Source of the DNA: an uncultured Bacteroidales bacterium
GTDB taxonomy: Bacteria; Bacteroidota; Bacteroidia; Bacteroidales; Paludibacteraceae
Assembly: GCA_900321005.1 (NCBI GenBank)
Contig: ONUF01000001.1
Location: forward strand, 1 to 64,000
Direction of reading: 5' to 3'
Length of the DNA stretch: 64,000 bases
Shown here: piece after piece, positions 1 through 64,000 of the stretch
Layout: the number at the start of each line of letters is the position of its first letter
Position numbering within the stretch: the stretch's first letter is position 1
Position numbers and translations under genes: made by a program
Notes under the pieces: model-generated
The model's input: only the letters and a program-made list of their open reading frames with translations
Told to the model about the DNA's origin: nothing
The model's database searches: none

Positions 1-8
1 GTTATTTT

Positions 9-1124
9 TCAATTCTTGATTTGTTTTGTTTTCTCTCCCAGTACGCACCATCTGATAACAGGAATTCGGCGTATTAGTTCTACTAACAGCGGCGACAACG
101 TAAATACGGCAACCGTAAGCAACACGTACATCGCAACCGGAGGAAGCGTTGTATAAACCTTCATGCTATACCCCAAACCGGAGATGATTATATAGTGAAC
201 TACATAGATAGCAAAACTATTGCGGCACATGTAATCTGCAAACTTGGATTTCCGGTCATCAAAGCAGGCAGCGAACCATCCGATCATGGCAAGACACATC
301 AGCCATCCATATACACAATTGAGTGGACTGCTTAGGTACACAGGAGTCGTGTTATCTTCACCGAAGGTAGTGATTAATAATGTTATACCGCTTGCTACGG
401 CGCACACCATCAGTGGTATCCATCCTTTTCGTAATGACGTTAATACATTTTCATGCGAGAAGACGAAGTATCCGCTCAAAAAGAAAAGAAGATAAAAGAA
501 TGGTTTGTATCCGTTATAAAGACCATCCAAACTTTCGGGACGAGGGTTCATGATCAGCGTTCGGGTACCTAACCAATACAATACGCCCAACAGGATAATT
601 CCTGCCAAACCCATCTTCCCGCAGAACCCGTAGAACCGATCTTGTGCATCCACCTTCCGAACGAGCAGCAAAACCAGACTGAACAACCATAGATCCTGTA
701 TAAACCATAACGGACCTGTTCCGCTCAGCGACCACGCCACATACTTAATGATGCCCGGAGTGTCGGCAAGCATGTCTATTCCATTCGTATAACTAAGTGT
801 ATGCGTGTTGAAATAACCGGCGATCCATTGAAAAACAAATAATCCTATTGTAGCAGGCACTAATAACTTGCGGGTGCGGCTTTGAAACCACTCTTTCTCC
901 GAATGTGCATCCAATGCGTACCGGGCACTGATACCTGCCAGCAAGAACAAAAGAGGCATGAACCAAGGATAGAGCAGATACATCACAAAATCTTGGTACT
1001 GAGGACCTCCGAAGCCACCTATTCCGCCTACTACCCCTTTGCCGTTGTAGTAGTAAATAACGTGGTAAAAGAGTACCAGCAGTACGGTCACCCAACGTAA
1101 ATTATCGATCCAATGTTTTCTTAT
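9..1124 (-). CDS. Membrane acyltransferase, acyltransferase-3 family
   Basis: Integral membrane O-acyltransferase of the acyltransferase-3 (OafA-like) family, which transfers acyl groups to sugars or other envelope molecules; the substrate cannot be told. About ten hydrophobic segments are visible along roughly 370 residues. The family's R-x10-H catalytic motif is present as LRW followed ten residues later by FYH. The first conventional start is GTG at 1091, but it lies one codon after the TGG that follows the catalytic Arg codon (1097-1095), so it would remove the Arg and the conserved HWIDNLR block. The frame stays open upstream. The only plausible start near the preceding gene end is ATA at 1124-1122, overlapping the gldB stop as ATAA. 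I therefore extend the gene to 1124. It is last in a long minus-strand run. The family is clear, the start uncertain. Confidence 0.8.
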   Translation of the reverse strand: MRKHWIDNLRWVTVLLVLFYHVIYYYNGKGVVGGIGGFGGPQYQDFVMYLLYPWFMPLLFLLAGISARYALDAHSEKEWFQSRTRKLLVPATIGLFVFQWIAGYFNTHTLSYTNGIDMLADTPGIIKYVAWSLSGTGPLWFIQDLWLFSLVLLLVRKVDAQDRFYGFCGKMGLAGIILLGVLYWLGTRTLIMNPRPESLDGLYNGYKPFFYLLFFLSGYFVFSHENVLTSLRKGWIPLMVCAVASGITLLITTFGEDNTTPVYLSSPLNCVYGWLMCLAMIGWFAACFDDRKSKFADYMCRNSFAIYVVHYIIISGLGYSMKVYTTLPPVAMYVLLTVAVFTLSPLLVELIRRIPVIRWCVLGEKTKQIKN

Positions 1125-2122
1125 GGTTTGTAGTAACTTTCTTCTAAGATTTTTTGTGCGTCCGGTTCTGCCATCAGTTCCTGCAGGCTCACGGCTTCAT
1201 TATGCGCCATATAACTCTCTGCAATACGCCAACCGAGCCATATGCCCAAGCGCCCCGGGGCATCTTGTGACACCTCTGACGTGAATGGCCCATCGTTCAG
1301 ATAACTCGTCAATACCAGACTCTCGGTCTTGAAAAGATCGCGTTTGTCCATCACGAGGTGCCAGATCGCTTCTTCGTTCTTCACACACCAGTTCCATTGC
1401 TCTTTCGTCCATCCCATGATTTCATACCCCGGCAGTTCATCAAAGATCTGCGCCGTCAGGTACATCACCTTCCCTCTGTACATCATCTGGTCTAACAGCC
1501 GGCTTTTGGTACTCGTATAAGGGATCGTTCGGAACAGGTACGCACTCACTACATCCACCGGGATACACTCCTTGCGCATCGTCTGTTTCTGGTACTCATA
1601 TACTACGCGGTTGTAATACTCATAATGGCTCCCCAGATACATGTCCGCGCCGACACCGATGAGCTCGTCGTTGAAGTAGATAGGCGTCTGAAAACCCGAT
1701 ACGAACAGATAGAACGTCGGCAGTTCCGTCTCCGGATAGAGGTAACCGATTCGCGCAAAAGCCTTTCCAAGCGCTTGCTCCAAATCCTTTACGTCCGCAA
1801 ACACCTCTTGCTCCTTCGCGTTCGTCTGCTTGAAGCCGTACATCGTATCGTTCAGAAACAGCGGTAACTGCTGCTCCAGATACAAAGTATCTGCCGACGG
1901 GATGCCCAAGATATCTTCTACCCACAAGGGCATAAACTCCGGGTACTCGTCATACAGCACTTTCACATCCTGCGCCACGGTCGCCTCGTGCACATTCAGC
2001 AAGGCCTTGTCGAAGCGCACAAACTCCACCGTCTCCGGCTCCAAATCCTTCGGGAAATAGGTCCGACCTTTGTTACACGCGCAAAGGGCAAACAGACACG
2101 CTATAAAAAGATATTTTTTCAT
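1121..2122 (-). CDS. gldB: GldB-type gliding motility/T9SS-associated lipoprotein
   Basis: Lipoprotein of 333 residues. A signal peptide ends in a lipobox at Cys16 (LCA-C). The body has GldB-family features: an early RFD segment, a YLG-x-HYEYYN stretch near the middle, and a C-terminal block with [10 protein letters not shown] and [16 protein letters not shown]. GldB is required for gliding in Flavobacterium and is widely retained in Bacteroidota. In non-gliding Bacteroidales its role is poorly known but is tied to the cell envelope and type IX secretion. Its ATG overlaps the stop of the upstream LolD-like gene as ATGA, so translation is probably coupled. The stop overlaps the proposed start of the acyltransferase gene. 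Confidence 0.85.
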
Positions 2123-2769
2123 TCGATCACTCCGTCTTTGATTTCGATGATGCGGTCGGCAATCTGCGCCAACTCCTTGTCGTGCGTCACGAGCAGAATC
2201 GTCTGACCGTACTCTTTGCGTAACTGCAGCAACAAATCGCTCAACTCTTTCTTGTTTTTTTCGTCCAGACTGCCCGTCGGTTCGTCGGCCAGGATGATGT
2301 CGGGACTCATCATCAACGCCCGTGCGGCCGCCACACGCTGTTTCTCACCGCCGGACAACTCATTCGGCTTATGGTCCATTCGGTCACCGAGCCCTAACTC
2401 ACGCAGTAACTTCTCGGCCCGCGGTTTGTACTCGCTCTCTTTCTGACGCGCGATCATCGCCGGGATGCAGACATTCTCCAGCGCCGTGAACTCCGGCAAG
2501 AGTTGGTGGAACTGGAAGATAAAACCGATATGCTTGTTGCGGAACGCCGCCAACTCGCGGTCTTTCATCGCAAAGACCTTCGTCCCTTCGATAACCACTT
2601 CGCCTTTCGTCGGCCTGTCCAGTGTGCCGATAATTTGCAGCAAGGTCGTCTTTCCCGCACCGGACTTACCGATGATGGCGACGATCTCACCTTTCTTCAC
2701 GCTCAGGTTCACGCCCTTCAGCACTTCCAAGTCTCCGAAGGACTTATAGATGTTCTTAACTTCTATCAT
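2119..2769 (-). CDS. lolD: LolD-type ABC transporter ATP-binding protein
   Basis: ATPase of 216 residues counted from the preferred ATG at 2769. Walker A is GKSGAGKTT (residues 34-42), the signature is LSGGEKQR (about 137), and Walker B with the following Glu is IILADEPTG (about 160). This is the LolD/MacB-like subgroup that powers lipoprotein release from the inner membrane or MacB-type export. No LolC/E permease is next to it, so the partner is elsewhere. A longer frame begins at 2790, but its extra residues come from a heptamer repeat (2773-2802) and overlap tsaE, while alignment to the family starts at [12 protein letters not shown]. It sits between tsaE and gldB in the same run. Confidence 0.85.
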
Positions 2770-2772
2770 ATT

Positions 2773-2802
2773 CCAATCATCAATTATCAATTATCAATCG
2801 TC
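2773..2802. repeat. TCAATTA heptamer array at the tsaE/lolD junction
   Basis: CCAATCA, TCAATTA, TCAATTA, TCAATCG in 7-nt register. It encodes the end and stop of tsaE on the minus strand and continues into the spacer before the LolD-type gene. Confidence 0.72.
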
Positions 2803-3250
2803 TCTCTCCGTTTTCTTGCGGCTCGATCTTCACCCATACCGTGTCTTCCGGCAACAAAGCCTCAATCTTCTCCGGCCATTCGATGAAACAATAGTTGCCC
2901 GAATACAGATATTCTTCCGCGCCGAAATCCATCGCCTCGCGGATATCCTTCAACCGGTAACAATCGAAATGGTACACCTCGCCCTTGTACGGGTGTTCCA
3001 CATCATACACATTCACGATCGCAAAGGTCGGACTGTTGACGATATCGACCGAACCCATCTGCTCGACTAACTTTTTGATGAAAGTCGTCTTACCCGCACC
3101 CATCGCTCCGTCGAACGCAAACACCCGATGCGGTTCGTTTGCCTTCAAAAGTTCCAACGCACTCACTGTCTCATTTTTCTCATTCAATATCAAAATGTTG
3201 GAATTGTCGTCTAATTTCAGCGTATAAGTAGTCATATTCTTGCCTTTCAT
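2780..3250 (-). CDS. tsaE: tRNA threonylcarbamoyladenosine biosynthesis ATPase TsaE
   Basis: P-loop protein of the YjeE/TsaE family, which works with TsaB and TsaD to make t6A37 in ANN-decoding tRNAs. Walker A is GAMGAGKTT (about residues 48-56). The family markers [17 protein letters not shown] and the FIEWPEKI segment near the C-terminus are all present. Length is 156 residues, normal for the family. A second in-frame ATG at 3235 with an AAAGG tract about nine bases upstream may be the true start. The start at 3250 lies 7 nt behind the uvrC stop. The last codons (LIIDN-stop) are written in a heptamer repeat that continues into the spacer before the LolD-like gene. Confidence 0.9.
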
Positions 3251-3257
3251 TCAATTC

Positions 3258-5075
3258 TCAGAGACTTATTTTGGCCTGAATTTGCTCGTAAATGTCTGAT
3301 CCTCTGCGTTTTCCGAGCAATTTGATCCATTCGTCCTTGCTCGCTGCTCTAGCGCGTTTCACAGAACCGAAATGTGTCAGTATTTTTTGCTTCGTAACCT
3401 CTCCAACTCCCTGTAAATCATCAAGTTGGCTATGTATCTGGGCCTTGCTGCGCTTCGCTTTGTGGAACGAAATGGCAAATCGGTGCACTTCATCCTGTAT
3501 ATTCGTCAACAATCGGAACACTTCACTCGTCACGGGCATCGAGATCTCCTTCGGCGGAAAACCAAACAACAAAGTCTGCGTCCGGTGTTTGTCGTTCTTC
3601 TTCAATCCCGCTATCGGAATGCGTAAGCCCAACTGATCTTCCACCGCCTCGCGGATGGCATGCATCTGACCAAGACCTCCATCGGCGATAATCAAGTCCG
3701 GCATTTGTCCGTTTTCATCGAGCAAATGTTGGTATCGTCTTCGTACGACCTCGCGCATACTCGCATAGTCATCCGGACCCTCCACGGTCTTGATATCAAA
3801 TTTCTTATAGTCGCTCTTACTCGGTTTCGCCATCCGATAAACCACGCACCCGGCTACGGCGCTCTCGCCTTGTATATTCGAGTTATCGAAGCAATCAATC
3901 CACTTCGGCATCTTCTCCAACCCCATCATCTGCTGTAACTCCGTCAGGATTCGTACACCCCTTTGCTCCGGATTGAGTTTATCGTCCTGTTTCAATCGGT
4001 CTAATTTATACTGTCGTACATTCTGCATCGCCAGGTCCAACAGTTTCTTCTTGTCTCCACTCACGGCAATATGGATATGCAGCGAATCATCAAAAACCTC
4101 CGGAATGAACGGAACAATCACATCTTTCGTCTCGCTCTCTAACCGCTCTCGTAACTCCATCATTCCCATCGCCAACAACTCCTCTTTCTCTTCCTCCATC
4201 TTTCGCCGGTACTCAATCGTCTGACCTTGCACGATCGATCCGTTATGGACATGCAGCATCGCGATATAGACCTTGTCATCCTGTTCGTCGTAACCGAAGA
4301 CATCCGTATCTTTTGCCGATGAATTCGTGATAATTGTCTTGCTCTTGAACTGCTCGAGCAACTCGATCTTGCGCTTCAGATCCGCTGCTTCTTCGTATTT
4401 CATCTCCGCCGCCAGCGCCAGCATCTGCTCCTCTAACTGATGCCCGATCTCGTGCGCGTCTCCCTTAATCAACTTCCGTGCCTGGTCTATCCACTCGCCG
4501 TATTCTTCTTTTCCTTTTCCCTCGCAGATACCGCAGCAGTTCTTAAGATGGTATTTGAGGCACACCCGCACCTTCTTTTTCTCGATGGAATCGGCTGTTA
4601 GCGGCATGTTACAGGTTCGTATCGGATATAGTTTATGGATCAACTCCAACACCATCTCTACCGTATTGCCGAAACTGTACGGCCCGTAGTACTCCCCTGC
4701 TTTCTTGTTGATTGTCCTTGTCTTAAAGATCCGCGGATACGCCTCTTTGGTGATACAAATGCTCGGGTAACTCTTTCCGTCCTTCAGTAAGATGTTATAC
4801 CGCGGTTGGTATTGCTTAATGAGGTTGTTCTCCAAGAGAAACGCATCCTGCTCGCTTGCTACAACTACATATCGTATATCCGCTATATGACTGACCAACT
4901 GCCGCGTTTTCGAAGATTGATGGTCCTTGTTGAAATAACTGTTCACCCGCCGGTGAAGGTTCTTGGCTTTACCTACATAGATGATCTGCCCGTCCTTGTC
5001 GAAGTACTGGTACACGCCCGGACTCTCCGGTATACGCTTCAGTAAGAGGGCAATATGATCATCCTTCTTATTCAT
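3258..5075 (-). CDS. uvrC: Excinuclease ABC subunit C
   Basis: UvrC makes the two incisions in nucleotide excision repair after recruitment by UvrB. The 605-residue protein has the expected order: an N-terminal GIY-YIG nuclease (PGVYQYFD, IIYVGKAKNL, then NLIKQYQPRYN), a Cys-containing linker, a UVR helix pair for UvrB binding (EEAADLKRKIELLEQF), the RNase H-like C-terminal nuclease (DCFDNSN, DLIIADGG), and a terminal helix-hairpin-helix pair (LQGVGEVTKQKIL). Its start overlaps the end of apt by 8 bp, pointing to cotranscription. Confidence 0.97.
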   Translation of the reverse strand: MNKKDDHIALLLKRIPESPGVYQYFDKDGQIIYVGKAKNLHRRVNSYFNKDHQSSKTRQLVSHIADIRYVVVASEQDAFLLENNLIKQYQPRYNILLKDGKSYPSICITKEAYPRIFKTRTINKKAGEYYGPYSFGNTVEMVLELIHKLYPIRTCNMPLTADSIEKKKVRVCLKYHLKNCCGICEGKGKEEYGEWIDQARKLIKGDAHEIGHQLEEQMLALAAEMKYEEAADLKRKIELLEQFKSKTIITNSSAKDTDVFGYDEQDDKVYIAMLHVHNGSIVQGQTIEYRRKMEEEKEELLAMGMMELRERLESETKDVIVPFIPEVFDDSLHIHIAVSGDKKKLLDLAMQNVRQYKLDRLKQDDKLNPEQRGVRILTELQQMMGLEKMPKWIDCFDNSNIQGESAVAGCVVYRMAKPSKSDYKKFDIKTVEGPDDYASMREVVRRRYQHLLDENGQMPDLIIADGGLGQMHAIREAVEDQLGLRIPIAGLKKNDKHRTQTLLFGFPPKEISMPVTSEVFRLLTNIQDEVHRFAISFHKAKRSKAQIHSQLDDLQGVGEVTKQKILTHFGSVKRARAASKDEWIKLLGKRRGSDIYEQIQAKISL

Positions 5076-5607
5076 TCACTTCTATTCCGAAGAGACAATC
5101 GACGTTCTCTGCTTTGCCTTCCAGATACTCGCGCCCGTGCAGACCTTCCAACTCAATGATACAATTGACGTAGATTTTCTTGACGCCCAGTTTCTTCACC
5201 AGGTTAATAGCCGCTTCCATCGAACCGCCCGTAGCCAGTATATCATCATGTATCAGCACGACATCATCCGGGCTAAGCGCGTCTTTGTGCATCTGGATAG
5301 TATCTTCTCCATATTCCTTAGCATAGGTTACCGAAACCGTCTCAGCTGGCAACTTGTTCGGCTTGCGGATAGGCACAAATCCTATACCGAGTTCGATAGC
5401 TACCGCCGGGGCAACAATAAAACCACGCGACTCGATACCCACTATCTTGGTAATACCGAGATTTTTATACCGACTCACAATCTCATCGCGCATCCACTTC
5501 AGGCACTCCGGTTTGGCCAAAGCTGTGGTGATGTCCTTGAACTGTATGCCTTTAATCGGAAAATCAGGCACATTACGAATCGCTTTCTTTACGTCTTCTG
5601 CTGTCAT
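5068..5607 (-). CDS. apt: Adenine phosphoribosyltransferase
   Basis: Cytoplasmic salvage enzyme that joins adenine to PRPP to give AMP. The 179-residue length is typical of the family. The PRPP-binding motif is VVLIHDDILATGGSMEAA in the C-terminal half, and the adenine-site region FPIKGIQFKDIT is near the N-terminus. A 72-bp gap upstream separates it from mnmG and holds a perfect parS sequence and a hairpin. Apart from this gap the neighbouring minus-strand genes are nearly contiguous. Confidence 0.96.
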   Translation of the reverse strand: MTAEDVKKAIRNVPDFPIKGIQFKDITTALAKPECLKWMRDEIVSRYKNLGITKIVGIESRGFIVAPAVAIELGIGFVPIRKPNKLPAETVSVTYAKEYGEDTIQMHKDALSPDDVVLIHDDILATGGSMEAAINLVKKLGVKKIYVNCIIELEGLHGREYLEGKAENVDCLFGIEVNE

Positions 5608-5630
5608 ATAGTTGTTGTTTTTATGCTCTG

Positions 5631-5646
5631 TGTTCCACGTGAAACA
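5631..5646. promoter_or_regulatory. parS centromere-like ParB binding site
   Basis: The 16-bp sequence TGTTCCACGTGAAACA matches the bacterial parS consensus TGTTNCACGTGAAACA at every position, and is palindromic except for the N pair. It lies between mnmG and apt. In many bacteria parS sites cluster near oriC and mnmG/gidA. ParB would load here for chromosome segregation. No parA or parB is inside the window. The identity rests on the exact sequence match. Confidence 0.85.
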
Positions 5647-5653
5647 TTTTAGG

Positions 5654-5672
5654 TAGTTTGCTTTGCAAACTA
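5654..5672. other. Perfect 8-bp hairpin downstream of mnmG
   Basis: TAGTTTGC and GCAAACTA are separated by three bases, 8 bp downstream of the mnmG stop in the direction of transcription. No clear T-run follows on the minus strand, so it is not a standard intrinsic terminator. It may stabilise the mnmG 3' end or cause partial termination before apt. Confidence 0.5.
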
Positions 5673-5679
5673 AAATCGC

Positions 5680-7545
5680 TTATCTACCCATCAAAACGAG
5701 CAATACACTCACGTCATTCGGGCTTACGCCGGGTATGCGTTGGGCCTCGCCGATGGACTTCGGACGGATACGACTTAACTTCTGGCGCGCCTCTGTACTC
5801 AGACTCTGCACCTCCTCGTAATTGAAGCCATCCGGAATGCGTATTTGATCGAGGCGTTGCAACTTGGCTGCCTCCATCTGCTCGCGCTTTATATACCCCG
5901 CGTACTTAATCTGAATCTCGCAACTCTCCACGATCTCATCGGATAGATTCGCTGTCTTGGCTTTCAGTTCCGGCACTACTTCTGCCAGTTCTTTAATACC
6001 CACTTGCGGGCGTAAGATGAGTTCGCTGATCTTGCATCCCTCATGTAGCGGTGTACTGCCGATGGACTCCAACCATCCGTCGATACTTCCTTTGCGCACG
6101 GTGAAGGTCTGCATAAACTCGATGAAATCGGCGCAAGCTGATTCTTTCTTACACCATAAATCATATCGGTACTTATCTGCCAGCCCCATCTCATAACTTC
6201 GTTTGGTAAGTCGCTCATCTGCATTGTCCTGACGCAACAGGATGCGGTACTCGGCTCTCGAGGTGAACATACGATACGGTTCATCCACGCCTTTATTCAC
6301 CAGGTCGTCTATCAGCACACCGATATAACTCTCGTCTCTACCCATCGTGAACGGCGCACCGCCATGCACATTGATATGGGCATTCACGCCGGCTACCAAA
6401 CCTTGGCCTGCTGCCTCTTCATAACCCGTTGTACCGTTGATTTGACCGGCAAAAAACAGATTTTTAATCTGTTTAGTCTCCAGAGTGTGATGCAACTGAG
6501 TCGGATCAAAGAAGTCATACTCAATCGCATACCCCGGTCGGTACAGCACGATGTCTTCGAGTCCTTTCACGGTCTTTAGTCCCGCTAACTGCACTTGCCA
6601 AGGCAGGCTGCTGGAGAAACCGTTCACATAGTATTCATTGCTATCCACTCCTTCCGGCTCCAAGAATAACTGATGCGCTTCTTTGTCCGCAAAAGTAACG
6701 ATTTTCGTCTCTATGCTCGGGCAATAACGCGGACCTATGCTCTGGATTTGTCCGTTGAAAAGGGGGGAATCTTTAAGCCCTGCGCGTAGCGCTTCATGCG
6801 TATTCGTGTTGGTATAAGTGATCCAGCAAGGCATCTGTTTTAAGCCCCGCTTTACGGTATCGAGATAACTGAACTGGTGCCAGGTGTTATCGCCATCCTG
6901 CCGAATCATTTGGTCAAAATGAATAGACCGTGCATCCACGCGGGCAGGTGTACCGGTTTTCATCCGGTCGCTCTTGAATCCCAGCGCTACCAACTGCTCC
7001 GTCAAACCATAAGATGCAGGTTCGGAGATTCGGCCACCTTTGACCTGCGTCTTACCGCAATGCATGAGTCCGTTGAGGAAAGTGCCGTTGGTGAGTACCA
7101 CCGCCTGCGCCTCCATCTCGATGCCCAGGATGGTCTTTACACCGCATACCTTATTATCTTTGATAATAAGACTAACGGCGGTATCTTGCCATATATGGAG
7201 GTTCTCCGTACTGCTGAGTACTTTGATCCATTCCTCGATAAACCGTTTTCTGTCGCTCTGGCTGCGCGGACTCCACATAGCCGGTCCCTTGCTCTGGTTG
7301 AGCAAGCGGAACTGGATAGCGCTGCGGTCCGTGACGATACCCATCTGTCCTCCCAGCGCATCAATCTCACGCACGATCTGTCCCTTTGCGATACCGCCTA
7401 CGGCAGGATTGCAACTCATCTGCGCGATCTTGTTCATGTCCATCGTGATCAGCAAGGTCTTACTGCCCATGCGGGCAGCTGCACTCGCCGCTTCACAACC
7501 GGCATGACCGGCGCCGACTACTATCACATCGTATCTGAAATCCAT
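5680..7545 (-). CDS. mnmG: tRNA uridine 5-carboxymethylaminomethyl modification enzyme MnmG (GidA)
   Basis: FAD-dependent enzyme that with MnmE installs the carboxymethylaminomethyl group at wobble U34 of several tRNAs. The 621-residue protein starts with the dinucleotide-binding motif GAGHAGCEAA. It contains the family blocks MSCNPAVGGIAKGQIVREIDALGG, GRISEPASYGLTEQL and GQINGTTGYEEAAGQG, and the C-terminal MnmE-binding helical region with FNYEEVQSLSTEARQKL and PGVSPNDVSVLLV. It begins 1 bp after the end of the YraN gene. mnmG is often near the chromosomal origin, consistent with the parS site just downstream. Confidence 0.97.
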   Translation of the reverse strand: MDFRYDVIVVGAGHAGCEAASAAARMGSKTLLITMDMNKIAQMSCNPAVGGIAKGQIVREIDALGGQMGIVTDRSAIQFRLLNQSKGPAMWSPRSQSDRKRFIEEWIKVLSSTENLHIWQDTAVSLIIKDNKVCGVKTILGIEMEAQAVVLTNGTFLNGLMHCGKTQVKGGRISEPASYGLTEQLVALGFKSDRMKTGTPARVDARSIHFDQMIRQDGDNTWHQFSYLDTVKRGLKQMPCWITYTNTNTHEALRAGLKDSPLFNGQIQSIGPRYCPSIETKIVTFADKEAHQLFLEPEGVDSNEYYVNGFSSSLPWQVQLAGLKTVKGLEDIVLYRPGYAIEYDFFDPTQLHHTLETKQIKNLFFAGQINGTTGYEEAAGQGLVAGVNAHINVHGGAPFTMGRDESYIGVLIDDLVNKGVDEPYRMFTSRAEYRILLRQDNADERLTKRSYEMGLADKYRYDLWCKKESACADFIEFMQTFTVRKGSIDGWLESIGSTPLHEGCKISELILRPQVGIKELAEVVPELKAKTANLSDEIVESCEIQIKYAGYIKREQMEAAKLQRLDQIRIPDGFNYEEVQSLSTEARQKLSRIRPKSIGEAQRIPGVSPNDVSVLLVLMGR

Positions 7546-7546
7546 A

Positions 7547-8002
7547 TTATTTTTTCTTTCTTCCTATGGTGTGTCCGCGATGATGCCAACCTAAAAGGCC
7601 ACTGAAACTATTGGTGTGAATGGTTTTCAGACGCGGCACAAACGCGTTCTCTAAATGTCTTCTGTAGGTCACCTCGTTTGTGTTCGGATCAACCAATATG
7701 CCGATGATATCAAAGCGGGGTTCCTTTTCTATCCTTCGATATTTGATATAGGCGTTTGCTGCCGCTACCATCCTGCGCTTTTTGTCTTCATCTACATATT
7801 CCTCAGGAGACTTACCACCAAAAGTGGTAGTACGCGCTTTCACTTCAGCAAACACAATCTCTTTCTTGTTCTCTGCGATCAAGTCCACTTCCAGGTGACC
7901 CATACGCCAGTTATGCTCGAGGATCTTAAATCCTTTCTGCTCCAACATCTTTGCGGCCTCCGCCTCGCCGATGATTCCTATGGGATCGGTTACAAATGGC
8001 AT
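7547..8002 (-). CDS. YraN family (UPF0102) endonuclease-like protein
   Basis: Small protein with the YraN-type restriction endonuclease-like fold: GEAEAAKMLEQKGFKILEHNWR, then LEVDLIAENKKEIVFAEVKART, matching the D-(x)n-ExK nuclease pattern (Asp in VDLI, then EVK). The biological role of the family is not settled. The ATG at 8002 is preferred because the conserved block starts there and it begins 1 bp after the rodA stop; a longer frame to 8032 only adds residues overlapping rodA. The C-terminal tail of about 25 residues, ending in a lysine run, is longer than in most relatives. Confidence 0.85.
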   Translation of the reverse strand: MPFVTDPIGIIGEAEAAKMLEQKGFKILEHNWRMGHLEVDLIAENKKEIVFAEVKARTTTFGGKSPEEYVDEDKKRRMVAAANAYIKYRRIEKEPRFDIIGILVDPNTNEVTYRRHLENAFVPRLKTIHTNSFSGLLGWHHRGHTIGRKKK

Positions 8003-8003
8003 C

Positions 8004-9467
8004 TTATCGCAATTGCTCCATACGCGCTGCATCCAACCTTAGAAGGATAAACAGCAGCAAGGTGAATCCCCATAATGAACTACCGCCGTAACTGAAGAAC
8101 GGTAGTGGAATACCGATAACCGGCAACAATCCCAATACCATACCCACATTAATCATGAGATGGAAGAGGAAGATACTGGCTACCGCGTATGCGTATATCT
8201 GTGTGAACAGGCTGCGTTGCCGTTCAGCGATCTCTATCAGGCGTAGGATGAACCATAAATAGACCAATAAAACCCCGATGGAACCGACAAAACCCCACTC
8301 TTCACCGACCGTACAGAAGATGAAATCCGTGTCCTGCTCCGGCACAAACTGTAACTTCGTTTGGGTACCTTTCAGATAGCCTTTCCCGAAGAACCGTCCG
8401 GAACCAATCGCAATACGGGCTTGGTTGACATTATACCCCGCTCCCGCCGGGTCTTCCTTCATACCCAACAGCACTTCGATACGGATGCGCTGGTGGGGTT
8501 GCAGCACTTTCTGGAAGACGAAGTCGCAGGCCTGTGTATAACCAATGCAGAACAGACTGAAGGCCGCCACTAAGAGTAACATGTACTTGCGCCAATAGAG
8601 ACTGACGAAGACGGTGTATAGCATGAGTGCTACCACGACGCCTATCGAAACCCAGTTAAACGGAACGGTTATCCAGATGTTGATTAGCAGACAGATACCA
8701 TAGATGACGATAACGCTTCCTACGAGAATAAGCGCTTGCCATCGCATCTGATGTTCCTTACAGATAAAGAAGATCTCTACTACCGTCAGCAATAGCATAC
8801 AAGTGAGCATGCCGACGCTACCACTGCCTAAAGGCAGTGCAGCTTCACCCCAACGGATACTGATGATGAAAAGTGCTACCGCTGCTACACCGGTCCATAA
8901 CACATAACCGCTCATGCCCTGGCGATAGAAAACCAACAGGAAAGCGGCAAAGACGAGTGCTGAACCCGTCTCTTTTTGTAATACCATGATGATCAGCGCC
9001 GGAACACCGATGAGCGCAAAAGGTACGATCAAATCGCGCCAAGTACGCAGTTTGTATTCATACCGTCCCATATATTTGGCTACGGCGAGCGCTACTATAC
9101 ACTTGGCAAATTCCGCGGGTTGCAGACTCACCGGACCCAAGGATATCCAGCTCATAGAACCCTTGATGTCGTGCGCTAAGAAAGGTGTCGCCAACAGCAG
9201 TAAAAGCATCGCCCCGTACGCGATATATGCCAACACATCATAGGTCTTATAGTCGATAAGTAATAGGACAATGCCCATCACGAGCGATCCCATGATCCAA
9301 GCAAACTGCTTGCCGGCGCGGTTGGAGAAATCGAAGATACTGGTTTGGTCAAAGGTATAGCTGGCTCCATAGATATTCAGCCAGCCGAAAAAGACCAGAA
9401 GCAAGAAAAGACCGATGGTGGTCCAATCCACATGCTGCCATATGTTACCACTTCTTGACGCTCTCAT
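8004..9467 (-). CDS. rodA: Rod shape-determining peptidoglycan polymerase RodA
   Basis: SEDS-family glycosyltransferase that polymerises lipid II during elongation together with PBP2. The 487-residue protein has at least ten membrane segments. Characteristic blocks are SWISLGPVSLQPAEFAK, AAFLLVFYRQGMSGYVL, AGYNVNQARIAIGSGRFFGKGY, LQFVPEQDTDFIFCTVGEEWGF and the C-terminal IGIPLPFFSYGGSS. It is longer than enterobacterial RodA because of extra membrane helices in the middle (about residues 210-290), which I believe is common in Bacteroidota. It overlaps the end of the PBP2 gene by 23 bp, in the conserved mre-mrdA-rodA order. Confidence 0.95.
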   Translation of the reverse strand: MRASRSGNIWQHVDWTTIGLFLLLVFFGWLNIYGASYTFDQTSIFDFSNRAGKQFAWIMGSLVMGIVLLLIDYKTYDVLAYIAYGAMLLLLLATPFLAHDIKGSMSWISLGPVSLQPAEFAKCIVALAVAKYMGRYEYKLRTWRDLIVPFALIGVPALIIMVLQKETGSALVFAAFLLVFYRQGMSGYVLWTGVAAVALFIISIRWGEAALPLGSGSVGMLTCMLLLTVVEIFFICKEHQMRWQALILVGSVIVIYGICLLINIWITVPFNWVSIGVVVALMLYTVFVSLYWRKYMLLLVAAFSLFCIGYTQACDFVFQKVLQPHQRIRIEVLLGMKEDPAGAGYNVNQARIAIGSGRFFGKGYLKGTQTKLQFVPEQDTDFIFCTVGEEWGFVGSIGVLLVYLWFILRLIEIAERQRSLFTQIYAYAVASIFLFHLMINVGMVLGLLPVIGIPLPFFSYGGSSLWGFTLLLFILLRLDAARMEQLR

Positions 9468-11283
9468 TGAGTACTGCTTCTCCTATGCGTTTGCGTAAAT
9501 CTTTGCGTTTCACTTCTCCGGTGAGATACTGCTCAATCATCATCGTCGCTACCGGGCATGCCCATGTAGCACCGAAGCCGGCGTTTTCTACCACTACCGC
9601 TACCGCTATCTGCGGATCCTCCACCGGCGCAAAACCGATGAAGATGGCGTGGTCGCGTCCATGTGGGTTTTGTACCGTTCCGGTCTTACCGGCCATATGC
9701 AGGCTATCGATTGCATAATGGCGTCCTGTACCGTATATCATCACGCGATGCATGCCTTCTTTGACCACCTCGAAATGTTTCTTTTTTATGGATAAGTCAT
9801 GGCGGTGTGTGAGCATGGAGTCGTTCTTATTGAGGTGCGGAGAGATATAATAGCCTTCGTTGGCTATCGTAGCTGCTTGGTTGGCCAACTGCAAAGGCGT
9901 GACCAGAATCTCTCCCTGACCGATACTGAGCGAACGAATCGTGATGGCTTTCCATCCGGTTTTACCGTAGAATTTATCGAAGAGACGCGTGCTGGGGATA
10001 CTACCCGCCGCTTGTTCGTTCAAGTCGGAATCCGTGAAGCGCTGACCCAATCCGAAGGACATCACCGCCTCGCGCCATAACTCATAGCGATGACGGAAAT
10101 CCTCATTGTCTTTGCCGTATCCGTCCATCTGCAGCAGGTCGCGGAAGGCACACCAGAAATAGGGGTTGCAACTCTGCTCAATCGCCCGATCCAGCGCTAC
10201 GGGTGAACCGTGATGGTGGGTACATTTGATAGGCGTACTACCCGGACCCGAACAAGGATAAAGCGTGTTCGGCGTGATAGCTCCTTGCTCCAGACATACC
10301 AGCGATTGAACGGTCTTGAAGGTCGATCCCGGCGGATACATCGCCTGCGTAGCGCGGTTCATGAGCGGTTTGGTCTTGTCATGCAGCAGCGTGTTGTAGT
10401 TCTTGCTACGCTCTTTACCCACTAAAACCTTGGGATTCCAACTGGGGTTGGATACCAATGCCAATATCTCGCCGGTCATGGGTTCGATTGCTACTGCACT
10501 GCCGATTTTACCGGCCAATAATTCTTCTGCGAGCAGTTGCAACCGGATATCCAACGTGGTATACAGATCCGTTCCGGCTTTTGCGGTTTTGTCTAAGGCC
10601 CCGTTCTGATAGCTGCCTTGCATTCGTCCGCGCGAGTCGCGCATCAGCACTTCGACTCCTTTCTCTCCGCGTAACTCTTTCTCGTAGGTGCGCTCCAAGC
10701 CGTCACGGCCGGAGTAGTCACCGCGGGCATAGTACGCATCATGGTCGATATCATTTTGGTTAACTTCACCTACCGAACCCAACACATGCGCTGCGGCTTT
10801 ATAAGTGTAGTCGCGTAAGGTACGTTTTTGGATATGAATGCCGGGGAACAGGAACAGTTCTTCCTGCAGCGTAGCGATATCCTCTTTCTTGAGCTGACTC
10901 ATGAAAACCTGCGGTGTCCATCGGGAATATCCGCGATTCTTACGCCGGTCTTTGATTTCCGCGATGCGCTCGTCAAACTCCGCCCGGCTGATTTTCAGAC
11001 ATCGGCAGAAAGCGACCGTATCCCAATCGGCTTTCATGTCGCGCATCACCATCGTCACTTCATAGATCGGTTGGTTAAAGACGAGTAACTCGCCGTTACG
11101 ATCGTATATCAAGCCGCGGGAAGGATAGATGGTCTGTTTGACCAAGGCATTGTTATCCGCCTGATCTTTGGTCGATTGATCGATGATCTGCAGATAAAAT
11201 AACCGGATGATATACACCAATACAACCACAACGGCAATGCCGCTGATGACGTACCGGCGTTTATAGTACAGGTCGTTAATCAT
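9445..11283 (-). CDS. mrdA: Penicillin-binding protein 2 (peptidoglycan transpeptidase)
   Basis: Class B PBP that crosslinks peptidoglycan in the elongasome with RodA. The 612-residue protein has an N-terminal membrane anchor (about residues 11-30), the dimerisation domain starting at PSRGLIYDRNGELL, and the transpeptidase domain. Catalytic motifs are STFK (about 317-320), SCN in EQSCNPYFW, and KTG in AGKTGTVQNP (about 531). It overlaps mreD by 4 bp and rodA by 23 bp. Confidence 0.96.
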   Translation of the reverse strand: MINDLYYKRRYVISGIAVVVVLVYIIRLFYLQIIDQSTKDQADNNALVKQTIYPSRGLIYDRNGELLVFNQPIYEVTMVMRDMKADWDTVAFCRCLKISRAEFDERIAEIKDRRKNRGYSRWTPQVFMSQLKKEDIATLQEELFLFPGIHIQKRTLRDYTYKAAAHVLGSVGEVNQNDIDHDAYYARGDYSGRDGLERTYEKELRGEKGVEVLMRDSRGRMQGSYQNGALDKTAKAGTDLYTTLDIRLQLLAEELLAGKIGSAVAIEPMTGEILALVSNPSWNPKVLVGKERSKNYNTLLHDKTKPLMNRATQAMYPPGSTFKTVQSLVCLEQGAITPNTLYPCSGPGSTPIKCTHHHGSPVALDRAIEQSCNPYFWCAFRDLLQMDGYGKDNEDFRHRYELWREAVMSFGLGQRFTDSDLNEQAAGSIPSTRLFDKFYGKTGWKAITIRSLSIGQGEILVTPLQLANQAATIANEGYYISPHLNKNDSMLTHRHDLSIKKKHFEVVKEGMHRVMIYGTGRHYAIDSLHMAGKTGTVQNPHGRDHAIFIGFAPVEDPQIAVAVVVENAGFGATWACPVATMMIEQYLTGEVKRKDLRKRIGEAVLNESVKKW

Positions 11284-11774
11284 CTGTATCTCAGAGCGTT
11301 ATACCCTATTATGACGGAAATGGTAACTAAGCTGCTCACGATGGTCTCTGCCAACACAAAACCTATATGCGCCCAATTCCACGCGGCCAACAGGAAGACT
11401 ATCAGATGGTGAACAACCACCAGAATGACTACATATCGTAACAGCGCCTCCATGCCCAAGGCACGCAGACTGATTTGCTCATTCAATCGGTCTTTGTCAT
11501 TCACGATAGCGCCTATCAGATATGGACGGATGAACATGATGAAGATACAAGCGGCGGTGTGGACCCCTAAGGAGTTGCAGAACACATCCATGATCAATCC
11601 CACGACCGCCCCAATAATCATATCGGCGCTGTGCGACAAGGTGATAGGCATCATCAGCAGGCAAAGGATATAGATATACGGATGGCATACCCCAAGTAGC
11701 TGCAGCTGGTCAAAAAGCAACACCTGCAGGATCATCACAATGATATACCTTCCTATTTGTTTAGTCCAATCCAT
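11280..11774 (-). CDS. mreD: Rod shape-determining protein MreD
   Basis: Hydrophobic protein of 164 residues with about five membrane segments. It sits between mreC and mrdA, where MreD is expected. MreD is an inner-membrane partner of MreC and PBP2. The sequence itself is weakly conserved, so position carries much of the evidence. Its start overlaps mreC by 14 bp. Confidence 0.88.
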   Translation of the reverse strand: MDWTKQIGRYIIVMILQVLLFDQLQLLGVCHPYIYILCLLMMPITLSHSADMIIGAVVGLIMDVFCNSLGVHTAACIFIMFIRPYLIGAIVNDKDRLNEQISLRALGMEALLRYVVILVVVHHLIVFLLAAWNWAHIGFVLAETIVSSLVTISVIIGYNALRYR

Positions 11775-12552
11775 TCTCTAACTGTTCTAATTCTACCTGA
11801 TCGGCATTTTGTACCACCTCTACATATTTCAACCGCTTGAAATTGGTATGTAAGCGCACGCGGATGCGATAATACGACTCGCCATCCTTTAATACGCTAC
11901 TTTCTACGATTCCAACGGGAATTCCTTCGGGGAATACGGGACTCAAACCACTGGTCACAATCGTATCGCCCGGGTTCACGACCATGTGTGCCGCTACATC
12001 GGCCAACTGCGCAAAACGACAGTCTTTTCCGTTCCATTGGAGCGTACCGATATAGTCGTTTTTCGTAAATCGGCAACTGAGGTTGGTATGCGTATTGATA
12101 ATCGGCAAAACAACACTATAGTTCATGCCTACTGTGCGTACGATGCCCACTACACCATCCGCGTTACGAATTCCTTGGCCGCGTTGGATACCGTCCACGC
12201 TACCCCGATTGATCGTCAGGTAGTTATGCAATTGGTCGGTCGTCATGTGTACCACTTTCGCCGACTCATAATGGATGACATCTCTGTTTTTGGCCGAATC
12301 CATCGAGCAAATCTGATTGCGTAGCGCCGCATTCTCTGCCGCTAATTCTTCGTTCACACTACGCAAACGGAAATAGTTTGTTATCTCCGCCATCTGCTCG
12401 TGTTGCCATGCTACGAAATCATTGGACGTACTCAGGATACTGCTTCTCGGATACGCATTGTTGTATGAGAATAGCATAAATGCAGCAACTTCCAGGATGA
12501 TAAATACCAGGAAGTTGCTATACCGCAGCAGTATCTTGAGCAAATTCTGCAT
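11761..12552 (-). CDS. mreC: Rod shape-determining protein MreC
   Basis: Bitopic inner-membrane protein of 263 residues. One membrane segment is near the N-terminus (about 12-30), followed by a coiled-coil stretch (about 55-85) and the beta-rich periplasmic core with INRGSVDGIQRGQGIRN, GVVGIV and VVNPGDTIVTSGLSPVFPEGIPVGIV. The last two are hallmark MreC motifs. MreC links MreB filaments to PBP2. It begins 14 bp after mreB. Confidence 0.95.
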   Translation of the reverse strand: MQNLLKILLRYSNFLVFIILEVAAFMLFSYNNAYPRSSILSTSNDFVAWQHEQMAEITNYFRLRSVNEELAAENAALRNQICSMDSAKNRDVIHYESAKVVHMTTDQLHNYLTINRGSVDGIQRGQGIRNADGVVGIVRTVGMNYSVVLPIINTHTNLSCRFTKNDYIGTLQWNGKDCRFAQLADVAAHMVVNPGDTIVTSGLSPVFPEGIPVGIVESSVLKDGESYYRIRVRLHTNFKRLKYVEVVQNADQVELEQLENGLD

Positions 12553-12566
12553 GCCGTTTCAGGGAA

Positions 12567-13586
12567 TTAACGGAGCAGGAATCCGAAGTTATTCACATTC
12601 TTCAGCGCTACGCCTGTACCGCGAGCAACCGAGTGCAACGGATCGTCGGCTACGTGGAACGGAATAGTGATCTTATCCGTCAAACGGCGTGCCAAACCAT
12701 GCAGTAACGCACCACCGCCGGTCAGGTAGATACCGCGTTTTACGATATCGGAGTACAACTCCGGGGGAGTGGTCTCCAGCGCCTGAAGAATAGCGCTCTC
12801 GATCTTCGATACACTCTTTTCCAAGCAGTGCGCGATCTCTTGATAGCTTACCGGAACGGACATCGGCAGTGCCGTCACTTTATTCGGGCCGACTACCACG
12901 AAATCTTCCGGCGCATCCTCCAATTCCGGCAGGGCGGAACCTACCTGAATTTTAATACGCTCTGCCGTCGGTTCATCGATGCGCAAGTTGTGCATACGCC
13001 CCATGTACTCGATGATATCCTGGTTGAAATCGTCACCGGCGATCTTGATGGACTTGTTGCTGACGATACCGCCGAGCGAGATCACGGCAATCTCCGTCGT
13101 ACCACCACCGATATCAACAATCATACAACCCTCCGGACTCTCTACATCCAATCCGATACCGATAGCCGCAGCCATTGGCTCGTAGATCATGTAGATGTCG
13201 CGTCCTCCTGCGTGCTCCGACGAGTCACGCACGGCGCGGATCTCCACCTCGGTCGAACCAGAAGGAATACAAACCACCATGCGGATGGAGGGGGTGAATA
13301 GACGCGCTTGCTTCGGAATCATCTTGATCATACCGCGAATCATCATCTCGCAAGCATAGAAATCCGCAATCACACCGTCACGTAAGGGGCGTACTGTACG
13401 AATCATCGAACCACCCTTACCAATCATCTGTTGGGCCTTGCGGCCGACGGCAACCATCTTGTTGTCCGCCATAGAGATAGCGACTACAGAAGGCTCATCC
13501 ACTACAATCTTATCATCACACATGATGATGGTGTTCGCCGTTCCTAAGTCGATCGCAATCTCTTGAGTAAAAGAAAAAAGTCCCAT
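12567..13586 (-). CDS. mreB: Rod shape-determining actin homologue MreB
   Basis: Bacterial actin that polymerises on the inner membrane and directs the elongation machinery. The 339-residue length is typical. Actin-fold motifs are visible: IDLGTANTIIM (phosphate 1), VDIGGGTTEIAVISLGG (phosphate 2) and YLTGGGALLHGLA (adenosine region). It is first in the long minus-strand run and has its own promoter at 13627-13657. Confidence 0.98.
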   Translation of the reverse strand: MGLFSFTQEIAIDLGTANTIIMCDDKIVVDEPSVVAISMADNKMVAVGRKAQQMIGKGGSMIRTVRPLRDGVIADFYACEMMIRGMIKMIPKQARLFTPSIRMVVCIPSGSTEVEIRAVRDSSEHAGGRDIYMIYEPMAAAIGIGLDVESPEGCMIVDIGGGTTEIAVISLGGIVSNKSIKIAGDDFNQDIIEYMGRMHNLRIDEPTAERIKIQVGSALPELEDAPEDFVVVGPNKVTALPMSVPVSYQEIAHCLEKSVSKIESAILQALETTPPELYSDIVKRGIYLTGGGALLHGLARRLTDKITIPFHVADDPLHSVARGTGVALKNVNNFGFLLR

Positions 13587-13626
13587 ATATTAGTGTTGTT
13601 TTAAGTGCGTATTTCGGAAAATTGTG

Positions 13627-13657
13627 CAAAATTACAACTTTTTTTTCATATATGCAA
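13627..13657 (-). promoter_or_regulatory. Bacteroidota-type promoter of mreB
   Basis: On the minus strand a -33 TTG (13657-13655) is followed after exactly 20 bases by a -7 element TAATTTTG (13634-13627), matching the Bacteroidota consensus TAnnTTTG. The start codon is about 40 bases downstream. An alternating CG run lies just upstream of the -33 element. Confidence 0.75.
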
Positions 13658-13712
13658 GCGCGCGCGAATTTTTTTATTTTTTTATAAAAAAGTGTAGGGT
13701 GTAAAAACAGGC

Positions 13713-13746
13713 AAAAAAAAGGTGATAACTTTTGATCGTTATCACC
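13713..13746 (-). terminator. Intrinsic terminator of tRNA-Asn
   Basis: A 9-bp perfect stem (GGTGATAAC at 13721-13729 with GTTATCACC at 13738-13746) is followed on the minus strand by a run of eight T (13720-13713). It lies directly behind the tRNA-Asn 3' end and ends that transcript before the mreB promoter. Confidence 0.85.
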
Positions 13747-13751
13747 CCTTG

Positions 13752-13825
13752 CGCTCCCTCTAGGACTTGAACCTAGGACCCCCTGATTAACAGTCAGATG
13801 CTCTAACCGACTGAGCTAAGGAAGC
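13752..13825 (-). tRNA. tRNA-Asn (anticodon GTT)
   Basis: The minus strand folds into a full cloverleaf of 74 nt. The acceptor GCTTCCT pairs with AGGGAGC with one G-T pair. The D arm is GCTC/GAGC. The anticodon stem TCTGA/TCAGG encloses loop CTGTTAA with anticodon GTT. The T arm is CTAGG-TTCAAGT-CCTAG and the discriminator is G. CCA is not encoded. Confidence 0.95.
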
Positions 13826-13836
13826 GAAATCGGCCG

Positions 13837-13867
13837 CAAAAGTACTGCTTTTTTTTTATATACGCAA
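13837..13867 (-). promoter_or_regulatory. Promoter of tRNA-Asn
   Basis: Minus strand: -33 TTG (13867-13865), 20-base spacer containing GTATAT and an A-run, then -7 TACTTTTG (13844-13837) preceded by GCAG. The tRNA begins 12 bases downstream of the -7 element. Confidence 0.8.
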
Positions 13868-13888
13868 GTTTTTTTCAAAAAAAATTTG

Positions 13889-13896
13889 TATCTTTG
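13889..13896 (+). promoter_or_regulatory. Probable -7 element for the kinase operon
   Basis: TATCTTTG matches TAnnTTTG exactly. The -33 region is only a T-rich stretch without TTG at the usual distance. Transcription from here would start near 13903. That excludes an upstream in-frame ATG at 13894 as the start of the kinase and supports ATG 13945. It is divergent from the tRNA-Asn promoter. Confidence 0.6.
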
Positions 13897-13944
13897 CAAA
13901 GTTTTTTGATAATTAACCCGATTTTTGGTAAAAAATACGACAAA

Positions 13945-14949
13945 ATGAAGAAAATTCTCGGATTAGGTAATGCGCTGACGGACATCCTCTTGCAGGTAAG
14001 TGAGGACGATCTGCGTGAACTGGGTTTTCCGAAAGGGAGTATGAATCTTATCTCGATGAAACAGGCGGAGGAGATTCAATTTCGTTTTGCATCTGTGCGT
14101 AAGCGCATGGTAGCCGGAGGATCGGCCAGCAATGCGGTGAACTGTATCGCGGCCTTAGGTGGTAAAGCGGCTTTCATCGGTAAAATCGGCAATGATGAGG
14201 TGGGCGATTTCTACCGCGAAGACATGATCAAGAACGGAGTCAAGCCCATCCTGTTGCTGTCGCAGCAAGCGATGTCCGGTTGTTCCATCGTGCTGATCAC
14301 GCCGGATGGCGAGCGCACCTTTGCTACGTACTTGGGAGCTGCGGCTGAGTTGTGCGCCGATGACATCCAGAAGGATGCCTTCAACGGATATGATATCTTC
14401 CATATTGAGGGATACCTGGTGCAGAACCACGACCTGATTGAGAAGGCCATCCGATTGGCGAAAGAGTCCGGATGTATGGTATCTCTGGATCTGGCTTCCT
14501 ATAATGTGGTCAATGAGAACCATGCTTTCCTCAAAGACCTGATCAAGCAATATGTGGATATCGTTTTTGCCAACGAAGACGAGTCTTTCGCCTATACTCA
14601 TCTCAATCCGGAGGAGTCTGTGCAGGTAATTGCCGAGCAATGCGATATCGCTGTGGTGAAGGTTGGTAAGAACGGATCGTACGTACAACAGGGTAGCAAG
14701 CGCCATCATATAGGAGCTATTACGACCAGTTGTACCGATTCCACCGGTGCCGGAGACCTTTTTGCGGGAGGATTCCTTCATGCGCTGAGTGACGGATTTG
14801 ACATCCGCCGGTGTGCCGAGATCGGAACCATCGCTGCCGGCCGCGTAGTGGAGATTGTGGGTACCAAACTGAGTGATGAGACTTGGGACGAGATTCGCAG
14901 GATATGCGCTCTCTACCGCGGATTTATGCAGAAATACGATAAAGAATAA
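13945..14949 (+). CDS. PfkB-family carbohydrate/nucleoside kinase
   Basis: Ribokinase-fold kinase of 334 residues, probably a sugar or adenosine kinase. The N-terminal signature KILGLGNALTDILLQV and the glycine motif MVAGGSASNAVNCIAALGGKAAFIGKIGNDEVG are clear. The C-terminal DSTGAGDLFAGGFLHAL contains the catalytic Asp of GAGD. Substrate cannot be assigned from sequence; Bacteroidales relatives are often labelled adenosine kinase. ATG 13945 is chosen because the family begins there and the promoter overlaps the upstream ATG. It heads a plus-strand run that ends at the CPBP protease. Confidence 0.88.
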   Translation: MKKILGLGNALTDILLQVSEDDLRELGFPKGSMNLISMKQAEEIQFRFASVRKRMVAGGSASNAVNCIAALGGKAAFIGKIGNDEVGDFYREDMIKNGVKPILLLSQQAMSGCSIVLITPDGERTFATYLGAAAELCADDIQKDAFNGYDIFHIEGYLVQNHDLIEKAIRLAKESGCMVSLDLASYNVVNENHAFLKDLIKQYVDIVFANEDESFAYTHLNPEESVQVIAEQCDIAVVKVGKNGSYVQQGSKRHHIGAITTSCTDSTGAGDLFAGGFLHALSDGFDIRRCAEIGTIAAGRVVEIVGTKLSDETWDEIRRICALYRGFMQKYDKE

Positions 14950-14959
14950 AATCACTGAT

Positions 14960-15700
14960 ATGAAATACATACTCTATCCTTTTTACGTACTCTATCAATA
15001 TTTGATAGCCTGGCCGCTGTTGGCTGTACTGACGATGTTCACGGCGATTTTCACCGTTTGCACCGTCCATTGGCGTAACGCGGAGTTTGTGCATAAGGTG
15101 CAACAGTTCTGGTCGCGCTCGTTTTTCTGGTTGATGTTTTTGCCCGTTTCTATCGATGGAATCGAGCATATTGAGCCGAAACAGAGTTATGTTTTTGTGG
15201 CGAATCATCAGTCGATGTTCGATGTATGGCTAGTGTACGGTTGGTTACCGGTGATCTTCAAGTGGTTGATGAAAGCGGAGTTGCGTAAAGTGCCGTTTGT
15301 AGGCACGGGGTGCAAGGCGGCAGGACATATCTTCGTGGATCGCCGCAATGCGAAAGCCGCGATGGAGAGTCTCAAGGAAGTAGAGAAACAACTGGTGAAC
15401 GGCGTCTGCACGGTGATCTTCCCGGAAGGAACGAGGTCGCTTAACGGCGAGGTGGGACGATTTAAGCGCGGAGCATTCCAGATTGCGGTGGAGTTAGGTC
15501 TGCCCGTAATCCCATTGTCGCTCACTGGTTGTTTCGAAGTGTTACCCAAAGGTAAAGCGTATGTGACGAGACATCCCGTACATATGCATATCGGTGAGCC
15601 GATTGACCTGAAGCAATTCAAGAATGCAGAAGGAAATATCGATGCCAACGCGGCGATAGAGGCCGTGCGCAATGCAGTTATTGAAGGAATAAACAAATAA
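14960..15700 (+). CDS. plsC: 1-acyl-sn-glycerol-3-phosphate acyltransferase
   Basis: Inner-membrane acyltransferase that converts lysophosphatidate to phosphatidate in phospholipid synthesis. About 246 residues. Two hydrophobic segments lie in the first 60 residues. The catalytic H-x4-D motif is NHQSMFD (about 82-88), and the substrate motif FPEGTRS is near residue 153. Start ATG 14960 lies 10 bp behind the kinase stop. A longer frame opens inside the kinase gene and is not supported. Confidence 0.92.
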   Translation: MKYILYPFYVLYQYLIAWPLLAVLTMFTAIFTVCTVHWRNAEFVHKVQQFWSRSFFWLMFLPVSIDGIEHIEPKQSYVFVANHQSMFDVWLVYGWLPVIFKWLMKAELRKVPFVGTGCKAAGHIFVDRRNAKAAMESLKEVEKQLVNGVCTVIFPEGTRSLNGEVGRFKRGAFQIAVELGLPVIPLSLTGCFEVLPKGKAYVTRHPVHMHIGEPIDLKQFKNAEGNIDANAAIEAVRNAVIEGINK

Positions 15701-15708
15701 ACAACAAT

Positions 15709-16146
15709 ATGTATTCTGATCCCCAATCGTGTCTCTATTGTCAGAACAATGAGACACTACATAACCTGATGATCGAGATTGCGCATCTGCGTGTCTCGCG
15801 TGCGTTTTTATTTAAGGAGCAGACCTATCACGGTCGTTGCCTGGTAGCGTATGACAAACATGTGAATGACCTGAATGAGTTGAGCGATGAGCAACGCAAT
15901 CTCTTTATGGCCGATGTGGCGCAAGTGACGCGCGCCATGCAGAAACTCTTCAAGCCGGAGAAGATTAACTACGGCGCCTATTCCGATAAGTTGAGTCACT
16001 TGCATTTCCATTTGGCTCCCAAGTATGTAGACGGGCCCGATTACGGCGGAACATTCCAGATGAATCCGGGAAAAGTCTATCTCTCTGAGGCAGAATATGC
16101 TCAAATGGTTGAGGCGCTGCGCAAAGAACTGAAGGCTGAAAACTGA
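15709..16146 (+). CDS. HIT family nucleotide hydrolase/transferase
   Basis: Histidine-triad protein of 145 residues. The triad HLHFHLAPK (about 97-105) carries the nucleophilic His. An N-terminal CLYCQNNE pair of Cys resembles the zinc site of some HIT proteins. Members hydrolyse nucleoside phosphoramidates or dinucleoside polyphosphates; the precise substrate is unknown. The last codons and the junction to holB lie in a CTGAnnA heptamer repeat (16129-16163). Confidence 0.9.
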   Translation: MYSDPQSCLYCQNNETLHNLMIEIAHLRVSRAFLFKEQTYHGRCLVAYDKHVNDLNELSDEQRNLFMADVAQVTRAMQKLFKPEKINYGAYSDKLSHLHFHLAPKYVDGPDYGGTFQMNPGKVYLSEAEYAQMVEALRKELKAEN

Positions 16147-16163
16147 TTACTGAAAGCTGGATG
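16129..16163. repeat. CTGAnnA heptamer array at the HIT/holB junction
   Basis: Five 7-nt units in register: CTGAAGG, CTGAAAA, CTGATTA, CTGAAAG, CTGGATG. The array supplies the last codons and stop of the HIT gene and runs into the holB start codon. The same unit recurs at 29851 and, inverted, at 44453 and 47285. Confidence 0.75.
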
Positions 16164-17324
16164 CTTTTTAAGGACATTATAGGACAAGAAGCGACGAAAC
16201 AGCAGTTGCGTCAAGCGGTGCGTGAGGGACGAATCCCCCACGCCCAACTCTTCACAGGTATAGCCGGCATAGGTAAGTTGCAGTTAGCCTTGGCCTATGC
16301 CCAGTACCTGAATTGTCCGAATAGAACGGAAGAAGACAGTTGCGGCACATGCCCCACTTGTCTGCAATTCCAACATCTGCAGCATCCGGATCTGCATTTT
16401 GCGTTCCCGATAGTAAAAACCGATGATTATAATCGGTGCGATGACTATGTGGACAGTTGGCGGGAAATCATCCTAAAGAAACATTATTTTGATTTGGATG
16501 ATTGGCACAAAGCCTTGGGCGTGGAGACAAAACAGAGCATGATCTATGAGAAAGAGAGTCAGGAGATCATCCACAAACTGAGCCTCAAACCCTACGGGAA
16601 CGGCTATAAAGTGATGATCATCTGGCAACCGGAGAAAATGAATGCCGATTGTGCCAATAAACTGCTCAAACTGTTGGAAGAGCCACCCGCACAGACGGTT
16701 TTTCTCTTGGTGAGCGAGCATCCCGAACTGTTGCTGACGACCATCCAATCGCGTGTGCAGACGATTCGTGTACCGCGTTTGCCGGATGAGACGATTGCAG
16801 ACGCGTTGGTACAAAAAGGCATCGCTCCGGATCATGCCGCCGATATAGCCCGTATTGCAAATGGCAGTTATCTGGCGGCACAGAAAAAAGCCGATGAATC
16901 CGAGGAAAATCAAGTAGAACTGAACGATTTCATTGCCCTTTTCCGGAATGCGTTTACCGTGGGTGTGCTTCGGGATCCGCAGAAGAAATACGAATCTCTC
17001 AAGGCTCTCCGCAAATGGAGTCTCGACATGGCAGACAGCAAAGTGGGCCGGGAGAAACAGAAGCATTTTCTGCAATATGCCCAGCAACAGGTGCGAGAGA
17101 ACTATATCCGCAACCTGGCGCAACCGGACTTGAATTACCAGTTGGCGGCGGAGCGGGAGTTCTCTGTGAAGTTCGCGCCGTTTATTCATGACGGAAATGT
17201 AGAAGAGATCATGAACCAACTGGAGTTGGCCGAAAGACAGATAGAGCAAAACGGCAATGCAAAAATTATCTTTTTTGACCTTTGCCTGCAAATGATAGTA
17301 TTGATTAAAAAACCGAAGAAATGA
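16161..17324 (+). CDS. holB: DNA polymerase III delta' subunit
   Basis: Clamp-loader subunit of the replicative polymerase. The 387-residue protein has the AAA+ N-terminus LFKDIIGQEATKQQLRQAV, a P-loop-like GIAGIGKLQLAL, four Cys of the zinc module (CPNRTEEDSCGTCPTC), and the LLKLLEEPPAQTVFLLVSE and SRVQTIRVPRL segments typical of delta'. The P-loop lacks the usual Thr/Ser after Lys, as expected for a delta' subunit that does not hydrolyse ATP. It overlaps ricT by 4 bp. Confidence 0.9.
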   Translation: MLFKDIIGQEATKQQLRQAVREGRIPHAQLFTGIAGIGKLQLALAYAQYLNCPNRTEEDSCGTCPTCLQFQHLQHPDLHFAFPIVKTDDYNRCDDYVDSWREIILKKHYFDLDDWHKALGVETKQSMIYEKESQEIIHKLSLKPYGNGYKVMIIWQPEKMNADCANKLLKLLEEPPAQTVFLLVSEHPELLLTTIQSRVQTIRVPRLPDETIADALVQKGIAPDHAADIARIANGSYLAAQKKADESEENQVELNDFIALFRNAFTVGVLRDPQKKYESLKALRKWSLDMADSKVGREKQKHFLQYAQQQVRENYIRNLAQPDLNYQLAAEREFSVKFAPFIHDGNVEEIMNQLELAERQIEQNGNAKIIFFDLCLQMIVLIKKPKK

Positions 17325-18406
17325 AAAAATATACCGTAGGAGCGGAGCATAATGAATTGGGGGCTGCGGCGACCAAGCGCAACTCGGCGCATATGTTGCC
17401 GGTGAGCGATTGGTTGAGTGACCTGCCGGAGAACACCCAGTTGACCGACCTGATAGAGGTACAGTTTAAGAACACCCGCAAGGGATATTTTCACAATTCC
17501 AATCATCTTCCTTTAGAGAAAGGCGTCAAGGTAGTCGTGGAGGCCAACCCCGGATACGATTTGGGTGAAGTGGTATTGACCGGCAAGTTGGTGGAGTTGC
17601 AGATCAAGAAGAATAAGATCGATACCTCGCGTTATGAGATTCGTCAAGTGCTTCGTATTGCTACCGAAGAAGATTTGGAACGCGCGCGCCAAGCGCATGC
17701 ACGCGAGCAGGAGACGATGATTAAGGCGCGCCAACTCGCCAAATCGTTGGGATTAGAGATGAAGATAGGCGATGTAGAGTATCAGGGAGACGGGTCGAAG
17801 GCTATCTTCTTCTATATCGCAGACGGGCGCGTGGATTTTCGCCAACTCATCAAGGTGTACGCCGAGACTTTCCGTATCCGCGTGGAGATGAAGCAGATCG
17901 GTGCGCGTCAGGAAGCAGGCCGTATCGGCGGAACGGGTCCTTGCGGGCGCGAGTTATGTTGCTCCACCTGGATGATCAATTTCTCGTCCGTAGGAACGGG
18001 AGCGGCGCGGTTACAGAATATCTCGCCCAATCCGCAGAAGTTAGCGGGCATGTGCGCCAAACTCAAATGTTGTCTTAACTACGAAGTGCCGGTATATGAA
18101 GATGCATCGAAAGCACTGCCGGGGCGTCATATACAACTGGAGACAAAGGATGCGACATACTATCTCTTCTCTACCGACCCGCTGGCAGGAACAGTGACCT
18201 ATTCGTCCGATCAATCCGTAGCAGCTAACTTACAGACTATCAGCACCAAACGCGCCCATGAAGTGATTGCGATGAATCGTCGCGGAGAGAAACCGCTTAC
18301 GCTGGAAGGCAATAAGGTGGAAACGCCGGAGATCGGGTATGTACACAATGTGGGGCAAGATGTGACGCGTTTCGACCGTAAGAAAAAGAAAAACTTCAGA
18401 AGATGA
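17321..18406 (+). CDS. ricT: PSP1/RicT (YaaT) family regulatory protein
   Basis: The 361-residue protein contains a PSP1 C-terminal domain with the conserved Cys set CGRELCCSTW and MCAKLKCCLNYE. In Bacillus, RicT forms an iron-sulfur complex that affects RNA maturation by RNase Y; the role in Bacteroidota is inferred only. holB next to ricT is a conserved pairing in several phyla. The N-terminal 60 residues are divergent and the C-terminus ends in a basic run. It overlaps holB and gldH by 4 bp each. Confidence 0.85.
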   Translation: MKKYTVGAEHNELGAAATKRNSAHMLPVSDWLSDLPENTQLTDLIEVQFKNTRKGYFHNSNHLPLEKGVKVVVEANPGYDLGEVVLTGKLVELQIKKNKIDTSRYEIRQVLRIATEEDLERARQAHAREQETMIKARQLAKSLGLEMKIGDVEYQGDGSKAIFFYIADGRVDFRQLIKVYAETFRIRVEMKQIGARQEAGRIGGTGPCGRELCCSTWMINFSSVGTGAARLQNISPNPQKLAGMCAKLKCCLNYEVPVYEDASKALPGRHIQLETKDATYYLFSTDPLAGTVTYSSDQSVAANLQTISTKRAHEVIAMNRRGEKPLTLEGNKVETPEIGYVHNVGQDVTRFDRKKKKNFRR

Positions 18407-18864
18407 GAAGAAGTGTTTTTATACTGCTAATAGCCGCTATAGCGAGTCTGCTATCCGCTTGCTCGCATGATATCGTTTATAGTCGATTTATGCCGATTCC
18501 ATCGGATAAATGGGCAGTAGACAGTGTGCTCCGTTTCGACTATGCGATTTCGGATGCGGCAGCCGATTATCGGATGATCGTGTACGTCCGTCATTCGGAG
18601 CGCTATCCGTATCAAAACATGTGGTTGTTTATCGGTGACGGGCAGCGCCAAGACACGATTGAGTTTTATCTGGCGGATGACAGAGGTCAGTGGTTGGGAG
18701 ACCAGAACCACGGATTTATAGAGATGCCGGTTTTGTTGGAGGAGGAAAAGCATTTTCCGGATACGGGTGCATACAGCCTGACGATTCAGCACGGAATGCG
18801 TGACTCGCTCTTGCGCGGCATCACCGATATAGGCGTGGAGATTATACGGAATGGGGAAAAATAA
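18403..18864 (+). CDS. gldH: GldH-type gliding motility lipoprotein
   Basis: Lipoprotein of 153 residues with a lipobox ending at Cys20 (LLSAC). GldH-like features are the early YSRFMPIPSDKWAVDSVLRF, then YVRHSERYPYQNMWLF and a C-terminal QHGMRDSLLRGITDIGVEI. GldH is required for gliding in Flavobacterium and occurs in type IX secretion bacteria, including Bacteroidales. Its 3' end overlaps trmB by 14 bp. Confidence 0.85.
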   Translation: MRRSVFILLIAAIASLLSACSHDIVYSRFMPIPSDKWAVDSVLRFDYAISDAAADYRMIVYVRHSERYPYQNMWLFIGDGQRQDTIEFYLADDRGQWLGDQNHGFIEMPVLLEEEKHFPDTGAYSLTIQHGMRDSLLRGITDIGVEIIRNGEK

Positions 18865-19618
18865 ACTCAAGAAATTTGCGGAGATGGAGACATTTGATAA
18901 TGTCTTCCAGTGCGGAGTGCAAGCGCAGACAGATCCGATAGCGGGTCATTGGCGCGAGCGCTTTTTCCATAATGATCATCCGATAGTCTTGGAACTCGGT
19001 TGCGGCCGCGGGGAATATACGGTAGGATTGGCGGAGAAATATCCGGAGAAAAATTTCATCGGCGTGGATATTAAGGGCGCGCGTATGTGGGCCGGAGCAA
19101 AACAGGCTATTGAGAAGGGGCTTGGGAATGCCGCGTTTCTGCGCACGAATATTGAGTTTATTACTTCTTTCTTTGCCGCCAACGAAGTGGACGAGATATG
19201 GATTACATTCTGCGACCCGCAGATGAAGAAAGCCACCAAGCGCTTGACATCCACTTATTTTATGCAGCGCTATCAGCAGATCATGCGCCCCAACGGGCTT
19301 ATTCATCTTAAGACCGATAGTCCATTCCTTTATACTTACACCACGGAGATGCTGCGGCTCAATCCGTATCCGATAGTCTGTACGACAGACGATTTATATG
19401 CCAAAAGTCTCGATTCCAACGCACTTTTTACGGATGCACGTGCGCTGAAGACGCATTATGAGAAGCAGTGGTTGGATCGCGGGATGAACATCAAGTATAT
19501 CGAGTGGGAGCTAGCGCCGCTGACGAAATGGGAAGAACCGACCATCGAGATAGAGAAAGACAGTTATCGTTCATACGGACGCAACTATAACAGCGAAAGA
19601 AAGGAGCATCATGGCTAA
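18851..19618 (+). CDS. trmB: tRNA (guanine-N7-)-methyltransferase
   Basis: SAM-dependent enzyme that makes m7G46 in tRNA. In the 255 residues the SAM-binding VLELGCGRGEYTVGLAEKYPEKNFIGVDIKGARMW is followed by FCDPQMKKATKRL and HLKTDSPFLYTYT, corresponding to the family blocks FPDPWxKxRH and KTD. The FCDPQMKKATKR variant differs slightly from the usual consensus. It overlaps gldH by 14 bp and the sirtuin by 8 bp. Confidence 0.93.
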   Translation: MGKNKLKKFAEMETFDNVFQCGVQAQTDPIAGHWRERFFHNDHPIVLELGCGRGEYTVGLAEKYPEKNFIGVDIKGARMWAGAKQAIEKGLGNAAFLRTNIEFITSFFAANEVDEIWITFCDPQMKKATKRLTSTYFMQRYQQIMRPNGLIHLKTDSPFLYTYTTEMLRLNPYPIVCTTDDLYAKSLDSNALFTDARALKTHYEKQWLDRGMNIKYIEWELAPLTKWEEPTIEIEKDSYRSYGRNYNSERKEHHG

Positions 19619-20309
19619 GATTGTTGTTTTCACCGGCGCCGGAGTGAGTGCCGAGAGCGGACTGGGTACTTTCCGCGACAGTGACGGACTATGGGAGCAC
19701 TACCGCGTAGAGGACGTGTGTACTCATGACGCGTGGTTGACGAACCCGCAACTATGCGTGAAGTTCTATAACGATCGTCGTCGGGACACCTTAGCAGCGC
19801 AACCCAATGCTGCGCATATCGCTATCGCGAAGTTACAACAGGTTTTTCCGGATACGGAGGTCATCACGCAGAATATTGATGACTTGCATGAGCGTGCGGG
19901 CGCAAAGCATGTGGTGCACCTGCATGGCGAAATTACCAAACTGCGCTCGTCTATCAACGAGACGGCTACAGTTCCCTTGGAGGGATGGGAGCAACATTAC
20001 GGAGACAAGCATCCGGACGGATCCTTGCTACGCCCGTATATTGTGTTCTTTGGAGAAGGCGTGCCATACTTTGAACAGGCCTGTCATATTGCTTCGACGG
20101 CGGATATCATGGTTGTGGTAGGCACGAGTCTGAATGTCTATCCGGCAGCATCGCTGCTTCATTACACGCGCCCGGGGATTCCTATCTATTTTGTTGATCC
20201 GGGACAACCGGAATTCGGCAATTGGGCGAAAGCCATCACGCATATTAAGAAAAAAGCCACCGAAGGTGTACCGGAGTTGGTGGAGAAACTGATCCGCGAG
20301 AATGCATAA
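19611..20309 (+). CDS. cobB: Sir2-family NAD-dependent deacylase without zinc cysteines
   Basis: Sirtuin of 232 residues that removes acyl groups from lysine using NAD. The NAD motif GAGVSAESGLGTFRD is near residue 8, TQNIDDLHERAG near 85, the catalytic His is in HLHGE (about 104), and VVVGTSLNVYPAA follows. The segment between HLHGE and RPYIVFFGE, where sirtuins normally carry four zinc-binding Cys, contains none. I believe Bacteroidales relatives also lack them, so this is probably lineage-typical, not damage. It overlaps its neighbours by 8 bp on each side. Confidence 0.9.
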   Translation: MAKIVVFTGAGVSAESGLGTFRDSDGLWEHYRVEDVCTHDAWLTNPQLCVKFYNDRRRDTLAAQPNAAHIAIAKLQQVFPDTEVITQNIDDLHERAGAKHVVHLHGEITKLRSSINETATVPLEGWEQHYGDKHPDGSLLRPYIVFFGEGVPYFEQACHIASTADIMVVVGTSLNVYPAASLLHYTRPGIPIYFVDPGQPEFGNWAKAITHIKKKATEGVPELVEKLIRENA

Positions 20310-21156
20310 ACCGCTTATTCGTATTTTATATTGGTTAGGATTCATGGCCTTGCTTACAGCGGTGGCCATGATACTTTGGATGGTAGTGAGTGGAGGCAGT
20401 CAGACGACGACCTCTCTCAAGTGGTTGCAATTCATGCAAACGGTGGCTACATTTCTGCTGCCTTCCATTCTCGGCGCATGGATATGGAGCGAAGAGCATA
20501 AGCCGTTCACGTGGTTACGCCTCACGAGCACTACACACTGGTCGCATTATCTGTTGGCGGTGGGTATTATGCTGTGCGCTGTGCCGGGAATTAACTTATT
20601 GGCGGACTTGAATAGCAGGATAGTATTGCCGGAAAGCCTCGATTTCATCGAGCAAATACTGAAACGGCAAGAAGAGGCTGCCGCCGCGCTGACGGAGCGC
20701 TTTCTGCAAGCGGACAATGGATGGGTGTTGCTGATCAATATCGGTCTGATGGCTCTCTTACCGGCTTTAGCGGAGGAGGTTTCTTTCCGCGGCACGCTCC
20801 AGCAGATCTTAGCGCAGGGTAAGCTGAAAGGACAGATCCATATTGCTATTTGGGCGACGGCATTCATCTTCTCTGCGATTCATATGCAGTTTTACGGATT
20901 TGTTCCGCGTATGCTGATGGGCGCGATGTTCGGTTATATCTTTGTTTGGACAGGAACGCTCTGGGTGCCTATCCTGATGCACTTCACGAATAACGGCCTT
21001 GCGGTAATGGCCTATTATCTGATAGGTGAGAACGAAGAGAGCAAAAATATCGCCGACACGTTTGGCGCCGGCGATACATGGTGGGTGGGAGTAATCAGTA
21101 TTGTGATTACATCTCTGGGTCTACTAATATTCTACCGCAGAACTCACACACGATAA
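20302..21156 (+). CDS. CPBP-family intramembrane metalloprotease
   Basis: Membrane protein of 284 residues with about eight hydrophobic segments and the CPBP (Abi) motifs: EEVSFRG (the EExxxR site, about residue 157), FSAIHMQFYGF and LMHFTNN, which supply the metal-binding Glu and His. Relatives cleave prenylated or membrane substrates; the target here is unknown. It closes the plus-strand run. Its last 50 bp overlap the 3' end of the convergent zinc-ribbon gene. Confidence 0.9.
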   Translation: MHKPLIRILYWLGFMALLTAVAMILWMVVSGGSQTTTSLKWLQFMQTVATFLLPSILGAWIWSEEHKPFTWLRLTSTTHWSHYLLAVGIMLCAVPGINLLADLNSRIVLPESLDFIEQILKRQEEAAAALTERFLQADNGWVLLINIGLMALLPALAEEVSFRGTLQQILAQGKLKGQIHIAIWATAFIFSAIHMQFYGFVPRMLMGAMFGYIFVWTGTLWVPILMHFTNNGLAVMAYYLIGENEESKNIADTFGAGDTWWVGVISIVITSLGLLIFYRRTHTR

Positions 21157-21838
21157 TTTTCTTGCGTGTGCGGATATCCAACTGACGTTGAGCAGGGATC
21201 TTAGCGTGGCAACCGCCGCAGCTATCACGTTCTACTTTGACCACTGCCAAACCGTTGTGCGCATTCTTACGGATGCGGTTGAAAGCGGTGAGCAGACGCT
21301 CGTCGATTTTCTTGGAGATATCGTTGGCTTTGAGCATCAACGCTTCTGTCTCTGCTTTGGTCTCCGCGAGAATCTGGTCGAGTTCCGAACGCTTCTGATT
21401 CAGATCTACGGTGCGCTCCTCGATATTTTTAGTGGTAGCGGCTTTATCTTGCAGACGCTCCTCTAACTCTGCCGAGAAATGCTTGATCTTGCGTTGCGAA
21501 GCTTCGATCTCCAACTCCTGATACTCGATCTCCTTATTCAGGTTATCGAACTCGCGGTTGTTACGCACGGTGTTTTGTTGCTCTTTGTAACGCGAGATAG
21601 AGGCGTTGGCATTCTCCGTACGTACGCGGTGATCCGAGATCTGGGTCTCACACTCCTTGATGTCGTTCTCGATATTGGTCAGACGGGTCTTGAGACCTTC
21701 TACTTCGTCGGCCATATCTTTTACTTCCTGGGGTAATTCACCAGCCAGGGTACGCAAGCTGTCGATTTTCGAATTCACTTGCTGCAGTTCGTAGAGCGCG
21801 CGCAGCTTGTCCTCTACGGTTAATTCTTTTTTTGCCAT
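21107..21838 (-). CDS. C4-type zinc ribbon coiled-coil protein (DUF164/CT398-like)
   Basis: The 243-residue protein has a long coiled coil (about residues 15-180, rich in E, K, Q and L in heptads) followed by a zinc ribbon with CGGCHAK and CEFCGR. This arrangement matches the CT398/DUF164 family, thought to bind nucleic acid or act as an adaptor; function is not established. It is encoded with the Nif3-like gene, a common association, and overlaps its end by 19 bp. Confidence 0.88.
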   Translation of the reverse strand: MAKKELTVEDKLRALYELQQVNSKIDSLRTLAGELPQEVKDMADEVEGLKTRLTNIENDIKECETQISDHRVRTENANASISRYKEQQNTVRNNREFDNLNKEIEYQELEIEASQRKIKHFSAELEERLQDKAATTKNIEERTVDLNQKRSELDQILAETKAETEALMLKANDISKKIDERLLTAFNRIRKNAHNGLAVVKVERDSCGGCHAKIPAQRQLDIRTRKKIIVCEFCGRILVDPEM

Positions 21839-22617
21839 ACTTGTATAGGGGTTTTATCGTTATTACTGATGATGCATGTGACTCCGAGCGGTGCGAGGAT
21901 ATCACGAAATATCTCCCGCGCATGATGCTCCGAACACCAATGGTCGATATCGATGAGTCCGATACGTCCTTCCGCATCTTGGAATTCATGGTATTTGCAG
22001 TCGGCCGTGAGATAGACGTCTGCGCCTTGCTCGATAGCGGACTCGATGAATTCAGCTCCGCTGCCACCGCACAGGGCAACTGTTTGGATAGTCTCGTTGC
22101 GCGGGCGTGTGTAGCGCACGTACGTACAATCTAAGGTGTCATGCACGTGTGCGATAAAATCCGCGTAGGACATAGGAGCGGGTAGGCGGCCGATAACTCC
22201 AAGGCCTGTCGGATTCATCGGAGTATTCTGAGAGTTCGGAATGAGGATTCGGTAGTCGGTGATGCCGAGTTTGTCGGCCAAGCGGGTGTTGATACCTCCA
22301 ACTACGCTGTCTAAAGAGGTATGCGCGGAGTAGATGGCGATATTATGTTTGATTGCCATCTCTACGATGCGAGCTTGCGGCGTTTGTCCGCATACCTGCT
22401 TGAGTCCGTGAAAAAGGAGGGGATGATGGGAGATAATCAGTTGGCACCCACGCTCAACAGCTTCAGTGACCACGGCCTCCGTAATATCCGTTGTCAAGAG
22501 GACAGATTGAATATCCAGTCCTGTGTCACCCACCTGCATTCCCGAGTTATCCCATTCTTCCTGGGCACTCCGTGGCGCTACAGATTCTATGCTATTGATG
22601 ATTGCTCGTAAGAGCAC
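21820..22617 (-). CDS. Nif3-like dinuclear metal centre hexameric protein
   Basis: Protein of 265 residues of the Nif3/YbgI/YqfO family. Metal-site blocks are EEWDNSGMQVGD, IISHHPLLFHGLK, YSAHTSLDSVVGGIN, ALCGGSGAEFIESAIEQGADVYLTADCKYHEFQ and a late DIDHWCSEHHAREIF. Members have been linked to GTP cyclohydrolase-like activity and stress responses, but the in vivo reaction is not fixed. It starts directly after the DUF5606 gene. Confidence 0.92.
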   Translation of the reverse strand: MLLRAIINSIESVAPRSAQEEWDNSGMQVGDTGLDIQSVLLTTDITEAVVTEAVERGCQLIISHHPLLFHGLKQVCGQTPQARIVEMAIKHNIAIYSAHTSLDSVVGGINTRLADKLGITDYRILIPNSQNTPMNPTGLGVIGRLPAPMSYADFIAHVHDTLDCTYVRYTRPRNETIQTVALCGGSGAEFIESAIEQGADVYLTADCKYHEFQDAEGRIGLIDIDHWCSEHHAREIFRDILAPLGVTCIISNNDKTPIQVWQKKN

Positions 22618-23031
22618 TTATTGTTGCTCCTCTTCGTCCTTCACCGTGAAATCGGTGATACCGGCGTTGATGAGGATATTGTACCACTGTATCAATTTGC
22701 GGATGTCGGATGGATAAACGCGGTCGCGGTCCCAGTTCGGCAGCACTTCGTCAAACCAAGCCTGCAACTCCGCGTTCGAAGCTTTCTTCGGATCCATCGT
22801 CACTGCTTTCAGACCTTCTTTCTTACCGGCGTTGGTGAGTACTTCGCTCAGCGCGATATCATCTGCGTCCGTAAACATAGACACATCGCTCAGGGCAACG
22901 ATTTTGTCGCGCGCATACGTCGGCATACGCTTACCATCTACCAGCGATTCAACAATCAGCATGTTGTTGCCGCGACTAACCAGTTTGTACAAACCCGGTT
23001 TTCCGGTAATTGCAAGAATGTTCTTTAGCAT
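22618..23031 (-). CDS. DUF5606-type small protein behind tRNA-Met
   Basis: Protein of 137 residues from ATG 23031. It begins LKNILAITGKPGLYKLVSRGNNMLIVESL and has DEVLPNWDRDRVYPSDIRKLIQWYNIL towards the end, resembling the DUF5606 family of Bacteroidota; function unknown. An in-frame ATG at 23079 lies inside the tRNA and is rejected. The chosen start is only 2 nt behind the tRNA-Met 3' end, and no separate promoter fits between them. The mRNA is probably made as a tRNA-mRNA precursor and freed by tRNA processing, leaving almost no leader. Confidence 0.85.
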   Translation of the reverse strand: MLKNILAITGKPGLYKLVSRGNNMLIVESLVDGKRMPTYARDKIVALSDVSMFTDADDIALSEVLTNAGKKEGLKAVTMDPKKASNAELQAWFDEVLPNWDRDRVYPSDIRKLIQWYNILINAGITDFTVKDEEEQQ

Positions 23032-23033
23032 AG

Positions 23034-23107
23034 TAGCGGGACCCAGGATTGAACTGGGGACCTCATGATTATGAATCATGCGCTCTAACCAGCTGAGCTA
23101 TCCCGCC
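23034..23107 (-). tRNA. tRNA-Met (anticodon CAT)
   Basis: A 74-nt cloverleaf on the minus strand. Acceptor GGCGGGA pairs with TCCCGCT (first pair G-T). D arm GCTC/GAGC. Anticodon stem CATGA/TCATG with loop TTCATAA, anticodon CAT. T arm CCCAG-TTCAATC-CTGGG, discriminator A. CCA is not encoded. The near-normal first pair argues against initiator tRNA; elongator Met or lysidine-modified Ile remain possible. metG is adjacent. Confidence 0.93.
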
Positions 23108-23112
23108 AATCG

Positions 23113-23174
23113 CGCTTTTTAAGCGGCTAAAGGGCCACTTTTTCTCAGGCAAAAATGCCTTCGATTAAAAAGCG
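23113..23174 (-). other. Long inverted repeat in the 5' leader of pre-tRNA-Met
   Basis: CGCTTTTTAA (23113-23122) and TTAAAAAGCG (23165-23174) form a perfect 10-bp stem. Inside it is a smaller hairpin AGGCA/TGCCT. Transcription from the promoter at 23179 should start at about 23172-23175, so the stem would enclose nearly the whole leader before the tRNA 5' end. Confidence 0.65.
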
Positions 23175-23178
23175 ACGA

Positions 23179-23209
23179 CAAAAGTACTGCTTTTTTTTGA
23201 TATACACAA
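23179..23209 (-). promoter_or_regulatory. Promoter of tRNA-Met/DUF5606
   Basis: Minus strand: -33 TTG (23209-23207), 20-base spacer with GTATAT and an A-run ending in GCAG, then -7 TACTTTTG (23186-23179). It is nearly identical to the tRNA-Asn promoter. Confidence 0.8.
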
Positions 23210-23243
23210 ATATTTTTGCACTTTTTTGTTAAAAATCGTCACT

Positions 23244-25319
23244 TTAGCCCACAGCAACGCCGTTTTTGACGGGTGCAGAGACGGTAGTTACGACTAATTT
23301 GCCGTCTGCATCGACCGCAGAGAGGATCATTCCTTGCGATTCGATACCCATCATCTTACGCGGTGGGAAATTGGCGATGAAGAGCACCTGTTTGCCGACC
23401 AGTACCGACGGGTCGGGATAACTCTGCGCGATGCCGGAGAGGATCGTTCGTCCTCCCATGCCGTCATCCAGCGTGAATTGCAGCAGTCGCTCGGATTTCT
23501 TGACCGGTTGGCAGTCCAGCACGGTAGCTACGCGGATATCCATCTTATCGAACTCATCAATGGTAGTGGGTTCTTTGACGGGTTCCGGGCGCCAGTTTTT
23601 CAGTGCTTCTTCCTGCGCGGCCGCCTCATTTTCCTTTTTAATACGCGCGAGACGATCCAACTGCCCCTGAATAGCCGCATCTTCGATCTTCTCAAAGAGC
23701 AGACTTACTTCGCCGAGTGCATGATCCGCGGGCAACAAGTCGATACGACCCAGATCCGCCCATCCGATGGACGAATCGAGACAAAGCATCTTCTTTAATT
23801 TCTCCGATGAAAACGGCAAGAATGGCTCAAAAGCGATGGCTAAGTTCGCTGCTATCTGAAGTGACAGATGCAGGATGGTAGCCGTGCGATTCATGTCGGT
23901 CTTGGCGAGTTTCCATGGTTCGGTATCCGCCAGGTATTTATTTCCGATACGAGCGAGGTTCATCGCCTCTTTGAGGGCATCGCGGAAACGGAAGTTGTCG
24001 AGTAACTGCTCGAGTGTCGCTTTGACATTCTTGAACTCCTCGATGGTCTGCTTATCGTACTCCGTCAATTCTCCACATGCCGGCACTTTGCCTTCGAAAT
24101 ATTTTCCCGTTAAAACCAAGGCGCGGTTGACGAAGTTGCCATAGATGGCAACAAGTTCGTTGTTGTTACGCGCTTGGAAGTCCGCCCAAGTGAAGTCATT
24201 GTCTTTGGTTTCCGGCGCATTGGCAGTCAGCACATAGCGCAGCACATCCTGTTTGCCCGGGAAATCCGTCAGGTATTCGTTGAGCCAAACGGCCCAGTTG
24301 CGGGAAGTGGAGATTTTGTCGCCCTCGAGGTTGAGGAACTCATTCGAAGGCACGTTATCCGGCAGGTTATAACCTTGCGCTTTGAGCATTGCGGGGAAGA
24401 CGATACAATGGAAAACAATATTATCTTTCCCGATGAAATGGATCATTCTTGTATCTTCCTGCTTCCACCATTTCTCCCACTTGCCATATTTCTGAGGCTG
24501 AGCGTCGCAGAGTTCTTTGGTGTTGGATATATAGCCGATCGGGGCATCAAACCATACATAGAGCACCTTTCCTTCCGCACCTTCTACCGGCACAGGAATA
24601 CCCCAATCGAGGTCGCGCGTCACGGCGCGCGGCTTGAGTCCGCCGTCGAGCCAGGACTTACACTGACCATATACGTTCGGGCGCCATTCCTTATGGTTGT
24701 TCAGAATCCAATCCTCGAGCCATGCCTGATATTGGTCGAGCGGCAGGTACCAGTGCTTGGTCTCTTTCTTCGCCAGCGCATTACCTGTCTCGGCATTATA
24801 CGGATTGATCAACTCGTCCGGCGAGAGGGTCGCACCGCATTTCTCGCATTGGTCACCATATGCACCGAGCGAATGGCAACGCGGGCATTCACCGCGGATG
24901 TTACGGTCGGTGAGGAAATGTCCGGTTTCGGGATCATAGAACTGCTCTGAAGTCTCTTCAACAAACTGGCCGGCATCATACATCGCGCGGAAATAATCTG
25001 CCGCAAACTGATGATGGATAGGCGAAGTCGTGCGCGAGTAGATATCATAACTGATACCGAATTGCTCGAAGGACGACTTGATGAGTTCGTGGTAGCGATC
25101 GACCACTTGCTGGGTGGTAATTCCTTCTTTACGGGCGCGGATAGTTACCGGAACGCCGTGCTCGTCACTTCCGCCGACGAACAGAACTTCTTGTCCTTTG
25201 AGGCGCAGATAGCGGGCATAGATATCCGCCGGAACATAAACACCGGCCAAGTGGCCGATATGAACGGGACCATTGGCGTAAGGTAGCGCAGCCGTGATTA
25301 AAGTACGATTAAATGCCAT
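23244..25319 (-). CDS. metG: Methionyl-tRNA synthetase
   Basis: Class I synthetase charging tRNA-Met. The 691-residue protein has the HIGH motif as PVHIGHLAG (about 18-26), a zinc knuckle with CPRC and CEKC (about 144-161), the KMSKS counterpart KISTS (about 333), an anticodon-binding helical domain, and a C-terminal EMAP/Trbp111 tRNA-binding domain from about residue 585 ([16 protein letters not shown]). The tRNA-Met gene lies 136 bp downstream on the same strand. Confidence 0.97.
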
Positions 25320-25366
25320 ATTTTGTGTATTTTTTATACTAAAAATAAAAAAAATGTTCTAAAACC

Positions 25367-25397
25367 TTGCGTATATCAAAAAAAATCCGTACTTTTG
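25367..25397 (+). promoter_or_regulatory. Promoter of the 25486 barrel gene
   Basis: -33 TTG (25367-25369), 20-base spacer with GTATAT and an A-run, -7 TACTTTTG (25390-25397). A perfect hairpin CCGGTT/AACCGG (25409-25423) follows in the leader. Confidence 0.78.
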
Positions 25398-25408
25398 CAG
25401 CCGCAAAA

Positions 25409-25423
25409 CCGGTTTGGAACCGG
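25409..25423 (+). other. Leader hairpin of the 25486 gene
   Basis: CCGGTT and AACCGG with a 3-base loop, starting 12 bases behind the -7 element. It would lie at the very 5' end of the mRNA and may protect it. Confidence 0.5.
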
Positions 25424-25485
25424 AGCAAGTTATGCCATGCGGAGATTTCTTATTCCGAAATCGGGTGCAAAGGTACAACAAAAAA

Positions 25486-26553
25486 ATGAAAAATACAAAT
25501 TATTTTGTGAAAAATCGTCACTCATATGGAATTCTGCTGCTTGCGCTGCTTCTTTGCGGTAGTGCGAGTGCGAAGGTGGAGAATTACATCGGCATGTCTC
25601 TTAACGCAGGTGAATGGACCTTGCTTCCTTCCGGTAGTCAGTACACCGGTAGTCTCGGTGCAGCCGGTGGAGTAGGTTTTGTATATGAGTTGCGTGCCGG
25701 CTCGACGTATAGTCCGACGCGTTTCCTGTTTGATGTCGGAGTGGGAGCCTGGGGCGGTATGACGAGTTTCATGCAGTCGGCAGATCAAACCAAGGTATTG
25801 GAGAATCAGAAAGATTTGCAGATTCACAATCCCAATTCGCATCAGGAGTTTGATTATGTGTATGAGTTGAAGGGGCGTAGAGACCGCTATAATAATGTGG
25901 CAGCGCAAGTTCCGTTGATGGTTGGTGTGCAGCACAAGCGTTTCTATATGTTGGTCGGCGCGAAGTTGAATGCCAGCGTTTGGACAAAGACACAGACGGT
26001 TGCGACCCTCAATACCTACGGCGACTATACGCGTTACGGTCAAGGAGAGTTCCGCAATATGCCGGAGTACCAGTTCTTTGAGAACAAACGTATTAAGGGC
26101 GGCGTGCAGACGAGTCTGAACTTAGATGTGGATTTGAGTTTGGAGATAGGTGGTCGTATCGGCGGTATCGTGACGGATGCGGTGGGCTTTGACGTGCCGA
26201 AGGACCGCGTAGAATATCGCTTGGCGGCGTTTGTGGACTACGGTTTGTTTGATTTGCACAAGCAGGGATCGAATGGTATGCTGACTGTCACCGCGACGTA
26301 TGATATCAATAAGAACTCGCCCGATTATATCTATAAGACCGAGACGATGATTGCTCCGAATAAGTTGATACTGAACGATATCATGTCCACCACCGGTTTT
26401 GCCAGTGCGGTAAAGAACCTGATGGTAGGATTGAAGTTCACGATTCTCTTCCAGATTCCGGAGCCGGGTCAATGCGTCATCTGTCGCGACGCATACGTAT
26501 CAACCGTTGGTAGCGGCAGAGTCCGCAGCGGTGGAGTGAAGTACGAGGAATAG
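25486..26553 (+). CDS. Predicted outer-membrane beta-barrel protein, function unknown
   Basis: The 355-residue protein has a signal peptide (hydrophobic core ILLLALLLCG, cleavage after ASA, about residue 25) and alternating amphipathic strands with many aromatic and Gly residues, as in Bacteroidota porin-like proteins. No family is recognised. ATG 25486 is chosen since the upstream in-frame ATG at 25414 would put charged residues ahead of the signal peptide. The final 40 residues (after FQIPEP, with CVICRD) are less barrel-like, and the last 54 bp overlap the 3' end of cdaA. Confidence 0.7.
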   Translation: MKNTNYFVKNRHSYGILLLALLLCGSASAKVENYIGMSLNAGEWTLLPSGSQYTGSLGAAGGVGFVYELRAGSTYSPTRFLFDVGVGAWGGMTSFMQSADQTKVLENQKDLQIHNPNSHQEFDYVYELKGRRDRYNNVAAQVPLMVGVQHKRFYMLVGAKLNASVWTKTQTVATLNTYGDYTRYGQGEFRNMPEYQFFENKRIKGGVQTSLNLDVDLSLEIGGRIGGIVTDAVGFDVPKDRVEYRLAAFVDYGLFDLHKQGSNGMLTVTATYDINKNSPDYIYKTETMIAPNKLILNDIMSTTGFASAVKNLMVGLKFTILFQIPEPGQCVICRDAYVSTVGSGRVRSGGVKYEE

Positions 26554-27285
26554 TTCGTCGGCACTCACTTCACGAATCGTACCTTCCTGGGTAACGGAAA
26601 TGGCACCAGTCTCTTCCGACACCACGATACACGTGGCGTCGGATTTTTCTGTTATACCGAGCGCCGCGCGGTGACGAAGTCCGTAATGTTGCGGGATTTC
26701 TTGGTTTTTGCTGACCGGCAGGATACATGCCGCAGCGATGATGCGTCCTTCGCGGATGACCACAGCGCCATCGTGTAACGGAGTATTTTTAAAGAATATA
26801 TTCTCCAATAATCGCGCGGACACCTGCGCGTCCAAGCGCTCGCCCGTATCCACGATCTCTTTGAGGCTGCCTTCTCCGGCCAGGACGATGAGTGCGCCGG
26901 TTTTGGTGGAAGCCATATGACGGCAGGCCTGCGTGATCTCCAGCACTTGTTGCCGCGAGGCCGTCTCGTCTTCATTGCGGCGGAAGAGTTGCCAGGACGA
27001 GAAACGCGCGCCGATACGGAAGAAGAACATACGTATCTGCTCTTGGAAGATGACGATGAGGGCGATGGCGCCGACGGAGATGATGCGGTCGAAGAGCGCA
27101 CCGGTCAGGTCGAGTTGGAACACAAACGACACGAGGAACCAAACGACCACGAAGGCCAGAATACCCCAGAAGAGGTTGGAAGCGCCGGTCTTGCGAAGCA
27201 AGCGGTACATCTCATACATAATACATGCGACCAACAGGATATCAATCACATCCTTGAAGCTGAACGAAAAAGCTAAAAATTGCAT
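26500..27285 (-). CDS. cdaA: Membrane diadenylate cyclase CdaA
   Basis: Makes cyclic di-AMP from two ATP. The 261-residue protein has three N-terminal membrane segments (about 10-85), then the DisA_N catalytic domain with LHDGAVVIREG (DGA, about 170) and GLRHRAALG (RHR, about 203). Behind folP, as here, is a frequent Bacteroidota arrangement. The gap to folP is filled by a CTAGnnnn octamer array. Its 3' end overlaps the convergent barrel gene by 54 bp. Confidence 0.94.
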   Translation of the reverse strand: MQFLAFSFSFKDVIDILLVACIMYEMYRLLRKTGASNLFWGILAFVVVWFLVSFVFQLDLTGALFDRIISVGAIALIVIFQEQIRMFFFRIGARFSSWQLFRRNEDETASRQQVLEITQACRHMASTKTGALIVLAGEGSLKEIVDTGERLDAQVSARLLENIFFKNTPLHDGAVVIREGRIIAAACILPVSKNQEIPQHYGLRHRAALGITEKSDATCIVVSEETGAISVTQEGTIREVSADELFLVLHSTAADSAATNG

Positions 27286-27304
27286 AGCGTTATAAAATAG
27301 GATA

Positions 27305-27336
27305 CTAGGGGCCTAGGGGACTAGGAACCTAGGAGG
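27305..27336. repeat. CTAGGnnn octamer array at the folP end
   Basis: Four 8-nt units in register: CTAGGGGC, CTAGGGGA, CTAGGAAC, CTAGGAGG. The array encodes the last residues (LLGS) and the stop codon of folP and extends into the spacer before cdaA. The same family occurs at 46383, and with a 9-nt unit at 49704 and 52636. Confidence 0.78.
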
Positions 27337-28040
27337 TTAAACAACTTAATGGTTTGCCGTGTCGCGGCTACATCGTGCGTGCGCAGGATGGTAGCGCCCT
27401 GCTCGAGGGCATACAGTTGCAACGCTTGCGTTGCTTCGAGACAAGTCTCCGGCGTCAGGCCTAAGGGACGCCACACCATGGACTTGCGACTCACGCCGAC
27501 CAGTATCGGCAGGTTGTACGCGCGCAGAGTATGCATATCGCGCATGCACTCGTAATCGGCTTCGGTGCTCCCTATAAACCCGAATCCCGGATCGAGTATC
27601 AGGTCGAGGTCGCGCATCTTCGGCATGCGGGCCGGTAAATCCAGGTCTCCACGAAGGGTCCAAATATAGGATGCTTGCGCTTGACGGACCACTTCATACA
27701 TCGATTCGCAGCCGCCGGAGATATCGTTGATGATCAGCGAACCGAATTGGTCTAAGGCGCGGCGGGCTATTTCCGGACGAAAGGTATCGACCGACAATTG
27801 CGCTTCCGGCAAGGCACTACGCAGCGCCGCCAAGGCGGGTTCCAAGCGACGCCATTCTTCTTCTTCCGAAGCAGGAGTGCTACCCGGGCGGGTGGAGCAT
27901 GCGCCGACATCCAAGATGTCCGCGCCATCGGCCAGAGCCTGCTGCGCCCATGAGACTACGGCGTCCGTAGAACCCAAACGCGAAGCCGCATAGAAACTAT
28001 CCGGCGTCACATTGCCTATCGCCATTATCTGCGCTCTCAT
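27321..28040 (-). CDS. folP: Dihydropteroate synthase
   Basis: Folate enzyme condensing p-aminobenzoate with dihydropterin pyrophosphate. About 240 residues. Pterin-binding blocks are IMAIGNVTPDSFY, GADILDVGACSTRPGS, LIINDISGG and ILVGVSRKSMV. ATG 28040 is preferred because the promoter -7 element (28074-28067) lies between it and the farther ATG at 28097. The C-terminus is written in the CTAGGnnn repeat, so the last residues may vary between strains. Confidence 0.93.
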   Translation of the reverse strand: MRAQIMAIGNVTPDSFYAASRLGSTDAVVSWAQQALADGADILDVGACSTRPGSTPASEEEEWRRLEPALAALRSALPEAQLSVDTFRPEIARRALDQFGSLIINDISGGCESMYEVVRQAQASYIWTLRGDLDLPARMPKMRDLDLILDPGFGFIGSTEADYECMRDMHTLRAYNLPILVGVSRKSMVWRPLGLTPETCLEATQALQLYALEQGATILRTHDVAATRQTIKLFNLLGS

Positions 28041-28066
28041 ACTGCGGAATGATACTTTTGCGGGTG

Positions 28067-28097
28067 CAAAGATAGTAAAAATTGCCGAAATATGCAA
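28067..28097 (-). promoter_or_regulatory. Promoter of folP-cdaA
   Basis: Minus strand: -33 TTG (28097-28095), 20-base spacer, -7 TATCTTTG (28074-28067), about 27 bases ahead of the folP start. Confidence 0.75.
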
Positions 28098-28124
28098 AAA
28101 AATCGAAAAAAAGTAATGAAAATT

Positions 28125-28155
28125 TTGCGTATATGGAAAAAAAGCAGTACATTTG
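28125..28155 (+). promoter_or_regulatory. Promoter of gldJ
   Basis: -33 TTG (28125-28127), 20-base spacer with GTATAT, an A-run and GCAG, then -7 TACATTTG (28148-28155). It is divergent from the folP promoter. Confidence 0.78.
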
Positions 28156-28167
28156 CAGGCTGAATTA

Positions 28168-28202
28168 CGTACGCATGTGCTGACGCGCGCATTTCGCGTA
28201 CG
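28168..28202 (+). other. Leader hairpin of gldJ
   Basis: CGTACGC (28168-28174) pairs perfectly with GCGTACG (28196-28202). The loop is largely alternating purine-pyrimidine. It lies at the start of the gldJ mRNA. Confidence 0.55.
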
Positions 28203-28244
28203 GGAAAAATAAGTGTAGAATATATATAAACTTTATTAATTCAT

Positions 28245-29849
28245 ATGAAAAACGTATTTAAGTATCTCTTGATCGTTTCGGTGGCAATGGCTGCTATTTC
28301 GTGTAACAAGCGTGAGCTGAATACGCGTGTTAGTAACACCACCGGTTGGAATTATTTTGACCGAAAGACTACGAATTTTGAGGCCAATGAAGGTGTGGGT
28401 AACGTAAATCCTGTAGGTATGTTGCCTATTCAGGGTGGTTCGTTCACGGTAGGTGAGAAGGACGAGTTCCTGACCGCTCCGCGTAACAACGAGACCCGTA
28501 CGCTGACCGTTAGTTCGTTCTACATGGACAAGTATGAGATCACGAACCTCAACTGGAATGAGTATCTGCACTGGTTGGATTTCGTCTTTGGCGCAGTAGC
28601 TCCGGAGATTGTTGACAAGGCTCGTCCGGACCATAAGGTATGGCGTGAGGACTTGGCGTACAACGATCCGTATGAGGACAACTATTTTGAGCACCCTGCT
28701 TTCTCGTTCTATCCGGTAGTAGGTGTTACGTGGGAGCAAGCGATGGCTTATGCTCAGTGGCGTACCGACCGTGTGAATGAGATGGCGCTTATCAATGCCG
28801 GTGCCATCACTATTCCGGCGTTTGGCGATTTGCAGCCGACGGATGATGAGGCTTACAAGGATGAGTGGGAGCAGCAGACGGGTTATGAGATGTTCTCTTA
28901 CGAAGAAGTAAGTCCGGAGGATCCGGAGCAGACGGTGACGATGTATCGTCCGAGCTTCGAGTGGATTCGCGATAAGTTTGTCTTCAATACCGAGAAGTAC
29001 CTGATGGATGCTTCGTATATGCCGGAATACGGCCGTCATCCGAAACGCGACAGTTACGGCGCAGACCGTAAGGTCAATATCGCTGACGGTATCTTCGTTA
29101 CCGGTTACCGTCTGCCGACGGAGGCAGAGTGGGAGTTTGCGGCTTACGCACCTGTGGCGGGTGAGGATGGCCTGACGATAGAGGGTAAGGTTTATCCTTG
29201 GTCGGGATACCACCCGCGCGACATGAGTAAGAAGAACCTCGGTCAGCTGCAGGCTAACTTCGTTCGCGGTCGCGGCGATATGATGGGTGTCAGCGGTGCG
29301 CTGAACGATCGTCGTGTGATCACCAACCCGGTTGATGAGTTTGCACCGAACGATTTCGGTCTGTATAACATGGCGGGTAACGTGAACGAGTGGGTACTCG
29401 ATGTATATCGTGAGACGACCTATCAGGAGACGAGCGAGTATAACTCCTTCCGCGGTAATATCTACAGCCGTCCGGTATTGGATGACAACGGTAAGTTTGA
29501 GATGGACTCCACCGGTTGCGTGAAGATCACTTGGGGCCGTGAGGATGATAAGCGTGACGTGCTGGATGGCGATTTCGCCAGTCTGTTCGACACCGACTAT
29601 CCGCTGGATACCGTAGGCATCGAGAACCTCGCAGCTATCAAGACCGACCCGACGGATGTCCTTGCTCCGCGTATCACCAAGAAGAGCCGTGTTTACAAAG
29701 GTGGTTCTTGGGCAGACCGCATCTATTGGCTGAATCCGTCTACACGTCGTTACCTCGACCAAGACAAGAGTTCGTCGAAGATCGGATTCCGCTGCGCGAT
29801 GTCCACGCTGGGTGACCAGATCCCGGGTACGCCGGTTGTTCGCAAATAA
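28245..29849 (+). CDS. gldJ: GldJ-type SUMF-domain lipoprotein of gliding/type IX secretion
   Basis: Lipoprotein of 534 residues (lipobox to Cys20, AAISC) with a formylglycine-generating-enzyme-like (SUMF) fold. It opens with a TTGWNYFDRK segment shared with GldJ, then GMLPIQGGSFTVG, MDKYEITNLNWNEYLHWLDFVFG, HPAFSFYPVVGVTWEQAMAYAQWRTDRVNE, YRLPTEAEWEFAAYA, NMAGNVNEWVLDVYRET and SKIGFRCAMS. GldJ stabilises the type IX apparatus in Flavobacterium; its paralogue GldK/PorK forms the outer-membrane ring. The early YF and EYLHWL blocks fit GldJ better than GldK. gcvH follows behind a heptamer array. Confidence 0.88.
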   Translation: MKNVFKYLLIVSVAMAAISCNKRELNTRVSNTTGWNYFDRKTTNFEANEGVGNVNPVGMLPIQGGSFTVGEKDEFLTAPRNNETRTLTVSSFYMDKYEITNLNWNEYLHWLDFVFGAVAPEIVDKARPDHKVWREDLAYNDPYEDNYFEHPAFSFYPVVGVTWEQAMAYAQWRTDRVNEMALINAGAITIPAFGDLQPTDDEAYKDEWEQQTGYEMFSYEEVSPEDPEQTVTMYRPSFEWIRDKFVFNTEKYLMDASYMPEYGRHPKRDSYGADRKVNIADGIFVTGYRLPTEAEWEFAAYAPVAGEDGLTIEGKVYPWSGYHPRDMSKKNLGQLQANFVRGRGDMMGVSGALNDRRVITNPVDEFAPNDFGLYNMAGNVNEWVLDVYRETTYQETSEYNSFRGNIYSRPVLDDNGKFEMDSTGCVKITWGREDDKRDVLDGDFASLFDTDYPLDTVGIENLAAIKTDPTDVLAPRITKKSRVYKGGSWADRIYWLNPSTRRYLDQDKSSSKIGFRCAMSTLGDQIPGTPVVRK

Positions 29850-29850
29850 T

Positions 29851-29880
29851 CTGAAAACTGAAAACTGATTACTGAATACT
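29851..29880. repeat. CTGAnnA heptamer array between gldJ and gcvH
   Basis: Units CTGAAAA, CTGAAAA, CTGATTA, CTGAATA in perfect 7-nt register, filling nearly the whole 34-bp gap between gldJ and gcvH. Confidence 0.78.
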
Positions 29881-29883
29881 AAC

Positions 29884-30258
29884 ATGAATTTCCCTGATAA
29901 TATTCGCTATACGAGCGAGCATGAATGGATTCGCGTTGAGGGTGACGAGGCGTTTGTCGGCATCACGGACTATGCGCAATCGGAGTTAGGAGAGATTGTC
30001 TTCATCGATGTACCGACTGTTGGTGAGACGGTAGGTCAAGGTGAGGTGTTCGGTTCTGTAGAAGCCGTTAAGACGGTGAGTGACCTCAATATGCCTGTAA
30101 CGGGCGAGGTGCTGGAGTTGAACGAAGAGTTGGATGCAGCGCCGGAGTTGGTGAACAACGACCCGTATGGCAAGGGATGGATCATCCGCATTGCCGTGAA
30201 GGATGCTGCAGAGCTTGACAGCCTCATGGATGCGAAAGCGTACGAGGCAAGTCTCTAA
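29884..30258 (+). CDS. gcvH: Glycine cleavage system H protein
   Basis: Lipoyl carrier that shuttles the aminomethyl group in glycine cleavage. At 124 residues it is typical. The lipoylated Lys63 is in [10 protein letters not shown], preceded by [12 protein letters not shown] and followed by NDPYGKGWI. No gcvT or gcvP is nearby. A strong terminator follows. Confidence 0.96.
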
Positions 30259-30277
30259 AGCAGGTTAACTGCTGTTC

Positions 30278-30316
30278 AGAATAGGGTCGCCAATCAGGCG
30301 GCCCTATTTTTTGTAG
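30278..30316 (+). terminator. Intrinsic terminator after gcvH
   Basis: AATAGGGTCGCC and GGCGGCCCTATT form a 12-bp stem with one G-T pair and a 5-base loop, followed by a T-run. Confidence 0.85.
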
Positions 30317-30450
30317 GATTATACTTAGCGCCCATCCAAAAAAGAAAATAAAACCAAATAAACACAGCAAGTCTATCAATAATATATTATGGAACGTGTG
30401 CGCGGGCATGCGTACATGCGTAGAAAGGCCATTTTGCAAAGTAGAGTTTA

Positions 30451-30478
30451 CAAAAATGGTGATAATTTTCCATTTTTG
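30451..30478. promoter_or_regulatory. Operator-like inverted repeat upstream of the RhuM-like gene
   Basis: CAAAAATGG and CCATTTTTG are perfect inverted repeats separated by 10 bases, 36 bp upstream of the -7 element. The arrangement is like a binding site for a dimeric regulator, but the regulator is unknown. Confidence 0.4.
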
Positions 30479-30513
30479 CTCAAATTTTGCACAATTATGT
30501 CGCAAAAAAGCAG

Positions 30514-30521
30514 TACCTTTG
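30514..30521 (+). promoter_or_regulatory. Promoter -7 element of the RhuM-like gene
   Basis: TACCTTTG preceded by AAAAAAGCAG and followed by CAGCC, the same core as the rpsF promoter. The nearest upstream TTG is 24, not 20, bases away, so the -33 contact may be weak or regulator-dependent. Confidence 0.6.
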
Positions 30522-30608
30522 CAGCCGAAATATCATGTGTACCTGCGCCCACATGCATATATACGCCCGAAACTGCAAGTACTAAGCGTAAAAACACAAA
30601 GATAGGAA

Positions 30609-31487
30609 ATGGCAAAAGAGATAGAGATATATAACCCAAGTGATGAAACGATAGTCACCTACCGCAGTGCAGATAGTGCTGTGCAGTTGGATGTGCAACT
30701 GTCGGAGGAGACGGTATGGTTGACGCAGGCGCAGATTGCACTCTTATTTCAGAAAGCCAAATCCACAATTAGTTATCATATTACGAATATTTTCAAAGAA
30801 GGAGAGTTGGATGAGAAAGTGGTTGTTCGAAAAATTCGAATTACCACTCCGCACGGGGCAATGACGGACAAAACACAGAGTGACGAACTAAATCTTTACA
30901 ACCTGGATGTCATCATCTCTGTCGGCTATCGGGTTCATTCCGTTCAGGGTACTCGATTCCGTCAATGGGCGACGAAGGTGCTTAATAATTACTTGAGATA
31001 CGGCTATGCGATTAGTAATCGCTTTGAGCGTTTGGAACAAAGAGTTGCAAAAACGGAAGCGCAAATAGAGTCTTTTGTACATGCAGCATTGCCGCCGAGA
31101 GAGGGAATTTTTGTAGATGGACAGATATTTGACGCATATGAATTTGTACAGAAACTAATAAAGTCGGCGAAGAAATCGATTCTGTTGATTGATAATTATG
31201 TAGATGAATCGGTGTTGGCAATGATGAGTGAGAAACAAGCCGGAGTGAAGGTAGAAATTTATACAAAGGAGTTAACAAAGGCTTTTCAATTGGCAGAAAA
31301 GAATTTTAATGCGCAGTATGGAGATTTGGAGATAAAGACGACCGATATGTTCCATGATAGATTTATGATCATTGATGATGCAATGATATACATCATTGGA
31401 GCATCGCTGAAAGATGCCGGCAAGCGGCTGTTTGCTTTCACACAGATGGATTCGACGCAGATAAGTAGCATCAAGGCAAGGTTGTGA
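30609..31487 (+). CDS. RhuM-family protein with C-terminal PLD-like domain
   Basis: The 292-residue protein has two parts. Residues about 25-140 match the RhuM/virulence-protein family: EETVWLTQAQIALLFQKAKSTISYHITNIFKEGELD, then NLDVIISVGYRVHS and GTRFRQWATKVLNNYLRYG. This is a phage-antirepressor-like DNA-binding region. Residues about 175-290 resemble a phospholipase D-like half: KSILLIDNYVDESVLAMM, FHDRFMIIDD and IIGASLKDAGKR. The usual HxKx4D is HDRFMIID, with Arg for Lys, so catalysis is doubtful. Such proteins are common in mobile or defence-rich regions; the function is unknown. It is isolated, with its own promoter. Confidence 0.78.
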   Translation: MAKEIEIYNPSDETIVTYRSADSAVQLDVQLSEETVWLTQAQIALLFQKAKSTISYHITNIFKEGELDEKVVVRKIRITTPHGAMTDKTQSDELNLYNLDVIISVGYRVHSVQGTRFRQWATKVLNNYLRYGYAISNRFERLEQRVAKTEAQIESFVHAALPPREGIFVDGQIFDAYEFVQKLIKSAKKSILLIDNYVDESVLAMMSEKQAGVKVEIYTKELTKAFQLAEKNFNAQYGDLEIKTTDMFHDRFMIIDDAMIYIIGASLKDAGKRLFAFTQMDSTQISSIKARL

Positions 31488-31514
31488 TCATTTTCGTGAT
31501 GCCACGAAAATGAT
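31487..31514 (+). other. Perfect 12-bp hairpin at the end of the RhuM-like gene
   Basis: ATCATTTTCGTG and CACGAAAATGAT with loop ATGC begin at the last base of the stop codon. No T-run follows, so it is either a poor terminator or a 3' stabilising or regulatory structure. Confidence 0.55.
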
Positions 31515-31572
31515 AGGACAACATAAAAATACAAAGGTAGAAAAACGATAATAATTAAAAACAAAATACATT

Positions 31573-34500
31573 ATGAAAAACAATTTACTTAACAGATTGT
31601 CTAATGTAGTGAAAAAAGGAACAGGCTTGGCTTGTTCTTGGAGTCAGGTTGGACGGATGTCGGAAGGAGCACCCGATGAGCATCCGATGAGCATCCGATC
31701 AGCATCCGATGGAGAAAGGTGGAAACCTGCAGGCGAAAAGGGTTCAACCCGCGTATGGAAGCATGTAGCCATGATTTTTGCTGTACTCGTGATGAGTATC
31801 GCCAATATCGGTATGGCGTGGGGAACTAGCGGAATAATAACAGCTGCTTCAACAACTGATTTAGGAAAAGGAAATACTCCTCGATATGTTGTAGAACAAA
31901 CAGGTGTCGGTCGATTGATGAAAAACGCAACGGGAAGTTCTTCTTGGTCAGCCTCTGATGGAAAATTAACTACCGGAAGTAATAAATTTGCACTGCAGAC
32001 ATACAATGCAATCAGTTCTATAGTTATAACAGGCTATGGTACAGGTAGTAACCGTACGTTCTCAAGTATGCGAGTAGGTACGACTACAGCGAATTACGCA
32101 GCGGCAGCAGCGACCGGTACTGGAACTATGTCTTCTACAGAATCAAGTCAAACGATAACGATAACGCCAAGTAGCACTATTGCAGCAAATTCATATGTAG
32201 AAATAACGCTTTCTGGAAATATATATATTTATTCGGTTGAATTGGTATATGCCGGTGGTGCTTCTGGCAAGAACATCTACCTTAAGCCGAATGGAATATG
32301 GAATGTAGATGGCGCTCGTTTTGCGGCATACTACTTTAAAAGTGCAGGTGACGGAAATGGCTGGGTAGATTTTTCCGATTATAACACTTGTACTCCAGCA
32401 CTCAAAGCGACTATTCCTTCTGGTTACGACAAAGTTATTTTATGCCGAATGAATGGAGCTACAGCCGTTAACAATTGGGATAATAGATGGAACCAAACGG
32501 ACAACCAGACAGTTCCTACGGGAAATGATACTTGTTGGACGATTTCTAATATAGACGGAAGTGGATCGTGGGGAACGTATACCGCCCCGACCTATACCAT
32601 TTCATTCAATGGTAATGGTAGTACTTCCGGTAGCACATCGAGTCACACGGGCATTGCATGTAACGGTTCGCAGACTTTACGTGCAAACGGATTTAGCCGT
32701 ACCGGTTGGACGTTTACCGGTTGGAACACTAGCCCTTACGGTGACGGAACGGCTTATGCAGCGGGTGCTACAATCAGCAGTATTACCAGCGACATTACGC
32801 TTTATGCCCAATGGGAGAAAGTAATGTACATGAAATCCAGTATGAGCTGGTGGTATGATGCGAGTGCGTGGTTTGCTGTGTGGGTAGCAAATGCGGATGA
32901 AAGCAAGCAAGCATGGGTAGCAATGACCAAAGCAGAGAACTGCTCTGACCCGGAAGTATATAAAGCAACTGTTCCCGGTAACGGTTATACCAAAGTAGTG
33001 TTCGTTCGCAAAAATCCGGCAAATATGACATTGGCTACTTGGGACAACAAGTGGAATCAGTCTTCCAAAGAATCCATGCCCACCTCAAATAACCAATTTA
33101 CAATAACCGGCGGCAGTGACGACAACTGTACCGGTAGTTGGGGAACGTACTCCGCACCAACGTTGACCATTTCATATAATAACGGTGGTGGTTCGGGATC
33201 GATGAGCAGTCAAACAAGTATTGCTTGTGGAACGGACAAAGCGACAACTGCAAACGCCTTCACACGAGACGGCTATAGTTTTACCGGTTGGAAAGCAGAT
33301 GTGGATGTAAAAGTAGGCGGTTCTACAAAAACAGCGGGTACACTATTGGCTGATGGTGTAACAATCCAAGACATTTCAAGTAATATTACACTTACGGCTC
33401 AATGGGAAGAAGTTGTAACACTCTATACGGTTACATATAATGTCAATGGTGGAGGAAGTGTGACGCCTACAAGTGCGACACAAGCTTCTTCCGGTGCTTC
33501 GGTAACGTTGCCGACACCGACATGGAGCGGTTATACATTTGAAGGCTGGTATAATGCCGGAACAAAAATCGGCAATGGAGGTGCATCCTATACTCCGACA
33601 GCAGATATCACCCTTTATGCACACTGGACGGATAATATCTCCGGCAAAGTGTTCAGCTTCATTGATAACAACTATGGTGATAAGTTCAAAGCATTCGACT
33701 TGTCCGGTTGGGTAACGGCCAATGGAAGTAATAAGGATAAAACTTACACCAATGGAACGACAGGTGTACAATTTGTAATAGATGATGGATATTGGGATAG
33801 TAAGAGTAATGCTATTTCCGCGTTAGCGAAATTCAAAGGTGGAACAAGTAACATGTCTATTGTTATTCCGACAGGCAAGATAGCAACGGTAAAAATTTCT
33901 TATAATGCTTATGGTACGGGTAACGATTACCGATTAACTATAAATGGTTCAGCACAAGCTAATCCTTCCACTAAACTGGATGATTCTAATACTAACGCGG
34001 AAGTTATTTCCAACATGAAGGAGATAACACTGAATAACCAAACAGGAACACTAACACTTGGCATCAGTAATACAGGCAAGAACAACTATATCGGTCGTGT
34101 TTCAGCAGTTATTACCGGCTATACCATCTCTTATGCAGCAGGCACATACGGATCAGGTTCATTGGCTTCCGGCACAAAGACACATGGCTCGAATTTTACC
34201 TTATCCAGTAGCGATGGAGCCTTTACACGCGCCGGATATTACTATGACGGATGGTCAACAAATGCCGACGGTAGTACCAAGGATTATAATCTTGGCGGCA
34301 CATACAGTACGGATGCTGCAATTACATTATATCCACACTGGGTAAAGCTTTGTGTAGCTCCTTCGTTAGGGGCATCCGATGCGACGCCGACGGGTGTGAC
34401 GTTGACGGTAACGGATGCTGATGATGTCAACAATTATGATTTCTATGTTTCGACGTCGAGTGCTACACCGGCGGCTGATGCTCCTGTAACGTACACATCG

Positions 34501-37500
34501 ATAAGCAAAACATTAACGATTACCGACCGCATAGCGGGTACAACCTATTATGCATGGGTGCGCTCGGTTTGCGGTGTAAGCAATAAGAGCGATTGGGTTG
34601 CATTAACGGGAAACACGTTTACTACTTCAACGGTTACAGTGACGCATACATTATCGAACGTTACAAAGACCAGCGGCGCTACTACAGCAGGTGGTAGTGA
34701 TTATACCGCAGTTTATTCTGCAGATACCGATTATTCGATGCCGACACCTTCGGTTACTATCGGCGGCAATTCGGCTACTTCGGGAACGGACTATACATGG
34801 AATGCAGGAACAGGAACGATCACTATTCCGGCAAATAAGATTACCGGCAATATCGTTATTACGTTGAGTTCTGCTGCGGTGGCTCCGACGAACGTAGCGA
34901 TTAGTGGCAACTACCATTACTATCCGGGCGAGACGATTACACTGACGGCTACGGCTACCGGCGGTAACGGCCCGAAGACATATCAATGGTATCACGGCGG
35001 CACGGCAGACGGCAATGCTATATCTGGCGCTACGAGTGCGACTTATACCAAAGCCACTTGTGTGGTCGGAGATGCGGGTAGTTACTACTGCAAAGTAACG
35101 TGCGGTGGATCGGCTTCCCGTTGGAGCGACGGCGCCACCCCACAAACACCGTTCAATGTAAAAATCATGCAGTTTGTGCTGAAAAACGCGAGCGGCGTTA
35201 CTCAGAGCACAACACCACTGACCAAAGTGGATGCCACGCACGCAACAGTAATTCTGCACCTTACTGGCGGAACAACCTATAAGTTCCGTATCACGGATGG
35301 TTGCGGTAACTATTTCGGAAACACCGGCACAATGACCAATGGCAATAGCACGGATTGGTATATGAACGCGGATGCAGATTGCGGAATGACCACTGGTTTG
35401 AAGACATCCAACTATACGTTCAATGTGACGTTGGGCGATTTGGGCAACGGAATGCAAGTAACGGCTATTTATCCGGGCGGAGACCAAGCAGCCGGCAAGA
35501 TTATTTACTGGGATAATAGCGTGTTGAACTGGGCTGATGGTGCTCAATGGTATCGTATCGGAAAGAGCACCCACCACAATAAAATACAAATGACGAAGGT
35601 GTCCGGTACCGCGAACTTGTATAAAGTAACGACTATTGAATACAACGGCTTCGAGTACTGGCACATTGCCAATAATCAAGGTAACGGCGACGGTAACCTA
35701 TTCTGGACCAAGGGAGATGCGGCTAAGGCGATTACTAATGCAATGGAGTTTGAAGGAGCACCTGTAACTCTTGATGCTATCACTGTTACGCCGACTAACA
35801 GCCACGCAACCGGTGAGACTTCGGACAACGATAACTGTCAGTTCTATACCCACACTACAGTTTCCGGCATGAAGACCGATAATGTGGCTATAACGGCTCC
35901 GTCGAATGGAACGATAACGGTGGTTTATGACGATGTTGCTGGTGACGAACAGTCGTTTACAAGCGGCAACCGTGATTTGGCACATACTGTTATTTTGAAA
36001 TCTGTCACGGCTGCACCGGCAACAGGTTATGACTTGAGTTCGCTGACCATCAACGGCAACACTCATACCAGCGGTAACTCATACACATGCTCCGGCGCGA
36101 CGACTATCGCGGCAAGCTTCTCGCTGCATAATTATAATGTGACGTACAGTAACCCTGGTAACGGCAATAATTATACGATAAAGGTGGCAAGTGGTAGCGC
36201 AAGCAGCGAGTCCAAGACAGCCAACATGGATCAGACGATTACTCTTGTGGCAACACCTGCTGCGGGTTATGATTTCACAGGTTGGACGATTAGCAAAGCC
36301 GGTGGCGGCACAGTAGAGCCGGTAAATGCTTCGGCAACCACGACCACCTTCACTATGCCGACAGACAATGTGACTATCACGGCATCCTTCACACTGAGGA
36401 CTTATACGGTTAATTTTGCTGCCTCTCCTGCGGGATATGGTTCGGTAAGCCCGACCAGTATAGCAAGTGTAAATCATGGTTCAACGGTAAGTATTGCATC
36501 AAATGTACTGACCTTGAAAGGAACTAATGTGACAGCTACACCGACAGCAGCGGGAGCAGATTACACCTATGCTTTCAGCGGTTGGAGTGTAAGTAATGGT
36601 GCGGCTATCACGGAGGCACAGACCATTACAGCCAATTTCACACGCACTGCTAATCAATATAGTGTAACACATTCGCTGACGAACATGACTACCGGCAGCG
36701 GTGCAACGGGAGCCAATGCGGCTACTTATGGAACGGACTACACCGCTACTTTGAATGCCAACAGCGGCTATTCCCGTCCGGCATCCATTACGGTGACAGC
36801 GGGTGCGACGGATATCACGGCCAACTGCACATGGAATCAAAGTACAGGTGCCGTTACTATTCCGGGTGCATATATCACGGGAAATATCACCATTACGGCT
36901 GCAGCAGTACTTGTTTACACAGTAACCTTTGATTCGAATGGCGGTAGTGCTGTTTCGCCTATTTCGCAGGCTTCAACCGGAGCGTCTATAACAATGCCTG
37001 CCGCACCGACCTATGCCGACCATACTTTCCAAGGATGGGTAATTGGTGGTACGACTTATGCTGCCGGCGCAAGTTATACTCCGACTGCAAACGTCACCGC
37101 CTATGCAACATGGAAAGCGGATTGCGCCGGAGGAGGAGGAAGTACGACGCTGTTTAATGTTGATTTTACGGACGAAACGACAGAAGAGATTAGCACTGCT
37201 AATAGCGGAGCTACGTTTGTGGCTAAAACATACGATGGTTATAATATGTCGTTTGGTGTTAAGTCCGGCAAGGCGATTGACGTTACTAATGGAACGGGTG
37301 TAAACTTTAAAAGCAATAACTTTGATAGTTATCAATGTCTTGCTATTCCTTTGACCTTAACTAAAGATAACGAAGTAACAGCAGTTGTAACGTTGCATTC
37401 ATCAGGAACTTTGAAATATAAATGGGTCAGCGGAAGTTTACCTGCAACTCCTAGTGTAAGTAGTCCGTCAACATATTCTCCTTCAAGTGCGACGAATACT

Positions 37501-40500
37501 TTGACATATACTCCCTCCTCAGCAGGTAATTATGTTTTATATTTAGGTAGAAGTGGAAGTGGTAATGGCAGTCAGTATATAGAATCTATTGTTATTACAC
37601 AAGAAGGTGGCGGTGGCACGTGTTACTACGTAACGTATGACGGTAATGGGGCAGAGAGCGGAAGTATCAGTGATGCAACGGCATATGCAAGCGGCGCGAA
37701 TGTAACCGTTTTGGGCAACACCGGTGGTAATGCCTTTACAAAAGCAGGTTACGAGTTTACGGGTTGGAACACTTTAGCGAACGGAACAGGCACTCCGTAT
37801 TCCGCAGGTGGAACGATTAGCGGCATTTCCGGTAATGTGACGCTCTTTGCGCAATGGGGCTCGCCTTGTTCTGATCCTGACGACCCGTCAGGTCTGGCCG
37901 TTGGCTCCATCACATCGAGCGGAGCAACATTTACTATTACGGACGATGCAAATACCAACAATTACGAAATTGTTTGCAAGACAACGAGTGGTACTCCGGC
38001 AGCAGATGCAACGCCGACACAAACCGGCACGAGCAAGACGATTGCCGTAACGGGTCTGGATGCTTACACCGATTATTATGCATATGTTCGCTCAGTTTGC
38101 AACGCTTCGCACAAGAGTAGTTGGGTAGCACTGACGGGTGCTCCGTTCAAGACCTTATGCGAGGATCCGACAACGGCATTTGCCAACGGAGACTATACTA
38201 TCGGCGGGTCTGCATTGGATTTGCGTACGCTGATTAGCGGTAACAACAGTAGCGGAGCTATCACTTATTCTGTAACTAATGCCGGCGGAACAGGTGCAAC
38301 CATCGCCGGTGACGGTTATAGCTTCTCGGCTACAATACCAGGTACTGCCTATGTTCGTGCTTCGCAGGCAGCCAACGGCGGACATTGCGCAGCCGTATTG
38401 GATGCTACGGTAACGGTTGCTGCGGCAAATACTTGCGTGACGATAGCTTATTTCGAGGAGACAGCACATAATAATTCCTCCAGTAAACCGGATGGCGCAG
38501 GAAAGTATTTGTATGGTTATGACAACTCTGCTAAAACAGAGGGTTACGCATACACTTTGACGACTTCTACAACCGACAACAAGGGTCAAGGAACAGGCGC
38601 ATCCGATTACCTGCGTATGAATTATGGTACGACGGTTAATGTATATGCCGACAATACCACAACAGGCGGTACTCCGGAAAGTTGGAGCGATGTGACGTCT
38701 GTATCTGTGGACTTCAAGATGAAGAATAGTTCCTACTACACGACATTCGATATTAAGGTAGGTAACACCACTATTGCAGACGATGTCTCCTTGGCTGGCG
38801 ATGCCCAAACAGGATTTACAACCTTTACGTATAATAATCTGGCCAATTTGGATGGAAAGATCAGTATTATCAACAATGGTAGCGGAAGCAGTAACTATCA
38901 CTTCTATGTAGATAATATACGAATCTGTACTTCTGCATTAACCCCTTGTACCACTCCGGTTATTCCGAGTCTGAGTGACCAGACCGTTTGTCCGGGTAGT
39001 GACATTGCTGCTTGGAATGCGACGGTTTCAAACGCAGCGGCTATAAGTGCAGCCGGTGAGAGTGTTGCTTACTCTTGGAAGAAGAAGGGCAGCGATACCG
39101 AATTGGTTAATACGGCTTCGCTCGACCTTGGTTCTTCGGCAACGGAAGGTCAATCAGGTACGTATGTTGTAACTGTGACCGTTTCGGCAGACGGCAAGGC
39201 TTCGGCTTCTGCAAGCAAGGAAGTGACGTTAACAGTTACTCCGGCAACAGAGACTCCGAGTGTGACCGCCAGCAAAGCGAAAGTGTATGCTGGTGACGAA
39301 GTGGTCTTCTCGGCTACTTGCGGTTCGACAGGTGTTACATGGAACTGGTACTTATGCGCTAATTCAGATGGTACGGGCGCAGGTTCAAGTCTGGGCTCAA
39401 GTGCAACCTATACTATCGCGAGCGCGCCCGCTGCGGGTACCTATTATTATAAAGCAGTAGCTACCGGCGACGGAACCCATTCCTGCGGCACAGCAGAGTA
39501 TGTATATACACTGGTAGTCAGCGCTGCCAACTCCTGCGACAAGGAGTTCTGGTTCGCAAAAGAAGGCGATCGTCCGACCGGTGCGGCTTCGGCAACGCAT
39601 ATCACGGGTTGTCCGAGCGGTTCATCCAGCGCAAGTTATACTGCCTCGATTGATGGCACCAACTATACGCTTACCGGAAGTACGGGACAGAAGACGGGAA
39701 ATGTGACGATTGTTGTTCCAGCTGACAATACGGGTACGCTATATGTAGTGGTACAAGGTTCCAGCAGCCGTACAATAACATTGTCGAAGGGCGGTACGCA
39801 GATAGGTCAGGAGACACCGGAAAACAGCACGTGGGGCGTATTCACGTTCGATGATCTTGACGCGGGAACTTATACTTTGGTATCCAGCGGCAATATCAGT
39901 TGGGCGATGATGGCTTTGAAACTCTGTCCGACAGTAGCTTGTACGGATGATACTCCTACGGCTGCGGCAACGAACGCGACAGTCTGCGCCGGTGGTTCGA
40001 TTACCATCACTGCAACGGGTTATGAGGCAGGTGCTACCTTCCAGTGGCAGAAACAAAACGCAAGTACAAGCGTATGGGAGGATATTGACGATGCAACAAG
40101 TGCTACTTATACGGTTGCAACCGCTGCGGCAGAGCATGCCGGGAACTACCACATCGTGGCTACCAAGACTTGTGCCCGTACATCGAACACGGTAACGATA
40201 GCTGTTCCGAGTGCGCCGGTATTCAACAGTTTCACCACTACGCGCAGAATCATGGAAACGCAGGCATTGTCCATCAGCGATGTATCGGCTACAGATGCCG
40301 TAAGTTACACATGGTACAAGAGTACGGATGCTACATGGGATGCCGGAGATACGGAGATTGGTGACTCAAGAAGCCTGCTCAAGCCATATGACGGCGAAAC
40401 AGCGGGCAGCACGTACTACGTCATCTGCCGTGCGGCGAACAGTTGCGGTACAACGACTTCGACCGCAATCACGGTAACGGTACAGACATTAATAGAAGAG

Positions 40501-43500
40501 GATTGTGCGATAGCCGGTAATAGCGGCGAGCACAACACATTCGCCAAGACCGGTAATGTCAGCAGCGGTACATACGGCAGCATCACCGAACTGCATACCA
40601 ACAGCAATAACAAGTATATCTACTATACAGCCGAAAGCGGTTATTACTTCGCTACCGCAACCGTTAATGCTTGCGTAGGTAATGCTTCTGATCTGCCGAC
40701 AGCAGCATACAGTTACTCGACGGACGGCGGTGCCAACTGGACAGATCAGAATCTGACGGGCATGACAACGGCCTATGCAGATCATGTCATCAATCTGCCT
40801 GCTAATGTGAACGCGTTCCGTGTAGGTCGCCGTTTGGGCGATTGCGGAACAAGCAGTAATACGATTTATATACATCAAGTCTGCTTCACCTATAATGAGA
40901 ACTGTACGAAGACGACCGTGGATCCAAGTTCGGCATCTGTAACGCATGAGATAGGTGATTCGTTCACCGAACCGACATTTACTGTCAAGTCCAGCGGCGT
41001 CGCCCTTTCCCCGCAGCCAACCATCACCTACACCTCGTCGGATGAGACGGTTGCTACGGTGGATGACGATGGTTCGGTGAACTTCCAAGACAAAGCGGGT
41101 ACAGTGGTTATCACGGCTGCATATGCCGGAGATGCCACCTACTGCGACAGCGAAGGCAGTTACACAATCACGGTAAGTTGCTCCGACGAGGCACCGAAGA
41201 TAATAGCTGCCGCAGGAACTAATATCGGCGGATGCAACGACGAAATCACCTTGGAGGCGAAGAAGCAAGACGGCACGACTAACTTCTCGGACGGTACGTA
41301 TCAGTGGTATCGTGACGGCGAAGCAATAAGCGGTGCTACAGGCCGCACCTATACAGTTTCGCTGACAGGTGTTTATTCCGTGGAGCGCACAAGCGTAGGC
41401 GGTTGCGTGAGCCCGTCAAGCAACAAAGCGACTGTTACGAGTGAAAGCGCGGAACCGGAAGTAGAGCGTCTGACACCGTTCCAGTACTACCATGTGGATA
41501 AGGTTTATGCTGAGACATCCATCATGCGTTTCCGCCACCTGTTTGCGGTTAAGAACGCCGGAACAACGTTGGAAGGCAAGCACTTCAAGATGGAGTTGTC
41601 CCGTAACGGAGGCGCTGCTACGGATGTAACGAACTCGAATGCGTTTGTAATGAGTGCGGATACCGTATTGCTGGATTTGAACAAAATGGGCGACGGCAAG
41701 TACGAAGAAGACGACGAGTTGGTACTGACCTGTTCTGCGGTGGATTGCGAAGGCAATGTAAGTTCGATTTACAAGAACACGATTACTATCTATGTGATTG
41801 ATGAGACACCGACGTTGGCACTCATCTGTTCCGGTGCAAGCGGCGACGGTACACGTAAGACAAGCAATCTGGTTGTAGGCGGAGACTTCCTTACCGGTTA
41901 CAACAAGGCAGACCTTTGTGTACAGACGGGCAATACGTCGTTTGATAAGACACAGGAATGGGTACTCTATACCCGACTGAAAGAGAACTATATCGTAACG
42001 CCGGTGAACGGTTATGCCGAATATAACAGGTTGAACTATGAGCCGTTCGATATTCTCTTCCTGACCGATTATCCGAAGGCTTCGAAGAGCGATGCGGCAG
42101 CCACGATTCTGGATGACATGGCAGATCTCTGTGACTATCGTCCGTTGTTCACCTTCAAGACGCATATGGTACACAAGAGTCCGTCCAAGTGGGCAGCTAA
42201 GGGCTTTATGGCACAACCGGAAGTTCCGAAGCAGAGCCGTCTGCGTCTGAACATCGTATGTTATGCGCACCCGATGTTTGATGACTTAAAAGAGGTTTCC
42301 GATCATATCCAGAAGGATGCCAGCGACCACAGCCAGATTGTTTATACAATGTTAACCGGTGCAGGTCATGAGGGCGGTAAGGGTATGCAAGGCTTCCCGA
42401 TTGATGCGGCAGAAGGTTTTGTGACGATAGGTCTGGTTCACTATGATGCTACGGCTGCGGACGATACCCCGAGTGATGGCTACGTAACATGGACTTCGGG
42501 AACCGATGATGTGATGTTGGTGGCAGCTGCCGAGCGTCAGGTGAACTTGGAGGCACGTATGATTCTATTCTCTGTCAACTGCGGTGCGCAGAGCATGTTA
42601 ACAGAAACAGGACGACAAGTAGTACTGAAGAGTCTGGAATACCTGCTCTCGGATGCTACAATCACGCCGGTTGCAGACTGCTCGTTCACCTTTACCAACG
42701 GTGCGGGTAATGATTGGACGTATGAGCAGTACAAGGCTAAATGTCCTGCATGTACCGGAACGATTGGTGATGGCAAATGGAGTACGGCAGGTAACTGGGG
42801 ACCGGACTGGATCTTGCAGCCTGGTAAGGATACCGAGGTGAAGATCGCAGCACCGGTAACGGTAGATATGCCGCATGCGAAAGTCCGTACGGTTCGTATT
42901 CTGGAAGGCGGTAGTATTGATATTCCGGCCGGTAGCGGCCTGGAGGTTGGAAGTACTATTCGCCGTCTGGATGGTACAGAACTCAGTCCGACAGAGGTAG
43001 TGGACTTGTCAATCGGTTCTACTTCATCGGGCAACGGTACACTCATCTTCAATAACAATGCCGGCGATACAAAAGCCGGTGTGGCAATGTACAGCAAGGG
43101 CTTTATTGACTACACAGATCCGTCTAAACCGAAGGGCATAAAGAATTACCAGTATATCGGAGTGCCGTTCAAGGCAGTGAATGCGGTGTACAACTACTAC
43201 GGCAGCTGGCTGTACTCATGGAGCGACAAAGGCTCCGGATACGGTTGGCAGAAAGTGCCTAACGGCGGTACTGTAACAGCTTGGACCGGTTATTGTATCA
43301 CACAAGAAACTGCTACTACCCATTGGTCAACCGGTACGCTGGCAGCTACCAATACGGTGGATATCGATGTTCCGGCAGGTGAGAACATGGTAGTTGGTAA
43401 CTCTTGGACCGCACCGATTTACATCAAAGAATTTACGGATGACGACTTTGAGAATCTGCTTGGTAATGTCTATTTCTTCAATACCGGCGTGGACAAAGAT

Positions 43501-44280
43501 TACACATCCGGCCACGAGCAAGATCTTGGCGACCGCTATGCCAGCAGCACCTACGTGACCGTACCGATTCACTCGTCACCTTATACAGGCGACTCGTTGA
43601 TTAGTTCGATGCAAGGCTTCTTCGTGAAGTCAAACGGCTCGGCTGGTGCATTGCACCTCGACTATGATAGACACGTGCGTCCTTCGACCAACCGCAATAT
43701 CTTAAGCGGCGTTATGCACGCACCGAGACGCGCGAATGCACAAAGTGATGAACCGGCGGTACTGAAGATCAAAGTGAGCGGCGAGAACTACGATGACAAG
43801 TTGCTGTTATTAGCGCGCGAAGACTTCTCGATGGGCTTTGATAACGGCTGGGATGGCGACAAGTGGGACGGCAATGAGTCGGCGCTGTATATCTACACCA
43901 AGGATGAAGCAGGAACAGAGAACAGTGTATCGGCTATTCCGGAAATGGAAGGAACAGTCATCGGCTTCCGTGCCGGCGAAGATGACGCATATACGCTGCA
44001 CTTCGAGTACCTGAATAGCGCAGAAGAGTTGTATCTGTTTGATACCGAAACCAACGCCTACACGAAGATCATGACCGGCGCTACCTATCGCTTCTTCACC
44101 GATGACAAGGAGAAGCACGATCGATTTGTCATTACTCGCAAGAGTCCGCAAATAGCGACAGATGTGGATGACGTGGATAGCGGAAAGCGGAGAGATGTGC
44201 GGAAACTGCTTATAGAAGATAAGATGTATATCTTGGTTAACGGAATGTTGTATGACGCAACAGGAAAGGTTGTTAAATAA
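31573..44280 (+). CDS. Giant secreted repeat protein (4235 aa) with InlB B-repeats, Ig/Fn3-like modules and T9SS-like tail
   Basis: Probable surface or secreted adhesin-like protein. The hydrophobic core of the signal peptide is unusually late (residues 65-83), after a charged 60-residue leader. Part of that leader (35-45) is encoded by an 11-nt tandem repeat. Then come two paired modules around residues 236-345 and 415-535, both with WDNxWNQ and ending GSWGTY. InlB-type (Listeria-Bacteroides) repeats with xFTGWNT and ITLYAQW endings lie near 340-410, 530-615, 618-690 and 850-925, and again at 1780-1850 and 2010-2100. Two Fn3-like modules are near 926-1020 and 2099-2196. Ig-like WY and WQ modules follow, with a Big_2-like module near 3110-3200. 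An alpha/beta-looking region spans about 3410-3700. The final block ends RKLLIEDKMYILVNGMLYDATGKVVK-like, resembling a type A T9SS sorting domain. Ligand unknown; many Thr/Ser-rich strands. Confidence 0.85.
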   Translation: MKNNLLNRLSNVVKKGTGLACSWSQVGRMSEGAPDEHPMSIRSASDGERWKPAGEKGSTRVWKHVAMIFAVLVMSIANIGMAWGTSGIITAASTTDLGKGNTPRYVVEQTGVGRLMKNATGSSSWSASDGKLTTGSNKFALQTYNAISSIVITGYGTGSNRTFSSMRVGTTTANYAAAAATGTGTMSSTESSQTITITPSSTIAANSYVEITLSGNIYIYSVELVYAGGASGKNIYLKPNGIWNVDGARFAAYYFKSAGDGNGWVDFSDYNTCTPALKATIPSGYDKVILCRMNGATAVNNWDNRWNQTDNQTVPTGNDTCWTISNIDGSGSWGTYTAPTYTISFNGNGSTSGSTSSHTGIACNGSQTLRANGFSRTGWTFTGWNTSPYGDGTAYAAGATISSITSDITLYAQWEKVMYMKSSMSWWYDASAWFAVWVANADESKQAWVAMTKAENCSDPEVYKATVPGNGYTKVVFVRKNPANMTLATWDNKWNQSSKESMPTSNNQFTITGGSDDNCTGSWGTYSAPTLTISYNNGGGSGSMSSQTSIACGTDKATTANAFTRDGYSFTGWKADVDVKVGGSTKTAGTLLADGVTIQDISSNITLTAQWEEVVTLYTVTYNVNGGGSVTPTSATQASSGASVTLPTPTWSGYTFEGWYNAGTKIGNGGASYTPTADITLYAHWTDNISGKVFSFIDNNYGDKFKAFDLSGWVTANGSNKDKTYTNGTTGVQFVIDDGYWDSKSNAISALAKFKGGTSNMSIVIPTGKIATVKISYNAYGTGNDYRLTINGSAQANPSTKLDDSNTNAEVISNMKEITLNNQTGTLTLGISNTGKNNYIGRVSAVITGYTISYAAGTYGSGSLASGTKTHGSNFTLSSSDGAFTRAGYYYDGWSTNADGSTKDYNLGGTYSTDAAITLYPHWVKLCVAPSLGASDATPTGVTLTVTDADDVNNYDFYVSTSSATPAADAPVTYTSISKTLTITDRIAGTTYYAWVRSVCGVSNKSDWVALTGNTFTTSTVTVTHTLSNVTKTSGATTAGGSDYTAVYSADTDYSMPTPSVTIGGNSATSGTDYTWNAGTGTITIPANKITGNIVITLSSAAVAPTNVAISGNYHYYPGETITLTATATGGNGPKTYQWYHGGTADGNAISGATSATYTKATCVVGDAGSYYCKVTCGGSASRWSDGATPQTPFNVKIMQFVLKNASGVTQSTTPLTKVDATHATVILHLTGGTTYKFRITDGCGNYFGNTGTMTNGNSTDWYMNADADCGMTTGLKTSNYTFNVTLGDLGNGMQVTAIYPGGDQAAGKIIYWDNSVLNWADGAQWYRIGKSTHHNKIQMTKVSGTANLYKVTTIEYNGFEYWHIANNQGNGDGNLFWTKGDAAKAITNAMEFEGAPVTLDAITVTPTNSHATGETSDNDNCQFYTHTTVSGMKTDNVAITAPSNGTITVVYDDVAGDEQSFTSGNRDLAHTVILKSVTAAPATGYDLSSLTINGNTHTSGNSYTCSGATTIAASFSLHNYNVTYSNPGNGNNYTIKVASGSASSESKTANMDQTITLVATPAAGYDFTGWTISKAGGGTVEPVNASATTTTFTMPTDNVTITASFTLRTYTVNFAASPAGYGSVSPTSIASVNHGSTVSIASNVLTLKGTNVTATPTAAGADYTYAFSGWSVSNGAAITEAQTITANFTRTANQYSVTHSLTNMTTGSGATGANAATYGTDYTATLNANSGYSRPASITVTAGATDITANCTWNQSTGAVTIPGAYITGNITITAAAVLVYTVTFDSNGGSAVSPISQASTGASITMPAAPTYADHTFQGWVIGGTTYAAGASYTPTANVTAYATWKADCAGGGGSTTLFNVDFTDETTEEISTANSGATFVAKTYDGYNMSFGVKSGKAIDVTNGTGVNFKSNNFDSYQCLAIPLTLTKDNEVTAVVTLHSSGTLKYKWVSGSLPATPSVSSPSTYSPSSATNTLTYTPSSAGNYVLYLGRSGSGNGSQYIESIVITQEGGGGTCYYVTYDGNGAESGSISDATAYASGANVTVLGNTGGNAFTKAGYEFTGWNTLANGTGTPYSAGGTISGISGNVTLFAQWGSPCSDPDDPSGLAVGSITSSGATFTITDDANTNNYEIVCKTTSGTPAADATPTQTGTSKTIAVTGLDAYTDYYAYVRSVCNASHKSSWVALTGAPFKTLCEDPTTAFANGDYTIGGSALDLRTLISGNNSSGAITYSVTNAGGTGATIAGDGYSFSATIPGTAYVRASQAANGGHCAAVLDATVTVAAANTCVTIAYFEETAHNNSSSKPDGAGKYLYGYDNSAKTEGYAYTLTTSTTDNKGQGTGASDYLRMNYGTTVNVYADNTTTGGTPESWSDVTSVSVDFKMKNSSYYTTFDIKVGNTTIADDVSLAGDAQTGFTTFTYNNLANLDGKISIINNGSGSSNYHFYVDNIRICTSALTPCTTPVIPSLSDQTVCPGSDIAAWNATVSNAAAISAAGESVAYSWKKKGSDTELVNTASLDLGSSATEGQSGTYVVTVTVSADGKASASASKEVTLTVTPATETPSVTASKAKVYAGDEVVFSATCGSTGVTWNWYLCANSDGTGAGSSLGSSATYTIASAPAAGTYYYKAVATGDGTHSCGTAEYVYTLVVSAANSCDKEFWFAKEGDRPTGAASATHITGCPSGSSSASYTASIDGTNYTLTGSTGQKTGNVTIVVPADNTGTLYVVVQGSSSRTITLSKGGTQIGQETPENSTWGVFTFDDLDAGTYTLVSSGNISWAMMALKLCPTVACTDDTPTAAATNATVCAGGSITITATGYEAGATFQWQKQNASTSVWEDIDDATSATYTVATAAAEHAGNYHIVATKTCARTSNTVTIAVPSAPVFNSFTTTRRIMETQALSISDVSATDAVSYTWYKSTDATWDAGDTEIGDSRSLLKPYDGETAGSTYYVICRAANSCGTTTSTAITVTVQTLIEEDCAIAGNSGEHNTFAKTGNVSSGTYGSITELHTNSNNKYIYYTAESGYYFATATVNACVGNASDLPTAAYSYSTDGGANWTDQNLTGMTTAYADHVINLPANVNAFRVGRRLGDCGTSSNTIYIHQVCFTYNENCTKTTVDPSSASVTHEIGDSFTEPTFTVKSSGVALSPQPTITYTSSDETVATVDDDGSVNFQDKAGTVVITAAYAGDATYCDSEGSYTITVSCSDEAPKIIAAAGTNIGGCNDEITLEAKKQDGTTNFSDGTYQWYRDGEAISGATGRTYTVSLTGVYSVERTSVGGCVSPSSNKATVTSESAEPEVERLTPFQYYHVDKVYAETSIMRFRHLFAVKNAGTTLEGKHFKMELSRNGGAATDVTNSNAFVMSADTVLLDLNKMGDGKYEEDDELVLTCSAVDCEGNVSSIYKNTITIYVIDETPTLALICSGASGDGTRKTSNLVVGGDFLTGYNKADLCVQTGNTSFDKTQEWVLYTRLKENYIVTPVNGYAEYNRLNYEPFDILFLTDYPKASKSDAAATILDDMADLCDYRPLFTFKTHMVHKSPSKWAAKGFMAQPEVPKQSRLRLNIVCYAHPMFDDLKEVSDHIQKDASDHSQIVYTMLTGAGHEGGKGMQGFPIDAAEGFVTIGLVHYDATAADDTPSDGYVTWTSGTDDVMLVAAAERQVNLEARMILFSVNCGAQSMLTETGRQVVLKSLEYLLSDATITPVADCSFTFTNGAGNDWTYEQYKAKCPACTGTIGDGKWSTAGNWGPDWILQPGKDTEVKIAAPVTVDMPHAKVRTVRILEGGSIDIPAGSGLEVGSTIRRLDGTELSPTEVVDLSIGSTSSGNGTLIFNNNAGDTKAGVAMYSKGFIDYTDPSKPKGIKNYQYIGVPFKAVNAVYNYYGSWLYSWSDKGSGYGWQKVPNGGTVTAWTGYCITQETATTHWSTGTLAATNTVDIDVPAGENMVVGNSWTAPIYIKEFTDDDFENLLGNVYFFNTGVDKDYTSGHEQDLGDRYASSTYVTVPIHSSPYTGDSLISSMQGFFVKSNGSAGALHLDYDRHVRPSTNRNILSGVMHAPRRANAQSDEPAVLKIKVSGENYDDKLLLLAREDFSMGFDNGWDGDKWDGNESALYIYTKDEAGTENSVSAIPEMEGTVIGFRAGEDDAYTLHFEYLNSAEELYLFDTETNAYTKIMTGATYRFFTDDKEKHDRFVITRKSPQIATDVDDVDSGKRRDVRKLLIEDKMYILVNGMLYDATGKVVK
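31675..31707. repeat. 11-nt tandem repeat in the giant gene's leader
   Basis: Three 11-nt units: GATGAGCATCC twice, then GATCAGCATCC. The total of 33 nt preserves the frame and encodes residues 35-45, ahead of the hydrophobic core. Confidence 0.75.
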
Positions 44281-44301
44281 TGTTGAATGTTGAATGTGTA
44301 A
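44281..44301. repeat. TGTTGAA heptamer array
   Basis: TGTTGAA, TGTTGAA, TGTGTAA in register, directly behind the giant gene's stop. Confidence 0.6.
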
Positions 44302-44317
44302 GGAAAGGAGAAACATT

Positions 44318-44773
44318 ATGAAAACGAAAATGTTGCGAAATATGATGATAGTTGTTCTGCTGGCGCTCGTGAGCGCCATGCAGGCAACGGCCGTGAACTA
44401 TAAGAATACGTACAATGGAGTACGGAATACAGAGTACAGAGTACAGACGGTTAGTAATCAGTTTTCAGCGGTCAGTATTCAGACTTCTACGCAGAACGCA
44501 GGCTTCCAGTCAACGAGTGCATATTCCGGCCAGTGGAATCAAGATGCCCAGCAGTCCACGCTCAATGCAGATGGAACGGTGAATGCGGATGCGTATGGTG
44601 TCGGGCGCTCGTATGTAGGTCCCAGACGGTCTGGAACTAACCCGGGAACACCGGATGACGAAGAAGAGGAAGAAGGCGAACAGCAGCCGATAGGCGATGG
44701 ACTTTTGGCGCTGATGCTTTGCGCATGCGCGTACCTTATTGTACGCGCTACGCGTAAAGAAGAAATAGGATAA
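44318..44773 (+). CDS. Small exported protein with C-terminal anchor-like tail
   Basis: About 151 residues from ATG 44318, with AAGGAAAGGAG upstream as an unusually good ribosome binding site for this genome. A signal peptide (MIVVLLALVSAMQATA) is followed by a Gln/Ser/Thr/Asn-rich low-complexity body, an acidic run (DDEEEEEGE), then QQPIGDGLLALMLCACAYLIVRATRKE: a PxGDG box, one hydrophobic helix and basic residues. This layout recalls C-terminal protein-sorting tails such as the Bacteroidota PID-CTERM type. No family is recognised for the body. Residues about 35-57 are encoded by ten consecutive heptamer repeats. It lies between the giant protein and GH105 genes on the same strand, so it may be co-expressed. 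Confidence 0.7.
   Translation: MKTKMLRNMMIVVLLALVSAMQATAVNYKNTYNGVRNTEYRVQTVSNQFSAVSIQTSTQNAGFQSTSAYSGQWNQDAQQSTLNADGTVNADAYGVGRSYVGPRRSGTNPGTPDDEEEEEGEQQPIGDGLLALMLCACAYLIVRATRKEEIG
44418..44487. repeat. Compound array of ten heptamers inside a gene
   Basis: Five units of GAGTACA type (44418-44452: GAGTACG, GAATACA, GAGTACA, GAGTACA, GACGGTT) are followed without loss of phase by five of AGTnnTC type (44453-44487: AGTAATC, AGTTTTC, AGCGGTC, AGTATTC, AGACTTC). The second half is the reverse complement of the CTGAnnA family. Confidence 0.75.
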
Positions 44774-44789
44774 CACACAAAAATCAATA

Positions 44790-46346
44790 ATGAAAAGGCA
44801 TTTTCTTTGTGCAGCCCTCTTGGTATTCGTCTGCTGCATTCCCCAAAAGACGAAGGCAGCACAGAATCATATAGAGTTTGATCCAAGTGTTTATTATTCG
44901 CAGTTGATTATCAACAGCAATCTGTATCATTTCCATTGCAATACCGGCAAGGTTGGCGGTCTGGGTCGCTACGATGCCTCCACAGGAACAGTAAGCGAAG
45001 GTGAATATGTCGACAGCCGTAAATTTGATTATGTCAATGGCTTGGTGTTCAAGGCAACGCTGGAGGCTATTCAACAGCACTATAATACGGAGGGAATACG
45101 CGAGGATGCCTATTCGTGGTTCAAGAGCGTTGAGGAGTTTGGCAACCGCTACTATAATGACTCCCGTAATGGGAAATCATTGGATGACCTGAACGCCTGC
45201 AAACTCTATTTTGGTTTGTACGATATTACCAAAGCCGGAGGACTTGGTCTAGTGGACGGCAGAAATTATGAGAATAGCACTACAGCTGACCATTGCCAGA
45301 CCGCGAAAGGAAAAGCGTTAACCGGCTTGAGTACGCATAACAGCAGTTACGCTATTTCTTCTTCCACATCCAATACGTTTTGCGGGAACAGCAGTACCTA
45401 TGAAGGCGGTTGGTGGCACAAAGACAGTTATGAAAACCAATTATGGTTGGACGGCCAGTATATGGGACCGGCATTGTTAGCCATGATGGTTGCTGACGGG
45501 CGGTATATTTCCGGTTCGGCGGCAGGCGACTGGGCTATCATCCGCAAGCAGTTTGACATGTGCTGGAATAGGCTCTGGGATAGCGAAAAGAAACTACTCT
45601 ACCATGCTTTCTCTGCTACTCCGACAAGCAGCCAGACTACCAACTGGGCAGACCATACCGGAGATTATTCTACAAATCCGCACTATGGCGTGAGCAGCGA
45701 GTTCTGGGGACGCGCAGCAGGATGGTATTTCTTCGCTTTGGTAGATATCTTGGAGCAGATGGACAAAGTGGGCAAGAATGGGGCGGATGCAGATTATGTA
45801 GAATTCAAACGGCAGTTGGAAGCTGTTGCAGACGGTCTGTTGGCTCGTCAGGATGCTACAACAGGCTGTTGGTGCCAATTACTGCAATACGGAAACGGCG
45901 TAGTACCCGATGGGTGTTCGACTGCCAATTATTTGGAGTCATCCGCTTCGGCTATTTTCACGGCTACATTCCTGAAAGGTATGCGATTAGGATATCTTAG
46001 TAAGGCCAAATATGAGACTGCCGCCAAGAAAGCATACAAAGGTTTTGTAGAGCAGTTTATTGTTGAAAATACAGGTGGAGAGGATAGCGGAAATGCTTAC
46101 TCGATTATCAAATGCTGCGCATCTGCCGGGTTGAGTAGCGACCGCAATGGTTCTGCGAAATATTATCTGGCGGAAAACAGTAACAAAGACACACAAGTCA
46201 TTAATACCTATACCGAAGGTAAGGTCTTAGGCGCATTTATCCTTGCTGCTACCGAATACGAGCGGGCGTATCCCCCTGCTGCAGCGCCGGAGCCGGAACA
46301 CGCAGGAGGTGAATGCCGCTGCCTGCGCGTAAGTATCACTGAGTAA
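44790..46346 (+). CDS. GH105 unsaturated rhamnogalacturonyl hydrolase, secreted
   Basis: Probable hydrolase of unsaturated galacturonyl-rhamnose products made by pectate or rhamnogalacturonan lyases. The 518-residue protein has a signal peptide (cleavage near TKA, residue 23). GH105 features are SLDDLNACKLYFGLY, GGWWHKDSYENQLWLDGQYMGPALLAMM with the probable catalytic Asp in WLDG (about 222), EFWGRAAGWYFFALVDILE, TGCWCQLLQ and NYLESSASAIFTATFLKG. The last 25 residues after YERAYP (Pro/Ala-rich, then CRCLRVSITE) have no counterpart in the paralogue at 46441 and may reflect a shifted end. Confidence 0.85.
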   Translation: MKRHFLCAALLVFVCCIPQKTKAAQNHIEFDPSVYYSQLIINSNLYHFHCNTGKVGGLGRYDASTGTVSEGEYVDSRKFDYVNGLVFKATLEAIQQHYNTEGIREDAYSWFKSVEEFGNRYYNDSRNGKSLDDLNACKLYFGLYDITKAGGLGLVDGRNYENSTTADHCQTAKGKALTGLSTHNSSYAISSSTSNTFCGNSSTYEGGWWHKDSYENQLWLDGQYMGPALLAMMVADGRYISGSAAGDWAIIRKQFDMCWNRLWDSEKKLLYHAFSATPTSSQTTNWADHTGDYSTNPHYGVSSEFWGRAAGWYFFALVDILEQMDKVGKNGADADYVEFKRQLEAVADGLLARQDATTGCWCQLLQYGNGVVPDGCSTANYLESSASAIFTATFLKGMRLGYLSKAKYETAAKKAYKGFVEQFIVENTGGEDSGNAYSIIKCCASAGLSSDRNGSAKYYLAENSNKDTQVINTYTEGKVLGAFILAATEYERAYPPAAAPEPEHAGGECRCLRVSITE

Positions 46347-46382
46347 AGTCTGTTTGCGCACGCGGAAAGAGGGGAAAGAATC

Positions 46383-46430
46383 ATAGGGTTTTAGGGGACT
46401 AGGGTCCTAGTATACTAGTATCCTAGAAAA
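46383..46430. repeat. CTAGnnnn octamer array between the GH105 genes
   Basis: Six 8-nt units: ATAGGGTT, TTAGGGGA, CTAGGGTC, CTAGTATA, CTAGTATC, CTAGAAAA, ending 10 bp before the next start codon. Confidence 0.75.
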
Positions 46431-46440
46431 CAAACTTACA

Positions 46441-47967
46441 ATGAAGAAATTGTATATCATATTTATAGCGGCGGCGGGGCTATGCCTTGCCGCTTGCGGA
46501 AAGTTCGGAAGGACGGGCCAAAAACCGGACAGTGATGTCCGTAATGATCGCGAAATGGTCGCGGGATACTCAGCAAAGATGATCAATGCGCGCATGACGG
46601 CATGGCATAACAAAGACGCCGAGGTCGGTTTTCCGAACGCCAACAGTACCAACGGCGTCACCAATCCGGCGATACCTGCGTCGTGGGACTATGTACCGGG
46701 CGTGGTAGCAAAAGGAATCCTCGATGTATGGGAATACTACCAGGACTCCGCCTGGGCGGATGCCTGGTACAAAGGCCTATGCGCGTGGGGACTGACGAAG
46801 ACCGCGACCGATAAAGGCGGCATCCTCGACGACCTCAACTGCACGAAGGTATTCCTCGTATTGTACGAAGGCGCGAAGCCCGGTGGGCGATTTGAGAACG
46901 CCGACAATGCTGCGTATTTCATGGAGCAGTTGCGTCGCGGTGCGCGCGGATTGGAGGATCATAAGAACCGCTACACCATCACTTCCGGTGGCGCAGAAGG
47001 CGGATGGATGCACAAGGCAACGGACGACCCGAGCACGAGTTATTACGGCCAGATGTGGTGCGACGGTGCGTACATGGGCCCGGCACTATTGGCACAACTC
47101 TTGGTTTGCGGTGCGACCGAAGGCCTGAACCTCGGTTGGAACGACGTATATGACCAGTTCGAGGTGTCATGGCCGTACCTGTGGGACGAAGAGAACCGCT
47201 TGCCGTACCACGTGCTATTCACGGACATAGTCCTTAATAATAACGCGCGCGCAATTGCCGAAAGCGGGCACGCGTTTCCTTGTAAGTATTCAGTAATCAG
47301 TGATCAGGAATCAGACACCATATGGCACTCGGAGGAATACTGGGGACGTGCGGCGGGATGGTATATGCTGGCGTTGGTCGATGTGCTCGAAGCATACCTT
47401 AAAGGGTTAGAGGTTAGTGGTGAGTGGTTAGAGGGGGAACCCCTGCCTTCAGCGCAGCATTTCGATGAGTTGCGGGATATGTTGTCGCAATTAGCGGACG
47501 GACTGGTAGCGCGGCAGGATAAAGAGACGGGCTGTTGGTATCAGTTGCTCGCCTATGGTCCGGAGAAAAGCGCCACGCAAGGCATCGACGATACGGGTTC
47601 GGACAAATATACGAACGTAGAAGCCGGCGGTACGCAATGTAATTATTTAGAGTCTTCCGCGAGTTGCCTCATTACGGCGGCATTGCTGAAGGGTTCACGC
47701 TTGGGATTGATCGACCATATGGATGCCGGTAAACGCGGATACGAAGGAATAGTCAAGCAATTCGTTCGCGAGGAAAAGGGCGAGCTTCAACTAATCGGCA
47801 GTTGCCAATCGGCGGGCTTGAGTAAAGACCGCAACGGTTCGGCTGCCTATTACCTGATTGGCAAGGATGTTCCCATACAAAATAACACCGAGGGAAAAGT
47901 CCTCGGTGCATTTCTGATGGCTGCCGTAGAATATGAACGCTTAGAAGCGGAAGGTAGCTCCCACTAA
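46441..47967 (+). CDS. GH105 unsaturated rhamnogalacturonyl hydrolase, lipoprotein
   Basis: Paralogue of the preceding enzyme, 508 residues, exported as a lipoprotein (lipobox to Cys19, LAAC). GH105 blocks: ILDDLNCTKVFLVLYEG, GGWMHKATDD, GQMWCDGAYMGPALLAQLL (probable catalytic Asp about 207), EYWGRAAGWYMLALVDVLEAY, TGCWYQLLAYG and NYLESSASCLITAALLKGSRLG. Two heptamer arrays lie inside the coding region: 47285-47312 (KYSVISDQES) and 47406-47433 (LEVSGEWLEG), both at places where the paralogue differs. The last 27 bp overlap the convergent barrel gene. Confidence 0.85.
   Translation: MKKLYIIFIAAAGLCLAACGKFGRTGQKPDSDVRNDREMVAGYSAKMINARMTAWHNKDAEVGFPNANSTNGVTNPAIPASWDYVPGVVAKGILDVWEYYQDSAWADAWYKGLCAWGLTKTATDKGGILDDLNCTKVFLVLYEGAKPGGRFENADNAAYFMEQLRRGARGLEDHKNRYTITSGGAEGGWMHKATDDPSTSYYGQMWCDGAYMGPALLAQLLVCGATEGLNLGWNDVYDQFEVSWPYLWDEENRLPYHVLFTDIVLNNNARAIAESGHAFPCKYSVISDQESDTIWHSEEYWGRAAGWYMLALVDVLEAYLKGLEVSGEWLEGEPLPSAQHFDELRDMLSQLADGLVARQDKETGCWYQLLAYGPEKSATQGIDDTGSDKYTNVEAGGTQCNYLESSASCLITAALLKGSRLGLIDHMDAGKRGYEGIVKQFVREEKGELQLIGSCQSAGLSKDRNGSAAYYLIGKDVPIQNNTEGKVLGAFLMAAVEYERLEAEGSSH
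47285..47312. repeat. AGTnnTC heptamer array inside GH105
   Basis: AGTATTC, AGTAATC, AGTGATC, AGGAATC; the reverse complement of the CTGAnnA family seen at 29851. Confidence 0.72.
47406..47433. repeat. GTTAGAG heptamer array inside GH105
   Basis: GTTAGAG, GTTAGTG, GTGAGTG, GTTAGAG in 7-nt register. Confidence 0.7.
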
Positions 47968-49758
47968 GAAGTTGATGCCCTGGCTGCGGTAGCCGTATAG
48001 ATACTCGTTCTTGCGATGCAACCAGTTATTGAGTTGCAGGAAGAGCGTGAGGTTTGGTTTTGGCTCGGGTTTTAATACTCCGGTATCCCGGTATCCCGAT
48101 TTTCCGATATCCCGAAGTTTTCCTACCCACATGTTGTACTCGACACCGGCATTGAGGTCGATGATCGGACGGAGCGTATAATCCGCGCCGTTGCTCACTT
48201 TCGCTATGCGACTGCCTTCGAAGCGGTTCTCCGAATAGAGCGACCAGTGCTTGTCGATGCGGCCGTCGATGCGAAGACACAGATCCCAGTTGGCACGGTC
48301 ATAGACAGGCATCGAACCCGACCAGAAATAATAGTCTCCATTCAAGTTAATACGTACCACGTCGCGGAAATGATAGTTGATCTGTCCGCCCACTTTGCCG
48401 CGGTTATAGGTGGCGTACTCATGACCGAAATCGCCCTTGAGGTAGTTCACCGCCGGAAGCGCGTATGCTTCGTTCGCGCTATGAGCGACGAACACGATCT
48501 GATTCAGCATATAGGCATAGCCTCCGTGCAGTTCAAGCAACAGTCCGCGCGCGGGACGGATATGAAAACCGATCTCGCCATCCACCGGCGTATAACCTGC
48601 TACATGATGGTTGATGATGCCGGTGTGAATCAGGTAATAGCGATTCTCTTCCATAAACTCCTGCAGCGTACCCAAACCGAAACTGCCGGTAGCGTCCGCA
48701 TAGACGGTGAGCCACTCTTTGGCAATCTGCGCCTCAAGGTTCACATGCGGCGAGGGAGCAAAGGAGATGTTCTCCGTACCGGATAACTCGTTCTTGCCGA
48801 CACCGATATTCATATCGAGGTTCACGCCCACATGCAAGCGCACGCGCTGACCGTCGTAAGCATAGTAAGGCTCAAGACGGATGTTATGGCGGCTGTTATA
48901 GAGCGAATCCGGGATAGCTGCGGCAAGGTTTCCGCGCAGTTGCATAAAGTTATTCTGGATATACGCCTGCAAGCCGACATGATGCACGTCGCCGCGCCAA
49001 TCGAAACCGGCCTTCGTGCGAATCTGATGCTCGCTGACTGCTCCAGGTTTAGCGAAGAGATTATAGCCAGTTTGGAGTTGGTATTGCACCTCTTGCTTGG
49101 GCGTGGAGCGGAGTCCGAAGAAGGCCTCCACTGTCCAAAGCGAAGTCTTATCTATTGCATCAAACGGATGGGGCTCCGGATACGCTATTTTATTCTTCTC
49201 CCACATACCCCATGCCTGCGAATAATCGTAGAAATGGCCGTACTTATGATAGAAGACATTTCCGCCGTTCAGTCCGAAATAGAGTTCGCACGTGCTGAAC
49301 GGATGCCGGAAATTGAGTCCGGCTTTCGTCTTACTCAGCGCTGCGAGTCCCCATTCCGCCTTATGATGCGCATAGACATCGAGGATGGAGCGCTTGCCGT
49401 CGTCCAGATGATACCCGAAATCAAACAACGTATTCGGGTGACCAATCGCGCCGCGGACATAACCGTCGTAGTTCTTGCCGGCTTCGAAGCGCGTAGGCTG
49501 CGAAAGCAAGGAATGGAAGGTAGCGGACGGCATGACATCCGCCGTAAAGGAGGAGTACTCTATCGGCGCAGGTTCAATGGTCGTCTCCACTACCGCAGGT
49601 TTGGTAGCCACTTTACCCGCCGCCTGTATCACCGGTTGAAAATCGCGCTCGACAGTGACGCTGCGGTTGAGGGCAGAATCAGATTGGGCGAGGGCGGGAG
49701 TAACTAGGAATCCTAGGACTCCTAGGAGACATAGGAGTCTATTATTCATCTTCTTCAT
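47941..49758 (-). CDS. Outer-membrane beta-barrel protein (TonB-dependent-receptor-like barrel), end of the pot operon
   Basis: The 605-residue protein has a signal peptide whose core (LCLLGVLGFLVTPALA) is written in CTAG nonamers, and a short periplasmic N-terminus (SVTVERDFQPVIQAAGKV). About 450 residues of alternating amphipathic strands follow, rich in Tyr, Gly and His, ending in a Phe-terminated strand (NFLVGATFRF) as expected for BAM substrates. It has the feel of a TonB-dependent-receptor-like barrel, but no plug domain is evident. It overlaps the upstream TPR gene by 17 bp and is the last gene in the potABCD-TPR-barrel run. Substrate unknown. Confidence 0.75.
   Translation of the reverse strand: MKKMNNRLLCLLGVLGFLVTPALAQSDSALNRSVTVERDFQPVIQAAGKVATKPAVVETTIEPAPIEYSSFTADVMPSATFHSLLSQPTRFEAGKNYDGYVRGAIGHPNTLFDFGYHLDDGKRSILDVYAHHKAEWGLAALSKTKAGLNFRHPFSTCELYFGLNGGNVFYHKYGHFYDYSQAWGMWEKNKIAYPEPHPFDAIDKTSLWTVEAFFGLRSTPKQEVQYQLQTGYNLFAKPGAVSEHQIRTKAGFDWRGDVHHVGLQAYIQNNFMQLRGNLAAAIPDSLYNSRHNIRLEPYYAYDGQRVRLHVGVNLDMNIGVGKNELSGTENISFAPSPHVNLEAQIAKEWLTVYADATGSFGLGTLQEFMEENRYYLIHTGIINHHVAGYTPVDGEIGFHIRPARGLLLELHGGYAYMLNQIVFVAHSANEAYALPAVNYLKGDFGHEYATYNRGKVGGQINYHFRDVVRINLNGDYYFWSGSMPVYDRANWDLCLRIDGRIDKHWSLYSENRFEGSRIAKVSNGADYTLRPIIDLNAGVEYNMWVGKLRDIGKSGYRDTGVLKPEPKPNLTLFLQLNNWLHRKNEYLYGYRSQGINFLVGATFRF
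48080..48119. repeat. CCGGTATC octamer array inside the barrel gene
   Basis: CCGGTATC, CCGGTATC, CCGATTTT, CCGATATC, CCGAAGTT in 8-nt register, encoding a segment around DIGKSGYRDTGV. It shares a CGGTAT core with the array at 59262. Confidence 0.72.
49704..49739. repeat. CTAGGAnnC nonamer array encoding a signal peptide
   Basis: Four 9-nt units: CTAGGAATC, CTAGGACTC, CTAGGAGAC, ATAGGAGTC. On the minus strand these read as Leu-Gly-x tripeptides (LCL, LGV, LGF, LVT) in the signal peptide core of the barrel protein. Confidence 0.8.
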
Positions 49759-52690
49759 TGTGATCCTCCTTTTCTACAGGTTGTTCGAGTTTGTCGAGTT
49801 CGGCGAGGCGGGCCTTGATGAGCGACGGGATATCATCACCCGGGGCGGTGTAGTTCTGCTGCAAAACGAGTAGGTACTGCCGTGCCTGGAAGAACTCTCC
49901 GCGGGCTTTGTTGATGTCGCTCAGCAGGATGAGTGCGCGCGCGAGCCAATACTGCTGCTGCGTATTCATCCGGGTGAAGTTCATGATCTCCGCTTCGGAT
50001 GCCTCGAGGTCATTGAGTTCGAAATAACTCTGCGCGAGCAGATACTCGGCTTCGGCACCGCGAGCCGTACGCACATCGGCTGCCAAGGTTTTCAGATCCG
50101 GTTGGGCTTTGGTCCATTGGCCTTTTGCCACCAGTGCTTTCGCGCGTCCGTAGAGAGCTTCCGCACGCATCTCATCGCTGATAGGTGCGTCACTCAAGAT
50201 CTGATCGGCGATGTCGATTGTCGCCTGATAGCGGTTCAAACGCTGCGAGCAGCGTAAGATTCCGAGGCGGGCAATCTGGGTGTTCTCGCGACTCGAAGAG
50301 AGGGCATGCATGCGATAGAAAGCTTCCATCGCGGCGGCATAGTCGCCCTTGTCGAAACAGATCTCCGCTACGCGTGTAGCCGCTTCTTCCTGATACGGGT
50401 TGGCTGTGCTCTCCGCGAGAATCATATACTGCGCGAGGGCCTCGGAAGACTTACCCAAGCGATAATACGAATCGGCGAGGTAGTAACGCGCGGTCGTGCA
50501 ATAGCGTCCGCCGGTACAGTATTGCGTGATATAATTGCTGAGAGCGATGGTTGCTTTCTGATACGAAGCCTGCATATACTGCATTTCCGCCGCCGCATAG
50601 AGGAGCGAGTCCTCCTGCGTTGTGACGGTCATGTTGATCTTCGCGAGGTTCTTAGTGTAGGCCAGATACTCGTCCACGCGTCCGTTTTCCACATACAGCG
50701 CTTGCAGCGCATCGAGGGCTGTGTATGCTTCTTCCGTTGCCGGATATTTCTCAATGGTCTGGCGGTAGGCCGCGATAGCCTGATCCGTCTCGTGCAGATT
50801 GCGATAGATCATCGCGCGCTCGAGCGATGCCTTGCGGGACAGCGTCGAGTGGGGATAGGAAGCGAGCAGTTGCTCATACGAAGCGATAGCCCCGCGTTCG
50901 TTATCCTGCTGGAGTTGCGCCCGGGCAATCTCATAGAGTCCGTCATCGGCGTAGTCGGACTTAGGATAGCGCTTGACGAGTTCGGTCAGTACATTCACTT
51001 TATCGCCGTATTTATGCTGGAGTCCAAGTGCGTAGCCTTTCTGGAAAAGCGCATAGTCTGCGCCTACGGCCTGGAGTTTGCTTACCTGCGAGTAATACGA
51101 GATAGCCGACGGGAACTCGCGCGCATTGAAATAGCAGTCGCCGATACGGTTGAGGGCATCGGCATAAGTGGGTTCCGTCGCGAGCGCCTCATCGATATAG
51201 GTCGAGAAGGCGTTGCGCGCAGCGTTATATTGGGCTTGCGAGAAGAAACAATAGCCCTGCAGGTAACGCGCGATAACATAGTTATCGGATTTCTTTGCAT
51301 CGCTGCGGCTGAAAAACGCTTTCAGGTCCTGTTCACACTTGCTGTAATCGCGTAAGCGGTACTCGGCCTCGGCGCGCACGTAGTACGCTTCCGTAGTGTA
51401 GCGATCTGACTCGTGGGTGTGCCCGATTACTTCGGTCATCCAATCGACGGACGCTTGCATCTTCCCTTGCAGGAAGTTATCCGCACCTAACTGATACCGC
51501 AGATACTGCTTGGTCTGCAGCATCTTCGGCGAGGGATTGGGAATAGAGTCGAGCGTCGCAATCGCTGCGGCGTAGTTCTTGCTCTGCATTAGCGCATCAC
51601 TCAGCAACTGATAGATCCGCTCCTCGTATTTGGAGTTGGGGAATTGGCGTAGGAAGTCATTGAACGCGCGCACGGACTCACCCAAGGCACTCGAGCTCTG
51701 ATAGGTACAGAGCGCATAGTTGTATGACGCTTCCTCCGTGATACGCGGTGTCAGTTTGTATCCCGCTGCGGCCTGATAGGACAGTTTGGCCTGCTCGTGC
51801 TGCTTGAGTTGCACATAGGCGTTACCCATCGTGAGGCACGCCGCCTCGGAGAGAGTGTCGTTCTGCTGCTTGACCAGTTTGAGCGCTGCGACCGCTGCTT
51901 CGTAATGACCTAAGGCATATTCCGCCGAACCCAACATAAAGAGATCATTACGCACGGGTTCTTCGTTCTGCGCCTTGGCGGCCTGCAGGTACTGCTGCAG
52001 ATGATCTACGGCTGTGCTGTAGTCTTTTTTCTGATACGCTATCTCACCCAACAGACGATGCAACTCGCCGTTGTTCGGACTCTCGGGGTGCTCGGCCAGA
52101 AGGACTTCGGCACGAATAGCCGCTTCTTCGTAATTACCCTGCGCAAACTGAATCTGGGTGATATAATACGGTACGGTCTTGTTGTACTCCGGTGCATTCT
52201 CCAATCGCTTGAGAGCCGGCAGTGCCTTGTCGTATTTCTCCAACTTGTACATGCAGTACGCGTAGTAATACGTGCCGCGCGTGGCGTAACGACTGTCGCC
52301 TTTACTCAACTGCGCGAAGTATATCGACGCGCGCTGGTACTCCTGAAGCATCAGATAGGCATACCCGCGGTAAAAAGCATAGTCCGTCTGGTGCTCGCGC
52401 GTCAGGGCATGGAGTTCAACCGTTTCCAGAAATTTCAGGCTCTGCTTGTAATGGCCTTTCTCCACTTGGATGATACCCTGCATCAACTTTACCTCGTCGG
52501 CAAAAGTGGTGTAGGGGAAAGCCTGCAAGTACGCCTTGAGGTCGTTCGGCAACTGCTTGTCGCGTGCCGGAAAACGCTCCACCAGCGCTTTATATTGCGT
52601 CTCCATCTCCGTCGTTTGGGCGGAAAGTGGAGCAACTAGGATCCCTAGGAACCCTAGGAGACCTAGGATGACTAGTCGGATTTTTCTCAT
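49742..52690 (-). CDS. Large periplasmic tetratricopeptide repeat protein
   Basis: The 982-residue protein has a signal peptide (LVILGLLGFLGILVAPLSA) followed by TPR-like helix pairs along almost its whole length. Examples are YRGYAYLMLQEYQRASIYFAQL, GEIAYQKKDYSTAVDHLQQYL, NRIGDCYFNAREFPSAISYY and YYLADSYYRLGKSSEALAQYMIL. It ends in an acidic tail. Similar long TPR proteins precede barrel genes in other Bacteroidota; they are likely assembly or scaffold factors at the outer membrane, but this is inference. It overlaps potD by 4 bp and the barrel gene by 17 bp. The signal peptide core is encoded by a CTAG nonamer array. Confidence 0.85.
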   Translation of the reverse strand: MRKIRLVILGLLGFLGILVAPLSAQTTEMETQYKALVERFPARDKQLPNDLKAYLQAFPYTTFADEVKLMQGIIQVEKGHYKQSLKFLETVELHALTREHQTDYAFYRGYAYLMLQEYQRASIYFAQLSKGDSRYATRGTYYYAYCMYKLEKYDKALPALKRLENAPEYNKTVPYYITQIQFAQGNYEEAAIRAEVLLAEHPESPNNGELHRLLGEIAYQKKDYSTAVDHLQQYLQAAKAQNEEPVRNDLFMLGSAEYALGHYEAAVAALKLVKQQNDTLSEAACLTMGNAYVQLKQHEQAKLSYQAAAGYKLTPRITEEASYNYALCTYQSSSALGESVRAFNDFLRQFPNSKYEERIYQLLSDALMQSKNYAAAIATLDSIPNPSPKMLQTKQYLRYQLGADNFLQGKMQASVDWMTEVIGHTHESDRYTTEAYYVRAEAEYRLRDYSKCEQDLKAFFSRSDAKKSDNYVIARYLQGYCFFSQAQYNAARNAFSTYIDEALATEPTYADALNRIGDCYFNAREFPSAISYYSQVSKLQAVGADYALFQKGYALGLQHKYGDKVNVLTELVKRYPKSDYADDGLYEIARAQLQQDNERGAIASYEQLLASYPHSTLSRKASLERAMIYRNLHETDQAIAAYRQTIEKYPATEEAYTALDALQALYVENGRVDEYLAYTKNLAKINMTVTTQEDSLLYAAAEMQYMQASYQKATIALSNYITQYCTGGRYCTTARYYLADSYYRLGKSSEALAQYMILAESTANPYQEEAATRVAEICFDKGDYAAAMEAFYRMHALSSSRENTQIARLGILRCSQRLNRYQATIDIADQILSDAPISDEMRAEALYGRAKALVAKGQWTKAQPDLKTLAADVRTARGAEAEYLLAQSYFELNDLEASEAEIMNFTRMNTQQQYWLARALILLSDINKARGEFFQARQYLLVLQQNYTAPGDDIPSLIKARLAELDKLEQPVEKEDHNEEDE
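52636..52680. repeat. CTAGGAnnC nonamer array encoding the TPR protein's signal peptide
   Basis: Five 9-nt units: CTAGGATCC, CTAGGAACC, CTAGGAGAC, CTAGGATGA, CTAGTCGGA. Read on the minus strand they encode LGL, LGF, LGI and LVA tripeptides. Confidence 0.8.
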
Positions 52691-53931
52691 CGAGCTAATT
52701 TGATTTCATTCCACATCTCGAGCAACATCTCCTGGCTGTCGCCTGCATCGTGCATCAGCGCGCAGCGGTCGATGGTACTCTTGTCGGCATAGTAGACAGG
52801 GTTGAGGTGCAGTGCGTGCGGGTCGAGGAGTTCGCCGTCCACTTCGATGGGGGCTTCGCCGAAGAAATACGAAGCGTCCACAGCCTCGGGCCACTCTTCT
52901 TCGTCATTCTGCTCCTCGAGAATCTCCGCTGCTGCCAAAGGACCACCGGCGCAGGATACATAGCCGATCTCATCCATGTTTGCCAGTGCGTTGTCTGCAC
53001 GGCACATATAGTCGATGAAATAGGTAGCGGCTTTGATGTTCTTCGCATATTTCGGGATTACCCAACCGTCGAACCATACGTTCGAACCCTCTTGCGGTAC
53101 GATATAATCGAGCATCACGCCCATCTCGGCTGCCTCTTCGATAGCGAACTGTGCATCGCCGGACCAGCTCAAGTTCATCCATGCCTTGCCTTTGGTCATT
53201 TCCTCTTTTCCGAAGTCAACCTCCCATCCGCAGATTTGTTTCTTAGCCTTCAGCAGGATGTCTTTCACAGCAGCTACGCGCTCCGGGGTGATGTCGCGAA
53301 CGAGTTCGTCACGCGTCACTTCGCCAGCCTCGATCTGGTCAGCAAAAGCGTACAGTACTAATACCGAATAGACATCGCGGAAGGCATCTTTCATCAGGAT
53401 GCGGTTCTCGAATTTCGGATCCAGGATGGCTGCCCACGACTGAAGGTCCTCGCGGTTGACGAATTGAGGATTGTAGATGAAGCCGGTCGTGCCCCACATG
53501 TAACCTGCGGTATAGTCGCTCACCTTCACGTCTGAACTCGGAGCCATCTGCTGGAATTTGTCCAGTACGAACGGAGAGATATTATCGAAATACTTGATCG
53601 AATCCGGAATCAGATCTTTCTGAATAGGAATAAGCAGGTCTTTCTTGAGCATGCGCTCGATGATATACTCCGACGGGCAGAACAAGTCATAGTCCTCGTG
53701 ACCAACCTCGATTTTCGTGAGGGCGGTCTCGTTGATGTCGAAGGTCTCATAGACGAGTTGTACTTTCTCGCCCGTCTGTTCGAAATACCACTGCTCGAAG
53801 TTCTCCTTGACGTCCTCGTTGATGTAGTCCGCCCAGTTGAGCACTTTGAGTTGATGCGCACGGTCTGCGCCGCCGCAAGAAGTGAGTAGGATGGCAGCTA
53901 CTGCCAGTACCGAAGCAAAAACTTTTTTCAT
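52687..53931 (-). CDS. potD: Spermidine/putrescine-binding lipoprotein PotD
   Basis: Substrate-binding component of a polyamine ABC importer. The 414-residue protein has a lipobox to Cys19 (LLTSC), then LKVLNWADYINEDVKENFEQW, a PotD/PotF hallmark, YDLFCPSEYIIERML, and the C-terminal domain with AYMW-like and WSGDAQFAIEE segments. It is longer than E. coli PotD because of an acidic insert near residues 320-350. It overlaps potC and the TPR gene by 4 bp each. Confidence 0.92.
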   Translation of the reverse strand: MKKVFASVLAVAAILLTSCGGADRAHQLKVLNWADYINEDVKENFEQWYFEQTGEKVQLVYETFDINETALTKIEVGHEDYDLFCPSEYIIERMLKKDLLIPIQKDLIPDSIKYFDNISPFVLDKFQQMAPSSDVKVSDYTAGYMWGTTGFIYNPQFVNREDLQSWAAILDPKFENRILMKDAFRDVYSVLVLYAFADQIEAGEVTRDELVRDITPERVAAVKDILLKAKKQICGWEVDFGKEEMTKGKAWMNLSWSGDAQFAIEEAAEMGVMLDYIVPQEGSNVWFDGWVIPKYAKNIKAATYFIDYMCRADNALANMDEIGYVSCAGGPLAAAEILEEQNDEEEWPEAVDASYFFGEAPIEVDGELLDPHALHLNPVYYADKSTIDRCALMHDAGDSQEMLLEMWNEIKLAR

Positions 53932-55292
53932 TTTTCTTCTTGTTTAGAGTTACGTATGTTGATATAAATAAGTACAGCAAGCATTACTATCAAAATGATA
54001 GTAAAGAGGGGACGCAGTTCCGGAGTCAGACCGCCTTTACGAGCATCGGAGTAAATAAAGGTACTGAGTGTCTCGAGTCCGCCGGAACCCTTCGTAAAGA
54101 ACGTCACGCCGAAGTCGTCCACCGAGAGGGTGAGAGCGAGGATGAAGCCCGAGAGCATACCCGGCCACAGTTCAGGAAGCATCACCATGCGCAGGGCTTG
54201 CGCGGGTGTGGCGCCGAGGTCGAGCGCCGCTTCGTATGTGTTGGGGTTCATGCGGCTGAGACGCGGTAGCACACTGAGCACCACGTACGGCGTGCAGAAC
54301 ACTACATGCGCGATACAAACGGTTGCTAATCCCTGGCTCACGCCTAAGGCGACGAAGAGCAGGAAGAGCGATATACCGGTGATGATATCCGGGTTGATCA
54401 TCGGCACGGAGTTCAGCAGACTGACGGCCTTGCGACTGCGCGCGCGCATGTTATAGATGCCGATAGCAGCTAGCGTACCGAGGATGGTAGAGGCAACGGC
54501 CGCAACGAGAGCAATGACCACCGTGTAGAAGATGGCGCTGTTCAGGCCCGCGTCCGCCTTGCCGGTAAAGAGGTTGAGGTACAGATCGAACGAAAATCCC
54601 GTCCAGTTGCCGAGAATCTTACTCTTCGTAAACGAGAAGACAGCGATGAGGGCTATCGGCGCATAAAGCACGAGCAGCAACAACCATAAGTAGAGTTGCG
54701 AGCCGTAGTGACGGCGCATGCCTAAGCGCTTACGACGCAGAATCTCTTGCTCCACGGACGAGAGGTTTTTCTCGCGGCGGCGCTGAATGACCAACACAAT
54801 GGCATAGACGATGCCGGCAATCAACAGCAGTCCTGCACAAAGCCATCCGAGCCATGCCGTCGAACGTGCAGGCGCACTGGTGGCATCTTGTACGTAGGCC
54901 TCAAAGACTTTATAGGCATTCTGCCTAAACACTTTCTGTCCGCGGTTTTTCACCTCTTTCTTCGTGCGCCAAACGGTCCAGACAACTCCTTCCTCATCGG
55001 TATAACTATAGATACTGTCGCCCCACGCGGTTAAAGCCGGGGAGGGAGTATCCGCAAAGAAGAAATCGAGCGGTTTGAGTACATCCGGTGTCTCAAGGGT
55101 ACCGAAAGTGGCATAGGAGCCGTTCGCCAGTGTCACATTCACTTTCTCTCCGGCGAAACTCTCCGGAAAATCCTCTAAGAGCACTACGTCCCTTGTCGCA
55201 CCGATCCGCAACTCATAGGTGAGGTTTGATTGGGCGAAAGCCGCTAGACAAATCAAAAATGTCAAATGACAAATGACAAATATTCGTCTCAT
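53928..55292 (-). CDS. potC: Spermidine/putrescine permease PotC with N-terminal periplasmic extension
   Basis: The C-terminal 260 residues are a standard PotC permease: six membrane segments and the EAA loop EAALDLGATPAQALRMVMLPELWPG. The first 195 or so are unusual. They comprise a signal peptide (IFVICHLTFLICLAAFA), a predicted periplasmic domain of about 130 residues, a membrane segment near 145-168, and a charged cytoplasmic linker. The start at 55292 overlaps the potB stop as ATGA, and no other start would fill the gap, so the extension looks genuine. The signal peptide core is encoded by a TGACAAA heptamer array (55246-55280). The extension's function is unknown. Confidence 0.85.
   Translation of the reverse strand: MRRIFVICHLTFLICLAAFAQSNLTYELRIGATRDVVLLEDFPESFAGEKVNVTLANGSYATFGTLETPDVLKPLDFFFADTPSPALTAWGDSIYSYTDEEGVVWTVWRTKKEVKNRGQKVFRQNAYKVFEAYVQDATSAPARSTAWLGWLCAGLLLIAGIVYAIVLVIQRRREKNLSSVEQEILRRKRLGMRRHYGSQLYLWLLLLVLYAPIALIAVFSFTKSKILGNWTGFSFDLYLNLFTGKADAGLNSAIFYTVVIALVAAVASTILGTLAAIGIYNMRARSRKAVSLLNSVPMINPDIITGISLFLLFVALGVSQGLATVCIAHVVFCTPYVVLSVLPRLSRMNPNTYEAALDLGATPAQALRMVMLPELWPGMLSGFILALTLSVDDFGVTFFTKGSGGLETLSTFIYSDARKGGLTPELRPLFTIILIVMLAVLIYINIRNSKQEEK
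55246..55280. repeat. TGACAAA heptamer array encoding the PotC signal peptide
   Basis: AGACAAA, TCAAAAA, TGTCAAA, TGACAAA, TGACAAA in 7-nt register. On the minus strand it encodes the VICHLTFLICL core. Confidence 0.75.
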
Positions 55293-56086
55293 ACCAGCCC
55301 TCCTTTCTCCTCGTCTTTGCTGTCGTGATCACCGAAGAACGAGGTCAGGCCGATGATGATCAGCAGTACCAGCGACAGTACCGCACCATAGTTGAGCAGA
55401 TCCGTCGTGGTGATATAATCCTGAATGAGGCTACCGAACAGTTTGATGTTGTTATGCGTCAATAGCTCCGCTATCGCGAAAGTCGAGACGGTCGGCATGA
55501 AGACCATGACGATACCGCTGTATACGCCCGGCATGGAGAGCGGAACAATCACTTTCCAGAAACATGTCCAGCGGTTGGCGCCTAAGTCCTGAGCCGCCTC
55601 CACGAGGCTGTTGTCCATCTTCTGCAGCGTATTATAAATTGGGTAGATCATGAAGGGCAGGTAGTCGTAGCAAAGGCCGAAAAGCAATGCACCTTCTCCC
55701 AATGGCAGTCCGCACATGTTGAACAGCTCTACCGTCGCTACCGTACGCAGCAGGAAATTGATCCACATCGGCAGGATGAACAGCATCGCCATCACTTTCG
55801 GCGTCTTGAAGTCTTCCTGCGCCATGATATACGCTGCCGGATAACCGATCAGCAGACATATGGCGGTGTTGAAAACCGCTATCATGATCGAATAAAGAAA
55901 AGTCTGGATAGCTTCGCTATGCGTGAAGAACTTCATGAAATTGCGCACCGTAAAGTGGCCGTCAATATCCGTGAAGGCATAGACACCGACGAGGATGAGC
56001 GGCAGGATGACGAACATCGCCATGAAGAGGATGTACGGCCAAGCCCAGGTGCGGCGCGAAGAGAATATTTGAACAATCTTATTCAT
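55289..56086 (-). CDS. potB: Spermidine/putrescine permease PotB
   Basis: Inner-membrane permease subunit of 265 residues with six predicted membrane segments and the EAA loop [27 protein letters not shown] that contacts PotA. It overlaps potA by 8 bp and potC by 4 bp. Confidence 0.93.
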
Positions 56087-57557
56087 CTCCCGAATCCTCT
56101 AATGCGCTAATCTTAATCTTATGCGGCGGAATGACGATACCTACGCGGTCGCCGTCGTCCCACACATCATTAGTATTGACGTATAAATCATGTCCCTCAT
56201 CCGTGCGGATAGTAAGATGGAAGTGATTGCCTTTGAACAGAATGAAATGGACTTCGCCGGACAGCGTACCTTCTTCTTCGTAGTCCTGAAGATCGATATC
56301 GCGGAATTTGACGCGAACCTGTACCTTGTCGCCTGCGGCAAAGGGCGCTATCTGCTTCTCGTCCACTTCCCATTCGGCATCCAGGAACCAGACCTTGCCA
56401 TTCTTGAGCACTTCACCCTCGAAATAATTCCAGATATAGTGCTCTTTCTTCATGATCTGGATATCCTCCGGCCGCACGAGCATACCCACTTCCGTACCGG
56501 GCAGGTACTCGTGGTAGTCCTGGATGAGAAACTCATAGTTATCGGGTGTCAGCACGCGCATCTCATAGTGCACGCCCTTGAAGATACAGGTTTGCACTTC
56601 GCCGTACCACTTGGTAAATTTACCTTTCGGCACGCGGTCTTCGGCATCATCATCTTCGTTGGCGACCACTTGTCCGCGTTTCTCGTCTTCCTTGCGCCAG
56701 ACATAGATATCTTCGGGCCGAATGACGACGTCCACGGGGTTGTTCTCGCCGAAACCGGCATCAATACAGTCGAACTCCTGACCGCAGAACTCCACGCGCT
56801 TGTCGCGAATCATGGTGCCGGAGAGGATGTTACTCTCGCCGATAAAGTCCGCCACAAAGCAGTTTTGCGGTTCGTTGTATATATCCGTCGGTGTGCCGAT
56901 TTGCTGGATTTTACCTTCGCTCATCACTACAACACGGTCGGAGAGCGTCAGCGCTTCTTCTTGGTCGTGGGTGACGTAGATGAAGGTGATGCCGAGTTTC
57001 TCGTGCAGTTCCTTCAACTCGATCTGCATGTCGTGGCGCATCTTGAGATCCAGCGCCGAGAGAGGTTCGTCGAGAAGCAGCACTTCAGGCTTGTTGACAA
57101 TCGCGCGCGCGATAGCTACGCGTTGCTGCTGACCACCGGAGAGGGTGTCCACTTCGCGTTCCTCGTAGCCCGTGAGGTTTGCCATCTTGAGCGCCTGACG
57201 CACTTTCTTCTTAATGGTCTCGGGGTCTTCTTTCTTCAGTTTGAGACCGAAGGCGACGTTGTTAAATACATTGAGATGGGGGAACAGCGCGTATTTCTGG
57301 AATACGGTGTTCACCGGCCGTTGGTACGGCGGGGTCTTTGTGACGTCTTCGCCTTTGAGCAATATCTCGCCCGAAGAGGCTACTTGAAAACCGGCGATAC
57401 AACGCAAGAGGGTTGTCTTACCGCAGCCCGAAGGGCCTAAGATGGTGACGAACTCGCCCTTCTTAACCTGCAAGCTGACGTCATTCAGTGCATACTTTCC
57501 GTCCTCAAAACGCTTAAAGACGTGGTTTACTTCAATGATAAACTCAGATTTTGCCAT
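56079..57557 (-). CDS. potA: Spermidine/putrescine importer ATPase PotA, extended C-terminus
   Basis: ABC ATPase of 492 residues. Walker [10 protein letters not shown] (about 41-49), Q-loop region [11 protein letters not shown], signature [14 protein letters not shown] and Walker [13 protein letters not shown] are all intact. The C-terminal part is longer than in E. coli PotA (378 aa). It holds what appear to be successive TOBE-like segments, two of them with VRPEDI motifs ([11 protein letters not shown] and [11 protein letters not shown]), separated by an acidic insert. The extra regulatory length may be general in Bacteroidales. It heads the six-gene run and has its own promoter at 57615-57645. 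Confidence 0.93.
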
Positions 57558-57579
57558 TTCCTTATTTTACGCGTGTGCA

Positions 57580-57597
57580 GCGTGCACGCGGGCACGC
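57580..57597 (-). other. Leader hairpin of potA
   Basis: GCGTGC and GCACGC pair with a 6-base loop within an alternating purine-pyrimidine stretch between promoter and start codon. Confidence 0.5.
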
Positions 57598-57614
57598 ACT
57601 ATGCAATTTGGCCG

Positions 57615-57645
57615 CAAAAGTACGCAAAAAAAATGGATTGTGCAA
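57615..57645 (-). promoter_or_regulatory. Promoter of the potABCD-TPR-barrel operon
   Basis: Minus strand: -33 TTG (57645-57643), 20-base spacer, -7 TACTTTTG (57622-57615), about 58 bases ahead of the potA start. Confidence 0.78.
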
Positions 57646-57693
57646 ATATTCGCCTATAAAAATGCTTTTTTTGAAAAAAAAATTACGATTTTT

Positions 57694-57724
57694 TTGGTCA
57701 ATTCAAAAAAAAGCAGTACCTTTG
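57694..57724 (+). promoter_or_regulatory. Promoter of the rpsF-rpsR-rplI operon
   Basis: -33 TTG (57694-57696), 20-base spacer ending AAAAAAAAGCAG, then -7 TACCTTTG (57717-57724). Divergent from the potA promoter. Confidence 0.8.
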
Positions 57725-57728
57725 CAGC

Positions 57729-57768
57729 CCATTTCGTGTTGTGCGCGCTGACGTACACACGCGAATGG
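57729..57768 (+). other. Structured leader of rpsF
   Basis: CCATT and AATGG, then CGTGT and ACACG, form two stacked 5-bp stems separated by a T/CG internal loop. The apical region is alternating purine-pyrimidine. It may be an autoregulatory S6:S18 target, as known for rpsF leaders elsewhere, but I do not see the CCG loop of the described motif. Confidence 0.45.
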
Positions 57769-57816
57769 ACAATAAAAAATCATTATTAACTAATTAAAAA
57801 TTAAGGTTTTACTACA

Positions 57817-58161
57817 ATGGTAAATCATTATGAAACTGCCTTCGTTTTAACTCCCGTTTTGTCTGAACCGCAGACGAAGGAGGCAGTAGAAAAATTCGAG
57901 AATCTTCTCACGCAGAATGGCGGTACCATCCTGAACCGTGAGGAGTGGGGTTTGAAGCAACTTGCTTATCCCATCCAAGGTAAAAATTCGGGTTTCTATT
58001 TCATTCTTCAGTTTGATGCAGAGCCCGCTGTAATCGCTACCCTCGAGACCGAGTTTCGTCGTGATGAGCGTGTAATCCGCTTCCTGACAACGCGTCTTGA
58101 CAAGTACGCATTTGAGTACGCTGAGAAGCGTCGTAACAACTTCAAAAAAGAGGAGGCTTAA
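57817..58161 (+). CDS. rpsF: Ribosomal protein bS6
   Basis: Small-subunit protein of 114 residues that pairs with bS18. [17 protein letters not shown] at the N-terminus, [21 protein letters not shown] and [13 protein letters not shown] are standard S6 blocks. It is the first gene of the S6-S18-L9 operon. Confidence 0.97.
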
Positions 58162-58163
58162 TC

Positions 58164-58430
58164 ATGGCACAGAATGACGAAATCCGCTATCTGACTCCGC
58201 AAGGTTCGGATCAGAAGAAGAAAAAGTACTGCCGTTTCAAAAAGAGCGGTATCAAGTACATCGATTACAAAGATCCTGAGTTCCTGAAGAAGTTCCTGAA
58301 CGAGCAAGGTAAGATTCTGCCGCGCCGTATCACCGGTACTTCGCTGAAGTTCCAACGCAAAGTTGCTCAGGCCGTTAAGAAAGCACGCCACTTGGCATTG
58401 CTGCCTTACGTAACCGACATGATGAAGTAA
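58164..58430 (+). CDS. rpsR: Ribosomal protein bS18
   Basis: 88 residues, with [51 protein letters not shown], the complete S18 core. It starts 2 bp after rpsF. Confidence 0.97.
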
Positions 58431-58459
58431 TTAACCCTAAAAAGTAGAAAGGAAAGAAC

Positions 58460-58903
58460 ATGGAAGTAATTCTTATTCAAGACCTGGCTAATCTGGGTTT
58501 CAAGAACGACATCGTAAAAGTACGTGACGGCTACGGACGTAACTACCTGCTGCCGCAGAAGATTGCTATCATCGCAAATGAGAGTAACAAGAAGCAGCTC
58601 GCAGAGAACCTCAAGCAACAGGCTCACAAAGCCGCTAAACTGCTGGCTGACGCTCAGGCACTCGAGGCAAAACTCGCTGAGACCGTAATCGAGGTAAAAG
58701 TAAAAGCAAACGAGGACGGCAAGATCTTCGGTACTGTTACCACCGCTGCTATCTCCCAGGCACTTGCTGCACAAGAGATCAACATCGACAAGAAGGTCAT
58801 CACGATCGCTGAGCCGATTAAGGAGGTAGGTGAGCATACCGCTCAAGCACGTCTCCACCGCGAGGTAAAAGCGGACATCAAGCTGAACGTAGTAGCTGAG
58901 TAA
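58460..58903 (+). CDS. rplI: Ribosomal protein bL9
   Basis: 147 residues. The N-terminal MEVILIQDLANLGFKNDIVKVRDGYGRNYLLPQKIA is the L9 signature. A long connecting helix and the C-terminal domain with GKIFGTVTTAAI follow. A purine-rich AGAAAGGAAAG tract precedes the start. Confidence 0.97.
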   Translation: MEVILIQDLANLGFKNDIVKVRDGYGRNYLLPQKIAIIANESNKKQLAENLKQQAHKAAKLLADAQALEAKLAETVIEVKVKANEDGKIFGTVTTAAISQALAAQEINIDKKVITIAEPIKEVGEHTAQARLHREVKADIKLNVVAE

Positions 58904-58943
58904 TTAGAGTATTAACCGTAAAATTTCGAAAGGAACAAGACTT

Positions 58944-59198
58944 ATGAAACAAGGAATTCATCCTGATAACTACCGCGTAGTAGTTTTCAAAGATATGTCT
59001 GACGGTACTCAGTTCTTCAGCCGCTCAACGGCAGCTACGAAGGACACGATCGAAATCGACGGCGTTCAGTATCCGCTGATTAAGCTTGAGATCTCGAACA
59101 CGAGTCACCCGTTCTATACCGGCAAATCGAAGCTGGTGGACACCGCCGGTCGCGTAGACAAGTTTATGTCTCGCTACGGCAATCGCAACCGCAAGTAA
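58944..59198 (+). CDS. rpmE: Ribosomal protein bL31, type B
   Basis: 84 residues: [25 protein letters not shown] and the [29 protein letters not shown] end are typical of bL31. The protein lacks the zinc Cys of the C+ type and matches the longer type B form usual in Bacteroidota. A strong terminator follows. Confidence 0.96.
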
Positions 59199-59210
59199 TA
59201 CTTGTGTGGG

Positions 59211-59247
59211 CAAGGGGCGAGCGCATGCTTGCCCCTTGTTGTTTTTC
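59211..59247 (+). terminator. Intrinsic terminator after rpmE
   Basis: CAAGGGGC and GCCCCTTG enclose a further AGC/GCT pairing, followed by TTGTTTTT. Confidence 0.88.
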
Positions 59248-59261
59248 TGAAGAAAAAACCT

Positions 59262-59296
59262 CGGTGTATCGGTATAACGATATATCGGTATAACGA
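59262..59296. repeat. CGGTATAA octamer array upstream of pnuC
   Basis: CGGTGTAT, CGGTATAA, CGATATAT, CGGTATAA, then CGA in 8-nt register. It lies between the rpmE terminator and the pnuC start. Confidence 0.75.
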
Positions 59297-59311
59297 AAAA
59301 AATATACTACT

Positions 59312-60082
59312 ATGCAAAACGCAAATCTCTGGCGCGCCTTAGGTCGCAACTTACTTCTCTCAATCGCCATGTTTGCAGTGATCTTCGGATTGCTGTGGCT
59401 CGCAGAACAGTTTGTTTTGGAACCCGGAACGCTGCTTAAATGGACAGACGCCGCCTGGCGCGTCGGTATCCCCGCATCGATCATAGGCGTAGCGTATATC
59501 CTCACGATTCGTGACCCGCAGAACTACACCGGTTTCTTCGCCGGTATCGTGATGTCTGCCCTGCTCGGCGTACAATTCACGCTGCAGAAGAGTTACGACA
59601 GTACCTTCCTCTATTTCTTCGTCTTCATCCCCTTCCAGATGATGAGTATCTACAAATGGAGTCGGAAGAAAGATGACGGAGGAGCCAGTTTTGAACCGAA
59701 ATTTCTCGATATCCCGCGTTTCTGGTTGTCAATCTTCATAGGATTGGCTGTGACAGCCGGTGACTACTTTATCCAAACGCTGGTATTCCAACATAACGGC
59801 TTTGGAGACAACATCGTTGTGAAGTTATGCAACGGATTGATGATTTCGTCCTCTTTCCTTGCGAACTACTGGCTCATATACCGCAAGAACGATTCATGGC
59901 TGTATTGGTTTATCTATAGCGTGGCAGGTATCGTATTGTTCATCTACCTTGGTAATGTTTTCTCTCTCGTACTCTTCTGTTTCTTCCTCGTCATCAACTC
60001 GATGGCCGGTATCGCATGGATCAAGAATACAAAACCGGAGTATTACTTCTGGGCTACCCCTTTGTTCGGTAAAAAGAAATGA
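59312..60082 (+). CDS. pnuC: PnuC-like nicotinamide riboside transporter
   Basis: Membrane protein of 256 residues with seven or eight hydrophobic segments. The C-terminal RKNDSWLYWFIYSVAGIVLFIYLG resembles the PnuC signature with its W-x2-W core, and the SIYKWSRKKDD segment fits PnuC loops. PnuC imports nicotinamide riboside by facilitated diffusion for NAD synthesis; other vitamin specificities (thiamine, deoxynucleoside) exist in the family. It overlaps the next gene by 4 bp. Confidence 0.8.
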   Translation: MQNANLWRALGRNLLLSIAMFAVIFGLLWLAEQFVLEPGTLLKWTDAAWRVGIPASIIGVAYILTIRDPQNYTGFFAGIVMSALLGVQFTLQKSYDSTFLYFFVFIPFQMMSIYKWSRKKDDGGASFEPKFLDIPRFWLSIFIGLAVTAGDYFIQTLVFQHNGFGDNIVVKLCNGLMISSSFLANYWLIYRKNDSWLYWFIYSVAGIVLFIYLGNVFSLVLFCFFLVINSMAGIAWIKNTKPEYYFWATPLFGKKK

Positions 60083-60978
60083 TTAAACGTAAATTAGATA
60101 CTGTTCTGAAAGTGAGCGAACCCGCTCCGCTCATTGATTTTCTCATCGCCAAGATGGGAGGCATGGCGCGTTCGTCGGTCAAGCAACTGTTGGGCCAACG
60201 GCGTGTCAAAGTAGGAAACGCTATTCAGACGCGGCATGACTTTGCCCTCAAGGCAGGTGATGTGGTGACCGTTAGTTCCGGCCGCGGAAACAGCCAGTTG
60301 ACGCATCCGAAACTCAAGATCGTCTATGAGGATGATGATTTAATAGTAGTGAACAAACAACCGGGGCTGCTGACGGTGGCAGCAACGCCGGGCAGTTCGG
60401 AGACAACCGCTTTTTCTATCCTACGCGCGTACGTAAAAAAACAGAACGCGCGCGCAGGCGTGTATGTAGTGCATCGTCTGGATCGTGAGACCTCCGGCCT
60501 GCTGGTCTTTGCTCGCTCGGAAGAGTTGCAACACTACATGCGTCAATACTGGCGGGATTTGGTCACCGAACGCACCTATATCGCGCTCGCGGAAGGAGTG
60601 CTTAACCCGCGCGAAGGACAGATCCGCAGCTGGTTTACAGAAGACAAGCGCAATGCGGTAGTCTATTCGTCGCCCGTGGATGACGGCGGCGATTTGGCTA
60701 TCACCAATTACAAGACTTTGCGCACCTCAGCCGACGAGCAGTATTCGTTGGTAGAATTACATCTCGAGACCGGCCGCACGAATCAGATTCGTGTTCATTT
60801 AGCTTCCAAAGGCTGCCCGGTGGTAGGAGACCGCAAGTACGGACATGGCAATGAGTCGAGTCCTATCGACCGGCTCTGTCTGCACGCTAAAGTGCTCGCG
60901 TTCATTCATCCCGTGACCGAGAAGACGGTGCGTTTCGAGAGTCCTGTTCCTAAAGAATTTAATAGAGTTATATTATGA
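60079..60978 (+). CDS. RluA-family pseudouridine synthase
   Basis: 299 residues with an N-terminal S4 RNA-binding domain (SSVKQLLGQRRVKVGNAIQ) and the RluA catalytic motif HRLDRETSGLLVFARS with the nucleophilic Asp, followed by GRTNQIRVHLASKGCPVVGDRKYG. It modifies uridines in rRNA or tRNA; the exact site is not predictable. It overlaps pnuC and the esterase gene by 4 bp each. Confidence 0.93.
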   Translation: MIKRKLDTVLKVSEPAPLIDFLIAKMGGMARSSVKQLLGQRRVKVGNAIQTRHDFALKAGDVVTVSSGRGNSQLTHPKLKIVYEDDDLIVVNKQPGLLTVAATPGSSETTAFSILRAYVKKQNARAGVYVVHRLDRETSGLLVFARSEELQHYMRQYWRDLVTERTYIALAEGVLNPREGQIRSWFTEDKRNAVVYSSPVDDGGDLAITNYKTLRTSADEQYSLVELHLETGRTNQIRVHLASKGCPVVGDRKYGHGNESSPIDRLCLHAKVLAFIHPVTEKTVRFESPVPKEFNRVIL

Positions 60979-62300
60979 GAAAATGGCTTCTTTTAGCGGT
61001 TTGCGCTATGCTCCTTGTTCCAGCGCACGCTGCCAAACGCAAAGTGCACACCATCGGCGACAGCACGATGTCCAGTTACCAACCCGCCGCTACTCCGAAA
61101 CGCGGATGGGGCATGTATCTGCAGGCTTTCTTCAATGCCGACTCCATCGAAGTGAACAACCGAGGTAAGTCAGGTGCCTCTTCGCGCACGTTCTACGAGA
61201 CGGACAATCTCTGGCCGTCCGTTAAGAAGCAGATGAGTGCCGGCGACTATCTGATTATTCAGTTTGCGCATAACGACGAGAAATGCAAAGGGGAAGATGT
61301 GCTTGTCCAAAACGCCAAATTGCGTGCTGAAGGGAAGGATACGATCACCGACATGCGCGGTACAGAACCCAACACGACGTACAAAGACTATCTGCGAAAG
61401 TATGTGAACGAGGCCCGCGAAATGGATGTGACTCCCATCCTGATGTCTCCGGTATGCCGTGCCTATTTCAATGACGGCAAGATCAATGCTGAAGGACGAC
61501 ATGACCTGAGTAAAGACAGCATCGACAAGAACTATGTGCGTTGCATGCAGGAGGTAGCGGAAGAACTTAATGTGCCCTTCCTCAATATGACCTCCCGCAG
61601 CGCCGAGCAGTTTGAGACGATGGGGCAAGAATACTGTATGGAGCATTATTTCAACTGCGGCGACAAGACCCATACCGGACAGGAAGGAGGCATGACTGTT
61701 GCCCATATGACCTACCGCCTCATTGCCAACAGCGCGGACTTAGTCGAACTTCATCACCTCGTATCCTTACCGCCGGTGGAGAAATATGCGGCTTATGTCC
61801 GGAATATCGAAGAGCAAGGCAGACAGGCGGCTTTCGAGGCAAAAGGAAAGCCTTTCGCTAAGACGTTGACGACTGCCAAACTGCAGAACCTGAAAGCGAG
61901 CAAGCAGACCTACATGCCGGCAGACGGATTATGGCCGGCCGGCGAGATAGACGAGGTGGCCAATCGCTATATTGAATACATGCTTCCCGCGGACAAGAAG
62001 AAAGGCTTCGTCATTGAAACCATCTATCTGCCTGTGCGCGGAAAGGGCGGAGACGGAATGAATATCCACATCAACTATGGTTTTGGAGAGCAATTCCGTA
62101 ATGTGACGACCATCTACGAGAATACCGCGCTGCCGAAGAACCAATGGATAGAGGTGAAGATCGCTCAACCTATCTTAGTGCCTGCCGGCGAAAAGATTCA
62201 TATTCGTGTCTTGCCTTGGTACGACTCCAACGGTCGTCCGCAGAAAGGTAAGAAACTCGAACTCGGAGAGTTGAAAATTACCGGAAAGAAACTGTTATAA
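60975..62300 (+). CDS. Secreted rhamnogalacturonan acetylesterase (CE12-type SGNH hydrolase)
   Basis: The 441-residue protein has a signal peptide (WLLLAVCAMLLVPAHA). SGNH blocks: HTIGDSTMSSY (nucleophile Ser), NRGKSGASSRTF, IIQFAHNDEK and DKTHTGQEGG (catalytic Asp/His), which together fit CE12 esterases that deacetylate rhamnogalacturonan. A C-terminal region of about 150 residues follows and is not recognised. It is coupled to pnuC and the pseudouridine synthase by 4-bp overlaps, but functionally it matches the two GH105 genes 13 kb away. Confidence 0.88.
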   Translation: MRKWLLLAVCAMLLVPAHAAKRKVHTIGDSTMSSYQPAATPKRGWGMYLQAFFNADSIEVNNRGKSGASSRTFYETDNLWPSVKKQMSAGDYLIIQFAHNDEKCKGEDVLVQNAKLRAEGKDTITDMRGTEPNTTYKDYLRKYVNEAREMDVTPILMSPVCRAYFNDGKINAEGRHDLSKDSIDKNYVRCMQEVAEELNVPFLNMTSRSAEQFETMGQEYCMEHYFNCGDKTHTGQEGGMTVAHMTYRLIANSADLVELHHLVSLPPVEKYAAYVRNIEEQGRQAAFEAKGKPFAKTLTTAKLQNLKASKQTYMPADGLWPAGEIDEVANRYIEYMLPADKKKGFVIETIYLPVRGKGGDGMNIHINYGFGEQFRNVTTIYENTALPKNQWIEVKIAQPILVPAGEKIHIRVLPWYDSNGRPQKGKKLELGELKITGKKLL

Positions 62301-62305
62301 AAAAA

Positions 62306-62331
62306 GCCGCTCAATCGAGCGGCCTTTTTCT
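62306..62331. terminator. Bidirectional intrinsic terminator
   Basis: GCCGCTC and GAGCGGC with loop AATC. A T-run follows on the plus strand and an A-run precedes, so it can end both the CE12 transcript and the convergent exbD transcript. Confidence 0.88.
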
Positions 62332-62801
62332 TAATAACTTGTTCGCTGTGTAGCAGCGTAACTGATCTTCAGTGCGTATGCGCGACGGAGTTCCTGCTTG
62401 ATGTCAGCGATGACACCCATGCGGGTTTCTTTATCGGCCTTGATCGAGACGGTCATCAAACCCTGCTCGCTCTCTTTCATGGACGAACGCTCGTTGACGA
62501 TATACTCGCCAATCTCCTTCGTCTCTGCGAAAGCGTCATCGAGTTGGATACGGGTCTCTGCACCATACTGCTTGCGGAACTCTGCCGTAGGCGTACCTAC
62601 GTAGATATAGCGCACGAGCGATTTCTTCTCCAGCTTGGTCAGCTCAGTAGCCTGCGGGTTCTTGAACTGCACCTTATAGCTTACCTCCTTCATTGACGTA
62701 ACGGACATGAAGAAGAACAGCAGCATGAAGATAATATCCGGAAGTGACGACGTATTCAACGCCGGCATTTCACGCTTCTCATTTCTACGAATCTTTGCCA
62801 T
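62331..62801 (-). CDS. exbD: Biopolymer transport protein ExbD
   Basis: 156 residues from ATG 62801. One N-terminal membrane helix follows PALNTSSLPDIIFMLLFFFMSVTSM, containing the proton-relay Asp in LPDIIF. The periplasmic domain follows. A longer frame to 62939 would overlap the preceding exbD and lacks family similarity. With ExbB and TonB it powers outer-membrane receptors. Confidence 0.93.
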   Translation of the reverse strand: MAKIRRNEKREMPALNTSSLPDIIFMLLFFFMSVTSMKEVSYKVQFKNPQATELTKLEKKSLVRYIYVGTPTAEFRKQYGAETRIQLDDAFAETKEIGEYIVNERSSMKESEQGLMTVSIKADKETRMGVIADIKQELRRAYALKISYAATQRTSY

Positions 62802-62802
62802 G

Positions 62803-63381
62803 TTAGTTACCGTAATTTTTAGGTTCAGCCTCCGAGATCTTCTGAGGATAGATCTTTTGGATCTGTTTCTGTTGATCCTCTTCCAATTCGTTATAAGCTT
62901 TGTGGAAATACTTCTGCGCGCACTCTTCACGCAATTCATTGTATGCCGCTACGAGTTCATTCTGAACATCCAAATACGCCTGATACTGGGTATCTACGTC
63001 GTTCTGAACAGAGATCACGTGATCCTTCGTGTACTTGAGTACACCGAACGGAGCACCGAAATCCTCTTCGAACAACTTCGGATACCAGTCTGCGTTATTC
63101 TCGTTCTTAATGAATTCCTTAGCGCGTTCGCGAAGTTGCTTCACATCCATCAACTGGCCTTGCACCATCAACTGGTTCGCGGAGTTAATCTTCACTACCA
63201 GCAGGTTGCGCTTGTTAATATCCTTATCCTCTATCTTTTGATCGGGAGGAATAGGCGCAGGCAGACGGCGAGCCAGTCCTTGGTTAACATCCATAGAGGT
63301 GGTCACCAAGAAGAAAATCAGCAACAGGAACGAGATGTCGGCCATAGAGCTGGCGTTGATCTGTGGGATTTTCTTTGCCAT
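62803..63381 (-). CDS. exbD: Biopolymer transport protein ExbD (second copy)
   Basis: 192 residues. MAKKIPQINASSMADISFLLLIFFLVTTSMD carries the conserved Asp in MADISF and a single membrane helix. It has a longer periplasmic part than the following copy, with an extra helical, acidic stretch (about 115-180). Two adjacent exbD genes are usual in Bacteroidales tonB clusters. It ends 1 bp before the other copy's start. Confidence 0.93.
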   Translation of the reverse strand: MAKKIPQINASSMADISFLLLIFFLVTTSMDVNQGLARRLPAPIPPDQKIEDKDINKRNLLVVKINSANQLMVQGQLMDVKQLRERAKEFIKNENNADWYPKLFEEDFGAPFGVLKYTKDHVISVQNDVDTQYQAYLDVQNELVAAYNELREECAQKYFHKAYNELEEDQQKQIQKIYPQKISEAEPKNYGN

Positions 63382-63393
63382 GATAAATGTGAT

Positions 63394-63873
63394 TTACTTC
63401 GACAGTTTTTTGGTGTAAATTATACCCCAAATCATCGTACAAATAGTAGCGGTGATCAGGAAATAGCAAGCGTAGATAACGGCATCTGCCAATTGTGCCC
63501 ACGCGCCTTCGTTATCCGTACCTTCGTAACCTACGATATGGATCTTCTCAGGACTACCGAGGAACCAGCAAAGGAGTGCCAGAACTACGAAACCGGCTAC
63601 AACACCCAGCGTGGTGTATGCTTTCTTGCGGTTCGTCTTCCAGTTCTCGCAGAAATCGATCACTACTACTGCTAATGTAATGAGGACTACCAACCCAACC
63701 AGGATGTAGACCCAGATGAGGAATGCATCGGTGAAACGAGGAATATCCAGGAAATCACCGGCAACCTCCAGACTACCGTTAGAGCCACCGAGGAAGAACA
63801 ACGCGATAAACACGATGCCCAGTGCCAGCAGCGACCATAAGGCAATCTTTGGTAACATTTTATAATCTTTCAT
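63394..63873 (-). CDS. Small four-helix membrane protein of the exb cluster
   Basis: 159 residues with four predicted membrane segments (about 10-30, 50-72, 86-106, 130-152) and no recognised domain. Proteins of this kind recur between exbB and exbD in Bacteroidales, so it is probably an accessory of the TonB energising complex; that is inference from position. Confidence 0.75.
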   Translation of the reverse strand: MKDYKMLPKIALWSLLALGIVFIALFFLGGSNGSLEVAGDFLDIPRFTDAFLIWVYILVGLVVLITLAVVVIDFCENWKTNRKKAYTTLGVVAGFVVLALLCWFLGSPEKIHIVGYEGTDNEGAWAQLADAVIYACYFLITATICTMIWGIIYTKKLSK

Positions 63874-63895
63874 AATTGCTCAAAATTTAAATTGA

Positions 63896-63957
63896 TTTGT
63901 TGTTTGTTGTTGTTCGTTGGTCTCAATTGCCAACTACAATCACCAATTACCAATTAT
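63896..63957. repeat. Heptamer arrays between exbB and the small membrane gene
   Basis: TTTGTTG, TTTGTTG, TTGTTCG, TTGGTCT (63896-63923), then CAATTGC, CAACTAC, AATCAC, CAATTAC, CAATTAT (63924-63957, one unit short by a base). The second array includes the stop codon of the upstream gene. Confidence 0.65.
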
Positions 63958-64000
63958 TTCTTCTTTTGAGCAGCGTCGAACTCAACTACGATGTCAAGCA
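63954..64000 (-). CDS. C-terminal tail of a probable ExbB (MotA/TolQ/ExbB) gene, cut by the window edge
   Basis: Only the last 14 residues are inside the window, ending EFDAAQKKK and a TAA stop. The tail alone has no diagnostic motif. The assignment to ExbB follows from the position upstream of two exbD genes. Confidence 0.5.
   Translation of the reverse strand, partial: LDIVVEFDAAQKKK

Follow-up and report, generated by a model that had tools for sequence, protein, structure and literature searches.

The window, a 64-kb stretch of DNA from an uncultured Bacteroidales bacterium, contains four arrays of heptamers with a CTGA core, located at gene junctions and inside open reading frames, as well as arrays of other heptamers (Table 1). 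Genes were called with a simple caller of our own, and their starts are approximate. An earlier note on this DNA had reported the four sites; their 7-nt register and orientations were confirmed on the sequence, and the extent given for the array at 29851 was exact, while those of the other three were a few bases off, each array measuring exactly 30 nt. The sequence CTGATTA-CTGAATA-CT at 29865-29880 recurs, as had been noticed, in inverted form at 47285. The 34-nt spacer upstream of gcvH consists of 1 nt, the array and 3 nt, and the orthologous spacer in congeners contains other heptamer units in its place. Relative to its orthologs, the glycosyl hydrolase 88 protein has a net gain of seven residues (five orthologs) or eight (a sixth). 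In the 159-aa ORF, the GARTACR array lies 5 nt from the CTGA array.

Table 1. Heptamer arrays in the 64-kb window and their gene context.
Array	Position	Strand	Context
CTGA element	16129..16158	+	overlaps last codons and stop of HIT-domain gene (15709-16146); ends 2 nt upstream of start of DNA polymerase III delta'-type gene (16161-17324)
CTGA element	29851..29880	+	between FGE-sulfatase-domain gene (28245-29849) and gcvH (29884-30258)
CTGA element	44453..44482	-	antisense inside 159-aa ORF 44294-44773 (no Pfam match)
CTGA element	47285..47314	-	antisense, in frame, inside glycosyl hydrolase 88 gene (46441-47967)
GARTACR x4 + GA (30 nt)	44418..44447	+	same ORF 44294-44773; different core, like build
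AATYNTC heptamers x4	2775..2802	+	overlap or junction of two genes
GGTTAGA-type heptamers	47404..47434	+	same glycosyl hydrolase 88 gene (46441-47967)
ATTTGTC-type heptamers	55250..55284	-	likely signal-peptide part of gene ending at 53928

All four CTGA arrays align to one pattern of 30 nt, (CTGA-HNR)x4 followed by CT, referred to here as the CTGA element; the unit CTGAnnA proposed in the earlier note is real, but is better written in this form. In the 2.1-Mb genome, with overlapping matches counted, (CTGAHNR)4CT matched 131 times and the reversed pattern 0 times, which bears out the proposal of one family whose unit recurs, in either orientation, at unlinked sites across the genome; the pattern CTGANNACTGANNACTGA yielded 103 matches versus 2 for its reverse, and the genome holds about a hundred copies. 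The unit is far above chance level. When the window was shuffled 100 times with an order-2 Markov model, two-unit CTGA..A runs occurred 0.07 times on average and three-unit runs not at all. In chains of at least four CTGA cores, with spacings of 5-12 nt allowed, 125 of 127 spacings were 7 nt. The closing CT was present at +28/29 in 43/43 four-core arrays, whereas positions beyond the 30 nt each carry no more than some 0.4 bit, and a comparison of array flanks revealed no common sequence there. Fillers vary widely: CTGATTA accounted for 70 and CTGATAA for 17 of the 322 units in a set of 71 arrays, in which those from L441-L460, L005, L021 and L022 had been chosen for matching CTGANNACTGANNACTGA. 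Homogeneous runs such as CTGATTA x7 are also present. Each core contains a single G and no G-tract.

Copy number and core integrity were determined in a 464-kb sample, chosen irrespective of arrays yet including the window in which the finding arose. At period 7, CTGA runs comprised three copies in 2 cases, four in 23, five in 6, eight in 3 and ten in 1. With the 18 fixed letters as query, 34 perfect placements were found, against 2, 1 and 4 with one, two and three mismatches; the corresponding values were 38, 2, 2 and 3 for zero to three mismatches under looser merging of placements, and 0.45, 0.77, 1.36 and 2.09 for permuted-core controls. The core letters are thus nearly all-or-none, while the fillers vary, and filler identity was 0.40 between neighbours in one array versus 0.41 between different arrays, those with at least three identical units in a row being set aside. 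Nine four-copy CTGA runs were found in congeners, of which 4 are near-identical and belong to one locus (L428); without this locus, 2 runs of three, 4 of four and 1 of five copies remain, a thin peak at four. The scans of genome collections selected arrays with four or five cores, so that the matches listed have no bearing on three-copy arrays. Many of the CTGA arrays found in other bacteria are both long and homogeneous. The phylum search yielded abundant matches to the reversed control itself in some genomes (in G305, 241 for the control versus 196).

Some copies occupy intergenic DNA, and others sit in frame within housekeeping genes such as those for CoaBC, MurG and YggS. Of the gene-internal copies, 34 of 34 are antisense, whereas 24 of 27 between co-directional genes are in sense, most of them adjoining or containing a stop codon; in an unbiased set, 18/33 elements, about half, lie antisense inside genes.

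In congeners, the orthologous sites are empty or, often, occupied by heptamers of another unit, with unit names at spacers and loops assigned by eye, so that the orthologous junctions are not simply the same conserved DNA. Units are more alike within than between species (observed value reached in 0/2000 label shuffles), which indicates that something acts genome-wide. The MurG and glycosyl hydrolase 88 elements occur in our species only (1/30 and 1/12 loci, respectively). Other arrays have persisted: a decayed form of the YggS element survives in G061, where 16 nt match that of our species through common descent, and a colinear CoaBC array is common to four species. At identical residues of CoaBC, third bases agree in 8/8 cases in the core and in 1/10 in the fillers, versus 0.52-0.58 in the remaining gene; these counts are few and not independent, and the CoaBC array of our species is homogeneous.

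The earlier note had further suggested that arrays are copied from site to site. Among the 57 perfect elements of the 71 arrays that are not fully homogeneous, however, 2 pairs share at least 3/4 fillers in place versus 2.9 expected. Adding the 4 fully homogeneous elements (61 in total) raises this to 9 pairs versus 3.3 expected, a value reached in 2/500 shuffles, because several loci carry runs of CTGATTG x4 or of CTGATTA, for which local repetition could be an alternative source to copying. Intact copy-and-paste fits badly and was rejected. In the 71 arrays, with runs collapsed, two-unit words in common numbered 95 versus 65.6 expected (a value reached in 10/1000 shuffles), and three-unit words 4 versus 1.6 (100/1000 shuffles); coding and spacer arrays have different filler compositions, from which this excess may result. 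Rickettsia palindromic elements are likewise short repeats inserted in frame in protein-coding genes, but they are longer, palindromic and copied, whereas the CTGA element consists of 30 nt of direct repeats that show few traces of having been copied. The hallmarks of MITE- or RPE-type copying are lacking, as fillers are mostly independent except in the recurring homogeneous runs, and there is no common flank. The short tandemly repeated repetitive sequences of cyanobacteria are dispersed intergenic heptamer arrays, to which the CTGA element was likened by description.

Contrary to the earlier note, which knew of no description in Bacteroidota, TAACTGA repeats have been reported from five Bacteroidetes, in addition to Beggiatoaceae and cyanobacteria (MacGregor, 2015; PMC4679880). 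Comparisons with this and the other cited papers refer to parts of their text. TAACTGA is CTGATAA rotated; both kinds of array are tandem, have an exact 7-nt period and contain CTGA, and in both the spacer copies are mostly in sense (towards the start codon for TAACTGA) and the ORF copies reversed. TAACTGA sets mostly hold 2-4 exact copies (five in 3 sets, six in 1), are patchy among relatives and in some Bacteroidetes mix with other heptamers (PMC4679880), which are further points of resemblance to the CTGA arrays. TAACTGA is described as a single invariant unit, with few related heptamers, whereas the fillers of the CTGA element vary; a constant length of 30 nt, a terminal CT, freely varying fillers and in-frame turnover in housekeeping genes were not found for TAACTGA in the consulted part of that paper. 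The GGGAATC and GGGGA(C/T)T repeats of Xanthomonas and Nostoc (PMC4692102) are dispersed and heterogeneous, (GGGANTN)n, with pairs in opposite orientation; most of these motifs share the preference for four units, explained there by G-tract quadruplexes, whereas CTGA units have no G-tract. About 90% of them are intergenic, while CTGA elements also lie inside genes. The parS sites of pSM19035, recognized by the ribbon-helix-helix protein ParB (omega), are unspaced 7-bp repeats as well, six plasmid sites of 7-10 heptads with the unit WATCACW in place of CTGAHNR, and full ParABS activity was measured to require four contiguous heptads (PMC9499535), a number that the CTGA element reaches.

The architecture, copy number, core, fillers, strand bias, in-frame copies and turnover described above are observed features. 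As its core letters are fixed whereas its fillers vary, the element resembles a maintained recognition site more than a repeat made by stuttering. We tentatively favour, while rating it somewhat below an even chance, that the dispersed 30-bp site is the recognition array of a putative heptad-binding protein and is held by selection on the core. We infer that such a sequence-specific nucleic-acid-binding protein would need about four contiguous heptads, by analogy with the mode in which omega binds its 7-bp heptads, that the core would be under selection while filler bases drift, and that sites would probably be gained by local heptamer amplification from a core-like seed in tolerant DNA, such as a short spacer or the coding sequence of a signal peptide, loop or surface helix, and later be lost, with turnover of individual sites between species as the result. 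The exact ends, the peak at four copies, the scarcity of mismatched cores, the unlikeness of neighbouring fillers, the contrast of core and filler third bases in CoaBC, the inherited YggS copy and the four-heptad threshold of ParABS speak for this model. Against it, the information content is far above the need of a binding site in a 2-Mb genome, and orthologous positions rarely keep the site; the thin peak at four in congeners, the less sharp build of other cores and the long homogeneous CTGA arrays of other bacteria also weigh against it. We know of no binding protein for the CTGA element; the Omega_Repress family matched 0/41 genomes, but the search controls were silent too.

A substantial though unlikely alternative is that the arrays are heptanucleotide microsatellites, created and rewritten in tolerant DNA by 7-nt slippage, with shared units arising from local seeds and polymerase preference, and the remainder shaped by selection on reading frame and spacer length. 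Lag 7 dominates in our genome (53 arrays, compared with 8 at lag 8, 10 at lag 9 and 8 at lag 11, and with 25 and 10 at its multiples 14 and 21), homogeneous runs exist, and among long simple repeats heptamers were reported to be the most frequent in the majority of genomes (Mrazek, 2007, via PMC4679880, consulted in part). At the delta' junction the units track local codons: CTGAAR, TTAAAA or TTGAAA seeds go with CTGAnnn, AATTAAR or GTTTAAG arrays. Yet arrays of three copies are outnumbered by those of four, cores remain intact despite varied fillers, and single 7-nt steps would be expected to shift the frame in essential genes; as a sole cause, plain slippage fits the copy-number peak and the core/filler contrast badly. 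Rather improbable is a writing process, in which an enzyme or nucleoprotein would insert or overwrite about 30 nt in one step, with fixed core and loose fillers, as a degenerate micro-element. The exact ends, peaked copy number, scarce intermediates and varied fillers are consistent with it, as are the different four-fold units occupying the same loops and spacers across species. However, the CoaBC and YggS arrays persist by descent, so not every array is newly written, which weakens the inference of one-step birth from varied fillers, and there is no known candidate enzyme. Matches to reverse transcriptase (PF00078) occur in 11/41 congeners including our genome, but none was found in G007, G017 and G035, although these genomes are 95-98% complete and contain 22-25 short-pattern matches; reverse transcriptase was therefore rejected as the maker. 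Very improbable, finally, is an mRNA-level element of short spacers, either providing UGA in every frame between stop and next start or acting on translation as a leader site, a role proposed for TAACTGA by MacGregor (PMC4679880, in the part consulted). The sense orientation of spacer arrays and their proximity to stop codons agree with it, and of the 170 TAACTGA sets in BOGUAY, 132 are directed towards a start codon that lacks a ribosome-binding site (Table 1 of the same source). Such a role is impossible for the antisense copies inside genes, which a purely mRNA-level function leaves unexplained, and the sense bias may stem from keeping, or seeding on, a TGA stop.

Heptamer repeats are known in several phyla without settled function or origin, including TAACTGA (PMC4679880) and GGGAATC (PMC4692102), both sources consulted in part; the sharply defined architecture, the freely varying fillers, the copies in frame and the turnover of units were not found in the heptamer-repeat literature searched. 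With its exact ends, preferred copy number, nearly all-or-none core and free fillers, the element is a directly testable bait for a binding protein. It also shows that loops of conserved proteins such as MurG, CoaBC and YggS can be overwritten by elements acting at the DNA level, with units that differ by species. More speculatively, and in our estimate unlikely, the element could belong to a general bacterial class of "tetra-heptad" sites, roughly 30 bp and four units long, with a fixed core and free fillers, many cores (CTGA, AATnnnC, TAAAC, GARTAC, and CTAG at 8 nt) and a reader or writer for each; in this genus, the same spacers and protein loops would repeatedly have such sites written into them, erased and written anew. 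If so, a DNA-level system would shape surface loops of housekeeping proteins, and TAACTGA, GGGAATC and the cyanobacterial heptamers would all be members of one class. For the core AATnnnC, 17 perfect and 9 one-mismatch placements were found, a four-fold build less sharp than that of CTGA. In congeners lag 7 is not always the top lag, with lag 11 leading in G009, G027 and G033. AATCACA units occur in some congeners, e.g. G003, and G035 carries an ATTGGTC array at the place orthologous to the ATTTGTC-type array of the window.

All four CTGA arrays named by the earlier note are present in the sequence of the window (Table). In the assembly of the source genome (2.12 Mb, 78% complete), the 30-nt pattern, consisting of four CTGA cores each followed by a 3-nt HNR filler and then CT, gave 131 matches including overlapping ones, against 0 for the reversed pattern. 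Periodicity was scored in an unbiased sample of 464 kb, made up of the window and 20 segments of 20 kb each. A region counted as an array when 18 or more of 21 positions matched at the lag concerned: 53 regions were obtained at lag 7, 8 at lag 8, 10 at lag 9 and 8 at lag 11, with a further 25 and 10 at lags 14 and 21, both multiples of 7, and one run of an order-3 shuffle yielded 0 regions across lags 4 - 24. A looser threshold returned 73 lag-7 arrays with mainly A-rich units; among lag-7 cores, CTGA was the most frequent and had the most variable rest of the unit.

Table. Positions of CTGA arrays and other repeat features.
Feature	Sequence	Position	Strand	Remark
CTGA array	window	16129-16158	+	at delta' junction
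CTGA array	window	29851-29880	+	before gcvH
CTGA array	window	44453-44482	-	
CTGA array	window	47285-47314	-	in GH88 gene
CTAG array	window	27305-27332		
CTAG array	window	46399-46426		
CTAG array	window	52636-52675		
CTAG array	L374 (congener G018)			
CTAG array	L428 (congener G026)			
11-nt unit GAGCATCCGAT, 4.1 copies	window	31667-31711		close to start of 4235-aa ORF (31573-44280)
Larger tandem array	L428 (contig C7 of G026)	~16967-17290		every unit with a CTGA four-core element
YggS	L361 (contig C26 of own genome)	14006-15355		fused to inorganic diphosphatase-like HAD domain; separate matches in several congeners

Positions 28-29 read CT, a partial fifth core, in 43 of 43 aligned arrays with exactly four CTGA cores, and no flanking position on either side exceeds about 0.4 bit. 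As CT is invariant and the flanks are nearly uninformative, the element is delimited as four CTGA-HNR units plus CT, 30 nt in all. G is uncommon at the first filler position, and the third is A or G in most. Period-7 CTGA runs of three, four, five, eight and ten copies numbered 2, 23, 6, 3 and 1 in the 464 kb, where two-copy runs numbered 11, versus 6, 9, 15 and 19 at control periods. In 1.56 Mb from 22 congeners, runs of three, four, five and eight numbered 4, 9, 2 and 1, much of this count coming from the single tandem locus L428, without which runs of three, four and five numbered 2, 4 and 1. Placing the 18 fixed letters on own DNA gave 34 perfect sites and 2, 1 and 4 sites with one, two and three mismatches; permuted-core controls gave 0.45, 0.77, 1.36 and 2.09 at 0, 1, 2 and 3 mismatches.

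Of 71 CTGA arrays, 34 are gene-internal and all 34 are antisense, necessarily so because the sense strand carries TGA in all frames; 3 more, including the first array of the window, overlap the 3' end of a gene on the sense strand. Between co-directional genes, 24 of 27 arrays are in sense orientation. MacGregor (2015; PMC4679880) reports TAACTGA repeats in five Bacteroidetes and describes the same bias, sense in spacers and reverse in ORFs. Genes contain 18 of the 33 perfect elements of the unbiased set, versus a coding share of 85.5%, so that non-coding DNA is enriched in elements. Among the 139 spacers of 10-150 nt between co-directional genes, 28 contain a lag-7 array; 14 of these belong to the 30-50 nt class, which has 28 spacers in all. 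Gene-internal copies encode SAISNQQSAIS-like peptides in all three frames. Among ten host proteins scanned, CoaBC, MurG, YggS, PepT, YicC, RimO, QueA and Obg scored above the curated cut-off, and RsmD and a MurC/Mpl-like ligase under it. In the heptanucleotide/heptameric-repeat and TAACTGA literature (mainly non-subscription), among the papers listed, a description was found neither of the 30-nt free-filler element nor of in-frame heptamer elements in housekeeping genes.

At orthologous sites the units often differ. Upstream of gcvH, several congeners have other heptamers by eye (e.g. ATCACAA, TAGTAAA, AGTTTAA, ATTTGAn, ATCATAA), with best lag-7 scores of 16, 20, 19, 12, 17 and 9 out of 21 in six syntenic congeners and 18 in the own species, and the delta' junction carries arrays of CTGA, AATTAAR or GTTTAAG that match local codons. 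The GH88 array adds 7 residues relative to five orthologs and 8 relative to a sixth; the same loop in G018 holds an AATTCTC-type array. The YggS stretch, CTGA-coded in the own species, is built by eye from other units in 6 of 17 congeners (ATTTCAC, AATGTCC, CTTTCAA, AAATTTC, AAATCAT or GAAGATT), and a decayed CTGA array in congener G061 has 16 nt in common with that of the own species. Of 30 MurG loci, just one has a perfect element, that of the own species. A colinear CoaBC array is common to the own species and congeners G006, G003 and G032, the last with one core altered; at identical residues its third bases agree at 8 of 8 core and 1 of 10 filler positions, counts that are small and mutually dependent, and agreement in the rest of the gene is 0.52-0.58.

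Array units are closer within species than between, the observed value being attained in 0 of 2000 label shuffles (114 arrays), or 1 of 2000 without the own genome (69 arrays). Identical consensus units make up 1.2% of array pairs versus 0.06% for flanking 7-mers; on the softer profile similarity, arrays (0.51) fall below flanks (0.55) because degenerate units blur the measure. Pairs with at least three common fillers numbered 2 among 57 elements (expected 2.9) with 4 fully homogeneous elements excluded, and 9 among 61 (expected 3.3) with these included. There is a genome-wide unit bias with little copying, and few of the intact elements duplicate another.

Slippage surely contributes to the arrays, accounting for homogeneous runs and local seeding, but alone it leaves the peak at four and the contrast between core and filler unexplained. 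A multi-subunit recognition site would keep its cores fixed, leave the fillers free and favour four copies, and the CTGA element may be such a site. By analogy, ParB of pSM19035 reads 7-bp heptads and requires four or more contiguous ones to be fully active (PMC9499535), a likeness in the way of working without kinship. The boldest of the remaining readings is that arrays may be made by a one-step writing process.

A short CTGA heptamer pattern matched 103 times in the own genome; counts in 36 congeners ranged from 0 to 39 and were zero in 11. Within the genus, 21 of the 23 genomes sampled have lag-7 arrays of one unit or another. Across the phylum, the 30-nt pattern was found in 127 of 395 genomes, with a maximum of 564 matches in one. 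Elsewhere in bacteria, the matches listed include CTGA arrays from cyanobacteria, Parabeggiatoa, Planctomycetota, Acidobacteriota, Chloroflexota and others; many are long and homogeneous, and the stretches L251, L265, L266 and L275 have the mixed-filler four-copy form with CT. Among the viral-collection contigs listed, which were selected for runs of at least four, 91 of 134 such runs have exactly four copies, followed by CT in 62 of the 91. Opposed array pairs lie in spacers between co-directional genes of viral-collection contigs L097, L104, L065, L081, L296 and L300, L104 having two, each of 30 nt - 7 nt - 30 nt.

Four-fold builds of other cores are less sharp than CTGA: AATnnnC four times plus AAT gave 17 perfect and 9 one-mismatch placements, GAnTACn four times plus GA gave 6 and 1, and CTAG-N4 four times gave 8 matches, both strands counted per site, and 0 at 1-3 mismatches. 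Most GGGAATC motifs are reported to consist of four units (PMC4692102). CTAG also occurs in sets of four or more, spaced 8, 9, 10 or 11 nt apart with variable fillers, both between genes and in DNA that probably encodes signal peptides. In the phylum search, AGTC at period 7, the reversed control core, was abundant in genomes G305, G222, G120, G163 and G414, so other cores expand in those genomes. Arrays of 11-nt period outnumber 7-nt arrays in the sampled DNA of G009, G027 and G033.
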